Made by a program: the position numbers and the translations under genes | The notes under the pieces: model-generated | What the model saw: only the letters and a program-made list of their open reading frames with translations | Databases searched by the model: none | What the model was told of the DNA's origin: nothing | Part shown: positions 1 through 64,000 of the stretch, piece after piece | Layout of the letters: every line of letters begins with the position of its first letter | How positions within the stretch are numbered: position 1 is the first letter of the stretch | Assembly: GCA_001898625.1 (NCBI GenBank) | Contig: MKUP01000011.1 | Location: 270,680 to 334,679, forward strand | Length of the DNA: 64,000 nucleotides | Source of the DNA: Burkholderiales bacterium 67-32 | GTDB lineage: Bacteria > Pseudomonadota > Gammaproteobacteria > Burkholderiales > Burkholderiaceae_B | Direction: 5' to 3'

Positions 1-576
1 GATGGATTCGTTGCTGCCCTTGTAGGGGATGTGGGCGAAGCGCGCGCCGGTCTTGCCGTTGAACAGTTCGGTCACGAGCTGGAACGAGGCGGCGCTGGAG
101 CCGTAGTTCGCCTTGTCCGGGTGCTGCTTCGAATAGGCCACCAGGTCGCTCACGGACTTGATCGGCAGCGAGGCATCCGACACCAGCACCAGCGGGAATT
201 TCGCCGTCAGCGAAATGGGGGTGAAGTCCTCGACCTTGTAGGGCAGCTTGGCGTACAGGGCCGGGTTGAACGAGATCGGGCCGCTGGCCCCCCAGAACAG
301 CGTGTAGCCGTCGGGCTTGGCCTTGGCCACGTAGGCCGCGCCCACGATGGAGGCCACGCCCGGCCGGTTCTCGACAATCACGGGCTGCTTGAGCCCCTTG
401 GCCATTTCCTCGGCCACGATCCGGGCCAGGACATCGTTGCCCCCGCCCGCCGCGTAGCCGACGATGATGGTGATGGGGCGCGCGGGGTAGGACGGCTGCG
501 CGTGCGCGGCCGGCAGGCCGAGCGGAGAGATGGCCAGCGCCAGCGCGGCCAGGTTCAGGATGCGGCGTACTTGCAT
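1..576 (-). CDS. Bug/TctC-family periplasmic solute-binding receptor (C-terminus cut off)
   Basis: This is the first 192 residues of a Bug-family (TctC-like) periplasmic binding protein, the receptor class associated with tripartite tricarboxylate transporters. The reading frame runs from an ATG at 576 off the left edge. Visible are a signal peptide ending in AAHA, then YPARPITIIVGYAAGGGND near residues 30-50, the typical Bug start of the mature domain, followed by VENRPG and PDGYTLF, also family signatures. It follows the ThDP enzyme gene on the same strand after 70 bases, so the two are probably cotranscribed. No TctA or TctB membrane subunit is visible, so the ligand and membrane partner are unknown. 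The truncation is only the window edge. Confidence 0.9.
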   Translation of the reverse strand, partial: MQVRRILNLAALALAISPLGLPAAHAQPSYPARPITIIVGYAAGGGNDVLARIVAEEMAKGLKQPVIVENRPGVASIVGAAYVAKAKPDGYTLFWGASGPISFNPALYAKLPYKVEDFTPISLTAKFPLVLVSDASLPIKSVSDLVAYSKQHPDKANYGSSAASFQLVTELFNGKTGARFAHIPYKGSNESI

Positions 577-646
577 GGTGTCTCCTTCCATGGGACTCGT
601 GCGTTCCCTCGTTTCCGGCCACGGGCGGCGCGGGCCGCCCGCGCCG

Positions 647-2362
647 CTAGATCCCGCCGATGCGCACGTGCAGCACGGCGGCCCGGCCTTCGTCGACGGC
701 GTGCAGGCAGCGGGCGATCGCGGCCGGCACGTCCTCGGGGTCCTCCACCATCTCGCCATGGCCGCCGAAGGCCTGGGCGACCAGTTCGAAGCGGCGCGTC
801 TCGCCATGCAGGCGGGCGTGGAACTCGTCCGTATCGGCCGCGGTGCCGTCCGGATGCACGCGTAGCACGGCCTCCTTCACCGCCTGCCAGCCGCCGTTGT
901 CCAGCACCACGGTCAGGATGGGCAGCCGGTAGCGCTGCGCGACGTCGTAGACCGAGGTGGGCGTGCCGAAATGGAAGCCGCCATCGCCCACCATCTGCAC
1001 CACGCGCGCCTCCGGCCGCGCCAGCTTGACGCCCAGCGCCATGCCCCCGCTATAGCCCAGGCCGCCCCCGGCCGTGCCCAGCAGCGTCAATGGCCGGGTC
1101 CGGCGGATGTGGCCCAGCACCGCGGGCGCGTTGCGGATGGCTTCGTTGATGACCACGTCGTCCTGGGACAGCGCCGCGCTCAACTGCGCGCACAGGTAGG
1201 CGGGCGAGATCGCGCCGCGCGTGCCGCGCTTGCCCGCGGCCTGGGACAGGCCCTCGGCACGGGCCTTGGCCTGCGCCCGATAGCCGTCCAGGCGCGCACG
1301 CACCCGCTCGTGGAAATCCTGGTCGGCGCGGACCCGGACAATGTCGATGACCTGGCGCAGCACCGTGGCGCAATCGGCCTGCACCCGCATGTCGGTTGCG
1401 AATCCCCACATGGGGAAGTCCTTCTTGATCGGATCGACGTCGACATGCAGCCAGCGCATGTCGGGCCGCTCGGCCACGTACTTGGGCAGCCAGGGCACGT
1501 CCACGTCCAGCAGCAGGCCCAGGTCGGCATCGGCTTGCGCCGCACCGGGATCGAAACCGCCGAAGCAGGGCGAATCGCGCGAGATGCCCAGATAGCTGGG
1601 CGCGAACTCGAAGACGCGGATGCCGCACAGCAGGGCCAGTTCCTCCAGCGCCTCGACCGCCTCGGCCTTGCGGCCGAGATAGGCGGTGACGGCCATGGGC
1701 CGCTCGGCACTCATCAGGGCCTCGGCAATCTGCGCGGCGCGCGCCTCGTCGATGCCGCCGGCGGCCACGGGGCCATAGCGGTCCTGGCCGAAGGCCTGCA
1801 CCTGCTCCTCGGCCCATTCCTGGGTCAGCGCCTCGCGCGGCAGCGTCAGGTAGACGGGGCCCGGCGGATCGCTCTGCATGACCGAGTGGCCGCGCCGCAC
1901 CACCTCGCGGGCGTTGATGCCGGTCGACAGCGAGTATTCCCATTTGACGTAGGGGCGCACCAGGCTGGCCATGTCGAACGGGTCCTGCACGAAGTGCACA
2001 TAGTTGTCGCGCGATCCCGGCAGCTCGCCGCGCACGGTGCCCGGCGCCCGGCCCGCCATCAGCATGACCGGCAGCCGCGAGCGGAACATGTTGTGCATGC
2101 CCATGGCGGCGTTGGCCGTGCCGGCATCCACGTGGACCATCACCGCCTGCCCCTGCCCGGTCATCGCCGCGTAGCCGGCGGCCATGTGGATCGCGACGTT
2201 CTCGTGCGGGCAGAGCATGAAGCGGGGGTGCTTGCGCCCCTGCTCGCGCCAGCGCGCGAGCTCCTCGATGACGGAGGCGTGATCGGTGCCCAGGTTGGAA
2301 AACACGTACTCGATGCCGAGGTCGGTGAGTCCCTGGAGCAAGTAGTGGGCGCTGCTGTACAT
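647..2362 (-). CDS. Thiamine diphosphate-dependent enzyme, acetolactate synthase-like
   Basis: A 571-residue enzyme of the acetolactate synthase/benzoylformate decarboxylase superfamily. The N-terminal ThDP domain has the conserved glutamate in CPHENVAIHMAAGYA (Glu54) that activates the cofactor, the middle domain is the Rossmann-like one, and the C-terminal domain has the GDG...N cofactor motif (GDGGFHFG at about 459, DNGGW at about 489). The start is the ATG at 2362, preceded by AGGAG. The exact reaction (carboligation, decarboxylation or hydrolysis) cannot be read from the sequence. Placement upstream of a Bug receptor and divergent from a LysR gene suggests catabolism of an imported 2-oxo acid rather than branched-chain amino acid synthesis; that is inference. 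Confidence 0.85.
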   Translation of the reverse strand: MYSSAHYLLQGLTDLGIEYVFSNLGTDHASVIEELARWREQGRKHPRFMLCPHENVAIHMAAGYAAMTGQGQAVMVHVDAGTANAAMGMHNMFRSRLPVMLMAGRAPGTVRGELPGSRDNYVHFVQDPFDMASLVRPYVKWEYSLSTGINAREVVRRGHSVMQSDPPGPVYLTLPREALTQEWAEEQVQAFGQDRYGPVAAGGIDEARAAQIAEALMSAERPMAVTAYLGRKAEAVEALEELALLCGIRVFEFAPSYLGISRDSPCFGGFDPGAAQADADLGLLLDVDVPWLPKYVAERPDMRWLHVDVDPIKKDFPMWGFATDMRVQADCATVLRQVIDIVRVRADQDFHERVRARLDGYRAQAKARAEGLSQAAGKRGTRGAISPAYLCAQLSAALSQDDVVINEAIRNAPAVLGHIRRTRPLTLLGTAGGGLGYSGGMALGVKLARPEARVVQMVGDGGFHFGTPTSVYDVAQRYRLPILTVVLDNGGWQAVKEAVLRVHPDGTAADTDEFHARLHGETRRFELVAQAFGGHGEMVEDPEDVPAAIARCLHAVDEGRAAVLHVRIGGI

Positions 2363-2461
2363 GGGGTCTCCTGTAGGGGTTCGCCCATCTTAGGAATGGC
2401 AGTGAAATCCGTAAAATGAAATGAACTGATGTCTGACATGCACCAGAGGTATATCTTTCCC

Positions 2462-3397
2462 ATGGCCAAGCGTCTTTCTCATCAGGTCGACCTGAACCTG
2501 CTCGAGCTCTTCCTGGCGGTGTACGGCAGCCGCAATCTCACCACCGCCGGCCGGGAACTGGGCCTGAGCCAGCCCGCGATGAGCCGCGCCCTCGCCCGCC
2601 TGCGCGACGCCTATGGCGACCCGCTGTTCGTGCGCCAGCCGCACGGCCTGCTTCCCACGCCCTTCGCCGACAGCCTGAGCTCGTCGCTGCACCAGGCCCT
2701 GGACATCGTGCGCTGGACGCTGCATACCCCGGCCTTCGTCCCCGCCAATGAACGGCGCGTGTTCACCTTGGCGATGTCCGACGTCAGCGAACAGGTGTTC
2801 CTGCCCAGCCTGGCCCAACGGGTGGCGGAACAGGCACCGGGCGTGCACCTGCGCACCAGCCAGTTGCAGGGCAAGGCACTGCGCGACGCCATGGCGGACG
2901 GCAGCGTGGACCTCGCCATCGGCCACCTGCGGCTGGACCCGGAAGGCTTGCAGGCCGACCGCCTGTTCTCCGCGCGTTATGCCTGCATCGCCCGCAGCGA
3001 CCACCCCGCCATAGACAGCCGGATGACCATGGCGAACTTCCGCCAGCTCGGCCATGTGATCTCGGAAGGCTCGATGACCGGCCACGCGCACGTGCTGGAA
3101 GGCATCCTCGCCTCGCGCAAGGTGGGCGCATCCGTCGCCCTGCGCGTGGGCCACTTCCTGTCGATCGGCCGCATCGTCGCCCAGACCGACTACATCGCCA
3201 CCATCCCGCGCACCCTGGCCGCCACTTTCGAGACCGCCTGGGGCGTCAGGATGTACGCACCGCCGATGCGGCTGCCCGCCTACGACGTGTCGCAGTTCTG
3301 GCACGAACGCTATGCGCGCGAGCCCGGGCTGGTCTGGCTACGGACCGTGATCCGCGAATTGTTCGGCCGGCTCCCGCCGGCGCCAGCGGTTCTGTAA
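2462..3397 (+). CDS. LysR-family transcriptional regulator
   Basis: A 311-residue LysR regulator: N-terminal winged helix-turn-helix at about residues 8-66 (LNLLELFLAVYGSRNLTTAG, then LGLSQPAMSRALARLR) and a C-terminal effector-binding domain. I chose the ATG at 2462 because it opens directly into the DNA-binding domain and has AGAGG upstream; an ATG at 2429 would add 11 residues with no family support. It diverges from the ThDP enzyme/Bug pair across about 100 bases that must hold both promoters, so it is the probable regulator of that pair and perhaps of the MFS gene behind it. The effector is unknown. Confidence 0.92.
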   Translation: MAKRLSHQVDLNLLELFLAVYGSRNLTTAGRELGLSQPAMSRALARLRDAYGDPLFVRQPHGLLPTPFADSLSSSLHQALDIVRWTLHTPAFVPANERRVFTLAMSDVSEQVFLPSLAQRVAEQAPGVHLRTSQLQGKALRDAMADGSVDLAIGHLRLDPEGLQADRLFSARYACIARSDHPAIDSRMTMANFRQLGHVISEGSMTGHAHVLEGILASRKVGASVALRVGHFLSIGRIVAQTDYIATIPRTLAATFETAWGVRMYAPPMRLPAYDVSQFWHERYAREPGLVWLRTVIRELFGRLPPAPAVL

Positions 3398-3441
3398 CCG
3401 GACTCGACATCCCGGATGGCCGGTTGCTATGTTGCCTGACC

Positions 3442-4677
3442 ATGGATGCACACGATAAGGACTCCGCCGACCGTAGCGATGGCGGCTACGGCTGGATCAT
3501 CGTCGCCGCGGGCGCGCTGATCACCTGCGTGGCGGCCGGCGCCATGTTCTCGCTGGCGGTCTACCTCCAGCCCATCTCGGCCGACACGGGCTGGTCGCGC
3601 GCCGGCATCTCGGCGGCCATGACACTCGATTTCCTGGTGATGGGCCTCGCGGCCTTCGGCTGGGGCGCGCTGAGCGACCGCTACGGCGCGCGCCCCGTGG
3701 TGCTGTCCGCGTCGCTGCTGCTGGGCCTGGGGCTGCTGCTGGCCAGCCGCGCAACGTCGCTGCTGGCTTTCCAGCTCGGCTATGGCGTGCTGGTGGGCGT
3801 GGCGGGCGGCGCGTTCTTCGCCCCGCTGATGGCCCTGACCACGACCTGGTTCGAACGCCACCGGGCGCTGGCGGTCTCGCTGGTATCGGCGGGCATGGGG
3901 GTCGCTCCCATGACGGTCTCGCCGCTGGCGAGCTGGCTCATCCTGGAATACGGCTGGCGCACGGCGATGACCACCATAGGCATCGCCGCCCTGCTGCTCC
4001 TGATTCCCGCCGCCCTGCTCATTCGCCAGCCGCCGGCGGCCGGGCTGGCCCGGCAGGCCCAGCCCGAGACCACCGCCCCCGACCTGTCGGTGCGGCAGGC
4101 CCTGCGGTCGGCGCCCTTTATCGTACTGGCGCTGACCTTCTTTCTGTGCTGCGCCGCCCATTCCGGCCCGATCTTCCACGTGGTCAGCTTCGCCACGTTC
4201 TGCGGCATCGCGCCCATGGCGGCCGTGACCATCTACAGCGTGGAAGGACTGGCGGGACTGGGGGGACGGCTGCTGCTGGGCGCGCTGGCCGACAGGCTGG
4301 GCACCAAGCGGGTGCTGATCGCGGGCCTGCTGCTGCAGGCGGTGGTGATAGGCGTCTATTCGCAGGCCCGCCTGATCGGCGAGTTCTACGGCCTGTCCAT
4401 CCTGCTGGGCGCCGCCTACGGTGGCGTGATGCCGCTGTACGCGGTGCTGGCGCGGGACTGGTTCGGCCCGCGCATCATGGGCAGCATCTTCGGCGCCGCG
4501 GTCATGGCCTCGAGCCTGGGCATGGCCTTCGGACCGCTGGCCGGAGGCTGGATCTTCGATCACTTCAACGGCTATGCCTGGCTGTACCTGGGCTCGGCCG
4601 CGGTCGGCGTCGGCGCGGTCGCGATGGCCTTCGCCTTCCCGCCGTCTCCGGCCAGGGCGGCGCCACGCCCTGCCTGA
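3442..4677 (+). CDS. MFS transporter, monocarboxylate/oxalate-formate type
   Basis: An inner-membrane major facilitator superfamily carrier of 411 residues with about 12 hydrophobic segments. The loop between helices 2 and 3 carries the MFS signature (GWGALSDRYGARPVV), repeated in weaker form in the second half (GRLLLGALADRLGTKRVL). The YGWIIVAAGALI opening and FSLAVYLQPI segment resemble the OFA/MCT-like group that moves small carboxylates. The ATG at 3442 is preferred over a TTG at 3424. It follows the LysR gene by 44 bases on the same strand, so a role in moving the substrate or product of the divergent ThDP pathway is plausible but inferred. Confidence 0.87.
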   Translation: MDAHDKDSADRSDGGYGWIIVAAGALITCVAAGAMFSLAVYLQPISADTGWSRAGISAAMTLDFLVMGLAAFGWGALSDRYGARPVVLSASLLLGLGLLLASRATSLLAFQLGYGVLVGVAGGAFFAPLMALTTTWFERHRALAVSLVSAGMGVAPMTVSPLASWLILEYGWRTAMTTIGIAALLLLIPAALLIRQPPAAGLARQAQPETTAPDLSVRQALRSAPFIVLALTFFLCCAAHSGPIFHVVSFATFCGIAPMAAVTIYSVEGLAGLGGRLLLGALADRLGTKRVLIAGLLLQAVVIGVYSQARLIGEFYGLSILLGAAYGGVMPLYAVLARDWFGPRIMGSIFGAAVMASSLGMAFGPLAGGWIFDHFNGYAWLYLGSAAVGVGAVAMAFAFPPSPARAAPRPA

Positions 4678-4687
4678 AGATCGAAAA

Positions 4688-5035
4688 TCAGGCGGGGTAC
4701 ATCGGCTTGTTGTCGTTCAGGTTCAGCCAGCCCTTCACGATGCGGTAGATGTACCAGATGAAGGCCACGAACCAGACGACCCAGCCGATGAAGGCCCACA
4801 CCGTCAGCGCCCCGACGATGGCCCACAGCACCGAGAACCAGAACGTGCGGATCTGCCAGCGGAAGTGGCTGTCCAGCCAGGTGCCGGCCATGTCGCCCTT
4901 CTTGACGTAGTTGATGATGATCGCGACGATGCTGCTCAGGCCGATGAGGATGGCCAGCGCATACAGCGCATAGACCACGGTGGTGAGGCTCTTGGCGGAT
5001 TGAAGCTTGGCGGTGTCGACCGTGACGTCGTTCAT
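4688..5035 (-). CDS. Small membrane protein, DUF4870-like
   Basis: A 115-residue protein with three hydrophobic segments (about residues 15-40, 60-80 and 80-100), consistent with a small inner-membrane protein of the DUF4870 type; WFVAFIWYIYRIVKGWLNLN near the end is typical of that group. The function is unknown. The ATG at 5035 has AAGAGG upstream; an in-frame extension to 5146 would overlap msrQ and looks non-coding. It is the last gene of the minus-strand run that starts with msrP and converges on the MFS gene, with only 10 bases between the two stop codons. Confidence 0.8.
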   Translation of the reverse strand: MNDVTVDTAKLQSAKSLTTVVYALYALAILIGLSSIVAIIINYVKKGDMAGTWLDSHFRWQIRTFWFSVLWAIVGALTVWAFIGWVVWFVAFIWYIYRIVKGWLNLNDNKPMYPA

Positions 5036-5109
5036 GATGCACCTCTTGTTGTTGTCGGTAGCGGGCATCGGGAAGCGCATGGTCGGGCGGCCCGCGCCGC
5101 CTGCTGCGG

Positions 5110-5763
5110 TCACGGCCTGGCGGCACGCCGACGCACCAGGCGCCATCCCATCAACCCCGCGAAGACCACAGTGTAGAGAAACACCGCCGAAAAATCATTC
5201 TTGCCGGCCTTCTGCCACCAATAGTGCAACAGCACGAGCACGCCGATCAGGTAAACCAGCCGGTGCAGCGACTGCCAGCGCGAACCCAGGCGCCGCATCC
5301 AGCCGCGCGTGGAGGTGGCCGCGAGCAGGCACAGCCCCAGGAAACCGGCGAATCCCATCGTGATGAACGGCCGCTTGGCCACGTCGCGCGCGATGGACAT
5401 GAGGTCGAACCACTGGTCCCACCAGATGTAGGTGGTGAAATGCAGGCAGGCGTAGAAGAAGGCGAACAGCCCGCACATGCGGCGCACCCGCAACAGGGCC
5501 GGCTGGCCCAGCAGGACGCGCAGGGGGCTGATCGCCAGCGTGACCAGCAGCGCCACCAGGGTCCAGGTGCCCGAGGAGCGGGTCAGGAACTCCACGGGAT
5601 TGGCCGTCAGCGCATCCGTCGCCCCCAGCCAGACCCAGCGCGCCAGCGGCAGCAGCGCGACGACGAACAGCAGGACCTTGAAGCGCCCCACCGCCAGCCC
5701 GAACACCCGCGGCTCGGAGCGGGTTGAGCTCGAGAGCTGCGGCTCAGCAGATCGATTCGTCAT
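5110..5763 (-). CDS. msrQ: MsrQ, haem-binding membrane subunit of the MsrPQ system
   Basis: MsrQ (YedZ) is a haem b membrane protein that passes electrons to MsrP for repair of oxidised methionines in periplasmic proteins. The 217-residue product has six hydrophobic segments and histidines placed as haem ligands (FFYACLHFTTYIWW near residue 105; SLHRLVYLIGVLVLLHYWW near 170-185). The ATG at 5763 has GGAAAGAG upstream and is preferred over an ATG at 5775. It lies downstream of msrP on the same strand, separated by a palindromic repeat (5801-5881), so expression of the second gene may be tuned by that spacer. The gene order msrP-msrQ is the normal one. Confidence 0.93.
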   Translation of the reverse strand: MTNRSAEPQLSSSTRSEPRVFGLAVGRFKVLLFVVALLPLARWVWLGATDALTANPVEFLTRSSGTWTLVALLVTLAISPLRVLLGQPALLRVRRMCGLFAFFYACLHFTTYIWWDQWFDLMSIARDVAKRPFITMGFAGFLGLCLLAATSTRGWMRRLGSRWQSLHRLVYLIGVLVLLHYWWQKAGKNDFSAVFLYTVVFAGLMGWRLVRRRAARP

Positions 5764-5800
5764 AGCTCTTTCCATGACGGCATGCGCAAGTACTCAGCCC

Positions 5801-5881
5801 GACCCAGGGCACAGCGGATCCGGCTTTGCCGGTCCGCCAGTGCCGCCCCCTTGGGGGGCGCGCGCAAGCGCGTAGGGGGGG
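5801..5881 (-). repeat. Palindromic repeat, copy A (between msrP and msrQ)
   Basis: First of six related GC-rich elements in the window. Read on the minus strand it begins with a C-run right after the msrP stop (5882-5884) and contains three hairpins: a short CGCGC/GCGCG stem, a GCCCCC/GGGGGC stem, and a longer stem with core CCGGC/GCCGG, flank GCGGA/TCCGC and outer GGCAC/GTGCC. It ends in CCCTGGG. No run of T follows, so it is not a standard intrinsic terminator. It resembles REP-type intergenic repeats in layout; any function is inference. Confidence 0.85.
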
Positions 5882-6847
5882 TCAATAATCCCTCGCCAGG
5901 TCCATGCCGGCGTAGAGGCTGGCGACCTGGTCGCCGTAGCCGTTGAACATCAGCGTCTTGCGCTTGGGCGAGAACAGGCCGTCCTCGCCGATGCGGCGCT
6001 CGGACGCCTGGCTCCAGCGCGGATGGGGCACGTTGGGATTCACATTGGCGTAGAAACCGTATTCCTGCGGCGCGGCCTTGACCCAACTGGTGGCGGGCTG
6101 TTTTTCCACGAAACGTATCTTCACCAGCGATTTGCCCGACTTGAAGCCGTATTTCCAGGGCACCACCACGCGCACGGGGGCACCATTCTGGTTGGGCAGG
6201 GTTTCGCCGTAGACGCCGAAGGTGAGCAGGGTCAGCGGCTGCATGGCCTCGTCCATGCGCAGCGCCTCGACATAGGGCCAGTCGAGCACGCGCGTGCGCA
6301 GTCCGGGCATGGTGTCGGGCTGCACGGCGGTGACGAACTCGACGAAGCGGGCGTTGCCGGTGGGCTCGACCCGACGGATCAGCGCCGCCAGCGAATACCC
6401 CGTCCAGGGAATCACCATGGACCAGCCCTCGACGCAGCGCAGCCTGTAGACCCGCTCTTCCAGCGGCGCCAGCTTGCGAAGATCGTCCAGGGACAGCACC
6501 TGCGGCTTCTTGACCTCGCCCTCGATCGCGACGGTCCAGGGCGACGTGCGGAAACGCCCCGCGTAATCCGAGGGATCACCCTTGTCGGTGCCGAATTCGT
6601 AGAAATTGTTGTAGGTGGTGACGTCCTTCTGCGAGGTCGGCTTGTCCATCACCACGAAAGCGCCATTGCGCTGCGCCGCCAGCTTCACGCCCGTCGTCTG
6701 CGCGAACGCCTGCCGATCGCTCCACCCCGCCAGCCCCATCGCCGACGCGGCCAGCCCCGCCTGCAACATCCACCGCCGCCGCTCGCGATAGACCGCCTCG
6801 GGCGTGATCTCGGAAGGCAAAATATCGGCAGGCCTGCGTATCAGCAT
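5882..6847 (-). CDS. msrP: MsrP, periplasmic methionine sulfoxide reductase catalytic subunit
   Basis: MsrP (YedY) is the molybdopterin enzyme that reduces methionine sulfoxide in periplasmic proteins using electrons from MsrQ. The 321-residue protein has a twin-arginine export signal ([21 protein letters not shown], residues 21-41), a sulfite-oxidase-type fold and the molybdenum-ligand cysteine in [10 protein letters not shown] (Cys138). Length fits the family (about 320-335). The ATG is at 6847 with GGAG a few bases upstream. Its 5' leader contains an inverted copy of the repeat (6871-6954), and another copy abuts its stop codon, so the transcript is bracketed by two such elements. Confidence 0.95.
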
Positions 6848-6870
6848 GACGGTCTCCAGTCCGTATAAAG

Positions 6871-6954
6871 CCCACCCCGTACCCGCTTACGCGGGCCCCC
6901 TCAAGGGGGCGACGCGGGTGGACCGGCAAAGCCGGATCCACCGCATCCTGGGTT
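6871..6954 (+). repeat. Palindromic repeat, copy B (inverted, upstream of msrP)
   Basis: Same element as copy A but in the opposite orientation, lying between the end of the cytochrome-assembly gene (7026) and the start of msrP. The hairpin core CCGGC/GCCGG is kept; the flank is GTGGA/TCCAC instead of GCGGA/TCCGC (a compensated change) and the short stem reads CCCGC/GCGGG. It is the only copy that does not touch a stop codon. It falls in the 5' untranslated region of msrP. Confidence 0.82.
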
Positions 6955-7025
6955 TAGGACCGCTATCTTGGGGTGTGGTTCCGTTGCTATCGCTGGCTGC
7001 CAGCGGTAGCAACCGTGAGCCAATG

Positions 7026-8354
7026 TCAGAGCTCCCCATAGGAGTGCAGGCCCGACAGGAACATGTTCACGCCCAGGAACGCGAAACCCGTCACCAGCAG
7101 GCCCACCAGGGCCCAGTAGGCGGCGCCGTTGCCCCGCAGGCCCTTGATCAGGCGCATGTGCAGCCAGGCCGCGTAGTTGAGCCAGACGATCAGTGCCCAG
7201 GTTTCCTTGGGATCCCACTGCCAGTAGGCACCCCAGGCGTCGGCCGCCCACAGCGCGCCCAGCACCGTGGCGACGGTAAAGAACGCGAAGCCGACGGCGA
7301 TGGCCTTGTACATGATGTCGTCCAGCACCTCGAGCGCGGGCAGGCGCTCGGCCAACTGGCGGCGGCCCATCAGGATGCCGCCGACGATCAGCGCGGCCAC
7401 GCCGGCGTAGGTCATCCAGTAGGCCGGCATGCCGGTCTGGCGGAAAATCAGCGGCTCGACCGCCAGCAGCACGCCCAGGACGAACAGCGGCGCCAGCTTC
7501 ACCCACGAGGACGTCTTGCCGTGCGCCTTGACCAGGTAGGCGAAGGCGACCATGGCGGCCAGCGAGAACGTACCGTAGCCGATGAAGTTGGCGGGCACGT
7601 GCAACTTCATCCACCAGCTTTGCAGGGCCGGCACCAGTGGCTGGATCTGCTGCGCGCCACGGTCGAAGGTGTACCAGATCAGGAAGGCGACGGCCGAGGC
7701 GATGACCAGCAGCACGAAGCCGCCCAGGCTGCGCGTGTCGTACTTGCGCTCGTAGTACAGGTAGAACAGCGCCGTGATCAGCGAGAAAAGAATGAAGACT
7801 TCGTACAGGTTGCTGACGGGGATGTAGCCGATGTCCGGGCTGAGCAGGTAGCTTTCGTGCCAGCGCACCAGGAGGCCCGTCAACCCGGCGAACACCGCGC
7901 TCCAGGTCAGCGCCGTCCCCACCCAGGCGGCAGTACCGCTGCGGGCGATCAGGCCTATCCAGTAGCATGCGGTGGCGATGACGAACAGCGCGCACATCCA
8001 CAGGATGGCGGACTGCGAGGACAGCAGGTATTTCAGGAAGAAGGCCTGGTCGGCCCGCGCGAGATCGCCCTGGTAAAGGGTGACGGCCAGGCCGCCGCTG
8101 ATGGCCACCGCGATCATCAGCGCGCGCAGCGGGCGCCACAGCCAGGCCAGCCAGGCCAGCACGACCGCCGCGCCGGCCAGGATGGCCTTGTCGTAGTAGT
8201 TCATGATCCCGCCCACCCGCTGGAACGCGAAGGCGGCACCCGCCGCCAGCAGCGCGGCGAAGGCGATGTCGGTCCAGTCGAGCCCCCTGGGGCCGTCCAT
8301 GCCCCGGCGGGGAGCCCTGCCGGCGCCGTCGCGGGCGGATGAGGTCAGTTCCAT
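7026..8354 (-). CDS. ccsB: System II cytochrome c biogenesis protein, CcsA/ResC type
   Basis: A membrane protein of 442 residues that, with the ResB/Ccs1 partner encoded just upstream, exports haem and attaches it to apocytochromes c in the periplasm. It shows at least ten hydrophobic segments and the tryptophan-rich haem-handling motif WGAYWQWDPKETWALIVWL near residue 360, with conserved histidines in the flanking helices (KLHVPANFIGYG, WLHMRL). The start ATG (8354) lies 4 bases after the resB stop, so the two are translationally coupled. NCBI names this ResC-like subunit CcsB, other literature CcsA; the symbol should be read with that in mind. A poorly conserved N-terminal extension of about 25 residues may be dispensable. 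Confidence 0.92.
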   Translation of the reverse strand: MELTSSARDGAGRAPRRGMDGPRGLDWTDIAFAALLAAGAAFAFQRVGGIMNYYDKAILAGAAVVLAWLAWLWRPLRALMIAVAISGGLAVTLYQGDLARADQAFFLKYLLSSQSAILWMCALFVIATACYWIGLIARSGTAAWVGTALTWSAVFAGLTGLLVRWHESYLLSPDIGYIPVSNLYEVFILFSLITALFYLYYERKYDTRSLGGFVLLVIASAVAFLIWYTFDRGAQQIQPLVPALQSWWMKLHVPANFIGYGTFSLAAMVAFAYLVKAHGKTSSWVKLAPLFVLGVLLAVEPLIFRQTGMPAYWMTYAGVAALIVGGILMGRRQLAERLPALEVLDDIMYKAIAVGFAFFTVATVLGALWAADAWGAYWQWDPKETWALIVWLNYAAWLHMRLIKGLRGNGAAYWALVGLLVTGFAFLGVNMFLSGLHSYGEL

Positions 8355-8358
8355 TTAG

Positions 8359-10488
8359 CTACCCTTTCTGCTGCGGCGGCAAGGCGGCGATATCCGCCTT
8401 GAGCCGTTCGAATTCCTGGTTGAAATCCAGCGTACGCCGCTGGGAAGTCATGGCCATCAAGGTCTGCGTGCCCTGTCCGTCCTGTCCCGGCTTGACCCAC
8501 AGCCAGACGCGGCGCTCGCGGATGTAGAACATCGAGAACACGCCCAGGATCAGCAGCACGCAGCCCAGGTATACCGCATTTTTACCGGGGGTCCGGCTCA
8601 ATTGGAACACGCTGGCCTGGACGTGATGGAAATCCTTCAGGCTGAGCACGACCGGCGCCGGATACAGGAACAGGTCCGACATCGCGCCCACGGCGGCCTG
8701 AGTCCAGGCCACGGCCTCGGCGGCCTCGGGACCTCCGGTGGGCAGCGCGGGCAGCCCGGCGCGTTCGCGCTCGACCGCGCGCAGCTCGGCCATGGCGCCG
8801 CCCAGCAGCTTGACCACGACGTCGGCCGCGCGCTGCTGTTCGCCGGAAGATACGTTGGTTTCCAGGAAACGGGCGATGGATTGCAGGCCGCCGTCGGCGA
8901 AGGTATCCAGCGCCCGCTCGGCCGAGGCCTGCAGTTGGGCGCTCAGTTCGCCGTCGGCGGCGCTGCCCGCGGCCAGCCGGTTGGCGTGGGCGAACCGGCG
9001 CGCGGCCTGCGCGCGGGCCTGCGGATCCTGCAGGATGGCGCGCAGCCCCAGGAATTCCTTCAGGGAGTTGTCGGCGTCGGCCGGCATGCGTACATAGCGG
9101 AAATCCTCGTCGGGATTGGTGCGCACCCCGGCCAGGAAGACCTTCACGCCGTCGACGTCGACCGGCAGCATGTAGTTGTGGAACTCGTGCGCCTGGCCGC
9201 TGGCGTCGCGCAGCTTGTACTGCACGCTGGGGCCGACGTTGCGGAAATCCTCGTTCTGGCCCACGCGGGCGGCGCTGCCGGACACCGCCGCGACGTGCTC
9301 GCGCAGGGCCTTGGGCTCGGCCGCGCCCACGCGGCCGTTGGCGAAGTTCTCGACGTTGATGGGGCGAAAGCCGCTGAACTCGACGGTCAGGTCCTTCAGC
9401 GCATCGCTGGCCGGAGCGCCATCGGCCACCAGTTGCGCGGTGCCGCCGACCTTGCCCGACACCGGGAAGGTATAGGGCTGGCCGCCGCGCAGCGCGTAGC
9501 CGGTCAGCTCCAGGGTACTGCCGCCATCGTCGAAGCTGGACTGGTAGACCGTCACGCCCTTGTAGCGCAGCGGTTCATTGACCTTGATGGTGGCGGGGAA
9601 GTGCTCGCCGGTCTCATTGTCGGTGACCTCGACCTCGCTCGCGAACAGGCGCGGCATCCCCGTGGAATAGTATTCGACGATGAATTTCTTCAGCTCGAGC
9701 GTGAACGGCAGGGGCTGGACCAGCGCGCCGTCATCCACCATGACGATGCCGTTGCGGGCCTTGCCGCCCTCGGGCACCAGCACGCTGCTGCGGAAGCTGG
9801 GGTTGCCCAGGCCCAGGCGCCCGGAGGCGGGCACGTCGGCGATGGACATGTTCTCGAACAGGGGCTTCTTGCCGGCCAGCCAGATCTGCAACCGTATCGG
9901 CAGCTCGCTGTCGAGCAGGCCGCCTATGCAGATGATGACGATGGCGGTATGGGCGAAGATGTAGCCCAGGCGGTTGCCGCTGCCCCGCTTGGCGGCCAGC
10001 AGCGTGGCCGGGCCTTCGGTCCGGGCGCGTACGGCATAGCCCTGGCGCTTGAGCAGGTCGGCCAGCGAGCCGGCCACCTGGGTTGGCGCCGCCGGCGACG
10101 CGAACTCGGCGCGGTGGTGGAAGGATCGCAGGCTGCTTTCGCGCACGTGTTCGCGGAACGAACGCATGTCGCGCACCATCTTGGGCGCGGTGCGGATGAT
10201 ACAGAGGCTGGTGGAGACCACCAGGAAACCCATGATGAGCAGGAACCACCACGCGTTGTAGACGTGATAGAGCGAGAAGGTCTCGAACACCTCGAACCAG
10301 AACTGCCCGAACTGGTTGACGTAGTTGTTCGAGGGCTGATTCTGCACCAGCACCGTCCCGACGATGCTGGCCAGGCAGATGAAGACCAACAGGCTCACGG
10401 CGAACCGCATCGAAGCCAGCAGTTCGAGCAGGTCGATGCCGAGGCCGCGCGAGGCTGGGCGGGAAGCGGAGGAAGTGGCGGTGGTCAT
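8359..10488 (-). CDS. resB: System II cytochrome c biogenesis protein ResB/Ccs1
   Basis: ResB (Ccs1) is the partner of the CcsA-type protein in System II cytochrome c maturation. The 709-residue product has three N-terminal hydrophobic segments (about residues 20-45, 75-95 and 165-185), a large periplasmic domain and a final transmembrane helix (NAVYLGCVLLILGVFSMFYI), the known ResB layout. The ATG at 10488 is chosen because it immediately precedes the conserved first helix; an upstream TTG at 10551 would run into the terminator of the preceding gene. Downstream it touches the ccsB-type gene. The run cytochrome c4, resB, ccsA-type is a conserved betaproteobacterial cluster. Confidence 0.92.
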   Translation of the reverse strand: MTTATSSASRPASRGLGIDLLELLASMRFAVSLLVFICLASIVGTVLVQNQPSNNYVNQFGQFWFEVFETFSLYHVYNAWWFLLIMGFLVVSTSLCIIRTAPKMVRDMRSFREHVRESSLRSFHHRAEFASPAAPTQVAGSLADLLKRQGYAVRARTEGPATLLAAKRGSGNRLGYIFAHTAIVIICIGGLLDSELPIRLQIWLAGKKPLFENMSIADVPASGRLGLGNPSFRSSVLVPEGGKARNGIVMVDDGALVQPLPFTLELKKFIVEYYSTGMPRLFASEVEVTDNETGEHFPATIKVNEPLRYKGVTVYQSSFDDGGSTLELTGYALRGGQPYTFPVSGKVGGTAQLVADGAPASDALKDLTVEFSGFRPINVENFANGRVGAAEPKALREHVAAVSGSAARVGQNEDFRNVGPSVQYKLRDASGQAHEFHNYMLPVDVDGVKVFLAGVRTNPDEDFRYVRMPADADNSLKEFLGLRAILQDPQARAQAARRFAHANRLAAGSAADGELSAQLQASAERALDTFADGGLQSIARFLETNVSSGEQQRAADVVVKLLGGAMAELRAVERERAGLPALPTGGPEAAEAVAWTQAAVGAMSDLFLYPAPVVLSLKDFHHVQASVFQLSRTPGKNAVYLGCVLLILGVFSMFYIRERRVWLWVKPGQDGQGTQTLMAMTSQRRTLDFNQEFERLKADIAALPPQQKG

Positions 10489-10542
10489 GATGGGTGCTGC
10501 GGACCTCGGTTCGGACAGGTCGGTTGCCGCTGGAATCCTGCC

Positions 10543-10574
10543 AAAATGCAAAAGGGGCGGAAGATCCGCCCCTT
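10543..10574 (-). terminator. Intrinsic terminator after cytochrome c4
   Basis: A perfect inverted repeat AAGGGGCGGA/TCCGCCCCTT with a 3-base loop (10552-10574), followed on the minus strand by TTTTGCATTTT. It lies 39 bases after the cytochrome c4 stop and before resB, so part of the transcription should stop here and resB probably has its own promoter or depends on read-through. Confidence 0.9.
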
Positions 10575-10612
10575 CAATGACCGCGATCGACAGCAGTGGT
10601 TCCGGGCGCGGA

Positions 10613-11293
10613 TCAGCGCAGGCCGGCGATGTAGTCGGCCACGGCCTTGATTTCAGCGTCGGTCATCTTGTTGGCGATCTGCGCCATCGGCACGTTATTG
10701 TGCCGTGCGCCGCTGCGGAAGGCCACCAGTTGGGCCTCGGTGTACTCGCCGAACTGGCCGCCCACGCGCGGATATTGCGACGGAATGCCAGCGCCGTTGG
10801 CGCTGTGGCAGGAGGCGCAGGCCGGGACGCCCTTGCTGGCGATGCCGGCGCGGAAGATGCGCTGGCCGAGTTCGACGGTGTCCTTGCTCTTGGCCACGGC
10901 GGGCTTGAGGGCCTGGGCGCCGAGGTAGGCCGAGATGTTGCGCATGTCCTCGTCGGTCAGGCCGGCGGCGTTGACGTTCATGACGGCATTGACGCGTTCG
11001 GGCGTCTTGGCGCCTTCCTTGACCTTGAAATTGACGAGTTGCTTGTAGATGTAGTCGGGATGCTGGCCGGCCAGTTTGGGATTGGCGGCGCCGGCGCTAT
11101 TGCCACCGGGGCCATGGCAACTGGCACAGGAAATGATGTTGCGGGCCGCGTCGCCGTTGGTGAACAACTGCTCACCCTTGGCCGCGTCGACCTTGGGACG
11201 GGGTTGGGCATCGGCGGCCAGGGACGGCAGAGCCACCGTCGCACCCAGGATTGCACCGCTCGCGACAAGCATCAGGGACAGCACACGCTTCAT
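10613..11293 (-). CDS. Dihaem cytochrome c4
   Basis: A periplasmic or membrane-associated electron carrier of 226 residues with two class I cytochrome c domains. It has a signal peptide (residues 1-27, ending LPSLAA), two CASCH haem-binding motifs (residues 56-60 and 159-163) and downstream methionines (Met105 in NAVMNVN; NVPMAQ in the second domain) as likely axial ligands. Cytochrome c4 usually feeds electrons to terminal oxidases. It is followed by an intrinsic terminator and then the cytochrome c assembly genes, which would mature it. Length and spacing are typical for the family. Confidence 0.95.
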   Translation of the reverse strand: MKRVLSLMLVASGAILGATVALPSLAADAQPRPKVDAAKGEQLFTNGDAARNIISCASCHGPGGNSAGAANPKLAGQHPDYIYKQLVNFKVKEGAKTPERVNAVMNVNAAGLTDEDMRNISAYLGAQALKPAVAKSKDTVELGQRIFRAGIASKGVPACASCHSANGAGIPSQYPRVGGQFGEYTEAQLVAFRSGARHNNVPMAQIANKMTDAEIKAVADYIAGLR

Positions 11294-11628
11294 GAAAACC
11301 TCGACCTAAATTCCACAATCAGGCTACGGATACGCGACTCACGGATGCCCTGCTCCTGCTGCTCCAGCCGGCGTGCGGCAGGAATTCTCCTGCAGGTGTC
11401 TCCGCGGGGCCCACCTACCCCCCACCTACTCCGTTTATCGATTCGATCCGGCTCGCGCCGGGGGTGATCGTTCTTCTACTGCGAGTTTTGTTCTACTGCC
11501 AACCCGGTTCGCCCCCCGCTCCAGCGGGGAACGCATAGGCAAGCGCAACGGCGCTTTCCTAGGTTAAGTAACCGCTTATTATAGCAACTACAACGTAGCC
11601 CATAGAAAACTATTCGGGAAGGACCATC
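11294..11628 (+). other. 335-base divergent intergenic region
   Basis: Region between the divergent cytochrome c4 and gamma carbonic anhydrase genes. It must hold both promoters. Visible are a compact hairpin CCCCGCT/AGCGGGG (11515-11530), a near-direct repeat TTCTTCTACTG / TTCTACTG (11470-11500) and an AT-rich stretch TTATTATAG (11577-11585) suited to a -10 region for the plus-strand gene. I see no supported coding sequence or known RNA. Confidence 0.5.
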
Positions 11629-12153
11629 ATGGCTGTCTACCAGCTCGGCGCCGACGCGCCCCACATTCCGGACTCGGCGTACGTGGCCGAGCAGGCCACC
11701 GTCATCGGCCGGGCCAGGCTGGGCGAAAACGCCAGCGTCTGGCCGGGCGCGGTGATCCGGGCCGACAACGACGACATCGTCCTGGGCGACTCCAGCAACA
11801 TCCAGGAAGGCGCGGTGCTGCACACCGACCCAGGGCTCAAGCTCACCATCGGCGACTACGTGACCGTCGGGCACCAGGCCATGCTGCACGGCTGTACCAT
11901 CGGCGACGGCTCGCTGATCGGCATCCAGGCCGTGGTGCTGAACCGCGCGGTCATCGGCAAGAACTGCCTGGTGGGCGCGGGCGCCATCGTGACCGAGGGC
12001 AAGGAGTTTCCCGACCGTTCGCTTATCCTGGGCGCGCCCGCCAAGGTCGTGCGCCAGCTGACCGACGAGGACATCGCCCGCATCCGGGCCGGCGTGGAAA
12101 GCTACGTGAAGCGGCAGCAGTTGTTCAAGAAGGAATTGAAGCGAGTCGGCTGA
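11629..12153 (+). CDS. Gamma-carbonic anhydrase family protein
   Basis: A 174-residue left-handed beta-helix protein built of hexapeptide repeats (for example IGRARLGENASVWPGAVIRA and the IGDGSLIGIQAVVLNRAVIG region), forming a trimer with metal sites at subunit interfaces. Metal-ligand histidines of the gamma-CA/YrdA/PaaY group are present in GAVLHTDPG (about residue 64) and VGHQAMLHGC (about residues 82 and 87). A short alpha-helical tail closes the protein. The ATG at 11629 has GGGAAGGA upstream. Many members lack measured carbonic anhydrase activity, so the reaction is not certain. It stands between cytochrome c4 and engB, which are usually adjacent. Confidence 0.9.
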   Translation: MAVYQLGADAPHIPDSAYVAEQATVIGRARLGENASVWPGAVIRADNDDIVLGDSSNIQEGAVLHTDPGLKLTIGDYVTVGHQAMLHGCTIGDGSLIGIQAVVLNRAVIGKNCLVGAGAIVTEGKEFPDRSLILGAPAKVVRQLTDEDIARIRAGVESYVKRQQLFKKELKRVG

Positions 12154-12225
12154 CGGGCGGCCGCGCCGCGGGGCCGGCCGTACAATAGCGGGTTATTGCT
12201 TAACTTCGCCGGCCGGCGACGCCCT

Positions 12226-12849
12226 GTGTCCATTCTCCATCGCGCCCATTTCACGACGTCCGCCGCCCGGCTCGACCAACTGCCCCCGCCCGGGGCGCCG
12301 GAGGTCTGCTTCGTCGGCCGCTCCAACGCCGGCAAGTCGTCGGCGATCAACGTGCTGACCCAGCAAAGGCGCCTGGCCTTCTCCAGCAAGACGCCGGGCC
12401 GCACCCGGCTGATCAACATGTTCGGCCTGCCCGACCCGCTCGAGCCCGAGCGCGACCTGGGATTCCTGGTCGACCTGCCCGGCTACGGCTATGCCTCGGT
12501 GGCCCGGGAAGACCGCTCGCAGTGGGCCCAGGTGCTGGGCGGCTACCTGCGCAACCGGTCCTCGCTGGCCGGCGTCGTGCTGCTGGTGGACATCCGCCGC
12601 GGCGTGACCGACCTGGACCGCAACCTGATCGACTGGATCGCGCCGTCCGGCAAGCCGGTACTGGCCTTGCTGACCAAGGCCGACAAGTTTCCCTACGGCC
12701 AGCGCATCAAGGCCCAGTTCGCCGTCAAGAAGGAACTGGCCGCCATCGGCGCGCTGCACACCGTACCGTTTTCCTCGACCCACCGCATCGGCCTGGACGA
12801 AGCGACCGCCCACATCGAGGGCTGGCTGATGCCCCAGGTCGCGGCATGA
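12226..12849 (+). CDS. engB: Ribosome biogenesis GTPase EngB (YihA/YsxC)
   Basis: EngB is an essential small GTPase needed for assembly of the 50S ribosomal subunit. All G motifs are visible in the 207-residue protein: GRSNAGKS (G1, about 31-38), the threonine in SKTPGRTR (G2), DLPGYG (G3, about 83), TKAD (G4, about 160) and SST (G5). I chose the GTG at 12226 because the family protein normally begins with an S-[IL]-LHRA segment; the alternative TTG at 12196 adds ten non-conserved residues. No good ribosome-binding site precedes the GTG. It is followed on the same strand by hemB after 81 bases. Confidence 0.93.
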   Translation: MSILHRAHFTTSAARLDQLPPPGAPEVCFVGRSNAGKSSAINVLTQQRRLAFSSKTPGRTRLINMFGLPDPLEPERDLGFLVDLPGYGYASVAREDRSQWAQVLGGYLRNRSSLAGVVLLVDIRRGVTDLDRNLIDWIAPSGKPVLALLTKADKFPYGQRIKAQFAVKKELAAIGALHTVPFSSTHRIGLDEATAHIEGWLMPQVAA

Positions 12850-13941
<1,092 letters not shown>

Positions 13942-13945
13942 AGCC

Positions 13946-15151
13946 ATGGACGTCCTCTGGATCTCGGAACACGGAGGGCCCCGTCCACACAACGCGGCGC
14001 AACTGGCCGCCAGCAAGGGCTTCCTGTGGATAGACGCGGGCGCCGAGGACCTGGCGGCCAACCCCGACGCCTGGCGCGACGAGATCGCGCGGCTGACCGG
14101 CGTACAGTTGCACGACCTGCACCTGCAGGACGCCGCCAACCCGGTCCACCCCTCGTACTTCGACAACACCACCACCTACGAGATGGTGGTGTTCCGGCGC
14201 ATCGTGACCGACGCGCCAGCGGCCGAGCCGCGCCCCGCGGCCAACGGCAAGATGGGCATTCCGCTGCTGGCCAGCCTGCGCACCCAGCCGGTGTCGTTCT
14301 TCGTGCTCGGGCAGGCGCTGATCACCGTCCGCCACGGCTATAGCGCGACCTGCCAGGAAATGAAGCGCCGCCTGGCCGAACAGCGCGGCGAGGTCCCGCC
14401 CGAGGGGCGGCGCGACCGCACGCCCAGCGGCATCGGCCCGCTGGGCCGCGCCCCGTCCGGCCCCGCCGAATTGATGCTGCGGCTGCTGAATGGCATGGTC
14501 GACAAGTACCTGGCGCTGCGCCAGCCCCTGACCTTGCAGCTCGATCGCTGGCAGCGCGAGCTGCTCAATCCCAACGGCCGTTTCCGCAACTGGCTGGCGC
14601 TGCTCGATGCCCGCATCGTGCTGCGGCGCCTGGAGAACATCTGCGAGGAACAATACGACGCGCTGTCCGAGCTGCGCGACGCCGCCATGGACCGCAGCGA
14701 GGATGCCTGGGGTTCCGGCGCCTTCGACCAGCGGCGCGACGCGCTGCTGGTCCGCATCAACGACGTCATGGAGCACGTGAACCGCGTGCTGAGCCACGCG
14801 CGACGCATGGAGTCTTCGGTCGAGACCGCGGTGCAGTTGCACTTCTCCGCCACGGCCCACCGGACCAACGAGATCATGCGCATCCTGACCGTGGTCACGG
14901 TCATCTTCATGCCGCTCACGCTCATCACCGGCATCTTCGGCATGAACGTGGATCATCTGCCCTTCGTCCACGACAGCGGATCGTTCTGGTGGATCATGGT
15001 CGGCATGATGATGCTGGCGCTGCTGCTGTGGAGCTGGTTCTCGGCCCGGCGTTTCCTGGAGATGCGGCCCTACCGGGTGGCGGAGGCGCTGGCGCGCAAG
15101 GCGGGGCTGCGGGCCGGCAAGGAAGATCCGGACACCGCCGACAAACTTTGA
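13946..15151 (+). CDS. CorA-family divalent cation transporter
   Basis: A 401-residue CorA-type channel for Mg2+ (or Ni2+/Co2+). The large N-terminal cytoplasmic domain is followed by two C-terminal helices; the first ends in the signature ITGIFGMN (GMN near residue 332) and the second (FWWIMVGMMMLALLLWSW) ends with a basic tail. A proline/glycine-rich segment near residues 145-180 (EVPPEGRRDRTPSGIG) is longer than in E. coli CorA. The ATG lies 4 bases after the hemB stop, so the two are coupled. Since HemB here is Mg-dependent the pairing is suggestive, but ion specificity cannot be read. Confidence 0.88.
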   Translation: MDVLWISEHGGPRPHNAAQLAASKGFLWIDAGAEDLAANPDAWRDEIARLTGVQLHDLHLQDAANPVHPSYFDNTTTYEMVVFRRIVTDAPAAEPRPAANGKMGIPLLASLRTQPVSFFVLGQALITVRHGYSATCQEMKRRLAEQRGEVPPEGRRDRTPSGIGPLGRAPSGPAELMLRLLNGMVDKYLALRQPLTLQLDRWQRELLNPNGRFRNWLALLDARIVLRRLENICEEQYDALSELRDAAMDRSEDAWGSGAFDQRRDALLVRINDVMEHVNRVLSHARRMESSVETAVQLHFSATAHRTNEIMRILTVVTVIFMPLTLITGIFGMNVDHLPFVHDSGSFWWIMVGMMMLALLLWSWFSARRFLEMRPYRVAEALARKAGLRAGKEDPDTADKL

Positions 15152-15154
15152 GCC

Positions 15155-16270
15155 ATGCCACCACGCCCGCCGCTCCTGGTACGCTCCCAGTCGATCGCCG
15201 CGCGCCTGTATGAAGGCATCGCGGCCCCCGACCAATGGCAGGCCGGGCTGGGCTTGCTGGCCGCCGAAGTGGGCGGCCAGGCCTTCCATCAGGTGACGGT
15301 GGACCTGCGCGACGGCAGCGTGCCGGACAGCGTGATCTGCGACGCCGCGCCACTGCACAAGTTCGACGAATACGCCGAGCACTACGTCCAAGGCGATGAA
15401 CGGCTGGCGCTTTTCGCGCACCTGCGGGAAGGCAGCTTCATTCTCGACCACGAGTACCTGGACAGCCGGCAAATATCACGCTCCGCCGTCTATTCGGACT
15501 TCCTGCGAAGCGTGGACCTGCGCCATACCCTGTGCGTCCTGCAACGCGACGACGGCCAGACGCGCGACTACCTGGGCATCATGCGGCCGGCGGACCACCG
15601 CCCCTACGGAGACCGCGAGCGCGCCCTGCTCGAACTCGTCATGCCCGACATGGTGCGCGCGGCACGGCTGCGTGCGCGCATGAGGCAGTTGCAGCGCGAG
15701 GCGCTGGTCGGCCGCGCGGCCCTGGACGGCCTGCCGCGGGGCGTGGCCGTCGTCGATGCCCGTGGCCGGATCGAGTACGCGAATGCGCGCGCCGAACGAT
15801 ACATACGCACGTCGCCTTGGCTGGCCCCGAAAGGCGGCATCCTGGGCATGCGGGACGCCGCCACCCAGCGGCGCTTGCTGGCCGCGCTGAGCCACGCTTG
15901 CTCCGCCGCCAGGAAGGCGGACCTCTTCTCCACCGGCGGGCCGCTTTCACCGGTCTGGATCACCGTCCTGCCGCTGGATACCCTGCACGTGCTGGCCGGA
16001 CTGCGCGACACGCCGCTGGCCCTGGTCATTTTTTCCGTACCCACCGACCGCCTGCCGCTGGATATCCGGCTCATCGTCCAGGCGCTGGGCATCACGCCGG
16101 CGGAGGCACGCCTGGCCCAGGCCCTGGCCACCGGCCAAACCATCAAGGAATACGCCGCCGAGCAGGCCGTATCGCCGGAAACCGCGCGCAGTCACCTGAA
16201 GAACCTGTTCAGGAAGACCGGCTGCCGGCGGCAGGTCGAGCTGGTGCAGTTGATCCGGACGCTGGCCTGA
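15155..16270 (+). CDS. LuxR-type helix-turn-helix regulator (paralogue 1)
   Basis: A 371-residue regulator with a C-terminal LuxR/NarL-type helix-turn-helix (GITPAEARLAQALATGQTIK, then VSPETARSHLKNLFRKTG, residues about 310-360) and a central segment (GVAVVDARGRIEYANARAERY) with the look of a PAS sensor domain. There is no receiver or acyl-homoserine-lactone domain. It begins 3 bases after the corA-type stop and has no clear ribosome-binding site, so it is probably translated by coupling. The architecture matches the regulator at 20490-21587. Target genes and signal are unknown; the convergent dsbD gene is its neighbour. Confidence 0.82.
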   Translation: MPPRPPLLVRSQSIAARLYEGIAAPDQWQAGLGLLAAEVGGQAFHQVTVDLRDGSVPDSVICDAAPLHKFDEYAEHYVQGDERLALFAHLREGSFILDHEYLDSRQISRSAVYSDFLRSVDLRHTLCVLQRDDGQTRDYLGIMRPADHRPYGDRERALLELVMPDMVRAARLRARMRQLQREALVGRAALDGLPRGVAVVDARGRIEYANARAERYIRTSPWLAPKGGILGMRDAATQRRLLAALSHACSAARKADLFSTGGPLSPVWITVLPLDTLHVLAGLRDTPLALVIFSVPTDRLPLDIRLIVQALGITPAEARLAQALATGQTIKEYAAEQAVSPETARSHLKNLFRKTGCRRQVELVQLIRTLA

Positions 16271-16283
16271 ACGCGGAGCCGCG

Positions 16284-18209
16284 TCAGCGCGCGGCCGTCG
16301 CCAACACGTCGTCCAGCACGCGGGCGAAGCGCTCCGCCCCCTGGAAGCCGATCACCCGCTGCGGCAGCGGCGCGCCGCCCGGCGCGAAGAACACGATGCC
16401 GGGGGGGCCGAACAGGCGAAAGCGCTTGAGCAGTTCGCGGTCGTCGGCATTGTTGGCGGTCACGTCCGCCTGCACGAGGCGCAGGCCCGCCAGCCGCTGC
16501 GCGACGTCGGGACGGGGGAAGGTCAGCGCCTCCATTTCCTTGCACGAGACGCACCAGTCGGCATAGAAATCCAGCATCACCGGGCGGTCGGACGCCGCCA
16601 GCAGCGCATCCAGCTCGGCCACCGAGCGCACGCGCTCGAATGTCGCCGCGGCCCCGGGGCGCGACGAGGCGCCGCCGGGAGGACTCCACAATCCTTCCCC
16701 GCCCTGTGCCGGCGCGGGCCCCGGCACAGGCGGCGCGAGCACGGGAACCGGGTCCGCGCCGCCCGACGCGGCCAGATGGCCCAGCGGCTGCCACGGATCC
16801 CGGCCGCCGCTGGCCACGCCCACGGCCTGCAGGACGCCGACCAGCGCGAACAGGATGCCCAGGCCCTTGAGCACGCGGCGGCCGGTGCCGGCGTCGGCGG
16901 GCAGGCCATCGAAGGCGTGCAGCAGGGTGGCCGCCAGGATCGCCAGCACCGCCCAGCCCGACATCTGCACCCAGCCCGGCAGGACAGGCCAGAGCATCCA
17001 CCACGCCACGGCCAGCAGCAGCATGCCGAAGAAGCGTTTCACCCCGTCCATCCAGCGTCCCGCCTTGGGCAGAAGCGCGCCCGCCGAGGCACCGGCGGCC
17101 AGCAGCGGCACGCCCATGCCCCAGGCCAGCGCGAACAGCGCCACGCCGCCCAGCAGCATGTCGCCCGTCTGCGAGACGTACAGTAGCGCGCCCGCCAGCG
17201 GCGCGGCCACGCACGGCCCGACGATCAGCGCCGACACGGCGCCCATCGCCAGCGCCCCGGTGGCACGGCCGCCGGGCAGGCGCGAGACGCGGTCCGACAG
17301 GGAAGTCTGCCAACTGGACGGCAATTGCAGTGTGAACACATCGAACATGGCCAGGGCCAGCACGGCCAACAGCGCGGCGAACACGCCCAGCACCCAGGGC
17401 GTCTGCAAGGTGGCCGCCAGGCTGACGCCGCTCAGCGCCGCCAGCAGGCCGACCGCGGTGTAGACCACCGACATGCCCAGCACGTAGGCCGCGGCCAGCC
17501 CCAGGCCGCGCAGGCGGGGCCGTGCCTGGCCGGCGGCGTCTCCGACCACGATGGCCGACAGGATGGGCACCATGGGCAGCACGCAAGGCGTGAGCGACAG
17601 CAGGATACCCAGGCCCAGGAAGATCAGCGCCGTACGGGCCAGGCCGCTGCCGGCCAGCATGTCGGCCAGGCCCACGTCATCGGCGCCGGCGAAGGCCGAC
17701 CAGCGCAGGCCGGCCCCCTCTCCGCCCTCGACCTGCGGCAGGCCCCCGGGCGCCGAGGCGGCGGCGACACGCACCTTGTGTTCGGCCGGCGGATAGCACA
17801 GGCCCGCGTCGGCGCAGCCCTGGCTGGTCACGGCCAGCGCGAAGGCCGTGCCGGTGGGGATGGTCAGGCGGGCCGCCACCTTGTCGCGGTAGGTCTCGAC
17901 CTCCTTGTCGAAGGTCTGGTCGAACTTGACCTGTCCGGGCGGCAACTGGGGCTCGCCCAGCGCGACTTCCGGCGGATCAGCGACGAACCGGAACTGCTCC
18001 CGGTACATGTAGTATCCGGGTGCGATCGCCCAGGACAGCTCGATGGCATCGGGCGCCACGGCGCGCGCGGAAAAGCGGAAGGCCTGCTCGGGCGGCAGGA
18101 AATCCTCCGCTGGCGCGGAGCGCGGCAGGAGCGCGGCGCAGGCCCACACGAGGCAGGCCAGGAACCAGTGGACACGTGGGCCGACCGCCCGCAAACGGAA
18201 CATGGACAT
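16284..18209 (-). CDS. dsbD: Thiol:disulfide interchange protein DsbD
   Basis: DsbD carries electrons from cytoplasmic thioredoxin across the inner membrane to periplasmic thiol enzymes, including the cytochrome c maturation pathway. The 641-residue protein has a signal peptide, an N-terminal periplasmic domain with the cysteine pair Cys132/Cys138 (GCADAGLCYPP), a central eight-helix domain with cysteines in LTPCVLPMVPIL and GPCVAAPLAGALLY, and a C-terminal thioredoxin-like domain with WCVSC near residue 552. I chose the ATG at 18209, which overlaps the cutA stop in a TGATG; an ATG at 18203 is also possible. Confidence 0.94.
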   Translation of the reverse strand: MSMFRLRAVGPRVHWFLACLVWACAALLPRSAPAEDFLPPEQAFRFSARAVAPDAIELSWAIAPGYYMYREQFRFVADPPEVALGEPQLPPGQVKFDQTFDKEVETYRDKVAARLTIPTGTAFALAVTSQGCADAGLCYPPAEHKVRVAAASAPGGLPQVEGGEGAGLRWSAFAGADDVGLADMLAGSGLARTALIFLGLGILLSLTPCVLPMVPILSAIVVGDAAGQARPRLRGLGLAAAYVLGMSVVYTAVGLLAALSGVSLAATLQTPWVLGVFAALLAVLALAMFDVFTLQLPSSWQTSLSDRVSRLPGGRATGALAMGAVSALIVGPCVAAPLAGALLYVSQTGDMLLGGVALFALAWGMGVPLLAAGASAGALLPKAGRWMDGVKRFFGMLLLAVAWWMLWPVLPGWVQMSGWAVLAILAATLLHAFDGLPADAGTGRRVLKGLGILFALVGVLQAVGVASGGRDPWQPLGHLAASGGADPVPVLAPPVPGPAPAQGGEGLWSPPGGASSRPGAAATFERVRSVAELDALLAASDRPVMLDFYADWCVSCKEMEALTFPRPDVAQRLAGLRLVQADVTANNADDRELLKRFRLFGPPGIVFFAPGGAPLPQRVIGFQGAERFARVLDDVLATAAR

Positions 18210-18550
18210 CAGTTTTTCGTTTCCTGCCGGACCCAATCCAGATAGGCCGGCAATCCTTCGGTCACGGGCACGGCGATGATCTCGGGCACCTCGTAGGGGT
18301 GCAGCCGGGCGATCGTCTCCTGCACGGCCCTCTGGCGGGCCGCCGTGGTCTTGATGAACAGTGGAATCTCGTCGGCGGACTCCACCTCCCCCTTCCACCG
18401 GTAGATGGACAACACCGGCGCGCCGACGTTCACACAGGCGGCCACTCCGTCTTCGACGAGGCGGCGGGCGATATCTCGGGCGGTTTCGGCGTCGGGGGCA
18501 TTGCAGAATACCAGCACTACCTGGCGGGCAGCCTCGGACGGCGACGACAT
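18209..18550 (-). CDS. cutA: Divalent-cation tolerance protein CutA
   Basis: A 113-residue CutA1-type protein, a small trimeric protein linked to copper tolerance; its biochemical role is unsettled. Recognisable segments are CNAPDAETARDIARRLVEDG (about 16-35), ACVNVGAPVLSIYRWKGEVE and a LHPYEVPEIIAVPVTEGLPAYL tail, all strongly conserved in the family. The ATG at 18550 has GGAG seven bases upstream; an ATG at 18562 lacks this. The stop codon overlaps the dsbD start by one base, and the cutA-dsbD order is common in proteobacteria. Confidence 0.94.
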   Translation of the reverse strand: MSSPSEAARQVVLVFCNAPDAETARDIARRLVEDGVAACVNVGAPVLSIYRWKGEVESADEIPLFIKTTAARQRAVQETIARLHPYEVPEIIAVPVTEGLPAYLDWVRQETKN

Positions 18551-18566
18551 GGCGGTCTCCATGGTT

Positions 18567-19376
18567 TCAGCGCAGCAGGCGGCGGCGCATCAGCGCGGTG
18601 GCCAGCCAGATGGCGACCGCCGCGGTCAGCGCCAGTTGGAGCAGCGGTTCCCAGGGCTGATCGGGCATCCGGCCCAGCACCAACGGCCTCAACAGTTCGA
18701 TGGCCGGGGCCAGGGGCAGCAGCCGCGCCGCCTGCACCAGCGCCTCGGGCAATTGCGACACCGGAAAGAACACGCCGGACAGGAACACCATCGGCGTCAC
18801 GCCCAGCGTGAAGTAATACATGAAAAAATCGAAGCCCTTGGCCAGGGCCGACATGACCAGCGCCAGCGCGGAGAAGGTCACCCCCAGCAGCACCAGCGCC
18901 GGCGGGATCCACAGCAGCGTGGAGGCGCGCGAGATGTCCAGCGCCACCACCACCAGCAGGATCGCCAACCCGCTTTTCATGCTCTTGGCCGCGGCCCACA
19001 GGATCTCGGCGAACACCACGTCGTCCAGCGACAGCGGCGTGTTCAGCATCGCATCCCAGGAGCGCTGGATATGCAGCCGGGAAAAGGCGCTATAGGTCGC
19101 CTCGAAGGTGGCCGCGTACAGCGCCCCCATGCAGATCGAACCGGCGGCCAGGAACGTCACATAGGGCACGCCATCGATGCCCGGCAGCAGGCTGCCCAGG
19201 CCATAGCCCAGCGCCAGCAGCGCCACCATCGGATCCATGACATCGCCCAGCACCGTGGTCAACGCCGTCTTGCGCCAGACCAGGAAATTGCGCCGCAACA
19301 CCGGCACGCACCCCCGCCCCGGCCGAGGCAGCCCCCAAATCCCCAATCGCGGAACATCCACCGCCCGTTCACTCAT
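18567..19376 (-). CDS. ABC-2 type exporter permease (NodJ-like family)
   Basis: A 269-residue inner-membrane permease with six hydrophobic segments and the ABC-2 layout (for example LYAATFEATYSAFSRL in the middle and FLSGVFFPVSQLPE near residue 205). Family members such as NodJ export oligosaccharide-like or drug substrates, but rhizobial Nod factor export is not implied. It starts one base after the stop of its ATPase partner, and cutA follows after 16 bases, giving a four-gene run ATPase-permease-cutA-dsbD. The substrate is unknown. Confidence 0.88.
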   Translation of the reverse strand: MSERAVDVPRLGIWGLPRPGRGCVPVLRRNFLVWRKTALTTVLGDVMDPMVALLALGYGLGSLLPGIDGVPYVTFLAAGSICMGALYAATFEATYSAFSRLHIQRSWDAMLNTPLSLDDVVFAEILWAAAKSMKSGLAILLVVVALDISRASTLLWIPPALVLLGVTFSALALVMSALAKGFDFFMYYFTLGVTPMVFLSGVFFPVSQLPEALVQAARLLPLAPAIELLRPLVLGRMPDQPWEPLLQLALTAAVAIWLATALMRRRLLR

Positions 19377-19377
19377 C

Positions 19378-20343
19378 TCAGGCCCCCTCCCTCAAGTCGC
19401 GGCCGGCCAGCCTCAGGAACAGGTCTTCCAGATTGGCCGGCCGGTGCAGGTAGCGCAATCGCCCCCCCTCGCGCAGCAGGCCCAGCACACGATCCGGTTC
19501 GGCCGTGTAGCAATAGACCGTCTCGCCGCTGACCTCGACGCGGTCCGGCATGGCGGCGCGATGGCGCTCCAGCCAATCCAGGGCCCCTTCCCCGAACACC
19601 TCCACCACCTCGGGTTCGACGTGGCGCGCGATCAGGTCCTGGGGCGCCCCTTCGGCAATCATCCGGCCCCGGTCCAGCAGGCCGAGCCGATCGCACAGGC
19701 GCTCGGCCTCGTCCATGAAATGCGTGGTCAGCAGGATGGTCTTGCCTTGCGCCAGCAGCGTCTTCAGGCGCTCCCAGATCAGGTGGCGCGCCTGCGGATC
19801 CAGCCCGGTGGTGGGTTCGTCCATCACGATCAGGTCGGGATCGTTGACCAGCGCCCGCGCCAGCGTCAGACGCCGCTTCATGCCGCCCGACAGCTCGTTG
19901 ATACGCGCCGTGCGCTTGGCGGCCAGCGAGGCGAATTCCAGCAAGCCGGGGATGCGGCGGCGGATCTCGCCGTCGGCCAGGCCGAAATAGCGGCCGAACA
20001 CGAGCAGGTTTTCCTCGACCGTGAAATCGGGGTCGAGATTGTCGATCTGCGGCACCACGCCTATGCGCGCCCGGGCCTGGCGCGCCTGCGCCGGGACCGG
20101 GTAATCCAGCAGCCGGATCGAGCCGCCATCCACCGGCGTCAGGCCCAGGATGGACCGCAGGGTGGTGGTCTTGCCCGCGCCGTTCGGCCCCAGCAAGCCA
20201 TAGCATTCGCCGCGCGCGATCTCGAAGGACAGCGCGTCCACGATGACGCGGCCGCCGTAGCGCTTGTCCAGCCGCTGGACCTGCAACGCGGGTCCGGCGG
20301 GTGCCAAGGGTCTGGCCCCCGTATGCAGCGAATTGGTGGTCAT
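19378..20343 (-). CDS. ABC transporter ATP-binding protein (NodI-like family)
   Basis: The 321-residue nucleotide-binding subunit of the exporter encoded with the next gene. Walker A is [14 protein letters not shown], the signature motif [15 protein letters not shown], Walker [14 protein letters not shown], and the switch histidine lies in [13 protein letters not shown]. The C-terminal 80 residues form the extension typical of the NodI/DrrA group. I start at the ATG at 20343; upstream in-frame sequence to 20457 runs into the divergent promoter region. The divergent neighbour, 146 bases away, is a LuxR-type regulator that may control it. Confidence 0.93.
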
Positions 20344-20489
20344 GCGCCGATAGTACCCCGGAGCCTGCGCCCGCCGGCTGCGACATCCGCGCGCAGGGTT
20401 TTCCTGATGTGGACGGGTTGATGAAAGTGATTGCCCGCTTCGCATGTTGCGTAACATGATGTAACTACCTGCTCAACCACACGACTACC

Positions 20490-21587
20490 ATGGGTATTGC
20501 TCTCTCCCAGGAAACCTACGACGCCCTCGTCGGACTCTGCTACGAAAGCGTGCTGGACAGCGCCCGATGGCCGGTGCTGCTCGACGCGTTGGCCGCCGCC
20601 AGCGGCAGGCAGTTCGGCGCGATAGCCATCAACCATCCCGGCGACGCCGCCGCCACCGTCACACTCGCGGCTCGGTGCGATCCCGCCGCGATCCAGGCCT
20701 ACAACGTTCACTATGGCGCCATCGACCCGATGCGCGAACTGATCGCCGCGACGGACGACGGCCGGTGGAACCACGACCGCCGCGAGTTGCCCGCCGCAAC
20801 GCTCGACCACCACCCGTACTACCAGGAGTTCCAGCGGGCCCAGGGCATGGACGACCGCGCGTCGATCCGGCTGAACGGCCAGGGCGCCTGCGTCTATGTC
20901 GCGCTGCTGACCGCCATCGGTGTGCGGCCCGATGCCTGCCAGGACGACCTGCTGGCGCGCATCGCGCCGCACCTGCAGCGTGCCGGCACGCTGTACGACA
21001 CGCTGACCGGACTGCGCGACGGCCTGGCGCTGCGCGACCAGGTGCTGGACAGCCTGCCCACGCCGCTCTGGCTGCTCGATGAAGGACGGCGGGTGGCCTA
21101 CCGCAATGCCGCGGCCCAACGGCATGCCGCGCTGCCCGATGGCGCCCTGTGCGAACACAACGGCCAGATCCGCCCCCGCCACGCGGCCGCCAGCCGGCTC
21201 GAAACGGCCATCCTGCAAGCCACGGGACATTCCGGATCGCGCCGTGCCTCGCGCATCGCGCCGCCCGCCGCCGGCGGCCCGGACGTCGTGGTCACGCCGC
21301 TGTCCGAGGACCACCCCGACAATCCGCTGCAACGTCCGCTGGTCGCGGTCAGCGTGGTCGATCCCGAGCAGCAGAATCTCCGCGTGAACGACCTGTTCCA
21401 GTTCAGCCGGGCCGAGGCGCGCCTGGCGACCAAGCTGCAGGAAGGGCTGAGCCTGGCCGAGTACGCCGAACGCCACGGCATCGCGCTCAGCACCGCGCGC
21501 ACGCAGCTGCGCGCGCTCTTCACGAAGACCGGCACGCACCGCCAGGGCGAGCTCGTGAGCCTGTTGCTGCGGCTCGCGCGGCATTGA
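20490..21587 (+). CDS. LuxR-type helix-turn-helix regulator (paralogue 2)
   Basis: A 365-residue regulator with a C-terminal LuxR-type helix-turn-helix (FSRAEARLATKLQEGLSLAE, then IALSTARTQLRALFTKTG, about residues 300-350) and a PAS-like middle (PTPLWLLDEGRRVAYRNAAA). It shares length and domain order with the regulator at 15155-16270; the N-terminal domain is about 190 residues in both. No receiver or autoinducer domain is seen. It is divergent from the ABC exporter and lies directly upstream of the glycine riboswitch and the DadA-like gene, so either could be a target. Confidence 0.82.
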   Translation: MGIALSQETYDALVGLCYESVLDSARWPVLLDALAAASGRQFGAIAINHPGDAAATVTLAARCDPAAIQAYNVHYGAIDPMRELIAATDDGRWNHDRRELPAATLDHHPYYQEFQRAQGMDDRASIRLNGQGACVYVALLTAIGVRPDACQDDLLARIAPHLQRAGTLYDTLTGLRDGLALRDQVLDSLPTPLWLLDEGRRVAYRNAAAQRHAALPDGALCEHNGQIRPRHAAASRLETAILQATGHSGSRRASRIAPPAAGGPDVVVTPLSEDHPDNPLQRPLVAVSVVDPEQQNLRVNDLFQFSRAEARLATKLQEGLSLAEYAERHGIALSTARTQLRALFTKTGTHRQGELVSLLLRLARH

Positions 21588-21644
21588 CGCGCGCCGGCGC
21601 GATACCCGGGATGGCAATGGCACAAGGCCCATGCTATCCTGGCT

Positions 21645-21821
21645 CGCACCAGGAGAACGAAGCGGCTTGCCGCTTCTACCGAAGGCGTATCCCCTGAAAC
21701 GCTCAGGTCACGAGACTGGCAACCAAACAACTGGAGAGCGTCGCGCCCTGAACCGGCGCGGCCGCCGAAGGGGCAAGCGGCGCCGACCGGCGCGCGCGAA
21801 TCTCTCAGGCAAAAGGACAGT
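21645..21821 (+). ncRNA. Tandem glycine riboswitch aptamers
   Basis: Two consecutive glycine aptamers. The first (about 21645-21720) has the core ACCGAAGG (21678-21685) and CCTGAAACGCTCAGGT (21693-21708); the second (about 21730-21821) opens with CTGGAGAGCG and has GCCGAAGGGGCAA (21764-21776) and TCTCTCAGGCAAAAGGACAG (21801-21820). The two are joined by a short A-rich linker, as in the known class, where glycine binding in both units controls downstream expression. The region feeds straight into an intrinsic terminator in front of a FAD-dependent amino acid oxidoreductase. A poor -10 (TATCCT, 21635-21640) is the only promoter hint. Confidence 0.93.
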
Positions 21822-21862
21822 AGGGGCAAGCGGCAGACAACTGCCGCTTGCCCCTGTTTTTT
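21822..21862 (+). terminator. Riboswitch-controlled intrinsic terminator
   Basis: A perfect 15-bp hairpin (arms 21822-21836 and 21841-21855, loop ACAA) followed by G and six T. It ends 13 bases before the DadA-like start, so it is the expression platform of the glycine riboswitch. The first 13 bases of its left arm (AGGGGCAAGCGGC) also occur inside aptamer 2 at 21769-21781, giving the right arm two possible partners. Confidence 0.93.
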
Positions 21863-21875
21863 CCGAGAGCCTGCA

Positions 21876-23168
21876 ATGAAAGTCATCGTCATGGGCGCCG
21901 GCATCACCGGCGTCACGTCGGCCTGGTATCTCGCCAAGGCCGGGCACGAGGTCGTCGTCCTGGAACGCAACGCGGGCGCCGCGCGCGAAACCAGCTTCGG
22001 CAACGGCGGCCAGATCTCCGTCAGCCACGCCGAACCCTGGGCCAACCCGTCCGCCCCGCTGAAACTGCTGCGCTGGCTGGGCCGCGAGGACGCCCCCCTG
22101 CTGTTCCGCCTGCGCGCCGATCCCGATCAATGGAAATGGGGCCTGCAATTCCTGCGCGAATGCACCTCGGCGCGATCGCGGCACAACATGATCCAGATCC
22201 TGAACCTGGGCACCTACAGCCGCTCCAGCCTGCAGGAACTGCGCGCCGAGACCGGCATCCGCTACGACCACCTGCAACGCGGAATCCTGCATTTCTATAC
22301 CAGCCAGAAAGAGTTCGACGCCGCGCTCGAACCGGCCCGCATCATGCGCGAGATGGGCTGCGAGCGGCAGGTGATCGACCGCGACGAAGTCCTGCGCATC
22401 GAACCCGCGCTGGCGCAGATCGCTCCCCGCCTGGCGGGGGCCACCTACACCAGCGCCGACGAATCGGGCGACGTGCACCTGTTCACCACCCGCCTGGCCG
22501 AACTGTGCGCGCAGCGCGGCGTGGACTTCCGCTACGGCGTGCGCGTGCAGGCGCTGCGCGCCGAGGGGGGCGCCATGACCGGTGTCGAGATCGCCAGCGA
22601 GACCGGCGGCTATGAAACCGTGACGGGCGACGCCTACGTGCTGGCGCTGGGCAGCTTCAGCCCGCAACTGGCGCGGCAGGCGGGCGTCCCCTTGTCCATC
22701 TATCCGGCCAAGGGCTATTCGGCCACCCTGCCGGTGCTCGACCCCACGCTGGCGCCCGAGGTCAGCCTGACCGACGACGAATACAAGCTGGTGTTCTCGC
22801 GCCTGGGCGACCGCCTGCGGGTGGCCGGCACCGCCGAGCTGAACGGCTACGGGCTGGCGCTGAACCCGGTGCGCTGCGAGGCACTGGTCAAGCGCACGCT
22901 GGACATCTTCCCCGGCATGAGCCGGCCCGAACTGGCGCAGTACTGGGCCGGACTGCGGCCCGCGACACCAGGCAACGTACCCTACATCGGCGCCTCGAAG
23001 GTGCGCGGCCTGTACCTGAACACCGGCCACGGCACCCTGGGCTGGACGCACGGCTGCGGCTCGGGCCGCGCGGTGGCGGAGATCATCGACGGCCGCCAGC
23101 CCGAGGTGGACTTCGCGTTCACCGGCCGCGAGGCGATGCAGACGGCACCCCGGCTGGCGGCGGCCTGA
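21876..23168 (+). CDS. D-amino acid dehydrogenase-like FAD oxidoreductase (DadA family)
   Basis: A 430-residue member of the DAO/DadA family, which oxidatively deaminates D-amino acids or glycine and passes electrons to the respiratory chain. The FAD-binding site is at the N-terminus (MKVIVMGAGITGVTSAWYLA, then VVLERN), with a conserved SFGNGGQIS segment (residues about 40-48) and a C-terminal GLYLNTGHGTLGWTHGCGSG that closes the flavin site. The glycine riboswitch upstream argues that glycine or a closely related compound is the substrate or signal; that is inference. The ATG at 21876 follows GAGAG. It converges on the GMC oxidoreductase gene with 6 bases between stops. Confidence 0.9.
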   Translation: MKVIVMGAGITGVTSAWYLAKAGHEVVVLERNAGAARETSFGNGGQISVSHAEPWANPSAPLKLLRWLGREDAPLLFRLRADPDQWKWGLQFLRECTSARSRHNMIQILNLGTYSRSSLQELRAETGIRYDHLQRGILHFYTSQKEFDAALEPARIMREMGCERQVIDRDEVLRIEPALAQIAPRLAGATYTSADESGDVHLFTTRLAELCAQRGVDFRYGVRVQALRAEGGAMTGVEIASETGGYETVTGDAYVLALGSFSPQLARQAGVPLSIYPAKGYSATLPVLDPTLAPEVSLTDDEYKLVFSRLGDRLRVAGTAELNGYGLALNPVRCEALVKRTLDIFPGMSRPELAQYWAGLRPATPGNVPYIGASKVRGLYLNTGHGTLGWTHGCGSGRAVAEIIDGRQPEVDFAFTGREAMQTAPRLAAA

Positions 23169-23174
23169 CGCCGG

Positions 23175-24854
23175 TCAGGCCGGGACGGTCTCGCGCCTGG
23201 GGAACGGGCGCGATGCCGGCGCCCCGCGCCCGTCCCGCGCCAGCGGCGGCCGGCCCAGGATATGGTCCGCCGCCTTCTCCGCCATCATGATGATGGGTGC
23301 ATTGGTCGGCCCCCGCACCACGCGCGGCATGGCCGACCCATCCACTACGCGCAGGCCCTCCACGCCGCGCACCCGCAACTGCGCATCGAGCACGGCCTCG
23401 GGATCGGCATCGCGGCCCATCCTGCAAGTGCCCACCGGGTGGTGCAGCGTGATGGCCGTGCGCCGGATGAAAGCATCGATGTCCGCGTCGCTCGTGGCCT
23501 GCGGGCCGGGCGCCAGTTCCTCGGCCCGGAACGGCGCGAGCGACGGCTGTTCGCCGATGGCCCTCATGATGCGCACCATCTGGCGCACGGCGCGCCGGTC
23601 GTAGTCGGTGGACAGGAAGTTCTGGCGGATCACCGCGGGAGCCACGGGATCGCCACTCGCCAAGGACACGCTGCCCCGGCTCTCGGGTGTGATGAAGACC
23701 CCCTTGATGGCGAAGGCATCGACGTAGGGTTTGAGCAGCGGACCGAAATGCGGGCCGGCTTCCATGGGCGCGGCGGCCAACAGCAATTGCAGGTCGGGCA
23801 GCGGCAGCTCGGGGTGGCTGCGCACCAGGCCCACGGCCGCGGCGGGCACCTTGCTGGACAGGCCCGAGCCGAACATCCAGGTCCGCAGAAGATCGACACC
23901 GATGCGGTCCAGCCGCAGCGCGCGGTGCAGCGGCCCCGTTTCCTTGCGGCGCCAGCGGACGTCGCACACCACGTGGTCCTGCAGGTTGCGCCCGACGCCG
24001 GGCAGGTCGACGCGGGTCGCGATGCCGTGCCGGCCGAGCTCCGAGGCGTCGCCGATACCCGAGAGCATCAGGAGCTGCGGCGAGTTGATCACCCCGCCCG
24101 CCAGCAGCACTTCGCGTTCGCACCGTACCAGCTCGCGGCGGCCGCCGCGCAGGACTTCGACGCCCACGGCGCGGCCCTGCTCCATCAGCACCCTCGTGGT
24201 CAACGCGCCGGTCCACACCGTGACGTTGCCGCGCGCCACCGCCGGCCGCAGGTAGGCCGAGGCCGCGCTCCAGCGGCGGCCGCGGCGGATGGTGGCCTGC
24301 ATGGGGCCGAAGCCTTCGATGCTGGCGCCGTTGTAGTCGTCGTTGCGTCCATGGCCGGCCAGATCCGTGGCGCGCAGGAAGGCGTCCACCAATGGATCGT
24401 CGTAGTGCAGGCGCGTCACGGTCAGCGGACCGTCGCCGCCGCGCAGGTCGCTGGCACCCTCTTCCCACGATTCGCTGCGGCGGAAATACGGCAGCACGTC
24501 GTCGTAGGACCACCCCTCCAGCCCCAGGCCACGCGCCCAGTGGTCGTAGTCCTCGCGGGCGCCGCGCGCATAGGCCATGCCGTTGATCGAAGTCGAGCCG
24601 CCCAGCACCTTGCCGCGCGCGCATTCGATGCGGCGGCCGTCCATGCCGGGCTCGGGCTCGGTGAAATAGCCCCAGTCGTACATCCGGTGCTTGAGGATCA
24701 GGCCCCAGGTCAGCGGAATCCGGATCACGGGCGAACGGTCCGGGCCGCCGGCCTCCAGCACCAGTATCTTCAGCGCCGGATCGGCGCCCAGCCTGTAGGC
24801 CAGCGTGCACCCCGCGGAGCCCGCGCCCACGATGATGTAGTCGTAATGATTCAT
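23175..24854 (-). CDS. GMC-family FAD-dependent alcohol oxidoreductase (choline dehydrogenase-like)
   Basis: A 559-residue glucose-methanol-choline oxidoreductase that oxidises a primary alcohol to an aldehyde. The N-terminus is a dinucleotide fold (YDYIIVGAGSAGCTLAYRL), followed by ARGKVLGGSTSINGMAYARG (GMC signature 1), LLAGGVINSPQLLMLSGIG (signature 2), and the catalytic region HHPVGTCRMG plus RGPTNAP at the C-terminus. The ATG at 24854 is the only one that opens into the FAD fold; the frame continues upstream through the repeat but this part looks non-coding. It is the last gene of the TRAP-aldehyde dehydrogenase operon, so it likely starts a two-step oxidation of an imported alcohol. Confidence 0.93.
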   Translation of the reverse strand: MNHYDYIIVGAGSAGCTLAYRLGADPALKILVLEAGGPDRSPVIRIPLTWGLILKHRMYDWGYFTEPEPGMDGRRIECARGKVLGGSTSINGMAYARGAREDYDHWARGLGLEGWSYDDVLPYFRRSESWEEGASDLRGGDGPLTVTRLHYDDPLVDAFLRATDLAGHGRNDDYNGASIEGFGPMQATIRRGRRWSAASAYLRPAVARGNVTVWTGALTTRVLMEQGRAVGVEVLRGGRRELVRCEREVLLAGGVINSPQLLMLSGIGDASELGRHGIATRVDLPGVGRNLQDHVVCDVRWRRKETGPLHRALRLDRIGVDLLRTWMFGSGLSSKVPAAAVGLVRSHPELPLPDLQLLLAAAPMEAGPHFGPLLKPYVDAFAIKGVFITPESRGSVSLASGDPVAPAVIRQNFLSTDYDRRAVRQMVRIMRAIGEQPSLAPFRAEELAPGPQATSDADIDAFIRRTAITLHHPVGTCRMGRDADPEAVLDAQLRVRGVEGLRVVDGSAMPRVVRGPTNAPIIMMAEKAADHILGRPPLARDGRGAPASRPFPRRETVPA

Positions 24855-24884
24855 GTCATGTTCCAAGCCGCTAGCGCATGTCGA

Positions 24885-24931
24885 TCCAGGGCGCCGCCCC
24901 CTGGGGGGCGCCCGAAGGGCGTAGGGGGGGA
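24885..24931 (-). repeat. Palindromic repeat, copy C (short form, after the aldehyde dehydrogenase)
   Basis: A short copy abutting the aldehyde dehydrogenase stop codon (24932-24934). It keeps the C-run, the CGCCC/GGGCG stem and the GCCCCC/GGGGGC stem and the terminal CCAGGGC box, but the whole long hairpin (about 35 bases in copy A) is missing between CCAGGGC and GCCGCCCC. It occupies the 77-base gap before the GMC gene. Confidence 0.75.
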
Positions 24932-26404
24932 CTAGTTCAGTTTTAGATTGACGTTCTTGGTGTAGGTGAACTCCAGGAGTTCCTCGAAGCATTCCTCGCG
25001 GCCGATGCCCGATTGCTTCACGCCGCCGAACGGCGCACCGATGAAGTGCTGGCTGGTGTTGTTGATCCAGACATAGCCGGTATGGATGCGGCGGGCCGCG
25101 CGGTGCGCGGTGTCGAGATCGCGGGTCCAGATCGAACCGGTCAGGCCGAAGTCCACGGCGTTGACGTCGGCCCACATCGCATCCTCGTCGGACCAGCGGA
25201 ACACCGACATGATGGGACCGAACACTTCCTCGCGCGCCAGCCGCATGTCCGGCCGCATGTCGGCGAAGATGGTGGGCTCGAAGAAGAAGCCGTCGCGCAG
25301 CGCGGGATCGTCGGGCCGCCGGCCGCCGGCCACCAGCCGCCCGCCTTCGTCCAGCGCGGACTGCACGAAGCCTTGCACCTTCTCGAGCTGCGCCCGGCTG
25401 ACCAGCGACCCCATGGTCGTGGCCGGATCCGTCGGAATGCCCGGCCGGTGCCGCCGGGGCAGCAGTTCGGCCACACGCGCCAGCACCTCGTCGTGGATGC
25501 TTGCGTGCAGGAACACGCGGCTGGTGGAGCCGCAGCTCTGGCCCGACCACGTGAAGTTCATGCCGCCCACGATGCCGTCCACCAGCTTGTCGAGATCCGC
25601 GTCGGGATAAGCCACCAGTGCATTCTTGCCGCCCAGCTCCAGCAGCACCGGCTTCAATCCGTCGGCCGCCGTCTTCATGACGGACTTGCCCGTGGGCACG
25701 CCGCCGATCAACGTGATCTTGCGCACCAGCGGGTGCTCGGCCAGCGCCTGCCCGCACTCGCGGCTGCCGCACAGGAAGTTGACCACGCCCTTGGGAAACA
25801 CGTGGCCGATCAGCTCGGCCAACCGGATGATGGACAGCGGCGCCTGGTCGGGCGACTTGACCACGACCGTGTTGCCCGCCGCCAGCGGCGCCGCGAGACG
25901 CATCGCGGCGAACATCAGCGGATGGTTGTAGGCGACGATGCGCGCCACGACGCCCAGCGGCTCGCGCACGGTGTAGTCGAGATAGCCGGGCCCCATCGGC
26001 AGGGTCTCGCCCTTGACCTCGGTGGCCAGGCCGGCGAAATACTCCAGGCTGTCGGCCGCGAAGTCCGCGTCCTTGGCCAGGATGGACACAGGATTGCCGT
26101 TGTTCAGCGCATCCAGCAACGCCAGCTCCTGCGCATGGGCCCGCAGGATGTCCGCCGCCCGGCGCAGCATGCGGCCGCGCTCCATCGGCGGCGTGGCGGC
26201 CCAGGCGGGAAAGGCGTCCTGGGCCGCCCGCACCGCGGCGTCGACGTCGCGCGCGTCGGCGACCGGCGCATCGGCCAGCCGCTCGTCATACGCGGGATTG
26301 ATGGTCGGCGCGTAGACGCCGGCCAGGGGCTCGTGCCAGGCTCCCCCATAGAACAGCTGGCGGTGGGTCGGCAGGATGCCGGCGGGAATCTCGTGTGCGC
26401 GCAT
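24932..26404 (-). CDS. Aldehyde dehydrogenase, NAD(P)+-dependent (betaine-aldehyde-type)
   Basis: A 490-residue aldehyde dehydrogenase converting an aldehyde to the acid. The catalytic residues are in place: Asn160 (VAYNHPLM), Glu256 (LLELGGKN) and the nucleophile Cys291 (GQSCGSTS). The C-terminal GGVKQSGIGREECFEELLEFT region resembles betaine-aldehyde and gamma-aminobutyraldehyde dehydrogenases. It lies between the TRAP receptor gene and the GMC alcohol oxidoreductase and would take the aldehyde made by the latter. The ATG at 26404 has GGAG upstream (revcomp of the CTCC at 26411). Both flanking gaps hold a palindromic repeat. Confidence 0.94.
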   Translation of the reverse strand: MRAHEIPAGILPTHRQLFYGGAWHEPLAGVYAPTINPAYDERLADAPVADARDVDAAVRAAQDAFPAWAATPPMERGRMLRRAADILRAHAQELALLDALNNGNPVSILAKDADFAADSLEYFAGLATEVKGETLPMGPGYLDYTVREPLGVVARIVAYNHPLMFAAMRLAAPLAAGNTVVVKSPDQAPLSIIRLAELIGHVFPKGVVNFLCGSRECGQALAEHPLVRKITLIGGVPTGKSVMKTAADGLKPVLLELGGKNALVAYPDADLDKLVDGIVGGMNFTWSGQSCGSTSRVFLHASIHDEVLARVAELLPRRHRPGIPTDPATTMGSLVSRAQLEKVQGFVQSALDEGGRLVAGGRRPDDPALRDGFFFEPTIFADMRPDMRLAREEVFGPIMSVFRWSDEDAMWADVNAVDFGLTGSIWTRDLDTAHRAARRIHTGYVWINNTSQHFIGAPFGGVKQSGIGREECFEELLEFTYTKNVNLKLN

Positions 26405-26466
26405 GGCGTCTCCGGTAGGTCAGTACAGTCGGTTTTCATGGCCCTGCATCCCCAGAGCCGTCCCTC

Positions 26467-26542
26467 CAGGACGCCGCGGATCCGGCTTCGCCGGTCCGCC
26501 AGCGTCGCCCCCTCGGGGGGCGCCCGCAGGGCGTAGGGGGGG
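26467..26542 (-). repeat. Palindromic repeat, copy D (after the TRAP receptor gene)
   Basis: Full-length copy that ends exactly at the stop codon (26543-26545) of the TRAP receptor gene. Its outer stem is GACGC/GCGTC where copies A and E have GGCAC/GTGCC; inner flank GCGGA/TCCGC and core CCGGC/GCCGG are unchanged, the loop is GAA, and the short stem is CGCCC/GGGCG. These are compensated changes relative to the other copies. Confidence 0.85.
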
Positions 26543-27538
26543 TCAACTCCTAAGACGGGTGGCAGCCGCGCGCAATGCCTCGTAGTCCTTGCGGGCATCG
26601 GCCGACAGCTCCTTCATCGCGGCGGGGATCACCGCGTCCAGGTAGGCCTTGGCGTCGGCCGACGGCAGCTCGATCATCTCGCCGCCGCCCTTCTCCCAGA
26701 TCGCGCGGGCCTCGGCCACGCGCGCATGCACGCGCGGACCGATCTCGGTATCGGTCTTGCGAGCGGCCTGGCGCAGCGGCTGCTCCAGCGGGCCGGCCGA
26801 TTTCAGGAAGGTGGGGCTGGCCAGCCCGACGATGGCGATGTAGGTGGACGGCAGCAGCGTCTGCGACTTGGCGACGTCGAAGTATTTCAGCGCCGACGGA
26901 ATCGGCGTGCCGGAGTAAACGCCGTCCAGCGTGCCATTCTGGAACGCGGGCAGGACCTCGCCCAGCGACATCGACACCGGGTTGGCGCCCAGTTGCCGCA
27001 GCTGCGCGATCAGGATCGAGGAACCGGGCACGCGGATCTTCTGCCCGGCCAGGTCCGACAGCTTGCGGATGGGCTTGCGCGAGACGATGCTGCACTGGGA
27101 ATGCACGAGCGTGGTCAACACCTCGACGCCCTTCTTCGAGGCGATGGACGCGAGCCTGGCCTTGACCTCGGGATCGGCCAGCACTTTCATGCCATGGTCG
27201 ATGCTGTCGAACACGCCGGGCACGGCCAGCGCGCCGAAACGCGCGTCCAGGCCCTCGTACATGCCGGAGGCGTTCAGCGCCATCTCGACGGTGCCCATGC
27301 TCACGCCTTCGATCGTGCGCTGCGCGGTACCGAGCTGGCTGGCCGGATACACCTGGCCCTTGACCTTGTTCTGCGTGGCCGCCTCCAGATTGACCTTGTA
27401 GGCGTTCAGCCAGTCGACGCCCAGGTCGTCGGACGTGGTGGTGGTGAGCTTCATGACTAGGTTCTGCGCGCGGGCGGTGGGCAGGAGCGCGAGCGCTCCC
27501 AGGCCGGCCAGATGCGCCAGGCATAGACGGCGATTCAT
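26543..27538 (-). CDS. TRAP transporter periplasmic receptor (DctP family)
   Basis: A 331-residue periplasmic solute receptor of the DctP type. It has a short signal peptide (residues 1-25, ending PTARAQ), the KVKGQVYPASQLGTAQRTIE segment near residues 60-78 and IRVPGSS... with conserved arginine that in the family binds the carboxylate of the ligand. The ATG at 27538 has GGAGA upstream. It belongs with the two membrane subunits upstream on the same strand. The ligand is unknown; the downstream alcohol and aldehyde oxidoreductases suggest a hydroxylated or carboxylated organic compound. Confidence 0.93.
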   Translation of the reverse strand: MNRRLCLAHLAGLGALALLPTARAQNLVMKLTTTTSDDLGVDWLNAYKVNLEAATQNKVKGQVYPASQLGTAQRTIEGVSMGTVEMALNASGMYEGLDARFGALAVPGVFDSIDHGMKVLADPEVKARLASIASKKGVEVLTTLVHSQCSIVSRKPIRKLSDLAGQKIRVPGSSILIAQLRQLGANPVSMSLGEVLPAFQNGTLDGVYSGTPIPSALKYFDVAKSQTLLPSTYIAIVGLASPTFLKSAGPLEQPLRQAARKTDTEIGPRVHARVAEARAIWEKGGGEMIELPSADAKAYLDAVIPAAMKELSADARKDYEALRAAATRLRS

Positions 27539-27576
27539 GGTGATGTCTCCAGTGGTGGGTGGCCGGCGGACGGCCG

Positions 27577-28854
27577 TCAGTTCAACAGCAAGCGCATGCC
27601 CCAGAGGGATATCTCCGGGATGTAGGTGATCAGCCCCAGCGCGATCAGATAGATGACGACGAACGGAACGATGCCGCGGTAGATGCTTTCGAGCGGCAGC
27701 TTGAGCACGCTCTGCGCGACGAAGATGTTGATGCCGAAGGGTGGATGGAAAAGGCCGATGGACAGGTTCACCGTGACGATGATCCCGAAGTGCACCGGGT
27801 CCACGCCGATGGCGGTGACCAGCGGCATCAGCAGCGGCGACAACAGCAGGATGGCCGACAGCGGATCGATGAAGCAGCCCACCGCCAGCAGCAGCACGTT
27901 GATCGCCAGCAACAGCGACCAGCCCGGCAGGTGCAGGTCGGTCAGCCATTGCACCAGCGCGGCGGGAACCTGGTGCACCGTCAGCAGCCAGCCGAACACA
28001 TTGGCGCACGCCACGATGATCAGGATCTGCCCGGTGAACACCGCCGTCGTGCCGGCGCTGGCGAGGATGTCGCGCCACGACAGCTCGCGGTAGAAGTAGC
28101 GCGCCACGACGATGGCGTACAGGCAGGCCACCGCCGCCGCCTCGGTTGGCGAGAACACACCGCCGTAGATGCCGCCCAGGATGATGACGGGCGCGCCCAG
28201 CGCCCCCAGGCCGCGCACCGCGGCGCGGCCGAAGACCGCCCACGAGAAACGCTCGCCGCCGCCGATGCGATGGCGGCGGGCATACCACATGACATAGGCG
28301 CACAGCATGCCGGCCAGCAGCAGACCGGGCAGCACGCCCGCCGCGTACAGCCGGGGAACCGACTGCTGGGCGGCCGCGCCGTAGACGATCATTGGGATGC
28401 TGGGCGGGATGATGATGTCGATCGCCCCCACGGCGGTCAGCAGCCCCGCCGAGAACTTCTCGGGATAGCCGTTGCGCCGCAGCGCGGGCAGCATCGCCCG
28501 CCCGATGGTGGCGACGGTGGCCGCGCTCACGCCCGAGATCGCGCCGAACAGCGCCGAGGAGCCGACGGTGGTCACCGCCAGGCTGCCGCGCACCGAGCCC
28601 ACGCCCGCGTTGACGAAGCTCACCAGCCGGTCCGCCACCGAGCCCCGGCCCATCAGTTCGCCGGCGAAGATGAAGAAGGGAATCGCCAGCAGCGCATAGG
28701 CGTCGATGGCGCCGAAGAGGTTCTGGTGCAGGGCCGTGAGCGGCACGTCCATGAAGAACAGCAGCGCCACGCTGACCGATGCCAGCAGCACGAGAAAGAT
28801 CGGAAAGCCCAGCAGGAGCAGCCCCAGGGGCAGGAAACCCAGCGCGAAACTCAT
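27577..28854 (-). CDS. TRAP transporter large permease (DctM family)
   Basis: The 425-residue large membrane subunit that couples ligand uptake to the sodium gradient. It has about a dozen hydrophobic segments; LLAIPFFIFAGELMGRGSVA (about 57-76) and IIPPSIPMIVYGA are family hallmarks, as is SPTEAAAVACLYAI. The ATG at 28854 overlaps the dctQ-type stop in an ATGA, so translation is coupled. The apparent reading frame further upstream is an out-of-frame shadow of dctQ. Confidence 0.94.
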   Translation of the reverse strand: MSFALGFLPLGLLLLGFPIFLVLLASVSVALLFFMDVPLTALHQNLFGAIDAYALLAIPFFIFAGELMGRGSVADRLVSFVNAGVGSVRGSLAVTTVGSSALFGAISGVSAATVATIGRAMLPALRRNGYPEKFSAGLLTAVGAIDIIIPPSIPMIVYGAAAQQSVPRLYAAGVLPGLLLAGMLCAYVMWYARRHRIGGGERFSWAVFGRAAVRGLGALGAPVIILGGIYGGVFSPTEAAAVACLYAIVVARYFYRELSWRDILASAGTTAVFTGQILIIVACANVFGWLLTVHQVPAALVQWLTDLHLPGWSLLLAINVLLLAVGCFIDPLSAILLLSPLLMPLVTAIGVDPVHFGIIVTVNLSIGLFHPPFGINIFVAQSVLKLPLESIYRGIVPFVVIYLIALGLITYIPEISLWGMRLLLN

Positions 28855-29402
28855 GACAGCGCCTCCTCGGCTACATCCACCGGCTCGGGCTGGCGCAGGC
28901 CGCCGCCGGCCACGCGCAGCGCCACGTCGAACAGGCCGACGAGCGCCATGGCGGCGAACGCCACCGCCACCAGCGAATGGGGGATCCACATCGGGATGTG
29001 GCCGTTCTCGCTCACGCTGCCGATCTGGTGGATGCGCCAGGCGTATTCCGACGAGATGAAGCAGACGAAACCGCACAGCGCCACCGCCGCCAGCGCCTCG
29101 AACGTGGACAGGAAGCGCCGCAGCTCCGCCGGGAAGTAGCGGTTCAGCACGTCCATGCGCAAATGCTGCCCGCGCACCGCCGCCACCGCCGAACCGAAGA
29201 AGGCCAGCGCGGCCATCAGGTAGACCTGCAACTCGTCGGCGCCGGTGATCGAGCGGCCGAACACGTAGCGCGCCACCACGTTGGCCACGTTGATCGCGAC
29301 CGCGGCCAGCAACGCGCTGGCCAGGGCGCGCTCCAGGCTGGTGGCGGCGCGCTCCAGGCCGCGCAGGATGCGCCGCGCGCCGCCGGGCTGGGTACTGGAC
29401 AT
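28851..29402 (-). CDS. TRAP transporter small permease (DctQ family)
   Basis: The 183-residue small membrane subunit with four hydrophobic segments. ADELQVYLMAALAFFGSAVA and GQHLRMDVLNRYFP are typical of the family (an acidic residue and an arginine just before and after the second helix). The ATG at 29402 has AGGAG upstream; a more distant ATG at 29450 lies in the promoter region. It is the first gene of the five-gene operon and diverges from a LysR regulator across 106 bases. Confidence 0.92.
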   Translation of the reverse strand: MSSTQPGGARRILRGLERAATSLERALASALLAAVAINVANVVARYVFGRSITGADELQVYLMAALAFFGSAVAAVRGQHLRMDVLNRYFPAELRRFLSTFEALAAVALCGFVCFISSEYAWRIHQIGSVSENGHIPMWIPHSLVAVAFAAMALVGLFDVALRVAGGGLRQPEPVDVAEEALS

Positions 29403-29508
29403 GATGTCTCCTCTCGTTATGGGGAGAGATCCTAGGTTGACTCCAAACATTCGTCTAATTCAAATATTTACCTTCTTATATAGTCAATCATCTATGGATT
29501 GAATCTTC

Positions 29509-30456
29509 ATGGCTCGCTTCGATCCCTACCTCACCCTGCAGAAACTCGAGGTCTTCTGCGTGGTGGCCGAACTGCAAAGCGTGACGCGCGCCGCGGACTA
29601 CCTGTTCGTCACCCAGCCGGTCGTCACCTCGCACATCCGCAGCCTGGAGGAAAAGCTGGGCACGGCGCTGGTCCGCCGCGAAGGCCGGGGCATCGCCCTG
29701 ACCGCCACCGGGCAGCGCGTCTACAAATGGGCGCAGGAGGTCGTCACCCGTACGCGCGAACTGGAACGGGAACTGGGCGGCTCGACCGATCTCGCACCGG
29801 GCCAGGCGGTGGTCGGCTCGTCCATGAGCGTGGGCACCTATCTGCTGAGCCAATTGATCTGCGACTTCCAGGCGCAGCGCCCCGACGGCCAGGTCCATGT
29901 GTCGATCTCGAACCCGCAGGTGGCGCTGGAGGCCACGCGCACCGGCGCCTGCGACTTCGCCGTCCTCATCATCGCGCCCACGCAGAACCTGGACGGCCTG
30001 GCGGTGCGCCCGCTATGGGACGAGGACCTGCTGCTGGTCACCGCCCCGGACAGCCGCTGGGTGGGCGACGAGGCGCGGCGCGAGGACATCTCGCGCCTGC
30101 CCTTCATCAGCACCGCCAACAGCACCGTCATGCAGCAACTGGAGGAGGGCCAGTTGCGCGCCAACGGCATCCCGTCGCGGCGCATCGTGCTCAACCTGGG
30201 CCATCCGGAGGCGCAGAAGGAAGCCGTACGGCGCGACCTGGGCGTGTGCTTCTTCTCCAAGACCGCGGTGGAACGCGACCTGGCGCGCGGCGAGTTGCGC
30301 TGCGTCCGGACGCCCGGTCTCGCGCTCACCCTGCCGCTTTACCTGGCCAGCCGCGAGGACAAGGAATTCTCCGCATTCCAGCTTGCCCTGAAGCGGCATA
30401 TCGAAGAAGCCCGGCCGCCAGGACTCAAGCCTTTCCAGGGCAAGGCCGAAGCCTAA
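29509..30456 (+). CDS. LysR-family regulator of the TRAP operon
   Basis: A 315-residue LysR protein: helix-turn-helix at about residues 9-66 (LQKLEVFCVVAELQSVTRAA, FVTQPVVTSHIRSLEEKLG), then an effector domain. It diverges from the TRAP/oxidoreductase operon, and an AT-rich segment (29447-29500) between the two is the likely operator. The following cupin gene on the same strand has a similar AT-rich leader (TTTATATATAAG, 30463-30474), so both may be targets. The effector is unknown. Confidence 0.92.
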   Translation: MARFDPYLTLQKLEVFCVVAELQSVTRAADYLFVTQPVVTSHIRSLEEKLGTALVRREGRGIALTATGQRVYKWAQEVVTRTRELERELGGSTDLAPGQAVVGSSMSVGTYLLSQLICDFQAQRPDGQVHVSISNPQVALEATRTGACDFAVLIIAPTQNLDGLAVRPLWDEDLLLVTAPDSRWVGDEARREDISRLPFISTANSTVMQQLEEGQLRANGIPSRRIVLNLGHPEAQKEAVRRDLGVCFFSKTAVERDLARGELRCVRTPGLALTLPLYLASREDKEFSAFQLALKRHIEEARPPGLKPFQGKAEA

Positions 30457-30583
30457 TTTGTTTTATATATAAGACGATGATTTATTAATGGAACATTCAT
30501 GATCTAGATCAAGGCCCCGGCCGGCCGCCGTTCCTAGACTGGCAGCTCTGTTTCCCCACCATGCCGCAAGCAGGAGCTGCCCC

Positions 30584-31129
30584 ATGAACGATCCCGTCGA
30601 CACCCTGATCGATGCCGCCAAACCCACCCTCCAGCGTCCCGAGGGCATGAGCTTCGGCGACTGGATGAACTCGCGCTGTGTGCAGCGCTCCACCCGCAAG
30701 TACGACTGGAACGCCCTGAAGTTCCAGGCCGACTACGACCCCAAGTACGGCCGCGCGCAGATGCGCTATCTCGGCACCGGCGCCACCGGCGTCGCCAGCG
30801 ATTCGAACACCGTGCCGGCGGTGCACTTCACCTTCTCGACCATGATCATCCCCGCCGGCCACGTCGGCCCGCTGCACCTGCACGAGGACACCGAGGAAGT
30901 CTTCTTCGTGCTGCGTGGCAGAGTCCGCATCATGTGCGAATCGAAGGAAGGCGAATACTGGGAGATCGAGGCCGGCGAACGCGACCTGATCTCGGTCCCG
31001 CCCGGTGTCTACCGAGGCGAGGTCAACATCGGCGACGAAGAGGCGCTGATGTGCGTGATGCTGGGTTCGCCCAAACCGCAGACGCCGACCTACAAGCCGG
31101 ACGATCCACTGTCGCGGGTCAAGCGCTGA
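30584..31129 (+). CDS. Cupin-domain protein
   Basis: A 181-residue protein with one cupin beta-barrel. The metal-binding motif 1 is GHVGPLHLHEDTEEVFFVLRG (about residues 92-110; two His and one Glu), and motif 2 is around VPPGVYRGEVNIGDE, where the usual second-half histidine appears to be replaced (PPGVYRG). It has an N-terminal leader of about 60 residues without a known domain. The enzymatic role cannot be named. It follows the LysR gene of the TRAP operon after 127 AT-rich bases and converges on the next LysR gene. Confidence 0.8.
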   Translation: MNDPVDTLIDAAKPTLQRPEGMSFGDWMNSRCVQRSTRKYDWNALKFQADYDPKYGRAQMRYLGTGATGVASDSNTVPAVHFTFSTMIIPAGHVGPLHLHEDTEEVFFVLRGRVRIMCESKEGEYWEIEAGERDLISVPPGVYRGEVNIGDEEALMCVMLGSPKPQTPTYKPDDPLSRVKR

Positions 31130-31138
31130 AACCGTTCG

Positions 31139-32053
31139 TCAGTCCGGCGCCAGGCCCGCGATCCAGTCCAGGAAGGCCTTGACCGCGGGCTTGCAATAGG
31201 CCCGCTCGGTACATACCGCGTAGTAGTCCAGGCCGTCGCACGCCTCCCAGGAGGTGGGCCGCGCCAGACGCCCGGCGGCCTCCGCGTCGGCAACCAGCGA
31301 TGAGCGGCTGATGGCCACGCCCAGCGACGACTCCGCGGCCGCGAGCATCGAGGCCGAATCGTTGAAATCGATGCGCAGGTCGCCGGGCGGGAGACCATCC
31401 AGTCCCTCGGCCCGCAGCGACGCGTCGTCGCGTTCGATATTGCGCAGCAGCGGCACGCGCGTGCGCGCCTCGGGGTCGCGCAGTTGCTCGCGGATCGCGG
31501 GCGCGCACACCGGCACGATGCGATCCCGCGTCAGGCGCAGCGCGCGGCAGTCCGGCCAGTCCCCGCCGCCCAGCCGGATCGAGACGTCCACGCCCGAACT
31601 GGCGATGTCCGCGAAGTAGCGGTGAATGTCCAGGCTCAGGTGGATCTGCGGATGAGCGTCGGTGAAACCCGCCAGGCGGGGGATCAGGACGCGCAGCGCG
31701 AAGCTGCGCGCCACCGACAGCACCAGGGTCTGGCGCTCGGCCCGCAGCGTGAGCCGGCCGATTCCCGCGCCCAGCGTCTCGAAGCCGCGCCGGGTGAAGT
31801 CGTAAAGCAGTTCCCCCTCTTGCGTGAAGCGCAGGCCGCGCGCGTGGCGCTCGAACAGGCGCACGCCCAGGTGATCCTCGAGCGCGCGGATCTGGCGGCT
31901 GAGGGCGCCCTGCGTGATGCCGAGTTCCTCGGCCGCGCGCACCAGGTTCAGGTGGCGCGCCGAGACGTCGAAGGCCAGCATGAGACGCGTCGACGGCAGC
32001 CGCGCGAGCAACGCGGACGGCGCAGGCAACATGGCGGGGGCGGCGGTCATCAT
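31139..32053 (-). CDS. LysR-family regulator (GcvA-like)
   Basis: A 304-residue LysR protein with the helix-turn-helix at about residues 22-80 (AFDVSARHLNLVRAAEELGI, QGALSRQIRALEDHLG) and a GcvA/AmpR-type effector domain. The ATG at 32053 overlaps the stop of the Bug receptor gene (ATGA), so the regulator is made as the last gene of the hyuA-hyuB-bug operon. That arrangement suggests it reports on and controls the operon that encodes it; this is inference. Confidence 0.92.
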   Translation of the reverse strand: MMTAAPAMLPAPSALLARLPSTRLMLAFDVSARHLNLVRAAEELGITQGALSRQIRALEDHLGVRLFERHARGLRFTQEGELLYDFTRRGFETLGAGIGRLTLRAERQTLVLSVARSFALRVLIPRLAGFTDAHPQIHLSLDIHRYFADIASSGVDVSIRLGGGDWPDCRALRLTRDRIVPVCAPAIREQLRDPEARTRVPLLRNIERDDASLRAEGLDGLPPGDLRIDFNDSASMLAAAESSLGVAISRSSLVADAEAAGRLARPTSWEACDGLDYYAVCTERAYCKPAVKAFLDWIAGLAPD

Positions 32054-33042
32054 TGCAGCCGGATATCGGCCTCTTTCAGCAAGGTCTTGTATTTGGCGAT
32101 CTCGCGGCCGACGAATTCCTTGGCCTGGGCCGGGGTCGTCTGCATCGGCACGCCCGCGGTGTCCATGAGCTTCTTGGCGATATCCGGCTGCTGCATCGCT
32201 TGCTGGACCAGGGCGTTGATCCTCTGGATCACCGGCTCGGGCGTACCGCTGGCGGCGAACATGCCGAACCAGCTTTCGACGTTGAACGACGACACCTCGG
32301 GCGCCTCGCGGATGGTCGGCACCTGCGGCAGCGGCGGATAGCGTTCGGGCAGCGCCATGCCCAGCATCTTCAGTTCGCCGCGGTCGACGAAGCCGCGGAT
32401 CGAGCCCGGGCTGGCGTAGGTCATGGTCACCCGCCCCGTCGCCACCTCCATCGCGGCCTGCGGCGCGCCGCTGTAGGGCACGTGCCTGGCCTCGATGCCG
32501 GCCATCTTGTTGAACACCTCGCCGGTCACGTGCTGGATGGTGCCCACGCCGCTCGAGGAAAAGGTCAGTTCGCCCGGATGCTGGCGGGCGTAGCGGATCA
32601 GTTCGGAAACGCTGTTCGCCGGAAAGTCGCGCTTCACCACCAGCACGTTAGGCGCGGTGGTGACCATGCTGACCGGCGTCAGGTCCCGGCTGGTGTCGTA
32701 GTCGACCTCCTTGTTGATGACGGGATTGATCACGATCTCGCCCGCGGCACAGATCAGGAAGGTGTAGCCGTCGGCCGGAAAGCCCAGCACGTGCTTGATG
32801 GCGATGATGCCGCCCGCCCCCGGCTTGTTCTCGACCACGACCTGCTGGCCCAGCCGCTCGGACACGTAGCGTCCGATCATGCGCGCGGCAACGTCCACCG
32901 CGCCGCCGGCGGCATAGGGCACGACGAAGCGCAGCGGCCGGGTGGGATAGGCATCCGCGGCAACGGACGGAAAAGCGGCCAGCGCGATGGCCATGGCCGG
33001 CAGCCACCGCGCCAGCCGGCAAACAGTCTTGATCGAGTACAT
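32050..33042 (-). CDS. Bug/TctC-family periplasmic solute-binding receptor
   Basis: A 330-residue Bug receptor. It has a signal peptide (1-29, FPSVAADA), the mature start YPTRPLRFVVPYAAGGAVDV, VENKPGAGG and a C-terminal QAKEFVGREIAKYKTLLKEA helix, all standard for the family. There are no TctAB membrane subunits nearby. It follows hyuB after 131 bases and overlaps the LysR gene, so it is the receptor of the hydantoinase-type operon and may bind its amide or hydantoin-like substrate or a related acid. Confidence 0.93.
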   Translation of the reverse strand: MYSIKTVCRLARWLPAMAIALAAFPSVAADAYPTRPLRFVVPYAAGGAVDVAARMIGRYVSERLGQQVVVENKPGAGGIIAIKHVLGFPADGYTFLICAAGEIVINPVINKEVDYDTSRDLTPVSMVTTAPNVLVVKRDFPANSVSELIRYARQHPGELTFSSSGVGTIQHVTGEVFNKMAGIEARHVPYSGAPQAAMEVATGRVTMTYASPGSIRGFVDRGELKMLGMALPERYPPLPQVPTIREAPEVSSFNVESWFGMFAASGTPEPVIQRINALVQQAMQQPDIAKKLMDTAGVPMQTTPAQAKEFVGREIAKYKTLLKEADIRLQ

Positions 33043-33173
33043 GAGGATTTCCTTCGCTTTGTATGTATTGGAAAAATTCGCTGCAACAGCCGTACTGCCT
33101 GACCGTGTCTCCTTGTCTTCGATGCGCGGCCGGGGGCGGGCATCCAGGACGCCCGTCCCCGGCCGTTGTCGTG

Positions 33174-34754
33174 TCACCCGGGCGGCCCGTAGCCGCCCGC
33201 GCCCGGCGTGCACACCCGCAGCACGTCGTTCCGGCGCAGCCGGATCTCGGCCGCCGCCGGCGGCAGGCGCCGCTCTTCGGGCGTGCCCGGGTTGAGGATG
33301 AATTCTCCCAACGCGCCGTCGGCCCCGCCCGCCATGCCCGCGGCCGGCACGTTCTGCCGCTCGGACGACAGGCTCAGCACCGTGTCGTCGCCCAGCGCGC
33401 GATAGTCGCGCACCACGCCCTGGCCACCACGGTGGCGCCCCGCCCCGCCCGAGTCCTTGCGCAGCGCATAGCGCTCGATCAGGAACGGATAGGCGTGCTC
33501 CAGCGCCTCCACCGGCAGGTTGGACGAACCCGAGGCGTGCACCCGCACGGCATCGACGCCGGGCTGGTAGGCCCGCGCGCCCATGGCGCCCGCGATGGTC
33601 TCGTAGTTCACGTAGTAGCCGCCGGTGCGCGGGTCGGTTCCGGCCAGCACGATCAACTGGTGCGGCCCGCAGCCGGCCAGGGCGCGGTCGGGAATGGCCT
33701 GCGACAGCGCGGCGGCGATCACGTCGCCAAGCACCGCGCACGAAATCGACCGCGCGCCGACCGCCGCCGGCGACACCGGCCCGACCACCGAGCCCGCCGG
33801 CGCGCTGATGTCCATGGTCCGGAAATAGCCGGAGTTGGCCGGCACGTCGGGATCGAGCAGGCTCTTGACCACGGTGTACACCGTGGCCACCAGTGCCCGC
33901 AGCGGAATATTGCGCGCCGCCGCCAGTTGCGGCGCTGAGCCCGCGAAGTCGAACCCCAGCTTGCCCTCGCCCACGGTCAGGACGAGGCGTATCGCGGCCT
34001 TTTCTCCCGGCTCGACGCCATCCAGGTATTCGCAGGCCTCATAGCGGCCGGGCGGCACCTTGGCGATGGCGGCGGCGAAACGGCGTTCGGTGAAATCCAG
34101 GTACGCGGCCATGATGGCCTGGGTCTCCGCCACGCCATAGCGTTCGAACAGCGCCTGCACGCTGCGCTGGCCCACCGTGTTGGCGGCGATCTGGGCGCGC
34201 AGGTCGCCCGCCCGTTCGTCGGGCGTGCGCGAGTTCAGCATCAGGATGTCGAACACGTCCCGGTTGACCTGGCCCGCGCTGACGATGCGCACGGGCGGAA
34301 TGCGCAGCCCTTCCTGGAAGATGGACTGGCAGACCGCGGCCTCGGAACCCGGCACCATGCCGCCCACGTCCGCGTGGTGGGCGATGCAGGCCACATAGGC
34401 CACGATCTCGCCGCCCAGGAAAACCGGCGAGATGACGTTGATGTCGGGCAGGTGCGAGCCGCCGCCGTTGTAGGGGTCGTTGGCCAGGAACATGTCGCCC
34501 GGCCGGATCTCCTGCCGGGGAAACCGTTCCAGCACGGCCTGCACCACGCCGACCATCGAGCCCAGGTGGATGGGCACGCGCTGGGGCAGCGCCACGACGT
34601 TGCCGAGGTGGTCGAACACCGCGGTCGAGCAGTCGCCGCGTTCCTTGATGTTGGGCGAGAACGCGGTGCGCATCAGCGCCGCGCTCATTTCCTCGGTCAC
34701 GCCCAGCAGGTAGCGGGCGACGACCTCGGCGCGGATGGGATCGACGGGAGTCAT
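33174..34754 (-). CDS. hyuB: Hydantoinase B / oxoprolinase family protein
   Basis: A 526-residue HyuB-type protein, partner of HyuA in ATP-dependent opening of hydantoin or 5-oxoproline rings, or, in related acetophenone and acetone carboxylases, in carboxylation. Conserved segments include SPNIKERGDCSTAVFDHLGN (about 33-52), DMFLANDPYNGGGSHLPDIN (about 86-105) and GGAGRHRGGQGVVR near 445. The ATG at 34754 overlaps the hyuA stop (TGATG). Substrate is not determined from sequence. Confidence 0.93.
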   Translation of the reverse strand: MTPVDPIRAEVVARYLLGVTEEMSAALMRTAFSPNIKERGDCSTAVFDHLGNVVALPQRVPIHLGSMVGVVQAVLERFPRQEIRPGDMFLANDPYNGGGSHLPDINVISPVFLGGEIVAYVACIAHHADVGGMVPGSEAAVCQSIFQEGLRIPPVRIVSAGQVNRDVFDILMLNSRTPDERAGDLRAQIAANTVGQRSVQALFERYGVAETQAIMAAYLDFTERRFAAAIAKVPPGRYEACEYLDGVEPGEKAAIRLVLTVGEGKLGFDFAGSAPQLAAARNIPLRALVATVYTVVKSLLDPDVPANSGYFRTMDISAPAGSVVGPVSPAAVGARSISCAVLGDVIAAALSQAIPDRALAGCGPHQLIVLAGTDPRTGGYYVNYETIAGAMGARAYQPGVDAVRVHASGSSNLPVEALEHAYPFLIERYALRKDSGGAGRHRGGQGVVRDYRALGDDTVLSLSSERQNVPAAGMAGGADGALGEFILNPGTPEERRLPPAAAEIRLRRNDVLRVCTPGAGGYGPPG

Positions 34755-36844
34755 CAATGGGCTTCCTTGCCCGGTTCGCCGGGCGTGAGATCGATGTGCA
34801 GGCTGCCGTCCGCGCCGACGCGGGTCGACGAGCCGGGCGGAATGACCGTGGTGGTGTCCATCTGCTCGACGATGGCCGGCCCGTCCAGGCAGGCGCCGGC
34901 CAGCAGGCCGTCCCGCTGCAGCACCGGCGTGTCGACGAAGCCGGTCGCGGCGAACCACACGCGGCGCGTGGGCGCGCCGGCCACGGGGTCGGTCCGCGCG
35001 TCCTGCCGGGCAATGGCGGCGGCCTCCAGGCGCTCGCGGGCGATGACGACCGACACCCGCAGGTTGACGACCTCCACGCCCTGGGCGCGCATGTCGTAGC
35101 CATACAGGTCGGCATGCCGGACATGGTAGGCATCGACCGCGCGGGCCAGCGCCGCCGCGTCGAGCTCGCCCGCGGCGATGTCCAGGATCAGTTCCGCATT
35201 CTGGCCCAGATAGCGCAGGTCGAGCTGCCAGTGGCGCGACACGCCGGGGGCAGTGCGATCGGCGCCTTCGGCGGCGAGCCAATCGTCGGCGCGGCGCGCC
35301 AGTTCACTCAGGCCGGCGTTCAGGGACGGCAGCCGGTCCGGCGCGGCGGGCACCAGGCGGGTCAGGGAAAAATCGCCCTGCCGGTCCGACTGCAGCAGGC
35401 CCTGCGCCGACATGAGCCCGGGGCGCGGCGGAACGATGACGTGTCGCATGCCCGCCATCGCCGCGACGTCGGCCGCATGCAAGGGCCCGGCCCCGCCGAA
35501 GGCGACCAGCGCGTAGTCGCGCGGATCCTCGCCCTGCTCGACGGAAATCACGCGCACCGCGCCCGTCATGTTGGCGTTGGCGATCTCCAGTATGCCGATC
35601 GCGACTTCCTCCGCGCCACGGCCCATGGCGGTGGCCACCTCGTCGCGGATGGCCTGTGCCGCCAGTTCCGGATGCATGGACATGCGCCCGCCCAGCAGCG
35701 CGACCGGGCTCAGCCGGCCCAGCAGCACGTTGGCGTCGGTGACCGTCGGCTTGGTGCCGCCGCGTCCATATGAGGCCGGGCCGGGATAGGCGCTGGCGCT
35801 CTTGGGACCGACCTTGAGCAGCCCGCCCGCGTCCAGCCAGGCCAGGCTGCCGCCGCCCGCGCCGATGGTGTGGATGTCCAGGGTGCGGGTGCGCACGGGG
35901 AAGCCCCCCATGTCGCGCTCGCTCTTCATGGCCGGCCGGCCGTCGCGGATCAGGCAGACGTCGGTGCTCGTGCCCCCCATGTCGAAGGTGATGAGGTTGC
36001 GCACGCCGCAGGCCTCGCCCAGCGCCGCCGTGCTGACGACCCCGCCCGCTGGGCCCGAGAAGAAGGTGTTGATGGGACGCTGCCGCACGGTCTGCGTGGT
36101 GACCGCGCCGCCGTTGGACTGCATGACGTGGGGCGCCGAACGCACGCCCAGGTCGCGCACGCCCATCTCGAAGCGTTGCAGGTAGTCGTCCATCACCGGC
36201 ATCAGGCTCGCGTTGACGACGGTGGTGATGAAACGTTCGTACTCGCGGAACTCGGGCAGCACTTCGGACGAGACGCTGACATAGGCCTCGGGCCAATGCT
36301 GCGCGACCAGTTGGCGCGCGCGCTGCTCGTGCGCCGCGTTCTGGTAGGCATGCAGGAAGCAGATGGCGACCGTCTTCACGCCGCGGCCGCGCAGCGTGTC
36401 CAGCGCGCGCAGCACGTCCTCGTCGCGCAGCGGCGTGACGACCTCGCCCCCGGCGGCGATGCGCTCCGCGACTTCGGCGCGGCAGTCGTCGGGCACCGGC
36501 GGCATGGGCTTGGGCACGTCCAGGTTGAAATAGTGGGGGCGGCGCTGGCGCGCGAGGCTCAGCACGTCGCCGAACCCCTGCGTGGTGATCAGCCCCGTCC
36601 GCGCCCACTGTCCTTCCAGCACCGCATTGGTCGCCAGCGTGGTGCCCAGCACCAGGAACCCGACCTGCGCGGGATCGACCGCCGCCAGGCTCATGATCTC
36701 GGCGATGCCGTTCAATATCCCCTGCGCGGGGTCCGCCGTCAGCGTGGGCACCTTGTGGTAGTGCCAGCGGCCGCCGCGCGTATCGCCCAACACCAGGTCG
36801 GTGAATGTACCGCCCGTGTCGATGCCTATCCAGTATTCGCTCAT
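34754..36844 (-). CDS. hyuA: Hydantoinase A / oxoprolinase family protein
   Basis: A 696-residue HyuA-type protein with the ATP-binding actin-like fold: WIGIDTGGTFTDLVLGD at the N-terminus, FDMGGTSTDVCLIRDG in the middle and IGAGGGSLAWLD following. It works with HyuB. The pair could be a 5-oxoprolinase, N-methylhydantoinase or carboxylase; no third subunit of acetone/acetophenone carboxylase is adjacent, which favours the hydrolase side. It starts a four-gene operon (hyuA, hyuB, Bug receptor, LysR) and diverges from another LysR gene. Confidence 0.94.
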   Translation of the reverse strand: MSEYWIGIDTGGTFTDLVLGDTRGGRWHYHKVPTLTADPAQGILNGIAEIMSLAAVDPAQVGFLVLGTTLATNAVLEGQWARTGLITTQGFGDVLSLARQRRPHYFNLDVPKPMPPVPDDCRAEVAERIAAGGEVVTPLRDEDVLRALDTLRGRGVKTVAICFLHAYQNAAHEQRARQLVAQHWPEAYVSVSSEVLPEFREYERFITTVVNASLMPVMDDYLQRFEMGVRDLGVRSAPHVMQSNGGAVTTQTVRQRPINTFFSGPAGGVVSTAALGEACGVRNLITFDMGGTSTDVCLIRDGRPAMKSERDMGGFPVRTRTLDIHTIGAGGGSLAWLDAGGLLKVGPKSASAYPGPASYGRGGTKPTVTDANVLLGRLSPVALLGGRMSMHPELAAQAIRDEVATAMGRGAEEVAIGILEIANANMTGAVRVISVEQGEDPRDYALVAFGGAGPLHAADVAAMAGMRHVIVPPRPGLMSAQGLLQSDRQGDFSLTRLVPAAPDRLPSLNAGLSELARRADDWLAAEGADRTAPGVSRHWQLDLRYLGQNAELILDIAAGELDAAALARAVDAYHVRHADLYGYDMRAQGVEVVNLRVSVVIARERLEAAAIARQDARTDPVAGAPTRRVWFAATGFVDTPVLQRDGLLAGACLDGPAIVEQMDTTTVIPPGSSTRVGADGSLHIDLTPGEPGKEAH

Positions 36845-36948
36845 TCCTTCCTCGGCAAGGACCGCGGATCGGTCCTGTCGGCAGGACTATGAGCTTGGTA
36901 GACTGTTACGACAATTGGATATTTATTTACCATTCATAGGCGCTACGT

Positions 36949-37878
36949 ATGAATTTCAAGCTGCGGCAACTCGAAGGTTTCGTGGCCGCCGCGGAAACCG
37001 GCGCGTTCAGCAAGGCCGCCGACCGGCTGGCCATGACCCAGCCCGCGTTCTCGCAGCTCATACGCGAACTGGAAGCCATGGTGGGCGTGCGCCTGTTCGA
37101 GCGCACCACCCGCCGCATGGAACTGACCGAAGGCGGACGCCTGCTGCTGGCGCAGGTCAAGCGCCCGCTGGACGACCTGCAGCACGCCTATGCCAACCTG
37201 CGCGAACTGGCCGGCGGCGAAAGCGGAACCGTGACCTTCGCCGTCCTGCCCTCGTCGGCATTCGGCCTGGGCACCCGCGCGATCGCCCAGTTGCGCGAGC
37301 GCTTTCCCAAGGTCCAGGTGCGCCAGATCGAGGACCAGAACGACCTCCTGATCGACAAGGTGCTCCAGCGCGAAGTGGAGTTCGGCCTGGGCATGTACTC
37401 GCACGAAATCCCGGCGCTGCGGTTCGACTTCATGTTCACCGACGAACTGGTCGCCATCCTGCCCGCCGGCCATGCCCGCGCACGCGCGCGCCAGATCGGC
37501 TGGCCCGAGCTGGCCGCGATGCCGCTGGTGCTGCTGCCCGCGCCCTCCAGCGTCAGGCGGCTGGTCGACGCGGGGCTGGCGCAGGCCGGCAGCCATCGCG
37601 CGCCGGCCTTCGAAGTCGTCAACATGGTCACCGCGCTGAGCATGGTGCGCGAAGGCCTGGGCGTGACGGTGCTGCCCCGCGTCGGCCTGGAAGCCATGAA
37701 CCTGACCGGCCTGGTGCACCGGCGCATCGGCCTGCCCCGACCGCAGCGGCGGATGGGCATCCTGCGCCGGATCGACCGGCCCCTGTCGGCCGCCGCCGAA
37801 ACCCTGATCGGTTTCCTGCACGGGCAGGCCGGGCAGGTCGCCCCCGCCGCCGCACGGGGTTCACGCGGTATGTCCTGA
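36949..37878 (+). CDS. LysR-family regulator
   Basis: A 309-residue LysR protein (helix-turn-helix at residues 1-60: LRQLEGFVAAAETGAFSKAA, MTQPAFSQLIRELEAMVG). The effector domain ends near residue 295. It is divergent from hyuA across 104 bases that include an AT-rich block (36912-36935), and is followed by a class V aminotransferase and a threonine aldolase on its own strand. It may control either side. The hyu operon therefore has two candidate LysR regulators, one at each end. Confidence 0.92.
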   Translation: MNFKLRQLEGFVAAAETGAFSKAADRLAMTQPAFSQLIRELEAMVGVRLFERTTRRMELTEGGRLLLAQVKRPLDDLQHAYANLRELAGGESGTVTFAVLPSSAFGLGTRAIAQLRERFPKVQVRQIEDQNDLLIDKVLQREVEFGLGMYSHEIPALRFDFMFTDELVAILPAGHARARARQIGWPELAAMPLVLLPAPSSVRRLVDAGLAQAGSHRAPAFEVVNMVTALSMVREGLGVTVLPRVGLEAMNLTGLVHRRIGLPRPQRRMGILRRIDRPLSAAAETLIGFLHGQAGQVAPAAARGSRGMS

Positions 37879-37967
37879 GGTCATAGCTCGCGCACCGAAA
37901 AATCGATAGGCGCGCAAAGTCGCGCTGACTATGCTGCCGGACATTCCCGCATTTTCCCGAGCCAGCC

Positions 37968-39155
37968 ATGACGACCGATACCGACACTTCGCCCTTTGCC
38001 GCCTTGCGCGCCCGTTTCCCCGGCATCGCCCAGCGCGCCCACCTGGACGTGGCCAGCCGCAGCCTGATTCCCGCCAGCAGCCTGGAGATCGCCCAGGCCC
38101 ACCTGCAAGAGCGCGTGAACGGCGTCATCGACAAGGACCGCTACTTCGGCCTGGTCGAGACGGTGCGCCAGTCCTTCGCGCGCCTGGTCAATGCCGATCC
38201 GATCGAGATCGCCATGACCAAGAACGTGTCCGAGGGCCTGAACATCGTCGCGGCATCCATCGACTGGCGGCCAGGAGACGAAGTCATCCTGTGCTCCGAC
38301 ATCGAACACCCGAACAACCTCTACACCTGGCGCAACCAGGAGCGGCTGGGCGTGGTGGTGCGCGACCTGCCCTCGCCCGACGGACTGTTCCCGCTGGAGG
38401 CGGTGCTCGAGCGGCTGGGCGAAGGCTCGCGCGTGCGCGTCGTGACGGTGTCCGCCACCTCGTTCAAGCCGGGACTGCGCACCGACCTGCATACGCTCGG
38501 CCGTGCCTGCCGCGCCGCCGGCGTGCACCTGGTGGTGGATGCGGCGCAGGCGGCCGGCATCACGCACCTGGATGTCGAGGCCATGGGGATCGACGCGCTG
38601 GCGGCCAGCACGCAGAAGGGACTGTGTTCGCTGTACGGCATGGGGCTGCTGTATGTGCGCCGCGCCTTTGCCGAATCGATGACGCCGCGCTACCTGGCGC
38701 GCTTCGGCGTCACCATCGCCGCCACCCACGAAGCCGATTACGACAAGGGCCCCATCCACTACAAGGCGGGGGCGCAGCGTTTCGACGTGGGCAACTACAA
38801 CTTCCTGGCGTCGGCGCTGGTGGCGGACACCTTGTCCCTGCTGCTCGCGTGCGGCACCCCGGCCATCGACCGGCACGTCACGGCCCTGGCCACCTCGCTC
38901 GCCGACGGCCTGGCCGAGCGCGGCTGCGGCGTGGTCCGGCCCACGGGCGCCATCATGGCCAACATGGTGTGCCTGCGCATCCCCGGCGGCGGTTCCGCGC
39001 CGGCCGAACTGCAACGCCACCTCCAGGAGCACCGGGTACAGGCGGCCGTCCGGCGCGATCTGCTGCGCTTCTCCATCCATGCCTACAACGACCGGTCGGA
39101 CATCGACCGCGCCGTGGCCGTGACCGCGCAATGGCATGAACGCCAACGCGCCTGA
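37968..39155 (+). CDS. Class V aminotransferase / PLP enzyme
   Basis: A 395-residue fold-type I PLP enzyme of the class V (NifS/isopenicillin epimerase-like) group. Asp191 and Gln194 (VVDAAQAAG) hold the pyridine ring and Lys217 (STQKGLCS) is the Schiff-base lysine. A cysteine follows that lysine (Cys220), but there is no NifS-type cysteine loop, so cysteine desulfurase is less likely than an aminotransferase, epimerase or lyase. It overlaps the next gene by 20 bases. Confidence 0.85.
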   Translation: MTTDTDTSPFAALRARFPGIAQRAHLDVASRSLIPASSLEIAQAHLQERVNGVIDKDRYFGLVETVRQSFARLVNADPIEIAMTKNVSEGLNIVAASIDWRPGDEVILCSDIEHPNNLYTWRNQERLGVVVRDLPSPDGLFPLEAVLERLGEGSRVRVVTVSATSFKPGLRTDLHTLGRACRAAGVHLVVDAAQAAGITHLDVEAMGIDALAASTQKGLCSLYGMGLLYVRRAFAESMTPRYLARFGVTIAATHEADYDKGPIHYKAGAQRFDVGNYNFLASALVADTLSLLLACGTPAIDRHVTALATSLADGLAERGCGVVRPTGAIMANMVCLRIPGGGSAPAELQRHLQEHRVQAAVRRDLLRFSIHAYNDRSDIDRAVAVTAQWHERQRA

Positions 39156-40221
39156 CCGCCTTCCAGCCGAAAAGGCCGAGCGCCGCATCGACCTGCGCAG
39201 CGATACCGTCACGCAGCCCACCGACGCGATGCGCGAGGCGATGCGCGCGGCCGTCGTCGGCGACGACGGACTGGACGGCGACCCGACCGTGCGCGAACTG
39301 GAGGCGGCGGGCGCCACGGCCATGGGCAAGGAAGACGCCCTGTTCGTGGCCAGCGGCACCATGGGCAATCTGGTCGCGGCCCTGGTGCACGCGAACCGGG
39401 GCGGCGAGGCGCTGGTCGACGAACACGCGCACGTGGCCCGCTCCGAGGGGGGCGGCATCTCGCGCCTGGCCGGCCTGATGTGCACGGCGGTCCGATCGCA
39501 TGACGGCATGATGGACCTCGACGCGCTGGCGGCCTCGATGCGCGGCAGCTATTCCCGCCACGGCGCGCCCACGGCGATGGTGGTGGTCGAAACGAGCCAC
39601 AACCACGCGGGCGGCCGCGCCCTGCCCCTGCCCTACCTCGCCGCCGTGGGCGAACGCGCGCGGGCGGCCGGCGCGGCCGTCCATGTCGACGGCGCGCGGA
39701 TCTTCAATGCCGCGCTGGCGCAGGACGTCCCGCCCTCAGCCATCGCCGCGTTCGGCGATACGGTGACGTTCTGTCTGTCCAAGGGCCTGAGCGCGCCCAT
39801 GGGTTCGATCCTGGCGGGTTCCCGCGACTTCGTCGTCCGCGCGCGCAGCTATCGCCGCATGGTCGGCGGCGGCCTGCGCCAGGCCGGCTGCGTGGCCGCC
39901 GCCGGCCTGGTCGCCCTGCGCGACATGGCCGGACGGCTGGCCGACGATCACCGGCGGGCCCGAGCCTTGTGGACCCACCTGCGGGACCAAGAGCCGGCGC
40001 TGATCGGCAACGCGCCAGACACGAACATCGTGCTGGTCCACCTGGGCGCATCCGGGCCCGGCGGCGCCACGGCCTGCGCCGCGCGGCTGGCCTCCCGCGG
40101 CCTACTCGTTCGTCCGCGCGATGCCGATACCCTGCGCCTCGTGATCCACCGGCACATCGACGACGATGCGATCCGGATCGCCGCGGCGGAAATCGTGCGC
40201 GCGGCCGGGATGGGACGCTAG
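39136..40221 (+). CDS. Low-specificity threonine aldolase-like PLP enzyme
   Basis: A 361-residue member of the beta-eliminating lyase/threonine aldolase family, which splits L-threonine or beta-hydroxy amino acids to glycine and an aldehyde. IDLRSDTVTQPT (18-29) is the family opening, Asp185 (VHVDGARIFNA) binds the cofactor and Lys216 (CLSKGLSAPMGS) is the Schiff-base lysine. It starts inside the preceding aminotransferase gene (20-base overlap), so the two act together. Its stop codon shares the tetranucleotide CTAG with the stop of the convergent LysR gene. Confidence 0.9.
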   Translation: MNANAPDRLPAEKAERRIDLRSDTVTQPTDAMREAMRAAVVGDDGLDGDPTVRELEAAGATAMGKEDALFVASGTMGNLVAALVHANRGGEALVDEHAHVARSEGGGISRLAGLMCTAVRSHDGMMDLDALAASMRGSYSRHGAPTAMVVVETSHNHAGGRALPLPYLAAVGERARAAGAAVHVDGARIFNAALAQDVPPSAIAAFGDTVTFCLSKGLSAPMGSILAGSRDFVVRARSYRRMVGGGLRQAGCVAAAGLVALRDMAGRLADDHRRARALWTHLRDQEPALIGNAPDTNIVLVHLGASGPGGATACAARLASRGLLVRPRDADTLRLVIHRHIDDDAIRIAAAEIVRAAGMGR

Positions 40222-41180
40222 GCGCGTGTGGCTTCGCGGCGCCGCGGCGGCCCCTGCTGGGGCTCGTCCAGCGCCGGCAAATCCGCCGCCGTGGCCCGCA
40301 ACAACCCCCGCAGCCACGAAATGGCCGGATCCCGCTCCTGATACTTATGCCATTGCAGGTTCTCCGCAAAGCGGGGAATCGCAATCGGACAAGGCACCAC
40401 CCGCAGCGCAAAGCGCGCCGCCATGTGGCGCGCCAGGCGGGTCGGCAGGGTCGCGATGCGCGGCGTGCCCACCAACAGCTCCGGCACCAGGGTGAAGTTG
40501 GGGGCGATCACGTCCTGCCGGCGCTGGCGCCGGCCGCGCGACAGCATCTTCGCGTCATAGGTAATGCGCCGCCCGCCGCCCCACTCGACGCCCACGTGCG
40601 CCGCATCGAAATAGGCCTCGCTCGACAACTCGAACGCGGAGTCGAAATGCGCCTCGCACACCAGGCAGGAGAACGTGTCCTCGAACAGCGGTTCGGCCGG
40701 ATGTCCCGCCACCACCGCGAACTCCGGCGCGATCAGCAGTTCGATTCCGCCGCTGTCCAGGTGCTCGGGCGTCTGGGGGCTGATCGCCCGCAAGTCGAAC
40801 TGCATCAGCGGTGCCAGCCTGGCCGCGCGCCGCACCACTTCGGCCAGCAGCACCGTGATGACGTAGTCCGACGATTCGATCGTGAAGCGGCGCGTGGCCG
40901 TGGCCGGATCGAAGGTGGGCCGGGCGCGCGTCACGGTCTGGATCTGCAGCAGCACGTCGCGCACCGGCTTGACCAGTTGCTCGGCCAGCGGGGTCGGCAC
41001 CAGGGTCTTGCCCACCGGCACCAGCAGTTCGTCGTCGAAATACTCGCGCAGCCGCCCCAGCGCCAGGCTGGTCGCGGGCTGGCTCAGGAAGATGCGCTCG
41101 GCGGCGCGGCTCACGCTGCGGGTGGCCAGCAGGGCGTCGAGCACCACCAGCAGGTTCAGGTCCAGCTTGTTGAAGCGCAT
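40218..41180 (-). CDS. LysR-family regulator of the aromatic catabolic operon (NodD/NahR-like)
   Basis: A 320-residue LysR protein of the NodD/NahR/LinR-like branch, which often responds to aromatic ligands. The N-terminus MRFNKLDLNLLVVLDALLAT and SRAAERIFLSQPATSLALGR form the DNA-binding domain. The ATG at 41180 is the standard start for this branch; an ATG at 41198 lacks support. It diverges from the six-gene operon at 41305-47969, with an AT-rich intergenic region holding the palindrome CAAATGATTTG, making it the likely activator. Confidence 0.93.
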   Translation of the reverse strand: MRFNKLDLNLLVVLDALLATRSVSRAAERIFLSQPATSLALGRLREYFDDELLVPVGKTLVPTPLAEQLVKPVRDVLLQIQTVTRARPTFDPATATRRFTIESSDYVITVLLAEVVRRAARLAPLMQFDLRAISPQTPEHLDSGGIELLIAPEFAVVAGHPAEPLFEDTFSCLVCEAHFDSAFELSSEAYFDAAHVGVEWGGGRRITYDAKMLSRGRRQRRQDVIAPNFTLVPELLVGTPRIATLPTRLARHMAARFALRVVPCPIAIPRFAENLQWHKYQERDPAISWLRGLLRATAADLPALDEPQQGPPRRREATRA

Positions 41181-41199
41181 GGCGCATCCATTTACCAAA

Positions 41200-41210
41200 C
41201 AAATGATTTG
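41200..41210. promoter_or_regulatory. Palindrome CAAATGATTTG in the LysR/operon intergenic region
   Basis: A perfect 5-bp inverted repeat around one base, inside an AT-rich block (41190-41230) of otherwise GC-rich DNA, between the divergent LysR gene and the flavin monooxygenase gene. It has the position and symmetry of a LysR-binding site. No further copy was found nearby, so this is a candidate only. Confidence 0.45.
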
Positions 41211-41304
41211 AATTTAAACAATTAACTTTACGTCTGTCGATGGGCTCGCCACCATGCGAGGCATGCGGTGCGAAACCGCCATGACGAAAAGCAGGGGACA
41301 GACA

Positions 41305-42813
41305 ATGCAGTGGGATGTGATCGTGGTCGGTGGCGGCCCGTCGGGCCTGACCGTGGCCGCCGAACTGGCCGGTTCGGGAGCGAAGACGCTGGTCCTGGAG
41401 CGGCGCACCGAGGGCGTGCAGTCGCGCGCCGGCACCCTGCTGCCGCGCGTGCTGGAACTGTTCGACGCGCGCGGCATCGCCGACCGCTTCATCCGGCGCA
41501 CCTGCGACATCAGCCCCTACCCGTTCCGCCCCTCGCACATCTGGGCGGGCTTCCACCCCATCGAATGGCATTACCTGGAAACCCGCTACGGCTTCACGCT
41601 GGGCCTGCCGCAGAACCTGACCGAGGAAATCCTCTGGACCTGGGCCGAGGAAAGCGGCGCCGAGATACGGCGCGGTGTCGAAGCCCGGGCCGTGCGGCAG
41701 TCGGCGGACGGGGTCGAGGTGGACGTCAGCGACGCAGGCGGCGCCACCACGACCCTGCGTGCCCGCTATCTGGTCGGCGCCGACGGCGGCCGCAGCGTCG
41801 TGCGCGGGCAGGCCGGCCTGCCCTTCGACGGCCACAGCGGCTCGTTCCGCGGCATCGTGATCGACGCCGAACTGGACGCCCCCTGGCCCGGCGGCCGCGT
41901 CAACGTCGACAACGAGATGGGCTGGGTGCGCGGCTACGCCTTCGGCGACGGCATCACCCGCTTCAACATCGTGCACCGCGACCGGCGGCATGCGGCCAAG
42001 GACGAACCGGTCACGCTGGAAGAAGCCCTGCAATGCATCCGCGACGTGCACGGCACCGACTACGGCATCCGCGGCTACCGCTGGGCCTCGCGCTTCGACG
42101 ACCAGATGCGCGCCGTGCCCACGCTGCGCGGCGGCCGCGTCTTCCTGGTGGGCGAGTCGGCGCGCATCCACTACCCGGCCAGCGGCGTGGGCATGAACTT
42201 CTGCCTGCAGGACGCCTTCAACCTGGGATGGAAACTGGCCCACGTGGTGCAGGGCCACAGCGACGCCGCCATCCTCGACAGCTATGACGAGGAACGCCTG
42301 CCGGTCATGCGCGACCTGCTCGACAGCGTCGCGGCCCAGTGTTCGCTGCAATTCAATTTCGACCCCGCAGGCGTCGCGTTGAAGCGGCGCATGCAGCGCG
42401 AGTACATTCCGCTGCCCGACGTGCAGCGCAAGCTGGTGCGCGAGCTGTGCGGCCTGACCCGGCCCTATCCCGCGCCACCGGGCAGCCACCCGCTGGCCGG
42501 GCAGCACGCGCCGGACATCGACCTGATCGGCCTGGACGGCCAATCGGTGCGCCTGGCCGAGCTGCTGCGCGAACGGCGCTTCGTGCTGCTGGACCTGGAA
42601 GGCTACAGCAGCCAGTACGCCGGCCTGTCGCTGGACGGCCTGCCCGTGCGCTGCGTACAGGCGCGCCTGGGCCGCGCGCCCGCCGCGCTGGCCAACGTCA
42701 AGGGAATGCTGGTGCGGCCGGACGGCTACATCGCCTGGGCCGGCACCTCCGTGCAACAGGCCGGCGAGGTGCGCGCCGAGCTGGCCCGCTGGCTGCTCGG
42801 GGCCCGGGCATGA
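41305..42813 (+). CDS. FAD-dependent aromatic hydroxylase (monooxygenase)
   Basis: A 502-residue flavoprotein monooxygenase of the PheA/TfdB-MhpA group, which hydroxylates aromatic rings using NAD(P)H and O2. The FAD site is WDVIVVGGGPSGLTVAAELA at the start, the DG motif is VGADGGRSVVRG (about 155-166), and the second FAD motif reads VFLVGESARIHYPASGVGMN, where most relatives have GDAAH. A thioredoxin-like C-terminal domain follows (residues about 400-500). The ATG at 41305 has AGGGGA upstream. Its stop overlaps the next start (ATGA). Confidence 0.9.
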   Translation: MQWDVIVVGGGPSGLTVAAELAGSGAKTLVLERRTEGVQSRAGTLLPRVLELFDARGIADRFIRRTCDISPYPFRPSHIWAGFHPIEWHYLETRYGFTLGLPQNLTEEILWTWAEESGAEIRRGVEARAVRQSADGVEVDVSDAGGATTTLRARYLVGADGGRSVVRGQAGLPFDGHSGSFRGIVIDAELDAPWPGGRVNVDNEMGWVRGYAFGDGITRFNIVHRDRRHAAKDEPVTLEEALQCIRDVHGTDYGIRGYRWASRFDDQMRAVPTLRGGRVFLVGESARIHYPASGVGMNFCLQDAFNLGWKLAHVVQGHSDAAILDSYDEERLPVMRDLLDSVAAQCSLQFNFDPAGVALKRRMQREYIPLPDVQRKLVRELCGLTRPYPAPPGSHPLAGQHAPDIDLIGLDGQSVRLAELLRERRFVLLDLEGYSSQYAGLSLDGLPVRCVQARLGRAPAALANVKGMLVRPDGYIAWAGTSVQQAGEVRAELARWLLGARA

Positions 42814-44147
42814 CCCGCCGCACGGTCATCCGCCAAGGCTGGATCGTCAGCGTCGATCCCCGGGTGGGCGACCTGCGCCAGGGCGATCTCCTGATCGAGG
42901 ATGGCCGCATCGCCGCGATCGCGCCGCAACTCGCGGTAGAGGATGCCGAACACATCGATGCCCGCGGCATGATCGTCCTGCCCGGCTTCATCGACACACA
43001 CCGCCACACCTGGCAGACCTGCGTGCGCCATCGCTACGCCGACATCGATCCGCAGATCTATTTCGCCGAGATGCTGGGCGCCAAGGGGGCGGCCTTCCGC
43101 ACCGAGGACGTCTACACCGGCACGCTGCTGGGCGCGGTCTCGGCCCTGGACGGCGGCATCACGACGATGATGGACTGGTCGCACGTGCAGAACAGCCCCG
43201 AGCACAGCGACGCCGCCGTCCAGGCGTTGCGCGACGCCGGCCTGCGGGCCGTCTTCGGCCACGGCTGGCCGCTGGTCGAGGGCGCGAGCTGGATGTTCGA
43301 CAGCCGGCGCGGCCATCCGCAGGACATCCGCCGGCTGCGGCGGGAAAGCTTTTCCTCGGACGACCAGTTGCTGACGTTGGCCATGGCGGCGCGCGGCCCC
43401 GAGATGGCGCGCCGCGACATCTGGCTGGACGACCTGCGCCTGGCGCGCGAACTGGGCCTGCGCTCGAGCATCCACATGGGCGCCTACGCGCGCAACGCGC
43501 CGATACGCGCGATCGCGCAGATGCACGCCGAGGGCGCGCTGGGTCCGGACCTGACCTTCGTGCACTGCTGCTTCTGCGGCCGCGACGAGATCGCGATGAT
43601 GGCCGACGCCGGCGTCACCGCCTCGCTGGGCGTGCATTGCGAAATGAATGCCCAGGGCATCGGCGACATCCCCTTCGACCGCCTGCTGGCCGCCGGCATC
43701 CGGCCCAGCCTGAGCGGCGATACCGAAACCAAATGCGCGGGCGACATGTTCACCCAGATGCGCCACGCCTTCGCCTATTACCGCTCGTGGATGGGCGGCG
43801 GCCACTCGCGCGTGCCGGACGCTCCCGCCACGCTCACGCTGCGCGACGTGCTGGAGTTCGCCACGCTGGCCGGCGCGCGCGCCACCGGCCTGGACCACAA
43901 GACCGGCTCGCTCACACCCGGCAAAGAAGCCGACATCGTGCTGATACGCGGCGACGACCTGAACCTGACGCCGGTGTCGGATGCCGTGGGCGCCGTCGTG
44001 CTGGCGGCCCACCCGGGCAACGTCGATACCGTGTTCGTGGCCGGCCGCGCCGTCAAGCGCGCGGGGCGATTGCTGCACATCGACGTCGAGGCGCTGCGGC
44101 GGCGCGCCCAGGCCTCGCAGGCACACGTGCTGGAGCTGCCGGCATGA
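42810..44147 (+). CDS. Amidohydrolase, AtzA/TrzN-chlorohydrolase-like
   Basis: A 445-residue metal-dependent amidohydrolase of the group containing AtzA, TrzN, guanine and cytosine deaminases, which remove amino, chloro or similar groups from ring or chain substrates. The first metal motif is IDTHRHTWQT (His64, His66); further ligands are in SSIHMGAYA, TFVHCCFC and the aspartate of SGDTETKC. The C-terminal TGSLTPGKEADIVLIRGDD closes the typical beta-sandwich. Start and stop overlap the neighbours by 4 bases each, so it is translated with the flavin hydroxylase and the esterase. Confidence 0.88.
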   Translation: MTRRTVIRQGWIVSVDPRVGDLRQGDLLIEDGRIAAIAPQLAVEDAEHIDARGMIVLPGFIDTHRHTWQTCVRHRYADIDPQIYFAEMLGAKGAAFRTEDVYTGTLLGAVSALDGGITTMMDWSHVQNSPEHSDAAVQALRDAGLRAVFGHGWPLVEGASWMFDSRRGHPQDIRRLRRESFSSDDQLLTLAMAARGPEMARRDIWLDDLRLARELGLRSSIHMGAYARNAPIRAIAQMHAEGALGPDLTFVHCCFCGRDEIAMMADAGVTASLGVHCEMNAQGIGDIPFDRLLAAGIRPSLSGDTETKCAGDMFTQMRHAFAYYRSWMGGGHSRVPDAPATLTLRDVLEFATLAGARATGLDHKTGSLTPGKEADIVLIRGDDLNLTPVSDAVGAVVLAAHPGNVDTVFVAGRAVKRAGRLLHIDVEALRRRAQASQAHVLELPA

Positions 44148-45151
44148 CGGCCGCGCCCACCGTCCCGCTGGACGCGGACCTGGCCCGCATCGTGGCCGCC
44201 CTGCGCGCGCAGAACGCGCCCCCGCCGTTCGCCGGCAGCGCGTCCGAGGCCCGCCAGCGCATGACGCGCGCCATCCTGGCCGCGCGCGAGCGCCATGGCC
44301 TGCCCGAGGTGGGCACCGTGCGCGACCTGGATGGGGCCCCGGTGCCCGGCCGCCTCTATCGGCCCGCCACGGCGGGTCCGCATGCCACCGTGGTTTTTTT
44401 CCACGGCGGCGGCTTCGTGCTGGGCAGCGTCGAGCTGATGGACGACATCGCACGCAAGCTCTGCCGCGACCTGGACGCGGCGGTCGTCTCGGTGGACTAC
44501 CGGCTGGCGCCCGAACATCCCTACCCGGCCGCGCACGACGACGCCCTGGCCGCCACACGCTGGGTCCAGGCCCATGCCCGCGAACTTGGCGGCGACCCGG
44601 CCCGCGTGGCGGTGGCCGGCGAAAGCGCGGGCGCCAACCTGGCCGCCAGCGCCGCCCTGCTGTGCCGCGACGCCGGCCAGCCGCTGGCGGCGCAGTTGCT
44701 GGTCGTACCCGGCCTGGACATGGCCCGCGACACGCAGCGCCTGGACGCGGACGGCCGCGACTATCCCATGCTGTCCCCGGCCGACCTGCGCGATATCGCC
44801 CGCCTGTACATGGCTGAACGCGCCGGGGAAGCCGCCGCCTTTCCGCCTTCGCCGCTGCGCGCCACCGACCTGGGCCGGCTGCCGCCCGCCGTCATCTCGG
44901 TGGCCGGGCACGACCCGCTGCAAGGCGAAGGCCTGGCCTACGCCGACCGGCTCCGCCGCGCCGGGGTGCCCGTCACGCTGCTGCGCCACGACGACATGTT
45001 CCACCCCTTCCTGGGCTTCTTCGAAGCCTCGGCCGCGGCCCGCCGCGCCAACGACGAACTCTGCCGGGCGTTCCGCGCCTGCCTGGCATCCCTTCCCCAG
45101 GCCGGGGCCAAGTCCCCCGGCCACGTAGCCCCCCAAGAGGACCCACGATGA
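44144..45151 (+). CDS. Alpha/beta hydrolase, hormone-sensitive-lipase type esterase
   Basis: A 335-residue esterase. The oxyanion motif HGGGF (His87 region), nucleophile GESAGAN (Ser161), acid residue in SVAGHDPLQGEG and histidine in DMFHPFLGF complete the catalytic triad. Members hydrolyse small acyl esters; in this operon it may release an acid from an ester substrate or ring-cleavage product. Overlaps the genes on both sides by 4 bases (ATGA). Confidence 0.92.
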   Translation: MTAAPTVPLDADLARIVAALRAQNAPPPFAGSASEARQRMTRAILAARERHGLPEVGTVRDLDGAPVPGRLYRPATAGPHATVVFFHGGGFVLGSVELMDDIARKLCRDLDAAVVSVDYRLAPEHPYPAAHDDALAATRWVQAHARELGGDPARVAVAGESAGANLAASAALLCRDAGQPLAAQLLVVPGLDMARDTQRLDADGRDYPMLSPADLRDIARLYMAERAGEAAAFPPSPLRATDLGRLPPAVISVAGHDPLQGEGLAYADRLRRAGVPVTLLRHDDMFHPFLGFFEASAAARRANDELCRAFRACLASLPQAGAKSPGHVAPQEDPR

Positions 45152-46131
45152 GACACGCCAAGCAACTGATCGCCGGAGCGCTGGCCGCGCTGCTCGGCCT
45201 GGCCTGCCCGCTACAGGCGGGCGCGCAACAGCCCTACCCCAACAAGCCCATCCACGTGGTCTTTCCCTATCCCACCGGATCGCCCATCGACGTCATCGGC
45301 CGCCTCATCGCCGACCGGGCCGGCAAACTGCTGGGCCAGCCCCTGGTGTTCGAGAACCGCGGAGGCGCCAACGGCATCGTCGGCACCAGCTACGCCGCCC
45401 GCATGGCGCCCGACGGCTACAACATCCACCTGACCACCACCTCGGCCCTGCTGCTCAACAGCTACCTGCGCAAGGACCTGCCCTACGAGCCGCTCAAGAG
45501 CTTCACGCCCATCACCGCCGTGGCCGACCTGCCCGTCGCGCTGATGGTCAGCGCCAAGGTGCCGGCCAACACCACGCGCGAGTTCGTCGATTACCTCAAG
45601 CGCCATCCCGGCAAGCTCAACTTCGCCAGCGTCGGCAACGGCTCGTTCAACCACCTGCTGGGCGAGCAGTTCAAGGCCGCCGCCGGCGTCGACATGCTGC
45701 ACGTGCCCTACCAGGGCGCGGGCCAGATCGCCATCGAACTGCTGGCCGGCCGGCTCGACGCCACCATCCTGAGCGTGGGCAGCCTGCTCGGGCAGTGGAA
45801 GGAAGGACAGATCAAGGTACTGGCCTTCATGACGCCCAAGCGCCATCCGCTGCATCCCGACGTGCCCGCCATCACTGAAGACTTCCCCAACTTCCGGCCC
45901 TTCGGCAACTGGATGGGTTTCGTCGCGCCGGCGGGCACGCCCGCGCCCATCGTCGCCAAGCTGGCGGACACCTTCAAGACCGTGCTCCAGCAACCCGACG
46001 TGCGCGCCAAGATCGAGGACCAGCACTGGAGCGTGATCGGCAGCAGTCCCGAGGCCTTCGCCGCGTCGCTGCGCGACGACACCGCCATCCTGCGCGCGGC
46101 CGTCGACATGGCGGGCGTCAAGCCGGAATAG
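45148..46131 (+). CDS. Bug/TctC-family periplasmic solute-binding receptor
   Basis: A 327-residue Bug receptor with a signal peptide (1-26, ending LQAGAQ), YPNKPIHVVFPYPTGSPIDV, VFENRGGANG and DGYNIHLTT. It is embedded in the catabolic operon (ATGA overlap with the esterase, 10 bases before the dioxygenase), so its ligand is probably the substrate of the pathway or a close relative. No TctA/TctB membrane components accompany it. Confidence 0.93.
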   Translation: MRHAKQLIAGALAALLGLACPLQAGAQQPYPNKPIHVVFPYPTGSPIDVIGRLIADRAGKLLGQPLVFENRGGANGIVGTSYAARMAPDGYNIHLTTTSALLLNSYLRKDLPYEPLKSFTPITAVADLPVALMVSAKVPANTTREFVDYLKRHPGKLNFASVGNGSFNHLLGEQFKAAAGVDMLHVPYQGAGQIAIELLAGRLDATILSVGSLLGQWKEGQIKVLAFMTPKRHPLHPDVPAITEDFPNFRPFGNWMGFVAPAGTPAPIVAKLADTFKTVLQQPDVRAKIEDQHWSVIGSSPEAFAASLRDDTAILRAAVDMAGVKPE

Positions 46132-46141
46132 GAGCGCGCCG

Positions 46142-47095
46142 ATGCCCGCCTCTGCCTTGACCACCCACCTCGAACGCCGCGCCGCCGTGCATTCGGTGGA
46201 TGGCTTCGTGTACTCGGTGCCCGACCTGGCCGAGGCCGAACGCTTCTACCTGGCTTTCGGCCTGGACGCGCGGCGCCAGTCCGGCCATCTCGAACTGCGC
46301 ACACACGGCCATCCCCACGTCTGGAGCCGCATCCACGAGGGGGGTGCGACCAAGCGCCTGCAATACGTGCGCTATGGCGTTCACGCGCAAGACCTGGACG
46401 CGATGCGCGCGCGTATCAAGGCCGCCGGCCTGCGAACCGATCCGCACGAACTGTCCGACGGCCAGGGCCTGTGGCTGCGCGATCCGGACGGCACGCCGCT
46501 GCAACTGGTGGTGGCGGACAAGGTCTCGCCTGCCGCCAAAAGCCCGCCCACCGCCTTCGCCCCGGTCCCGCCCGGCCAGGGCGCCGCGCCGGCCCGCAGC
46601 CGCGCGCAGCCGGTGCGGCCGCGCCACCTGTCGCACGTCCTGTTCTTCACGCCCGACGTCACGCGCATGGTGGACTTCTGCCGGACCTTCCTGGGCCTAC
46701 GCGTGTCGGACCATTCCGGCGACCTCATCGCCTTCCTGCACGGCATCCACGGCAGCGACCACCACCTCGTGGCCTTCGCCAAGTCGCACGCGCGCGGCCT
46801 GCATCACTCGAGCTGGGACGTCGGCAGCCTGGACGAGGTCGGCCGCGGCTCCGAGCAGATGCGCACTGCCGGCTACGCGCAGGGCTGGGGCGTCGGCCGG
46901 CACGTACTGGGCTCGAACTACTTCTACTATGTGCGGGACCCCTGGGGCAGTTGGGCCGAATACTCGTACGATATCGACTTCGTCCCGGCCGGCCTGGACT
47001 GGCCCGCCGCCGACCATCCGCCCGAGGATTCGCTCTACGTCTGGGGTCCGTCCCTGCCGGCCGACTTCATCACCAACCAGGAATACCCCGGATGA
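46142..47095 (+). CDS. Extradiol ring-cleavage dioxygenase (VOC superfamily, catechol 2,3-dioxygenase-like)
   Basis: A 317-residue two-domain glyoxalase-fold protein. The Fe(II) ligands of type I extradiol dioxygenases are visible: His165 (RHLSHVLFF), His221 or 222 (GLHHSSWDV) and Glu273 (WAEYSYDID), so the enzyme should cleave a catechol-type ring next to the diol. A glycine/proline-rich linker (residues 128-158) separates the two halves and is longer than usual. The ribosome-binding site AGGAG overlaps the upstream stop codon. Confidence 0.88.
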   Translation: MPASALTTHLERRAAVHSVDGFVYSVPDLAEAERFYLAFGLDARRQSGHLELRTHGHPHVWSRIHEGGATKRLQYVRYGVHAQDLDAMRARIKAAGLRTDPHELSDGQGLWLRDPDGTPLQLVVADKVSPAAKSPPTAFAPVPPGQGAAPARSRAQPVRPRHLSHVLFFTPDVTRMVDFCRTFLGLRVSDHSGDLIAFLHGIHGSDHHLVAFAKSHARGLHHSSWDVGSLDEVGRGSEQMRTAGYAQGWGVGRHVLGSNYFYYVRDPWGSWAEYSYDIDFVPAGLDWPAADHPPEDSLYVWGPSLPADFITNQEYPG

Positions 47096-47114
47096 CGGGG
47101 AAACGAGACACGCC

Positions 47115-47969
47115 ATGAGACTGATCGCCTTCAAGAACCCCGCCGGCGCGCCCGCGCTGGGTGCCCGCATTGGCAACGACGTGGTCGACCTGACCGCGCG
47201 CGGCCTGCCGGCCACGCTCGACGAATTGCTGCGCGCCCCCGGTGGCCTGGACGCCGCGCGCGCGGCTGCCGACGCGCCGGGCGAACGCCTGGCCCTGGCC
47301 GGCCTCGCCCTGCTGCCGCCGCTGCAACAGCCCGCCAAGGCCTTCGCCATCGGCCTGAACTACGTCGACCACGCGGCCGAAAGCAATTTCGCGCCGCCCG
47401 CGCATCCGGTGCTGTTCCAGCGCTTCCCGTCGTCCTGGGTGGCCCACGGGGAAGCCATCGAACGCCCCCGCGTCTCGGTGCAGTTCGACTACGAGGCCGA
47501 ACTGGTCGCGGTGATCGGCAAGGGCGGCCGCTACATTCCCAAGGAACGCGCGCTCGAGCACGTGGCGGGCTATTCGCTGTTCAACGAAGGATCGATCCGC
47601 GACTACCAGTTCCGCTCCAACCAATGGCTGTGGGGCAAGAACTTCGACCGCAGCGGCGGTTTCGGCCCGGAATTCGTCACCGCCGACGAACTGCCCCCGG
47701 GCGCCGCCGGCCTGCAGATCCAGTGCCGCCTGAACGGCCAGGTCATGCAGAACGCCAATACCCGCGACATGATCTTCGACGTCGCCACCCTGGTGGCCGC
47801 CTGCTCGGACGGCATGGCGCTGCAACCGGGCGACATGATCATCACCGGCACCCCGTCGGGCGTGGGCCTGGCGCGCAAGCCGCCGGTGTGGCTCAAGCCC
47901 GGCGACGTGTGCGAGATCGAAGTGGAAGGCGTGGGTGTGCTGCGCAACCCGGTGATCGACGAGGCCTGA
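47115..47969 (+). CDS. Fumarylacetoacetate hydrolase family protein
   Basis: A 284-residue FAH-family enzyme. QFDYEAELVAVIGKGGRYI (about 122-140) carries the metal-binding acidic residues and MIFDVATLVAACSDGMALQPG followed by GDMIITGTPSGVG is the conserved C-terminal core. Members hydrolyse or decarboxylate ring-cleavage products, so it fits as the step after the extradiol dioxygenase. It is the last gene of the operon; GGGGAAACGAG precedes the ATG. Confidence 0.9.
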   Translation: MRLIAFKNPAGAPALGARIGNDVVDLTARGLPATLDELLRAPGGLDAARAAADAPGERLALAGLALLPPLQQPAKAFAIGLNYVDHAAESNFAPPAHPVLFQRFPSSWVAHGEAIERPRVSVQFDYEAELVAVIGKGGRYIPKERALEHVAGYSLFNEGSIRDYQFRSNQWLWGKNFDRSGGFGPEFVTADELPPGAAGLQIQCRLNGQVMQNANTRDMIFDVATLVAACSDGMALQPGDMIITGTPSGVGLARKPPVWLKPGDVCEIEVEGVGVLRNPVIDEA

Positions 47970-48023
47970 ACGGCAGCCGATCGGGCCGGCAGCGCTGCCG
48001 GCCGCCTGCGCCGTGGCTATCGA

Positions 48024-48911
48024 TCAGGCCAGGTAGCGCTTGAACCAGGCGACGGTCCGCTCCCAGGCCAGCTTGGCCGCCGCCTCGTCATAGCGCGGCG
48101 TGGAGTCGTTGTGGAAGCCATGATTGGCGCCCGGGTAGATGTGCGCCTCGTAGGTCTTGCCGGCGGCCTTGAGCGCCGTCTCGTAGGCGGGCCAACCCTC
48201 ATTGATGCCCTTGTCGAGCTCGCCGTAATGCAGCAGCAGCGGCGCCTTGATGCGCGGCACATCGGCCGCGCTCGCCTGCCTGCCGTAGAACGGCACGGCG
48301 GCGGCCAATTCGGGATAGGCGACCGCCGCCGCGTTGGCCACGCCGCCGCCGTAGCAGAACCCGGTGATGCCGACCTTGCCGGTGGTCCGATCGCCTTGCA
48401 TCAGGAATTCGATGGCGGCGAAGAAATCATTCATCAGTTTGGCCGGATCGACCTGCCGTTGCAGATCGCGGCCCTTGTCATCGTTGCCGGGGTAGCCGCC
48501 GACGGAACTCAGGCCGTCGGGCGCCAACGCCAAGAACCCCGCCTTGGCCACGCGGCGCGCCACGTCTTCGATATAGGGGTTCAGGCCCCGGTTCTCGTGC
48601 ACCACGACTACGCCAGGCAATTTGCCCGTCGCCTTGGCCGGCCGCACCAGGTAGCCGCGCACCGAACCGTGGCCTTTGGGCGACGGATAAGTGATGTATT
48701 CGGCAACGATGTCCGGATCGGTGAACGACACCTGCTCGGCCAGCGCGTAGTCGGGACTCAGCGACGCCAGCAGCCCGGCGGCGGTCAGACCGCCAATCGC
48801 ATATTTGCCCGCCCGATCCAGGAACTCCCTGCGGGAGATCTTCCCGTGGACGTAGTAGTCGTACAGCTCCAGCAAATCCGGATGGAAGTCTTGCGCAGTC
48901 AGACGAGCCAT
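48024..48911 (-). CDS. Dienelactone hydrolase family protein with Tat-like signal
   Basis: A 295-residue alpha/beta hydrolase of the dienelactone hydrolase family with catalytic Cys (ITGFCYGGG), Asp (LDKGINEGW region) and His (GANHGFHND). The N-terminus carries [16 protein letters not shown] followed by a hydrophobic stretch, the pattern of a twin-arginine signal, so the enzyme is probably periplasmic. The ATG at 48911 has AGGAAA upstream. It converges on the FAH gene (54 bases between) and is separated from rplQ by an intrinsic terminator. Confidence 0.87.
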
Positions 48912-48961
48912 GGCGTTTCCTTTCCGTGTGGTCCGCGAGTGCGGACAACATACACCGGGCG

Positions 48962-48992
48962 AAAAAAAACTGCGAGACAAGCTCGCAGTTTT
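48962..48992 (-). terminator. Intrinsic terminator of the spc/alpha ribosomal operon
   Basis: On the minus strand AACTGCGAG, a short loop and CTCGCAGTT, followed by seven more T, 48 bases after the rplQ stop. This closes the rplN-rplQ transcript and insulates the dienelactone hydrolase gene. Confidence 0.92.
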
Positions 48993-49039
48993 CATTCCAA
49001 CCAGACATCCGACCGGGCACAAGCCCGGCCCCGCCTTGC

Positions 49040-49426
49040 TTACTCGGCGTCGGCGGCTTCGGCTTCCGGCGCGCGGTCGACCAGCTCCATGTAGGCCATG
49101 GGAGCGTTGTCGCCCTGGCGGAAACCCATCTTCAGGATGCGGGTGTAACCACCGTTGCGCTCCTTGAAGCGGGGGCCGATTTCGGCGAACAGCTTGACGA
49201 CCAGGTCGCGGTCGCGCAGGCGGGCAAACGCCAGGCGCTTGTTGGCCAGGGTCGGTTCCTTGCCCAGGGTGATCAGCGGCTCGACGATGCGGCGCAGTTC
49301 CTTGGCCTTGGGCACGGTGGTCTTGATGGCTTCGTGCGTGAGCAGCGAGACAGCCATGTTGCGGAACATGGCCAGACGGTGGCTGCTGGTGCGGTTCAGT
49401 TTACGGAGACCGTGACGGTGACGCAT
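49040..49426 (-). CDS. rplQ: 50S ribosomal protein L17
   Basis: L17 of the large subunit, 128 residues. [17 protein letters not shown] and [19 protein letters not shown] are the family N-terminus. The C-terminal AEAEAADAE tail is acidic. Last gene of the alpha operon, but separated from rpoA by 207 bases that contain a palindromic repeat (copy E), unlike the few-base spacing in most bacteria. Confidence 0.98.
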
Positions 49427-49551
49427 GATGACTTCCTTTATGAATCTAAAAGCGGCGGTGCCGCGGGGTTTCCAGCTCTTCTATCGGCGATTTGCCGCGG
49501 GCCGGTGAAAAATTCTTGGTACTACAACTACGTAACGAAAGAAGCTCCGCT

Positions 49552-49630
49552 ACCCAGGGCACAGCGGATCCGGCTCCGCCGGTCCGCCAGTGCCGCCCCC
49601 TGGGGGGCGCGCGTAAGCGCGTAGGGGGGA
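49552..49630 (-). repeat. Palindromic repeat, copy E (between rpoA and rplQ)
   Basis: Full-length copy nearly touching the rpoA stop codon (49634-49636). Outer stem GGCAC/GTGCC, flank GCGGA/TCCGC, core CCGGC/GCCGG with loop GGA, then the GCCCCC/GGGGGC stem and the CGCGC/GCGCG stem. Near-identical to copy A at 5.8 kb in a wholly unrelated gene context. Confidence 0.85.
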
Positions 49631-49633
49631 CCT

Positions 49634-50620
49634 CTACGGCCTTTCCAGGCCGAGAGGCGGCCAGTTTTCCAGCTTCATCCCCAGGGTCAGGCCCCGGGCA
49701 GCCAGCACTTCCTTGATCTCGTTGAGCGACTTGCGACCCAGGTTCGGGGTCTTCAGCAGTTCGTTCTCGGTACGCTGGATCAGGTCGCCGATGTAGTAGA
49801 TGTTCTCGGCCTTCAGGCAGTTGGCCGAACGGACGGTCAGTTCTAGGTCGTCCACCGGGCGCAGCAGGATCGGGTCGATCTGCGGCGTGCCACGGGCGGG
49901 CGCTTCGATGGTTTCGGTCGAGCCTTCCAGCGCGGCGAACACCGACAGCTGGTCCATCAGGATGCGGGCCGACTGGCGCACGGCTTCCTCGGGCGAGATC
50001 ACGCCGTTGGTCTCGATGTCGAGGACCAGCTTGTCCAGGTCGGTACGCTGCTCGACGCGGGCGCTTTCGACGGTGTAGCTCACGCGGCGGATCGGGCTGT
50101 ACGAAGCGTCCAGCACGATGCGGCCCACGGTACGGGCATGGTCATCGGCGAAGCTGCGCAGGTTGCCCGGCACATAGCCGCGGCCCTTCTCCACCTTCAG
50201 TTGCATTTCCAGGCGGCCGTTGTCCGTCAGGTTGGCAATGACGTGGTTGGGGTTGATGATCTCGACGTCGTGCGAGAGCTCGATATCGGCAGCCGTGACC
50301 ACGCCAGGGCCTTGCTTGCGCAGGGTCAGGACGACTTCGTCGCGGTTGTGCAGCTTGAACACCACACCCTTGAGGTTCAGCAGGATGTCGACCACGTCTT
50401 CGCGCACGCCATCGATGGCCGAGTATTCGTGCACGACACCGGTGATCTGCACTTCGGTCGGCGCGTAGCCCGCCATCGACGACAGCAGGATACGGCGCAG
50501 CGCATTGCCCAGGGTATGACCGTAGCCGCGTTCGAACGGCTCCATGATCACCTTGGCATGATTCGAGCCGATGGTCTCGACGTCGATGTTGCGCGGTTTC
50601 AGAAATGCGGCATTCGCCAT
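49634..50620 (-). CDS. rpoA: RNA polymerase alpha subunit
   Basis: The 328-residue alpha subunit: N-terminal dimerisation domain ([39 protein letters not shown]) and C-terminal domain that binds UP elements and activators ([36 protein letters not shown]). The ATG at 50620 has AAGGAAGA upstream. The gene is flanked by a terminator-like hairpin upstream and the palindromic repeat downstream. Confidence 0.98.
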
Positions 50621-50732
50621 GAATCTTCCTTATTCCTTATCAATACCCTCGGCTCGTTACACCGATAAGGCTGGGGGAAAAACGCAGTGTTGCGGGTGTT
50701 CACGGTCCGCCGATGCAGACCGCTTTTAAAGC

Positions 50733-50759
50733 CAAAAGCCGCGCTGGACCGGCGCGGCT
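50733..50759 (-). terminator. Terminator-like hairpin between rpsD and rpoA
   Basis: On the minus strand AGCCGCGC, a 7-base loop and GCGCGGCT followed by TTT; a second, weaker palindrome GCTTTT...AAAAGC overlaps it (50722-50739). The T-run is short, so this is probably an attenuator or processing site rather than a full stop inside the operon. Confidence 0.55.
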
Positions 50760-50778
50760 GTGCGAAGCGAAAAGACGC

Positions 50779-51402
50779 TTAGCGCGAATACAATTCCACG
50801 ACCATGGATTCGTTGACGTCGCGGGCGACATCGGCACGATCCGGGGCCTGCTTGAACGTGCCTTCCAGCTTGGTCGCATCGACGCTGACCCACTGCGGCA
50901 TGCCCTGGCTGGAGGCCAGTTGCAGCGCTTCCTGGATACGGGCCTGCTTCTTGGCCTTTTCACGGACGGTGATCACGTCGCCGGCCTTGACGATGATGGA
51001 CGGCACGTTGGCGGTGTGGCCGTTCAGCATCAGCGCCTTGTGGCTGACCAGCTGGCGCGCTTCGGCGCGGGTCGAGCCGAAGCCCATGCGATAGACCACG
51101 TTGTCCAGGCGCGACTCGAGCAGCTGGATCAGGTTTTCACCGGTGTTGCCCTTGCGGCGGTCGGCTTCTTCGAAGTACTTGCGGAACTGCTTTTCCAGAA
51201 TGCCGTACATGCGCTTGAGCTTTTGCTTCTCGCGCAGCTGCAGACCGTAGTCCGAGGTACGGGCACCCGAGGTGCGGCCATGCTGGCCGGGCTTGCTCTC
51301 GAGCTTGCACTTGGAATCCAGCGAACGGCGGGCGCTCTTCAGGAAGAGGTCCGTGCCTTCGCGGCGGGAAAGCTTACATTTGGGGCCAATATAACGTGCC
51401 AC
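50779..51402 (-). CDS. rpsD: 30S ribosomal protein S4
   Basis: S4 binds 16S rRNA and starts small-subunit assembly. The 207-residue product begins [20 protein letters not shown] and has the S4 RNA-binding domain ([20 protein letters not shown], about 95-115). The start is GTG at 51402 with AAGGAT upstream, an uncommon start for a ribosomal protein. There are 320 bases between this start and the rpsK stop, filled partly by a palindromic repeat, so rpsD may have its own promoter. Confidence 0.97.
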
Positions 51403-51640
51403 GATGTATCCTTTTCTCTGTCAGGCCATGCACACGCATGGCGAGGAGTTTGCCTTGGTCATTTACGTTCGATGAACCAGAACGCGGCAAACGGTGGTCT
51501 TACTCGGCGCACCCGACCCATGCCGGCCGCGCCCCCATAAAACAATGAAAACTACGTACTGCCAACAGCAAAGCCCACCATTCTACCGCGCTTTGCCCCG
51601 GACCCCGTAGGCAACGTTGCCCAAAGGGCAACGAGCCAAC
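51403..51640 (-). other. Unannotated part of the rpsK-rpsD gap
   Basis: Together with repeat copy F this makes a 320-base gap. It is less GC-rich than the genes (for example AAAACAATGAAAACTACG, 51538-51555) and ends in the rpsD ribosome-binding site. An inverted pair CGTTGCCC/GGGCAACG (51613-51632) lies just before the repeat. I see no open reading frame or known RNA; a promoter for rpsD-rpoA-rplQ is the likeliest content. Confidence 0.45.
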
Positions 51641-51722
51641 AGACCCAGGATGCGGTGGATCCGGCTCCGCCGGTCCACCCGCATCGCCCCCTGGGGGGCG
51701 CGCGAAGCGCGTAGGGGGGGGC
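51641..51722 (-). repeat. Palindromic repeat, copy F (between rpsK and rpsD)
   Basis: Full-length copy abutting the rpsK stop codon (51723-51725). The outer stem is GATGCGG/CCGCATC and the flank GTGGA/TCCAC, different from copies A, D and E but still fully paired; core CCGGC/GCCGG and the GCCCCC/GGGGGC stem are kept, and the short stem is CGCGC.../GCGCG. Confidence 0.85.
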
Positions 51723-52124
51723 TTAGATCCTTCTGCGCTTCGGCGGACGGCAGCCGTTATGCGGCACCGGCGTGATGTCGGCGATGCTGGAGATCTTGAT
51801 GCCCAGGGCGTTCAGGGCGCGAACCGACGATTCGCGGCCGGGACCGGGGCCCTTGATACGCACTTCCAGCGTCTTGATGCCGTATTCCATCGCCACGCGA
51901 CCGGCGGACTCCGCCGCGACCTGGGCCGCGAACGGGGTGGACTTGCGCGAGCCCTTGAAGCCGGCGCCGCCCGACGTCGCCCACGACAGGGCATTGCCCT
52001 GGCGATCGGTGATCGTGATGATGGTGTTGTTGAAGGACGCGTGAACGTGCGCGATGCCGTCCGAGACGTTCTTCTTGACTTTCTTGCGAACGCGCTGGGC
52101 GCCGCTGTTCGGGGATTTCGCCAT
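51723..52124 (-). CDS. rpsK: 30S ribosomal protein S11
   Basis: S11, 133 residues, with the conserved [20 protein letters not shown] segment (about 24-43) and [12 protein letters not shown]-terminus. It follows rpsM after 29 bases. Its stop codon touches repeat copy F. Confidence 0.98.
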
Positions 52125-52153
52125 TTCTGGATCCTTGACTGGGTATCAGCCGA

Positions 52154-52519
52154 TTACTTTTTGAGCGACGCGGCGGCGCGACGCGGACCCTTGCGGGTGC
52201 GGGCGTTCGTACGGGTACGCTGGCCACGCACGGGCAGGCCGCGCTTGTGGCGGAAGCCACGATACGAGCCGAGGTCGATCAGACGCTTGATCGACAGTTG
52301 GATTTCACGACGCAGATCGCCTTCGACGGTGAAGGTGTTGATCTGTTCGCGAATCCGCTCGAGCTCGGCGTCGTTCAGATCCTTGACCTTCTTGTTGCTC
52401 GACACGCCGGCCACTTCGCAAATCTTGCGAGCGCGCGAACGGCCGATGCCGAAGATAGCCGTCAGACCGATTTCGGTGTGCTGATGCGGCGGAATGTTGA
52501 TGCCAGCAATACGGGCCAT
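52154..52519 (-). CDS. rpsM: 30S ribosomal protein S13
   Basis: S13, 121 residues: [20 protein letters not shown] start and the basic C-terminal [20 protein letters not shown] tail that contacts tRNA. It lies 42 bases downstream of rpmJ in the normal secY-infA-rpmJ-rpsM order. Confidence 0.98.
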
Positions 52520-52561
52520 AACGTTTCCTTGAATACCTTTAGCGTAGAACCGAGCCTAGGC

Positions 52562-52675
52562 TCAGCCCTGACGTTGCTTGTGGCGCGGGTCGGTGCAGAT
52601 GATCCGCACTACGCCCTTGCGCTTGATGACCTTGCAGTTCCGGCAAATTGCTTTGACCGATGCCATTACTTTCAT
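52562..52675 (-). CDS. rpmJ: 50S ribosomal protein L36
   Basis: A 37-residue L36, below usual length cut-offs. Read on the minus strand it starts [20 protein letters not shown] and ends DPRHKQRQG. It has the zinc-ribbon residues CRNC and C...H (ICTDPRH), so this is the Cys/His zinc-binding form. It lies between infA and rpsM, the usual place. Confidence 0.96.
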
Positions 52676-52711
52676 GATTGACTCCTAATTCTTACCCGGT
52701 AAGCCCCAGGC

Positions 52712-52930
52712 TTACTTCGAGCGGAACACGATTCTTGCTCGCGATAGATCGTATGGCGTCAGTTCGACCGTCACACGATCCCCCGGCAGGATGCGGATGT
52801 AATTCATCCGCATTTTTCCCGAGATATGTCCAAGAACGATATGGCCATTCTCGAGCTTGACACGAAACGTCGCGTTGGGCAGGTTTTCCACGACCTCGCC
52901 CTGCATCTGAATAACGTCGTCTTTGGACAT
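52712..52930 (-). CDS. infA: Translation initiation factor IF-1
   Basis: IF-1, 72 residues, an S1-like OB-fold ([20 protein letters not shown], then [20 protein letters not shown]) that occupies the ribosomal A site during initiation. It lies 8 bases downstream of secY, in the usual spc operon position. Confidence 0.98.
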
Positions 52931-52938
52931 TTTCTCGT

Positions 52939-54264
52939 TTATCGCACCGGTAGATTTCCGCCTTTGAAGTTCGCCTTCTTGAGCAGCGAATCATATTGGT
53001 GCGACATCACGTAAGCCTGCACCTGGGCCATGAAATCCATCGTGACCACAACGATGATCAGCAAAGACGTACCACCGAAGTAGAACGGCACGTTCCACCT
53101 CAAGACCAGGAACTCCGGCAGCAGGCACACCAACGTGATGTAGATGGCGCCACTGAAAGTCAGGCGCATCAGGATCTTGTCGATGTACCGCGCGGTCTGC
53201 TCGCCCGGACGGATACCCGGGACGAACGCGCCGCTCTTCTTCAGGTTGTCGGCGGTCTCGCGGCTGTTGAACACGAGCGCCGTGTAGAAGAAGCAGAAGA
53301 ACACGATCGCAATGGCATACAGCGTGATGTACAGCGGCTGTCCGGGCGACAACGCACCGGCCAGGTCCTTCAGCCAGCGCAGGCCGTCACCGCTCGAGAA
53401 CCAGCTGACCACCGTAGCCGGGAACAGGATGATCGACGACGCAAAGATCGGCGGAATCACCCCGGCCATGTTCAGCTTCAGCGGCAGATGCGAGCTTTGT
53501 CCGCCATACACCCGGTTGCCCACCTGGCGCTTGGCGTAGTTGACGACGATCTTGCGCTGTCCGCGTTCCACGAACACCACGAAAGCCGTCACCAGCACCA
53601 CCAGCACGACGATGAACAGTGCCGTCAGGACAGCCATCGCACCCGTGTTGACCAGCTCGAACAACCCGGCCAACGCATGCGGCAGGCCGGCCGCGATACC
53701 CGAGAAGATCAGGATCGAGATGCCGTTGCCCAGGCCCCGCTCGGTGATCTGTTCACCCAGCCACATCAGGAACATCGTTCCCGTGACGAGCGAGATCATC
53801 GTGGTGACCCGGAACATCATGCCAGGATCGATGACCAGCCCAGGCTGCGATTCCAGCGCGACCGAAATGCCGACCGACTGCACCAGCGCCAGCGCCAGCG
53901 TACCGTAGCGCGTGTACTGCGTAATCTTGCGCCGCCCGGCCTCGCCTTCCTTCTTGATCGCTTCCAACGACGGCACGATGACCGTCATCAGCTGCATGAT
54001 GATCGACGCCGAGATGTACGGCATGATCCCCAATGCAAAGATCGAGAAACGCGAAAGCGCACCGCCCGAGAACATGTTGAACAGGCCCAGAATCCCGCCC
54101 TGGTTCTGGTGAAACAGGGAGGTCAACTGGACCGGATCGATCCCGGGAACAGGGATGTGCGTACCGATCCGGTACACCACCAGGGCGAGCAACAGGAAGA
54201 CCAGCCGGCGCTTCAGATCGCCGTACTTGCTGCCGGTCTTGCCCAGTGCGTTCGCATTAGCCAA
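52939..54264 (-). CDS. secY: Protein translocase subunit SecY
   Basis: The 441-residue channel subunit of the Sec translocase with ten transmembrane segments. [11 protein letters not shown] (about 37-47), the [20 protein letters not shown] plug region and [12 protein letters not shown] are signature segments, and [13 protein letters not shown] marks a cytoplasmic loop. It follows rplO after 17 bases. Confidence 0.98.
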
Positions 54265-54281
54265 AGCTCAGTCCTCGGTTA

Positions 54282-54713
54282 TCAGACCAGGGAGCCGCCG
54301 GCGGCTTCGATCGCCGCCTTGGCACCGGCCGTCGCCGTCATGCCCTTGAGCACCACCTTGCGGGAGAGCTCGCCGGTCTTGATGACCTTGACGTAGCGGA
54401 CCTGCTGGCCGACCACGCCGGCCTGCTTGAGCGCCTGCACGTCGATTTCGTCGACCGGCAGGGCTTGCAGTTCGGACAGGCGGACCTGCGCATACAGATG
54501 CTGGTCCAGCGACTTGAAGCCGCGCTTGGGCAGCCGGCGCTGCAGCGGCATCTGGCCGCCTTCGAAACCGACCTTGTGGAAGCCACCCGAACGGGACTTC
54601 TGACCCTTGTGGCCGCGGCCGGCGGTCTTGCCTAGGCCGGAGCCGATACCACGACCGACACGGCGCTTGGCGTGCTTGGCGCCTTCGGCGGGCTTGAGCG
54701 TATTGAGTTGCAT
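54282..54713 (-). CDS. rplO: 50S ribosomal protein L15
   Basis: L15, 143 residues. The glycine/arginine-rich N-terminal stretch ([20 protein letters not shown], about 17-36) and [20 protein letters not shown] are typical. It lies 10 bases after rpmD. Confidence 0.98.
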
Positions 54714-54723
54714 GCTAGACCTC

Positions 54724-54912
54724 TCAGGCTTCCGACACGGTGATCAGATACGACACCTTGCGGATCATGCCGCGCACTTCGGGCGTGTCGACCAGGACGC
54801 GCGAGCTGTTCAGCCGGCGCAGTCCCAGGCCACGGATCGTGGCGCGGTGCGATTCGGGCGTTCCGATAGGGGAACGCACGAGCGTCACTTTGACGTTTTT
54901 CTTCGTCGTCAT
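54724..54912 (-). CDS. rpmD: 50S ribosomal protein L30
   Basis: L30, 62 residues, with the family core [20 protein letters not shown] and [20 protein letters not shown]. It starts 3 bases after the rpsE stop. Confidence 0.97.
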
Positions 54913-54915
54913 GGC

Positions 54916-55437
54916 TTACCCCAGGATCTCTTCGACCGACTTGCCGCGCTTGGCGGCGACGTCGGCCGGAGTCGAGCTTGCGCTCAGACCGTTGAGCGTC
55001 GCGCGCACCAGGTTGTACGGGTTGGTCGAGCCGAGGCTCTTGGCCACCACGTTACGAACACCCAGCACGTCGAAAATCGCGCGCATCGGACCACCGGCGA
55101 TCACGCCGGTACCTTCGACGGCGGGCGAGATCAGAACGGTCGAGGCGCCGTGCTTGCCCACCACGGTATGGAACAGGGTGCCGTTCTTCAGGGGCACCTT
55201 GACCATCTTGCGGCGAGCTTCTTCCATTGCCTTCTGGACGGCGACCGGCACTTCCCGGGCCTTGCCCTTGCCCATGCCGACGCGACCGTCGCCATCGCCG
55301 ACCACCGTCAGCGCTGCGAAACCGAGGATACGACCGCCCTTCACGACTTTCGTGACGCGGTTGACGGCAATCATCTTCTCGCGAAGACCGTCGTCGCGTT
55401 CCTCAGCCGCTGCATTCTTACCTTGCATCTTGGCCAT
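54916..55437 (-). CDS. rpsE: 30S ribosomal protein S5
   Basis: S5, 173 residues: double-stranded-RNA-binding-like N-terminal domain ([20 protein letters not shown]) and C-terminal S5 domain ([20 protein letters not shown]). S5 takes part in decoding accuracy. Tight spc operon spacing on both sides. Confidence 0.98.
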
Positions 55438-55448
55438 GTAATCCTCGC

Positions 55449-55814
55449 TTAAAACTTCAGGCCGGCTTCACGCGCGGCATCAGCCAGGGCCTTGACGCGG
55501 CCGTGGTAGCGGAAACCGCCGCGATCGAACGCGACGGTCTCGATACCGGCAGCCTTGGCCTTCTCGGCCACGCGCTTGCCCACCAGGGTTGCTGCGGCCA
55601 CGTTCCCGCCCTTGCCCGAATCGCCCGCCAGTTGCTGACGGATTTCGGGTTCGACGGTCGAGGCACTGACCAGCACCTTATCGCCTTCAGGCGAAATGAT
55701 GTTTGCGTAGATGTGCAGGTTGGTGCGGAACACCGACAGGCGATGCACGCGCAACTCGGCGATCTTCCGGCGGGTAGGTACCGCACGACGCAAACGAGCT
55801 TGCTTCTTGTCCAT
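55449..55814 (-). CDS. rplR: 50S ribosomal protein L18
   Basis: L18, 121 residues, binds 5S rRNA. Conserved [20 protein letters not shown] and [20 protein letters not shown] segments. It follows rplF after 18 bases. Confidence 0.98.
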
Positions 55815-55832
55815 GATTCGTCCTTGCCCGCC

Positions 55833-56366
55833 TTATTTCTTCTTGGTCTCTTTGATGATGACCCGCTCGTCCGCATAGCGCACGCCCTTGCCCTTGTAGG
55901 GTTCGGGAGAGCGGTAGGCGCGGATTTCAGCGGCCACCTGACCAACCTGCTGCTTGTTGGCGCCCTTGACGATCACCTCCGTCTGCGAGGGGCACTCAAC
56001 CTTCACGCCGGCAGGCATCTGATGCACGACATCGTGCGAGAAACCGAGCTGCAGCTTGACGGCATCGCCTTGCGCCTGGGCACGATAGCCCACGCCGACC
56101 AGGGTCAGCTTGCGCTCGAAGCCCTTGCTCACACCGGTCACCATGTTGTTGACCAGGGCCCGGACGGTACCGGACATGGCCTTGGCTTCGCGGCTGTCGT
56201 TGGCGGCGACGAAAGTCAGCTTGCCGGCGTCTTGCGCGATCGTGACCTGGCCGGTCAGGGCCTGGATCAGCGTGCCCAGGGGGCCCTTGACGGTGATCTG
56301 GTCAGCAGCGATCGTTGCTTCGACGCCCTTGGGCAGCTCGACGGGATACTTAGCTATACGCGACAT
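55833..56366 (-). CDS. rplF: 50S ribosomal protein L6
   Basis: L6, 177 residues, two repeated domains; ends in the typical [11 protein letters not shown] after a [14 protein letters not shown] signature. It follows rpsH after 9 bases. Confidence 0.98.
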
Positions 56367-56375
56367 GTCGACTCC

Positions 56376-56771
56376 TTACGCCACGTAGCAGAGGACCTCG
56401 CCGCCCACGCCGTTGGCGCGCGCCTTGCGATCGGTCATCACGCCACGGGAGGTGGACACGATGGTCACGCCCAGGCCGTTCATGACCTGGGGAATGGAAT
56501 GACGTCCCTTGTAGATGCGCAGGCCGGGCTTCGAGACGCGTTCGATGCGCTCGATGACCGGACGGCCGGCGTAGTACTTCAGGGAAATTTCGAGTACAGG
56601 TTTGCCATCGTTGGCCTTGACCTCGAAACTGTCGATGTAGCCCTCGTCCTTCAGCACGGTGGCAATTGCCACCTTCAGCTTCGAGGAGGGCATGGACACG
56701 GACGCCTTATCTACGCGCTGCGCATTACGAATGCGCGTCAGCATATCGGCGATCGGATCGCTCATGCTCAT
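56376..56771 (-). CDS. rpsH: 30S ribosomal protein S8
   Basis: S8, 131 residues; [20 protein letters not shown] start and [20 protein letters not shown] signature. In E. coli S8 represses the spc operon by binding its mRNA; whether this holds here is not shown. The ATG at 56771 fits the GGAGAG site better than the second ATG at 56765. Confidence 0.98.
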
Positions 56772-56782
56772 GAATGACTCTC

Positions 56783-57088
56783 CTACCAGCTGGCCTTGGT
56801 CATGCCCGGAACTTCACCGCGCATAGCCATCTCGCGCAGTTTGTTACGAGCCAGACCGAACTTGCGAAACACGCCACGGGGGCGACCGGTCACCGCGCAA
56901 CGGTTGCGCTGGCGGGTGGGGTTGGCGTTACGGGGCAGCTGCTGAATCTTCAGGCGAGCCTGGTAACGTTCTTCGTCCGACTTGGACGCATCGTCGACGA
57001 TAGCCTGGAGCGCGGCGCGCTTGGCGGCATACTTTGCCGCCAGCTTGACACGCTTGATATCGCGGTTGATGAGTGAAAGCTTAGCCAC
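56783..57088 (-). CDS. rpsN: 30S ribosomal protein S14
   Basis: S14, 101 residues, the longer zinc-free form: there is no CxxC zinc ribbon, and the C-terminal [20 protein letters not shown] signature is present. It follows rplE after 11 bases. Confidence 0.98.
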
Positions 57089-57099
57089 TATTTCACCCC

Positions 57100-57639
57100 T
57101 TAATTACGGAACGGGAAGCGGAAGGCCGACAGCAGCGCCTTGGCTTCTTCATCGGTCTGGGCCGTGGTCGTGATGCTGATGTTCAGCCCACGAAGCGTGT
57201 CGATCTTGTCGTACTCGATCTCGGGGAAGATGATCTGTTCTTTCACACCGATGTTGTAGTTGCCGCGACCGTCGAAAGCACGGCCGGACACGCCACGGAA
57301 ATCGCGCACGCGCGGCAGCGCGACGCTGATCAGGCGATCGAGGAATTCGTACATGCGGGCGCCACGCAGGGTCACCATGCAGCCGATCGGGTAGTTCTCG
57401 CGGATCTTGAAACCAGCGATAGCCTTGCGCGACTTGGTCACGACGGGCTTCTGGCCAGCGATCTTGGTCAGGTCGCCGGTGGCGTGCTCGATGACTTTCT
57501 TGTCAGCGACCGCTTCCGAGACACCCATGTTCAGGGTGATCTTGGTGATGCGGGGCACTTCCATCACGGATTTGTACGAGAACTGCTTGGTCAGGTCGGC
57601 AACGACCTTCTCGCGGTAAATGTCTTGAAGACGGGCCAT
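57100..57639 (-). CDS. rplE: 50S ribosomal protein L5
   Basis: L5, 179 residues, 5S rRNA binding. [20 protein letters not shown] and [20 protein letters not shown] are the family signature; the end is [11 protein letters not shown]. It lies 15 bases after rplX. Confidence 0.98.
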
Positions 57640-57654
57640 TGTGTTTGCTCCCGC

Positions 57655-57972
57655 TTACGCTTTCGTCGCAATGGCTTCGCCATTGGAACGAAAAACGCGC
57701 ACGTTCTTGCCATCGACCTGCTTGACGCCCACGCGATCGGCCTTGCCGGTGGCGGGGTTGTAGATCGCCACGTTCGAGACGTGGATGGGCATGGTCTTGT
57801 CGATGATGCCGCCGGGCTGGTTGGCCATCGGATTCGGCTTCACATTCTTCTTGACGACGTTGATGCCCTCGACCACGACACGGTCGGTGCCGACGCTCAA
57901 CACCACGCCACGCTTGGACTTGTCTTTGCCGGTGAGGACGACGACTTCGTCGCCTTTGCGGATCTTGTTCAT
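57655..57972 (-). CDS. rplX: 50S ribosomal protein L24
   Basis: L24, 105 residues, with the KOW motif at the start ([20 protein letters not shown]). An assembly initiator of the large subunit. It lies 10 bases after rplN. Confidence 0.98.
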
Positions 57973-57982
57973 CTCGACCCCT

Positions 57983-58351
57983 TTACAGCACTTCGGGCGC
58001 CAGCGACACGATCTTCATGAAACGCTCGGTACGCAGTTCACGCGTAACGGGTCCGAAGATGCGAGTGCCGATAGGCTCGAGCTTGGCGTTGAGCAACACG
58101 GCGGCATTGCCACCGAAACGGATCAGCGAACCGTCCTTGCGACGGACGCCCTTGGCGGTACGAACCACCACGGCGTTGTAGATTTCGCCTTTTTTTACGC
58201 GACCGCGGGGGGCCGCATCCTTGACGCTCACCTTGATGACGTCGCCGATGCCGGCATAGCGGCGCTTGGAGCCGCCGAGCACCTTGATGCACATAACCGA
58301 GCGCGCACCGGTGTTATCGGCCACGTCCAACGTGGTCTGCATTTGAATCAT
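57983..58351 (-). CDS. rplN: 50S ribosomal protein L14
   Basis: L14, 122 residues, [20 protein letters not shown] start and [20 protein letters not shown] signature. It is the first gene of the block here. The rpsQ, rpmC and rplP genes that normally precede rplN are absent from this window; a LysR gene lies upstream instead, so the S10 and spc blocks are separated in this genome. Confidence 0.98.
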
Positions 58352-58655
58352 GGTTTACCCTGTTCCAACTTAACCCGAAATACCCAGCACCTGCATGGCG
58401 CCAAGCCTTCCGATCAGTTTTGGTCCCGTCAGGCAGGCTGCCCCGCCCTGGGTTGAAATTCTGAAGCGAGCACCGCGAAAAGCGATGCAGGGCCAGTGTC
58501 ACCTTGCCCTCCACCCCTGAAAAGAACTGGATTCAGAACTAGATTCAGGAACTGGCGAAAAAGGTAAGCTCTCGATATTAGCCTGGTTCAGACAAGATAG
58601 CAATACCTTTGTGCGGGAAAACACCTCTGCCGCAACATCCGCCGGCGGACCTCCC
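58352..58655 (-). other. 304-base leader and promoter region of the spc operon
   Basis: Non-coding gap between rplN and the LysR gene. It contains the candidate promoter at 58575-58603 and a leader of about 215 bases before rplN. A long leader is in keeping with translational or attenuation control of a ribosomal operon, but I could not identify a known leader motif. Confidence 0.5.
58575..58603 (-). promoter_or_regulatory. Candidate sigma-70 promoter of the rplN-rplQ operon
   Basis: On the minus strand TTGCTA (58598-58603) and TAATAT (58575-58580) with a 17-base spacer, each matching the sigma-70 consensus at four of six positions. Spacing is ideal and it points at rplN. The start site would be near 58568. 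Confidence 0.6.
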
Positions 58656-58689
58656 CTAGTGGGGAAGCACCGGGGGAGGCTCCGCCGGC
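58641..58689 (-). other. Large inverted repeat across the LysR stop codon
   Basis: Arms GCCGGCGGACCTCCCC (58641-58656) and GGGGAGG-C-TCCGCCGGC (58673-58689): 16 paired bases with one bulged C and a 16-base loop; the LysR stop codon (58656-58658) lies at the loop edge. There is no T-run, so a Rho-independent terminator is doubtful. It could be a 3'-end stabilising hairpin or separate the LysR and spc transcripts. Confidence 0.6.
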
Positions 58690-59639
58690 AACCTGCGCGC
58701 GTAGCTTAGATCCACGTTGGCCGCCAGGAAGTCGAGCACCGCCCGGGTCCGCGACGGCAGGCGATCCGGCCGGCCCAGGTAGACCGCGTGGATGGGCTCG
58801 AGGTCGTCGCTGACGAACGATTCGAGTACCGGCACCAGGCGGCCGGCCACCAGATCGTCCCAGGCGTGGTAGATCGACAGCCTGGCCAGGCCCGCGCCTT
58901 GCAGGGCCAGGTCGCGCATGGCCTCGCCGTCGTTGACGCGGACCACCTCGCCGATGTCGACCTCGACGCGGCGCCCGTCCACTTCGAACGGCCAGTGCGG
59001 TATCGCCCGCGCGAAGGTCCAGCCCAGGCGCAGGTGCCGGCCCAGATCATCCGGATGCTCCGGCCGCCCATGGCGGGCCAGGTACTCGGGACTGGCGACC
59101 ACCGCCTGGCGGGTCTGGCCGAGCAGGCGCGCCACCGCATCCACGGAAGGCAGCCGGCCCCAGCGGATGGCGATATCGATGCGGGCCTCGGCCAGATCGA
59201 CGATCTGGTCGGTGAACTGCAGGTCCAGGCGCAGGCCGGGATGGGTCGCCAGCAGCCGGGGCACCAGGGGGACCAGCAAGCGTCGCCCGGTGGCCGTGCT
59301 GGTACTGATGCGCACCAGCCCCCGCGGCGTGGCGCGCGACGCCACGGCGGTTTCCAGTTCATTCAGGTCGGCCAGCAACTGCTTGCCCCGTTCATAGAAC
59401 TGGGCGCCCTCCGCCGTCAGTTCGATGCGGCGAGTGCTCCGCCGCAGCAATTGGACGCCGAGCCGGGATTCCAGCCGCGACATGATCTTGCTGACCGCGG
59501 AAGGCGACACCCCCAGCCGGCGTGCCGCCGCCGACAGGCTCCCGTATTCGGCCACGAGCACCAGGACTTCGAGTTCGCCGGACCGGTTGATCTCGGCGGC
59601 CGGGACGTCGGCGGCACGCGGCAAAGGGGCTGAGACCAT
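58656..59639 (-). CDS. LysR-family regulator next to an MFS exporter
   Basis: A 327-residue LysR protein. The helix-turn-helix starts at about residue 20 (ELEVLVLVAEYGSLSAAARR, VSPSAVSKIMSRLESRLGVQ), after an 18-residue leader. It diverges from the MFS gene across 118 bases that include the GTTCC-N5-GGAAC palindrome. The standard arrangement suggests it controls that exporter. The effector is unknown. Confidence 0.92.
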   Translation of the reverse strand: MVSAPLPRAADVPAAEINRSGELEVLVLVAEYGSLSAAARRLGVSPSAVSKIMSRLESRLGVQLLRRSTRRIELTAEGAQFYERGKQLLADLNELETAVASRATPRGLVRISTSTATGRRLLVPLVPRLLATHPGLRLDLQFTDQIVDLAEARIDIAIRWGRLPSVDAVARLLGQTRQAVVASPEYLARHGRPEHPDDLGRHLRLGWTFARAIPHWPFEVDGRRVEVDIGEVVRVNDGEAMRDLALQGAGLARLSIYHAWDDLVAGRLVPVLESFVSDDLEPIHAVYLGRPDRLPSRTRAVLDFLAANVDLSYARRLPAEPPPVLPH

Positions 59640-59656
59640 GGGAAGGGTTCCTATCT

Positions 59657-59671
59657 GTTCCCCTATGGAAC
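59657..59671. promoter_or_regulatory. LysR-type operator palindrome GTTCCCCTATGGAAC
   Basis: GTTCC-N5-GGAAC contains the T-N11-A pattern of LysR boxes and lies between the divergent LysR and MFS genes. A further GTTCC half-site follows at 59679-59683, and a related GTTCCCTATCGG lies at 60969-60980 just after the MFS gene and near the end of the intradiol dioxygenase gene. Binding is inferred. Confidence 0.6.
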
Positions 59672-59757
59672 AAATGTCGTTCCATTATTCCATCTACACA
59701 AAGACAGGTCCACGCCTCACAGTAGCAGCACCACCGCTTTCCCGCATTGGACCGACC

Positions 59758-60936
59758 ATGCCTCTTTCACTTCTGGCTCTTGCCGCCGGCGCCTTCGGCA
59801 TCGGCACCACCGAATTCATCATCATGGGCCTGCTGACGCAGGTCAGCGAAGACCTCCACATCACCATTCCGGTGGCCGGCACGCTGATTTCCGGCTACGC
59901 GCTCGGGGTCGCCATCGGCGCACCGGTGCTGACCGTGCTGACCCGCTCCTGGCCGCGCAAACAGCTGCTGCTGGCCCTGATGCTCATTTTCATCGCCGGC
60001 AACGCCGCCGCCGCGCTGGCCCCGACCTATGGCTGGCTGATGGCGGCCCGGATGCTGACGTCGCTCACGCACGGCACCTTCTTCGGCGTCGGCGCGGTCG
60101 TCGCCACCGGCCTGGTCAGCGCCGATCGCCGCGCTTCGGCGATCGCGCTGATGTTCTCGGGCCTGACCCTGGCCACCCTGCTGGGCGTCCCCGCCGGCGC
60201 CTGGATAGGACAGCATTTCGGCTGGCGCTCGGCATTCTGGGCGGTCTCCGGCGTCGGCGTCCTGGCGCTGCTCATCCTGGCGTCGTTCGTACCGCGCGAC
60301 CGGGAACGCCACCAGCCCGCACCGCTGCGCCAGGAGCTGGCCGCGCTCGCCCGCCCCCAGGTCTGGCTGGGCCTGGGCATCACGGTGTTCGGCTTCGCCG
60401 GCGTGTTTGCGCTCTATACCTATATAGAGCCCCTGCTGCGGCAGGTCACCGGCATGGGCGACCAGGCGGTCACCGCCACCCTGCTGCTGTTCGGCGTCGG
60501 CCTGGCCGCCGGCAACCTGCTGGGCGGGCGGCTGGCCGACCGCGGCGTCATGCGGGCGCTGCTGCAGACCACCGGAGCGCTGATGGCGGTGCTCGCCGCC
60601 GGGCACTGGGTGTTCGGCCAGGCCAGTACGGCCATGGTCTACACCATCGTGCTCGGCACCGTGGCCTTCGCCACCGTCGCCCCCATGCAGATGCGCGTAT
60701 TGCAGCAGGCCGGCCCCGCCGGCGCGAACCTGGTCTCGAGCCTGAACATCGGCGCCTTCAACCTGGGCAACGCCCTGGGCGCCTGGGTGGGCGGGCTGGC
60801 GCTGTCGACCCAGGCAGGCCTGCTGTCGGTTAGCTGGGCCGGCGCGGGACTGACGGCGATCGGCTTGCTGCTGGCGGTATGGAGCAGCCGGGTGCCTACC
60901 CTGCGCCCGGCGCTGGTGGGTTCCGACGCCCGCTAG
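59758..60936 (+). CDS. MFS exporter (AraJ/YdhP-like)
   Basis: A 392-residue, 12-helix MFS protein of the drug/sugar efflux (DHA1) type. FGIGTTEFIIMGLLTQVSED at the first helix is a hallmark of this group, and GGRLADRG plays the inter-domain loop role. Substrate unknown. It is divergent from the LysR gene and starts 86 bases after the operator palindrome. Confidence 0.9.
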   Translation: MPLSLLALAAGAFGIGTTEFIIMGLLTQVSEDLHITIPVAGTLISGYALGVAIGAPVLTVLTRSWPRKQLLLALMLIFIAGNAAAALAPTYGWLMAARMLTSLTHGTFFGVGAVVATGLVSADRRASAIALMFSGLTLATLLGVPAGAWIGQHFGWRSAFWAVSGVGVLALLILASFVPRDRERHQPAPLRQELAALARPQVWLGLGITVFGFAGVFALYTYIEPLLRQVTGMGDQAVTATLLLFGVGLAAGNLLGGRLADRGVMRALLQTTGALMAVLAAGHWVFGQASTAMVYTIVLGTVAFATVAPMQMRVLQQAGPAGANLVSSLNIGAFNLGNALGAWVGGLALSTQAGLLSVSWAGAGLTAIGLLLAVWSSRVPTLRPALVGSDAR

Positions 60937-60991
60937 GGCCTGGCCGCAGGCATAGGCATGGAAGATTTGTTCCCTATCGGTGTTTGAGCGC

Positions 60992-61942
60992 TCAGGTCCG
61001 CTGCGCCAGTACCGTCAACACCGGCCGGTCCCCATCGGCCTTGCCGGTAATGGGTGGCCGGGGCAGCCGGGCTTCTCCCGGCTCGATCACGAAATGCTGG
61101 TCGAGCGAATACCACCGGCCCCGCACCGACGTGTCGGGCGCCGGTTCGGTGGCGCTGTCGTGCAGCACGTATTGCCCCACCAGCGCCTCGGTCACGCCAA
61201 ACTGCACGTCGGTTTCCAGGTTGGGATCGTCGCTGGAATAGATCTGCGAAAACTGGGTCTTGAAACCCGGCTGGTAGATCATGAAGTGGATGTGAGCGGG
61301 CCGCATGTTGTGCCGGCCCTGGGCCTGGATCAGCTCGCCCACGGGGCCGGCCACCGGGATCGGATAGCCAGCCGGCTTGATGCTGCGGAACGCGATGCGG
61401 CCGTCGCCGTCGGTGGTGAACTTGCCGCGCAGGTTCATGTCGCCCTGCGACGGGTCCTGGTTCTCGTAGAAGCCCTCGGTCGAGCTGTGCCAGACGTCGA
61501 CCTCGGCGCCCTGGACCGGACGGCCCTCGCGGTCGCGCACCCAGGCCTGGACGAACACCGGATCGCCGGGCGTGGGAGACCGCACGATGGAGCCGCCGTT
61601 GGGCGTCTGCGGCGAGCCCATCCGCCAGAACGGCCCCATCAGGTTGGCGGTGGTATCGGTCTGGCCGTTGTCGCCGTTGTTGAGCAGACAGACCAGCGAA
61701 GACAATCCCAGCGAGCCGGCGGCCAGCACCACCTCGTTGTGCGAAGCGGTGGTCGCCTGCCCCAGCCGCGCGATCACGCCGCACAACTGGTGGAACTCCG
61801 CCTCGGTCAGCCGGGCCTCGCGCGCGAAGGCATGCAGGTGGCGGATGCCCGCCGACAGGATTTCGCGGAAACGCGCATCGGGCGCGCGGGCGGCCTCGGC
61901 CAGCACCGCGCGGGTGACGTCTTCCTGGTTCTTGATGATCAT
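60992..61942 (-). CDS. Intradiol ring-cleavage dioxygenase (catechol/hydroxyquinol 1,2-dioxygenase type)
   Basis: A 316-residue Fe(III) dioxygenase that opens a catechol-type ring between the two hydroxyls. The four iron ligands are visible: Tyr159 (TEGFYENQD), Tyr193 (PAGYPIPV), His217 and His219 (RPAHIHFMI). An N-terminal helical domain of about 100 residues is present, as in catechol and hydroxyquinol dioxygenases and unlike protocatechuate dioxygenase. It stands alone, with no muconate-processing genes nearby, next to opgG on the same strand. Confidence 0.9.
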   Translation of the reverse strand: MIIKNQEDVTRAVLAEAARAPDARFREILSAGIRHLHAFAREARLTEAEFHQLCGVIARLGQATTASHNEVVLAAGSLGLSSLVCLLNNGDNGQTDTTANLMGPFWRMGSPQTPNGGSIVRSPTPGDPVFVQAWVRDREGRPVQGAEVDVWHSSTEGFYENQDPSQGDMNLRGKFTTDGDGRIAFRSIKPAGYPIPVAGPVGELIQAQGRHNMRPAHIHFMIYQPGFKTQFSQIYSSDDPNLETDVQFGVTEALVGQYVLHDSATEPAPDTSVRGRWYSLDQHFVIEPGEARLPRPPITGKADGDRPVLTVLAQRT

Positions 61943-61982
61943 GGTGGGTCCGTCTGGAAACTCGGCTTGCGGACCCTCCAGG

Positions 61983-63563
61983 TTACCGCGCCGGCAGTTG
62001 ATAGCTCCAGGTCTCGGTCAGCGCGCGCCTGCCCTCGACCAGCGCGGCCCGCATCTCGACCGGCCGCTTCGGATCCTTGACCTTGACCCGCAGCGTCAGG
62101 CGCCAGCCCTGGATGGCGGGGTTGCGCTGCAGGACGTTCTCCATCAGCTCGGCGTTGTCGCCCACGCTGACCTCGGCGCCCACCGGGGCATCGGGCGAGA
62201 GCCGCGCCAGCACCGGCCCCTCGAAGTCGACGATCAGCGCCGTGCTGCCGTCCAGGTGGCGGATCAGGTTGGCCTGGCGGATCTCGCCGTCGGTACGCAG
62301 GGTCTGCTTGACCCAGCCCACGTCCTTCTCGATCAGCGCGGGCTCGTTCATCGTCCAGTGGATGCGGTAGTCGTGGCGCATGGGCTGGCCCTTGGGCGGC
62401 ACCACGTCGGGCGTCCAGAACGCGACGATATTGTCGTTGGTCTCGTCCGCCGTCGGGATCTCGACCAGCTCCACCTTGCCCGGCCCCCAGTTGCCCTTGG
62501 GTTCTATCCACGCGCTGGGACGCAGGTCGTAGCGGTCGGCCAGATCCTCGTAGCGGGAGAACTCGTGCCCCCGCTGCAGCAGGCCGAAGCCCTTGGGATC
62601 GGTGACCTGGAAGGAACTGACCGACAGCGTGGGTGGGTTGTTCAGGGGCCGCCACAGCCATTCGCCGCTGCCGGCGTGAATGGCCAGGCCGTTGGAGTCG
62701 TGCAGCGCCGGGCGGAAGTTGTTGCCTCGTACACCCTGGTTGGGTCCGTACAGGAACATGCTGGTCAGCGGCGCGACGCCCAGCTTGTTGATCTGGCCGC
62801 GCAGGAACACGCGCGACTCGACATCCAGCACCGCATCCTCGCCCGGGCGCAGCACGAAGCGATAGGCGCCGGTGGCGCGCGGCGAATCCATCAGCGCGTA
62901 GATCACCAGGAAACGATCCTGGGGCTTGGGCCGCTCGATCCAGAACTCGCGAAAGCGCGGGAACTCCTCGGCCATGCCGTCCTTCCACGCGGTGTCCAGC
63001 GCCAGCCCGCGCGCCGACAGGCCATACACCTGGCCCTTGCCGATCACGCGGAAATAGCTCGCGCCCAGCATGCTCATGATCTCGTCGTGCACGCCGTCGC
63101 GATTGATGGGATAGAGCACGCGAAAGCCCGCGTAGCCCAGGTTGCGCGTCGTGTCCGCGTCGAAGGACATGCCGCCGAAATCGAACTTGGCGGGGTTGTA
63201 CTTGATCTCGTGGACCTGGCCGTCGACCACCTCGTTGATGCCGACCGGCGTGGAGAAATGCATGCCCTGGTGGTAGAACGCCAGCCTGAACGGCGTGTCG
63301 CGGTCGTGCCACTCGAACTGGTCGCGGCGCGGCTGGATGCGCAGATAGTCGGCGAACTGCATCTTGCTGAAGGCCGGCGGCAGGTTGCTGACCGGCGCCT
63401 GGTAGGCCCGGTCGGCGAGCGTCTTGGCCCGCGCCGTCACGTCGTCGAGCGAAAAGGCGTGTGCCGCGGCCGCGCCCAGCAAGGACAACAAGACCGTGGC
63501 GATCCCGAGCGAGACAGGCACGAACCTGTTGCGCGCGAAGCTGGCTACGTCTGCAAAACCCAC
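61983..63563 (-). CDS. opgG: Periplasmic glucan biosynthesis protein OpgG (MdoG)
   Basis: A 526-residue OpgG/OpgD-family protein required for osmoregulated periplasmic glucan synthesis. It has a signal peptide (1-36, [10 protein letters not shown]), the family opening [20 protein letters not shown] and a C-terminal immunoglobulin-like domain. The start is GTG at 63563 with GGGAGA upstream. The glucosyltransferase gene opgH, which normally follows opgG in an operon, is not next to it: the downstream neighbour is the intradiol dioxygenase. No twin-arginine motif is visible, so OpgG is preferred over OpgD. Confidence 0.9.
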
Positions 63564-63800
63564 TAGTTTCTCCCTGGAACGATGTGGACGATGAAACCCC
63601 GAGTCGGGTTACGACCGCCACAAGGCCCGATGATTCCTTGATCCCGGCCGCCCGGACGGCCGCGGTTGTAACAAGCAGTCTGGCGCGCCGCCGCCCGCGC
63701 GGCGCGGGTGAAACGGAAAGTATCACAGCCGCGCGCCGCGTCTGGGTGCGCGGGCGCAGAATCGCGCCGTGCACCCGTACAATCGGGCGACCCCTGCCCC

Positions 63801-64000
63801 ATGGAGGACGACCACTTGGCGCCAAGCTCTTCCCACCGATTCCGCCTTCCCCGCAATCTTTCCCTCGCCCGCCTCCCGCGCGGGACTGCCGGTGCCGCAG
63901 GCAGGTCGATGGCAAGACGGCTCGCCCTGGGCCTGTGCGCTTTCCTGCTCGCATCCGGCGCCCACGCCGCGGCCAACCCCGCGCTACTGAACGACAAAGA
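63801..64000 (+). CDS. Putative secreted protein (start only, cut by window end)
   Basis: An open reading frame that runs off the right edge. The ATG at 63801 gives a 36-residue charged leader; an in-frame ATG at 63909 opens a clean signal peptide (MARRLALGLCAFLLASGAHA, cleavage near ANPAL), so the real start may be 63909. The remaining few residues (ANPALLNDK) do not allow a family call. It is divergent from opgG across about 240 bases. Confidence 0.5.
   Translation, partial: MEDDHLAPSSSHRFRLPRNLSLARLPRGTAGAAGRSMARRLALGLCAFLLASGAHAAANPALLNDK

Follow-up and report, generated by a model that had tools for sequence, protein, structure and literature searches.

The REPs of Escherichia coli and Pseudomonas are dispersed palindromes at the 3′ ends of genes, some of them near stop codons. 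They carry GTAG or CGTC tags, are associated with RAYT transposases, occur in oppositely oriented pairs and undergo gene conversion between copies; those of E. coli are held to block 3′–5′ exonucleases. One source names mRNA stabilisation for REPs (PMC1590033); another counts 446 putative E. coli REPs, out of 4,072, that lie no more than 15 nt from a stop and, citing another paper, reports REPs at this distance as ribosome-stalling in E. coli (PMC12306157). Among the Bordetellae, Bor and Bor-1 are structured, REP-like repeats near coding regions, the two descriptions (Petrillo et al. 2006, PMC1590033; 2008, PMC2267715) giving Bor-1 as 93–117 nt long, present in 128–196 copies and markedly intergenic. 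The published search for E. coli triplex motifs (TM/BoxC) used three blocks with loops of 1–6 nt (PMC4666352, section 10).

The window, meaning the whole 64,000-nt stretch that was analysed, comes from Burkholderiales bacterium 67-32; its RpoA shows 86% identity to that of Candidimonas and 85% to that of Bordetella hinzii, in a comparison from which its own and near records may be absent. An earlier note on this DNA had listed six palindromic repeats. All six are real: a covariance model built from 30 copies (R1) matches exactly six sites in the window. These sites, with the distance from stop to model match, and one adjoining palindrome are:

5802..5880, minus strand: copy A, type I, 1 nt past the stop (5882) of an Oxidored_molyb (msrP-like) gene, ahead of the next minus-strand gene
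6874..6953, plus strand: copy B, type II, leader AAGCCCACCCC, loop CTCAAG, inverted and without docking on a real gene
6983..7013, no strand assigned: second palindrome, GTTGCTATCGCTGGC/GCCAGCGGTAGCAAC, adjoining copy B
24884..24929, minus strand: copy C, short (46 nt), without hairpin 3, 2 nt past an Aldedh stop (24932)
26464..26541, minus strand: copy D, type I, 1 nt past a DctP stop (26543)
49552..49629, minus strand: copy E, type I, 4 nt past the rpoA stop (49634), ahead of rplQ, within the alpha operon
51643..51719, minus strand: copy F, type I, 3 nt past the rpsK stop (51723), ahead of rpsD, within the alpha operon

Docking of five of the six copies exceeds chance, random intergenic placement giving 2.7% (≤8 nt). 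By Pfam, the docked genes match Oxidored_molyb, Aldedh, DctP, RpoA and ribosomal S11; at copy D, DctP corresponds to the frame that ends at 26543, and Pfam gave no match for the one that ends at 26550. The five minus-strand copies share one polarity, and copy B is inverted between two minus-strand genes. The apparent stop upstream of copy B is that of a frame running antisense to msrP, its outer stem contains one C·A mismatch, and the identical site is occupied by the same copy in the congeners G442 and G443. The site of copy A is empty in both congeners, that of copy C holds a full-length copy in G443 and none in G442, and that of copy D is occupied in G442 and empty in G443. Five of the six window copies fold better than shuffles (z from −1.99 to −4.08); the fold of copy C is no better (z 0.18; 111/200 shuffles). 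A palindrome like that adjoining copy B occupies the centre of several facing copy pairs elsewhere.

The repeat is ~78 nt long, with a leader of 5–6 C followed by three hairpins and often by one of several downstream modules. One hairpin has the arms CGCGC/GCGCG or CGCCC/GGGCG, another the arms GCCCCC/GGGGGC, and the remaining one a long arm ending in CCGGC/GCCGG. Leader columns 2–5 are C in 91–98% of own-genome rows (sets A4 and A6) and in 92–100% of other-genus rows (A7), despite being unpaired in the hairpin model. This compound of three hairpins and a C leader distinguishes the repeat from the E. coli and Pseudomonas REPs, with which it shares its dispersal as palindromes at gene 3′ ends. 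In the own genus, hairpin 1 has CTAC (GTAG on the opposite strand) at its foot, where several other-genus copies have GAAG. The genome contains 149 occurrences of the exact 5′-module pattern and none of that pattern read backwards. Facing pairs of copies exist, as do nested and tandem copies. MITEs have terminal inverted repeats with target-site duplication; at the filled and empty sites inspected, by eye and over part of the sequence, no such duplication was seen. A known Rfam family was rejected, the glycine riboswitch being the sole window match at gathering score, and none of the titles and abstract beginnings listed from an open-access library described this repeat family. By description it resembles Bor and Bor-1, which are also betaproteobacterial, structured and REP-like and are candidate relatives; Bordetella hinzii gave 0 matches to R1 and 0 to the 20-nt core (Bor was described in B. 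bronchiseptica and B. pertussis).

At least 179 distinct R1 matches, including a few weak ones down to 35 bits, were found in the part of the own genome that was covered, namely the window, contigs C10 and C33, positions 1–40000 of C23 and the neighbourhoods of known matches. Copy numbers are lower bounds, from scans limited to 150 scored candidates or to 31 per genome. As many as 106 of the 179 begin 0–16 nt past the stop of a same-strand coding-like frame, against 5.3% for random intergenic placement, and 88 begin ≤8 nt past such a stop (random, 2.7%). The 3′ end of the copy lies at an opposite-strand stop in 9 of the 179, giving a polarity of 106 versus 9. Random placement and orientation relative to genes, the outcome that the earlier note had set against its proposal, is therefore not what these copies display. 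Genes were recognised by a custom hexamer coding score on open frames, with the random control scored identically and placed only in gaps ≥90 nt on C10 and C33; since the test works on open frames, shadow frames can pass, as at copy B. Docking was found for 90/136 copies of type I (78 of them ≤8 nt from the stop), 14/35 of type II and 2/8 of type III, and 73 of the 179 copies are undocked by this test. This one family tends to lie in sense orientation a few bases past a stop, which is its prevailing arrangement. The abundance of palindromic extragenic copies near gene 3′ ends bears out the suggestion of a REP-like sequence, and the family is very probably a REP-like dispersed repeat.

Docking was also found for 24/36 copies in the congeners G442 and G443 and for 29/49 copies in other genera, where the prevailing polarity and the REP-like character hold as well. 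Within the alpha ribosomal operon, the rpsK junction is occupied in 7/11 genomes of the genus and the rpoA junction in 6/11, the own genome included, and the rpoA stop is TAG in 6/6 genomes with a copy and TGA or TAA in 5/5 without; given shared descent in one genus, each of these three patterns may represent one event. Copy number varies greatly within the genus, with core-pattern counts of 167 in the own genome, 225 in G336, 7 in G386, 6 in G406, 1 in G445 and 0 in G425. To compare orthologous sites we used a set of 42 rows, from which 6 (three sites) were removed as paralogues (69–77% identity). An alignable copy was missing from 12 of the 36 comparisons, which indicates turnover; as a third of the compared sites differ between close congeners, many copies are dispensable. 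Copy A parts genes that abut in relatives.

Unlike the RAYT-associated REPs, the family stands in a genome in which no RAYT gene was found: PF01797 (Y1_Tnp) gave 0 matches in the own genome and was detected in 5/14 control genomes, and a RAYT-driven REP was rejected on this ground. Among 20 genomes, PF01797 was found in 1, as a short stretch in G445, the genome with 1 core copy. An origin from plasmids or phages was likewise discarded, the sole plasmid match, in Methylibium, lying within an annotated transposase gene and phages giving 0.

The earlier note had argued from covarying stems to selection on RNA structure. As put, this step is not supported. The copies are paralogues with a few stem haplotypes in common. 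Across 24 orthologous comparisons with a copy present, two-sided pair changes number 22, of which 18 sit in four block swaps, in which 4–5 pairs changed together with zero one-sided changes and a flank divergence of 0.4–3.3%. The other 20 comparisons contain 9 one-sided and 4 two-sided changes, so that, beyond the swaps, orthologous sites lack a surplus of compensatory changes over single-sided ones, an outcome that the earlier note had named as refuting its proposal. For the most part, the paired changes in the stems resemble exchanges of whole stems from one copy to another and are no proof of a selected RNA structure. Departures from pairing in the own genome (A4 and A6) number 49 G·U versus 18 A·C over all pairs and 13 versus 16 with pairs 5 and 14 omitted; without these two subtype-linked pairs, whose omission was chosen after the table was seen, the own genome has no sense-strand preference for G·U over A·C. 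The corresponding ratios are 37 to 1 and 10 to 1 in A5, 35 to 3 and 10 to 2 in A7, and 18 to 4 and 5 to 4 in A8, where A5 and A7 overlap and are each restricted to best-scoring matches and tandem copies, and where R1, being built on sense-strand pairs, favours G·U. A shuffle test on A6 alone (125 distinct of 140 rows, without the 43 of A4) had one of its five measures reached by 14/500 shuffles.

We put the probability at about 55% that the family is a REP-like, non-autonomous dispersed repeat, subject to turnover and haplotype exchange, whose copies become 3′-UTR hairpins with a putative barrier role. The repeat would spread through copying or recombination accompanied by gene conversion among its copies, a route that we infer because no RAYT transposase was found. 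A docked copy would be transcribed at the start of the 3′ UTR and fold into stacked hairpins; these may bar 3′–5′ exonucleases, as is held for E. coli REPs, and would then determine, in operons such as rpsK-rpsD-rpoA-rplQ, where mRNAs end and how stable they are relative to one another. Copies less than ~15 nt from the stop would also contact terminating ribosomes. The barrier function, drawn from the E. coli analogy, is tentative, at somewhat less than even odds. Terminator-like hairpins lie ≤150 nt downstream of 30/106 docked copies, compared with 107/1296 genes having one ≤230 nt past the stop, so some copies stand between stop and terminator; undocked copies, too, often precede such a site (15/73), which speaks against our reading. 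Also against it are the 73 undocked copies, the lower docking of types II and III than of type I, the antisense copies that five congeners carry between rpsD and rpoA, the many dispensable copies, the predominance of block swaps in covariation at orthologous sites, and the lack of a preference for G·U over A·C in the own genome once the two pairs are omitted.

Rather unlikely is a selfish or neutral mobile palindrome, copied as DNA, found past stops since insertion there is harmless, and without host function. The spread of core counts from 0 to 225, the orthologous sites without an alignable copy, the nested and tandem copies and the lack of a G·U preference in the own genome without the two pairs would all suit it. 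Tolerance alone, however, fails to explain the single polarity, and the repeated occupation of the rpsK and rpoA junctions weighs against neutrality, although shared descent could explain the latter. Improbable, too, is a mobile 3′-UTR cassette whose arrival would be coupled to translation termination or transcription: landing in sense just past stops, it would go with a stop change to TAG, part abutting genes (as copy A does) and be homogenised by hairpin-wide gene conversion, one module setting the termination and mRNA-end behaviour of at least 100 genes.

A DNA-level element, cruciform or intrastrand triplex, is quite improbable, even though it would account for the conserved, unpaired C leader and for the roughly equal G·U and A·C departures in the own genome (two pairs omitted). 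On the strand opposite the gene the blocks run CCCCC-loop-GGGGGG-hairpin-GGGGGG, ordered as in the E. coli motif that forms a triplex in vitro (PMC4666352), and TM/BoxC shares with the repeat a GC-rich hairpin plus third G block in the same one-strand order and variability at homologous sites. In the repeat, however, a separate hairpin occupies the spacer, and copies tend to dock on stops; the five minus-strand copies of the window have 15–16 nt between the G blocks, beyond the 1–6 nt allowed when the E. coli motif was searched for (PMC4666352, section 10). Moreover, the E. coli study left a stable triplex in vivo unsupported (PMC4666352), and the polarity to the stop would go unexplained. An intrinsic terminator is very improbable and was rejected, for although well-folding hairpins directly past stops and frequent terminator-like sites after docked copies recall one, ≥5 T in the next 8 nt follow only 2/106 docked copies, which makes the copy by itself no standard terminator, and two copies precede rpsD and rplQ inside the alpha operon.

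The role of REP-like repeats and the means by which they spread in the absence of a transposase are long-standing questions. Among dispersed repeats, covarying stems can arise by haplotype swaps and should not, alone, be taken for RNA selection. In the family described here, many copies obey one placement rule, 0–8 nt past a stop and in one polarity. In close congeners the same gene may be followed by a filled or an empty site, and these natural alleles allow the influence of a docked copy to be judged; for rpoA and rpsK they are available genus-wide.

We found all six copies of the repeat at the window sites claimed in the earlier note. The full repeat is ~78 nt long and comprises a C5-6 leader followed by three hairpins. 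The proposed docking of five copies on stop codons held, with copies A, C, D, E and F starting 1, 2, 1, 4 and 3 nt past the stop, respectively, and Pfam confirmed the types of the genes upstream (msrP-like, Aldedh, DctP, rpoA and rpsK). Copy B is inverted and does not dock on a real gene. On folding alone, five of the six copies exceeded shuffled sequences in stability (z -1.99 to -4.08), while copy C was no more stable than its shuffles (z 0.18); the third hairpin is missing from copy C but present at the same site in the congener G443. An Rfam search gave zero matches to the six copies. We built a covariance model (R1) from 30 copies of the same genome, comprising 25 pairs with the structure set by hand; at E up to 0.01, it matched the window at exactly six places. 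The window also carries a glycine riboswitch aptamer at 21721-21830 (+) (Rfam RF00504, 59.9 bits).

Genome-wide counts were 149 for the exact 5'-module pattern and 0 for its reversed control, and R1 gave 179 distinct matches in the fetched stretches (1.64 Mb + 0.37 Mb). The exact pattern was found in 2 of 300 genomes of the order, compared with R1 matches in 25 of the 151 family genomes (own genome counted in both) and in 7 of 43 genera; diverged versions are therefore spread more widely. Copy number differs greatly inside the genus, with core-pattern counts of 167 in the own genome and 225, 7, 6, 1 and 0 in the congeners G336, G386, G406, G445 and G425, respectively. R1 found none in ten named genomes, including Bordetella hinzii.

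The tendency to lie just after stop codons extends beyond the window. Using a coding score on open frames as the gene test, 106 of the 179 copies start 0-16 nt past a same-strand stop and 88 start within 8 nt; random intergenic placement (n=6000) gave 5.3% and 2.7%, respectively. With a stricter gene call (contigs C10 and C33 plus the window), 20 of 43 copies, counted by hand from the list, lie 0-8 nt after a same-strand gene. Docking within 8 nt is highest for type I (78/136; type II, 9/35; type III, 1/8). The opposite arrangement, in which the 3' end comes within 16 nt of a stop on the other strand, applies to 9 of the 179 copies. Docking was found for 24/36 copies in two congeners (opposite arrangement, 0) and 29/49 in other genera (opposite arrangement, 3). 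Where a copy docks within 8 nt, the stop is TAG in 43 cases, TGA in 23 and TAA in 22; the full set of called genes on C10 and C33 ends in TGA (796), TAG (344) or TAA (158) (chi-square about 46, calculated by hand).

The copies themselves lack a T-run, and one directly follows the repeat in only 2 of 106 docked copies. A terminator-like hairpin lies within 150 nt downstream of 30/106 docked and 15/73 undocked copies; in a comparison set, 107 of 1296 genes have one up to 230 nt from the stop. On C10 and C33, 12 of 23 docked copies are followed by a convergent gene, compared with 134 of 425 genes with a gap of at least 80 nt.

The alpha operon contains copies E and F. Among 11 genomes of the genus, own included, the rpsK site holds a copy in seven and the rpoA site in six. 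The rpoA stop (L302-L312) is TAG wherever a docked copy follows (6/6 genomes), and TGA or TAA where none does (5/5); the rpsK stop is TAG in 4/7 genomes with a copy and 0/4 without. These links may reduce to one event by shared descent. Five congeners (L303, L304, L305, L307, L308) have an extra antisense copy between rpsD and rpoA, absent in the own genome.

We compared 18 own sites with the congeners G442 and G443 (36 comparisons), leaving out three further sites as paralogues. An alignable copy is present in 24 comparisons; the other 12 show no copy, a degenerate copy or a different repeat type. At the copy A site, both congeners lack the copy, and an ATG lies 1 nt past the msrP-like stop. 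At C11:251076, G443 has TGATCATG; in its place, G442 and the own genome carry TAG, the copy and a longer leader ahead of the next gene. Inspection by eye revealed no target-site duplication. Mean divergence in the 24 occupied comparisons is 3.2% for flanks and 4.9% for copies. Four of them carry 11-15 substitutions: in 4-5 pairs both partners are replaced to give a different standard pair, and no pair is changed on one side; in two, one additional pair is altered on both sides without standard pairing. These four account for 18 of 22 two-sided changes, the remaining 20 showing four two-sided and nine one-sided changes. In the four, one stem haplotype has been exchanged for another, via gene conversion or copy replacement.

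In 125 distinct own copies (alignment A6), 98.1% of cells are paired and 11 pairs show two-sided changes; covariation exceeds slid controls, and every shuffle on four of five measures. In 48 distinct copies from other genera, 97.9% of cells are paired, with 17 two-sided pairs, above every shuffle. The palindromes are therefore well kept. Covarying cells are not independent events, because dispersed copies share ancestry and exchange haplotypes. Were the sense RNA under selection, G.U should be tolerated above A.C. With two subtype-linked pairs left out, a choice made after the table was seen, G.U to A.C was 13 to 16 in own copies, 5 to 4 in congeners (A8), 10 to 2 in other genera (A7) and 10 to 1 in the overlapping set A5. 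Over all pairs, G.U was ahead throughout (49 to 18, 18 to 4, 35 to 3 and 37 to 1, respectively). The outcome is mixed and bears weakly on sense-RNA selection.

Some copies form larger assemblies. Facing copies 87-104 nt apart make composite imperfect palindromes of ~245-260 bp:

L143:13272-13517, composite palindrome, second palindrome at centre
L112:454-714, composite palindrome, terminator-like hairpin at centre
L086:1334-1578, composite palindrome, second palindrome at centre
L085:1334-1578, composite palindrome, second palindrome at centre
L009:1500-1746, composite palindrome, second palindrome at centre

Tandem arrays in other genera comprise five copies spaced 123-124 nt (L070:1501-2080) and three spaced 112-114 nt (L076:1501-1806). 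Type II is nested within type I in L012, L022, L025 and L010, with an identical junction in the first three (GGACCGG, then AAGGGAA and the CCCACCCCC leader). A third kind of 5' module (for example, GGGGCCGGGACCCGCCTTGGGGCGG) joins the same third hairpin at L122:10570-10635, L119:10414-10493 and L153:2659-2723, so the repeat is modular. A similar hairpin lies within an annotated transposase gene on Methylibium petroleiphilum plasmid RPME01 (L313:3001-3056), with 84% identity to copy F over 71% of its length.

By anatomy, placement and turnover, the repeat family is REP-like. No REP-associated transposase (RAYT) gene was found in the own genome; a short Y1_Tnp stretch in a 36-aa open frame (L374, G445) was the sole match among 20 genomes searched. 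Petrillo et al. reported REP-like 'Bor' repeats in Bordetellae (PMC1590033, PMC2267715), and Bordetellae have been counted among REP-like families without terminal tags (PMC3733652). In titles and abstract openings of open-access literature, we found no other account of a repeat family of this kind for this group of bacteria.

Leader columns 2-5 are C in 91-98% of own rows, though unpaired in the hairpin model, and hairpins alone do not account for this retention; one possible explanation is that the opposite strand forms a purine-type intrastrand triplex (PMC4666352). For the REP-like hairpins, transcription would place copies at the start of the 3' UTR, where the stacked GC hairpins may hinder 3'-5' exonucleases. 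E. coli REPs close to stops are reported to be within reach of terminating ribosomes (PMC12306157), and by analogy, copies less than 15 nt from the stop would also be reachable.
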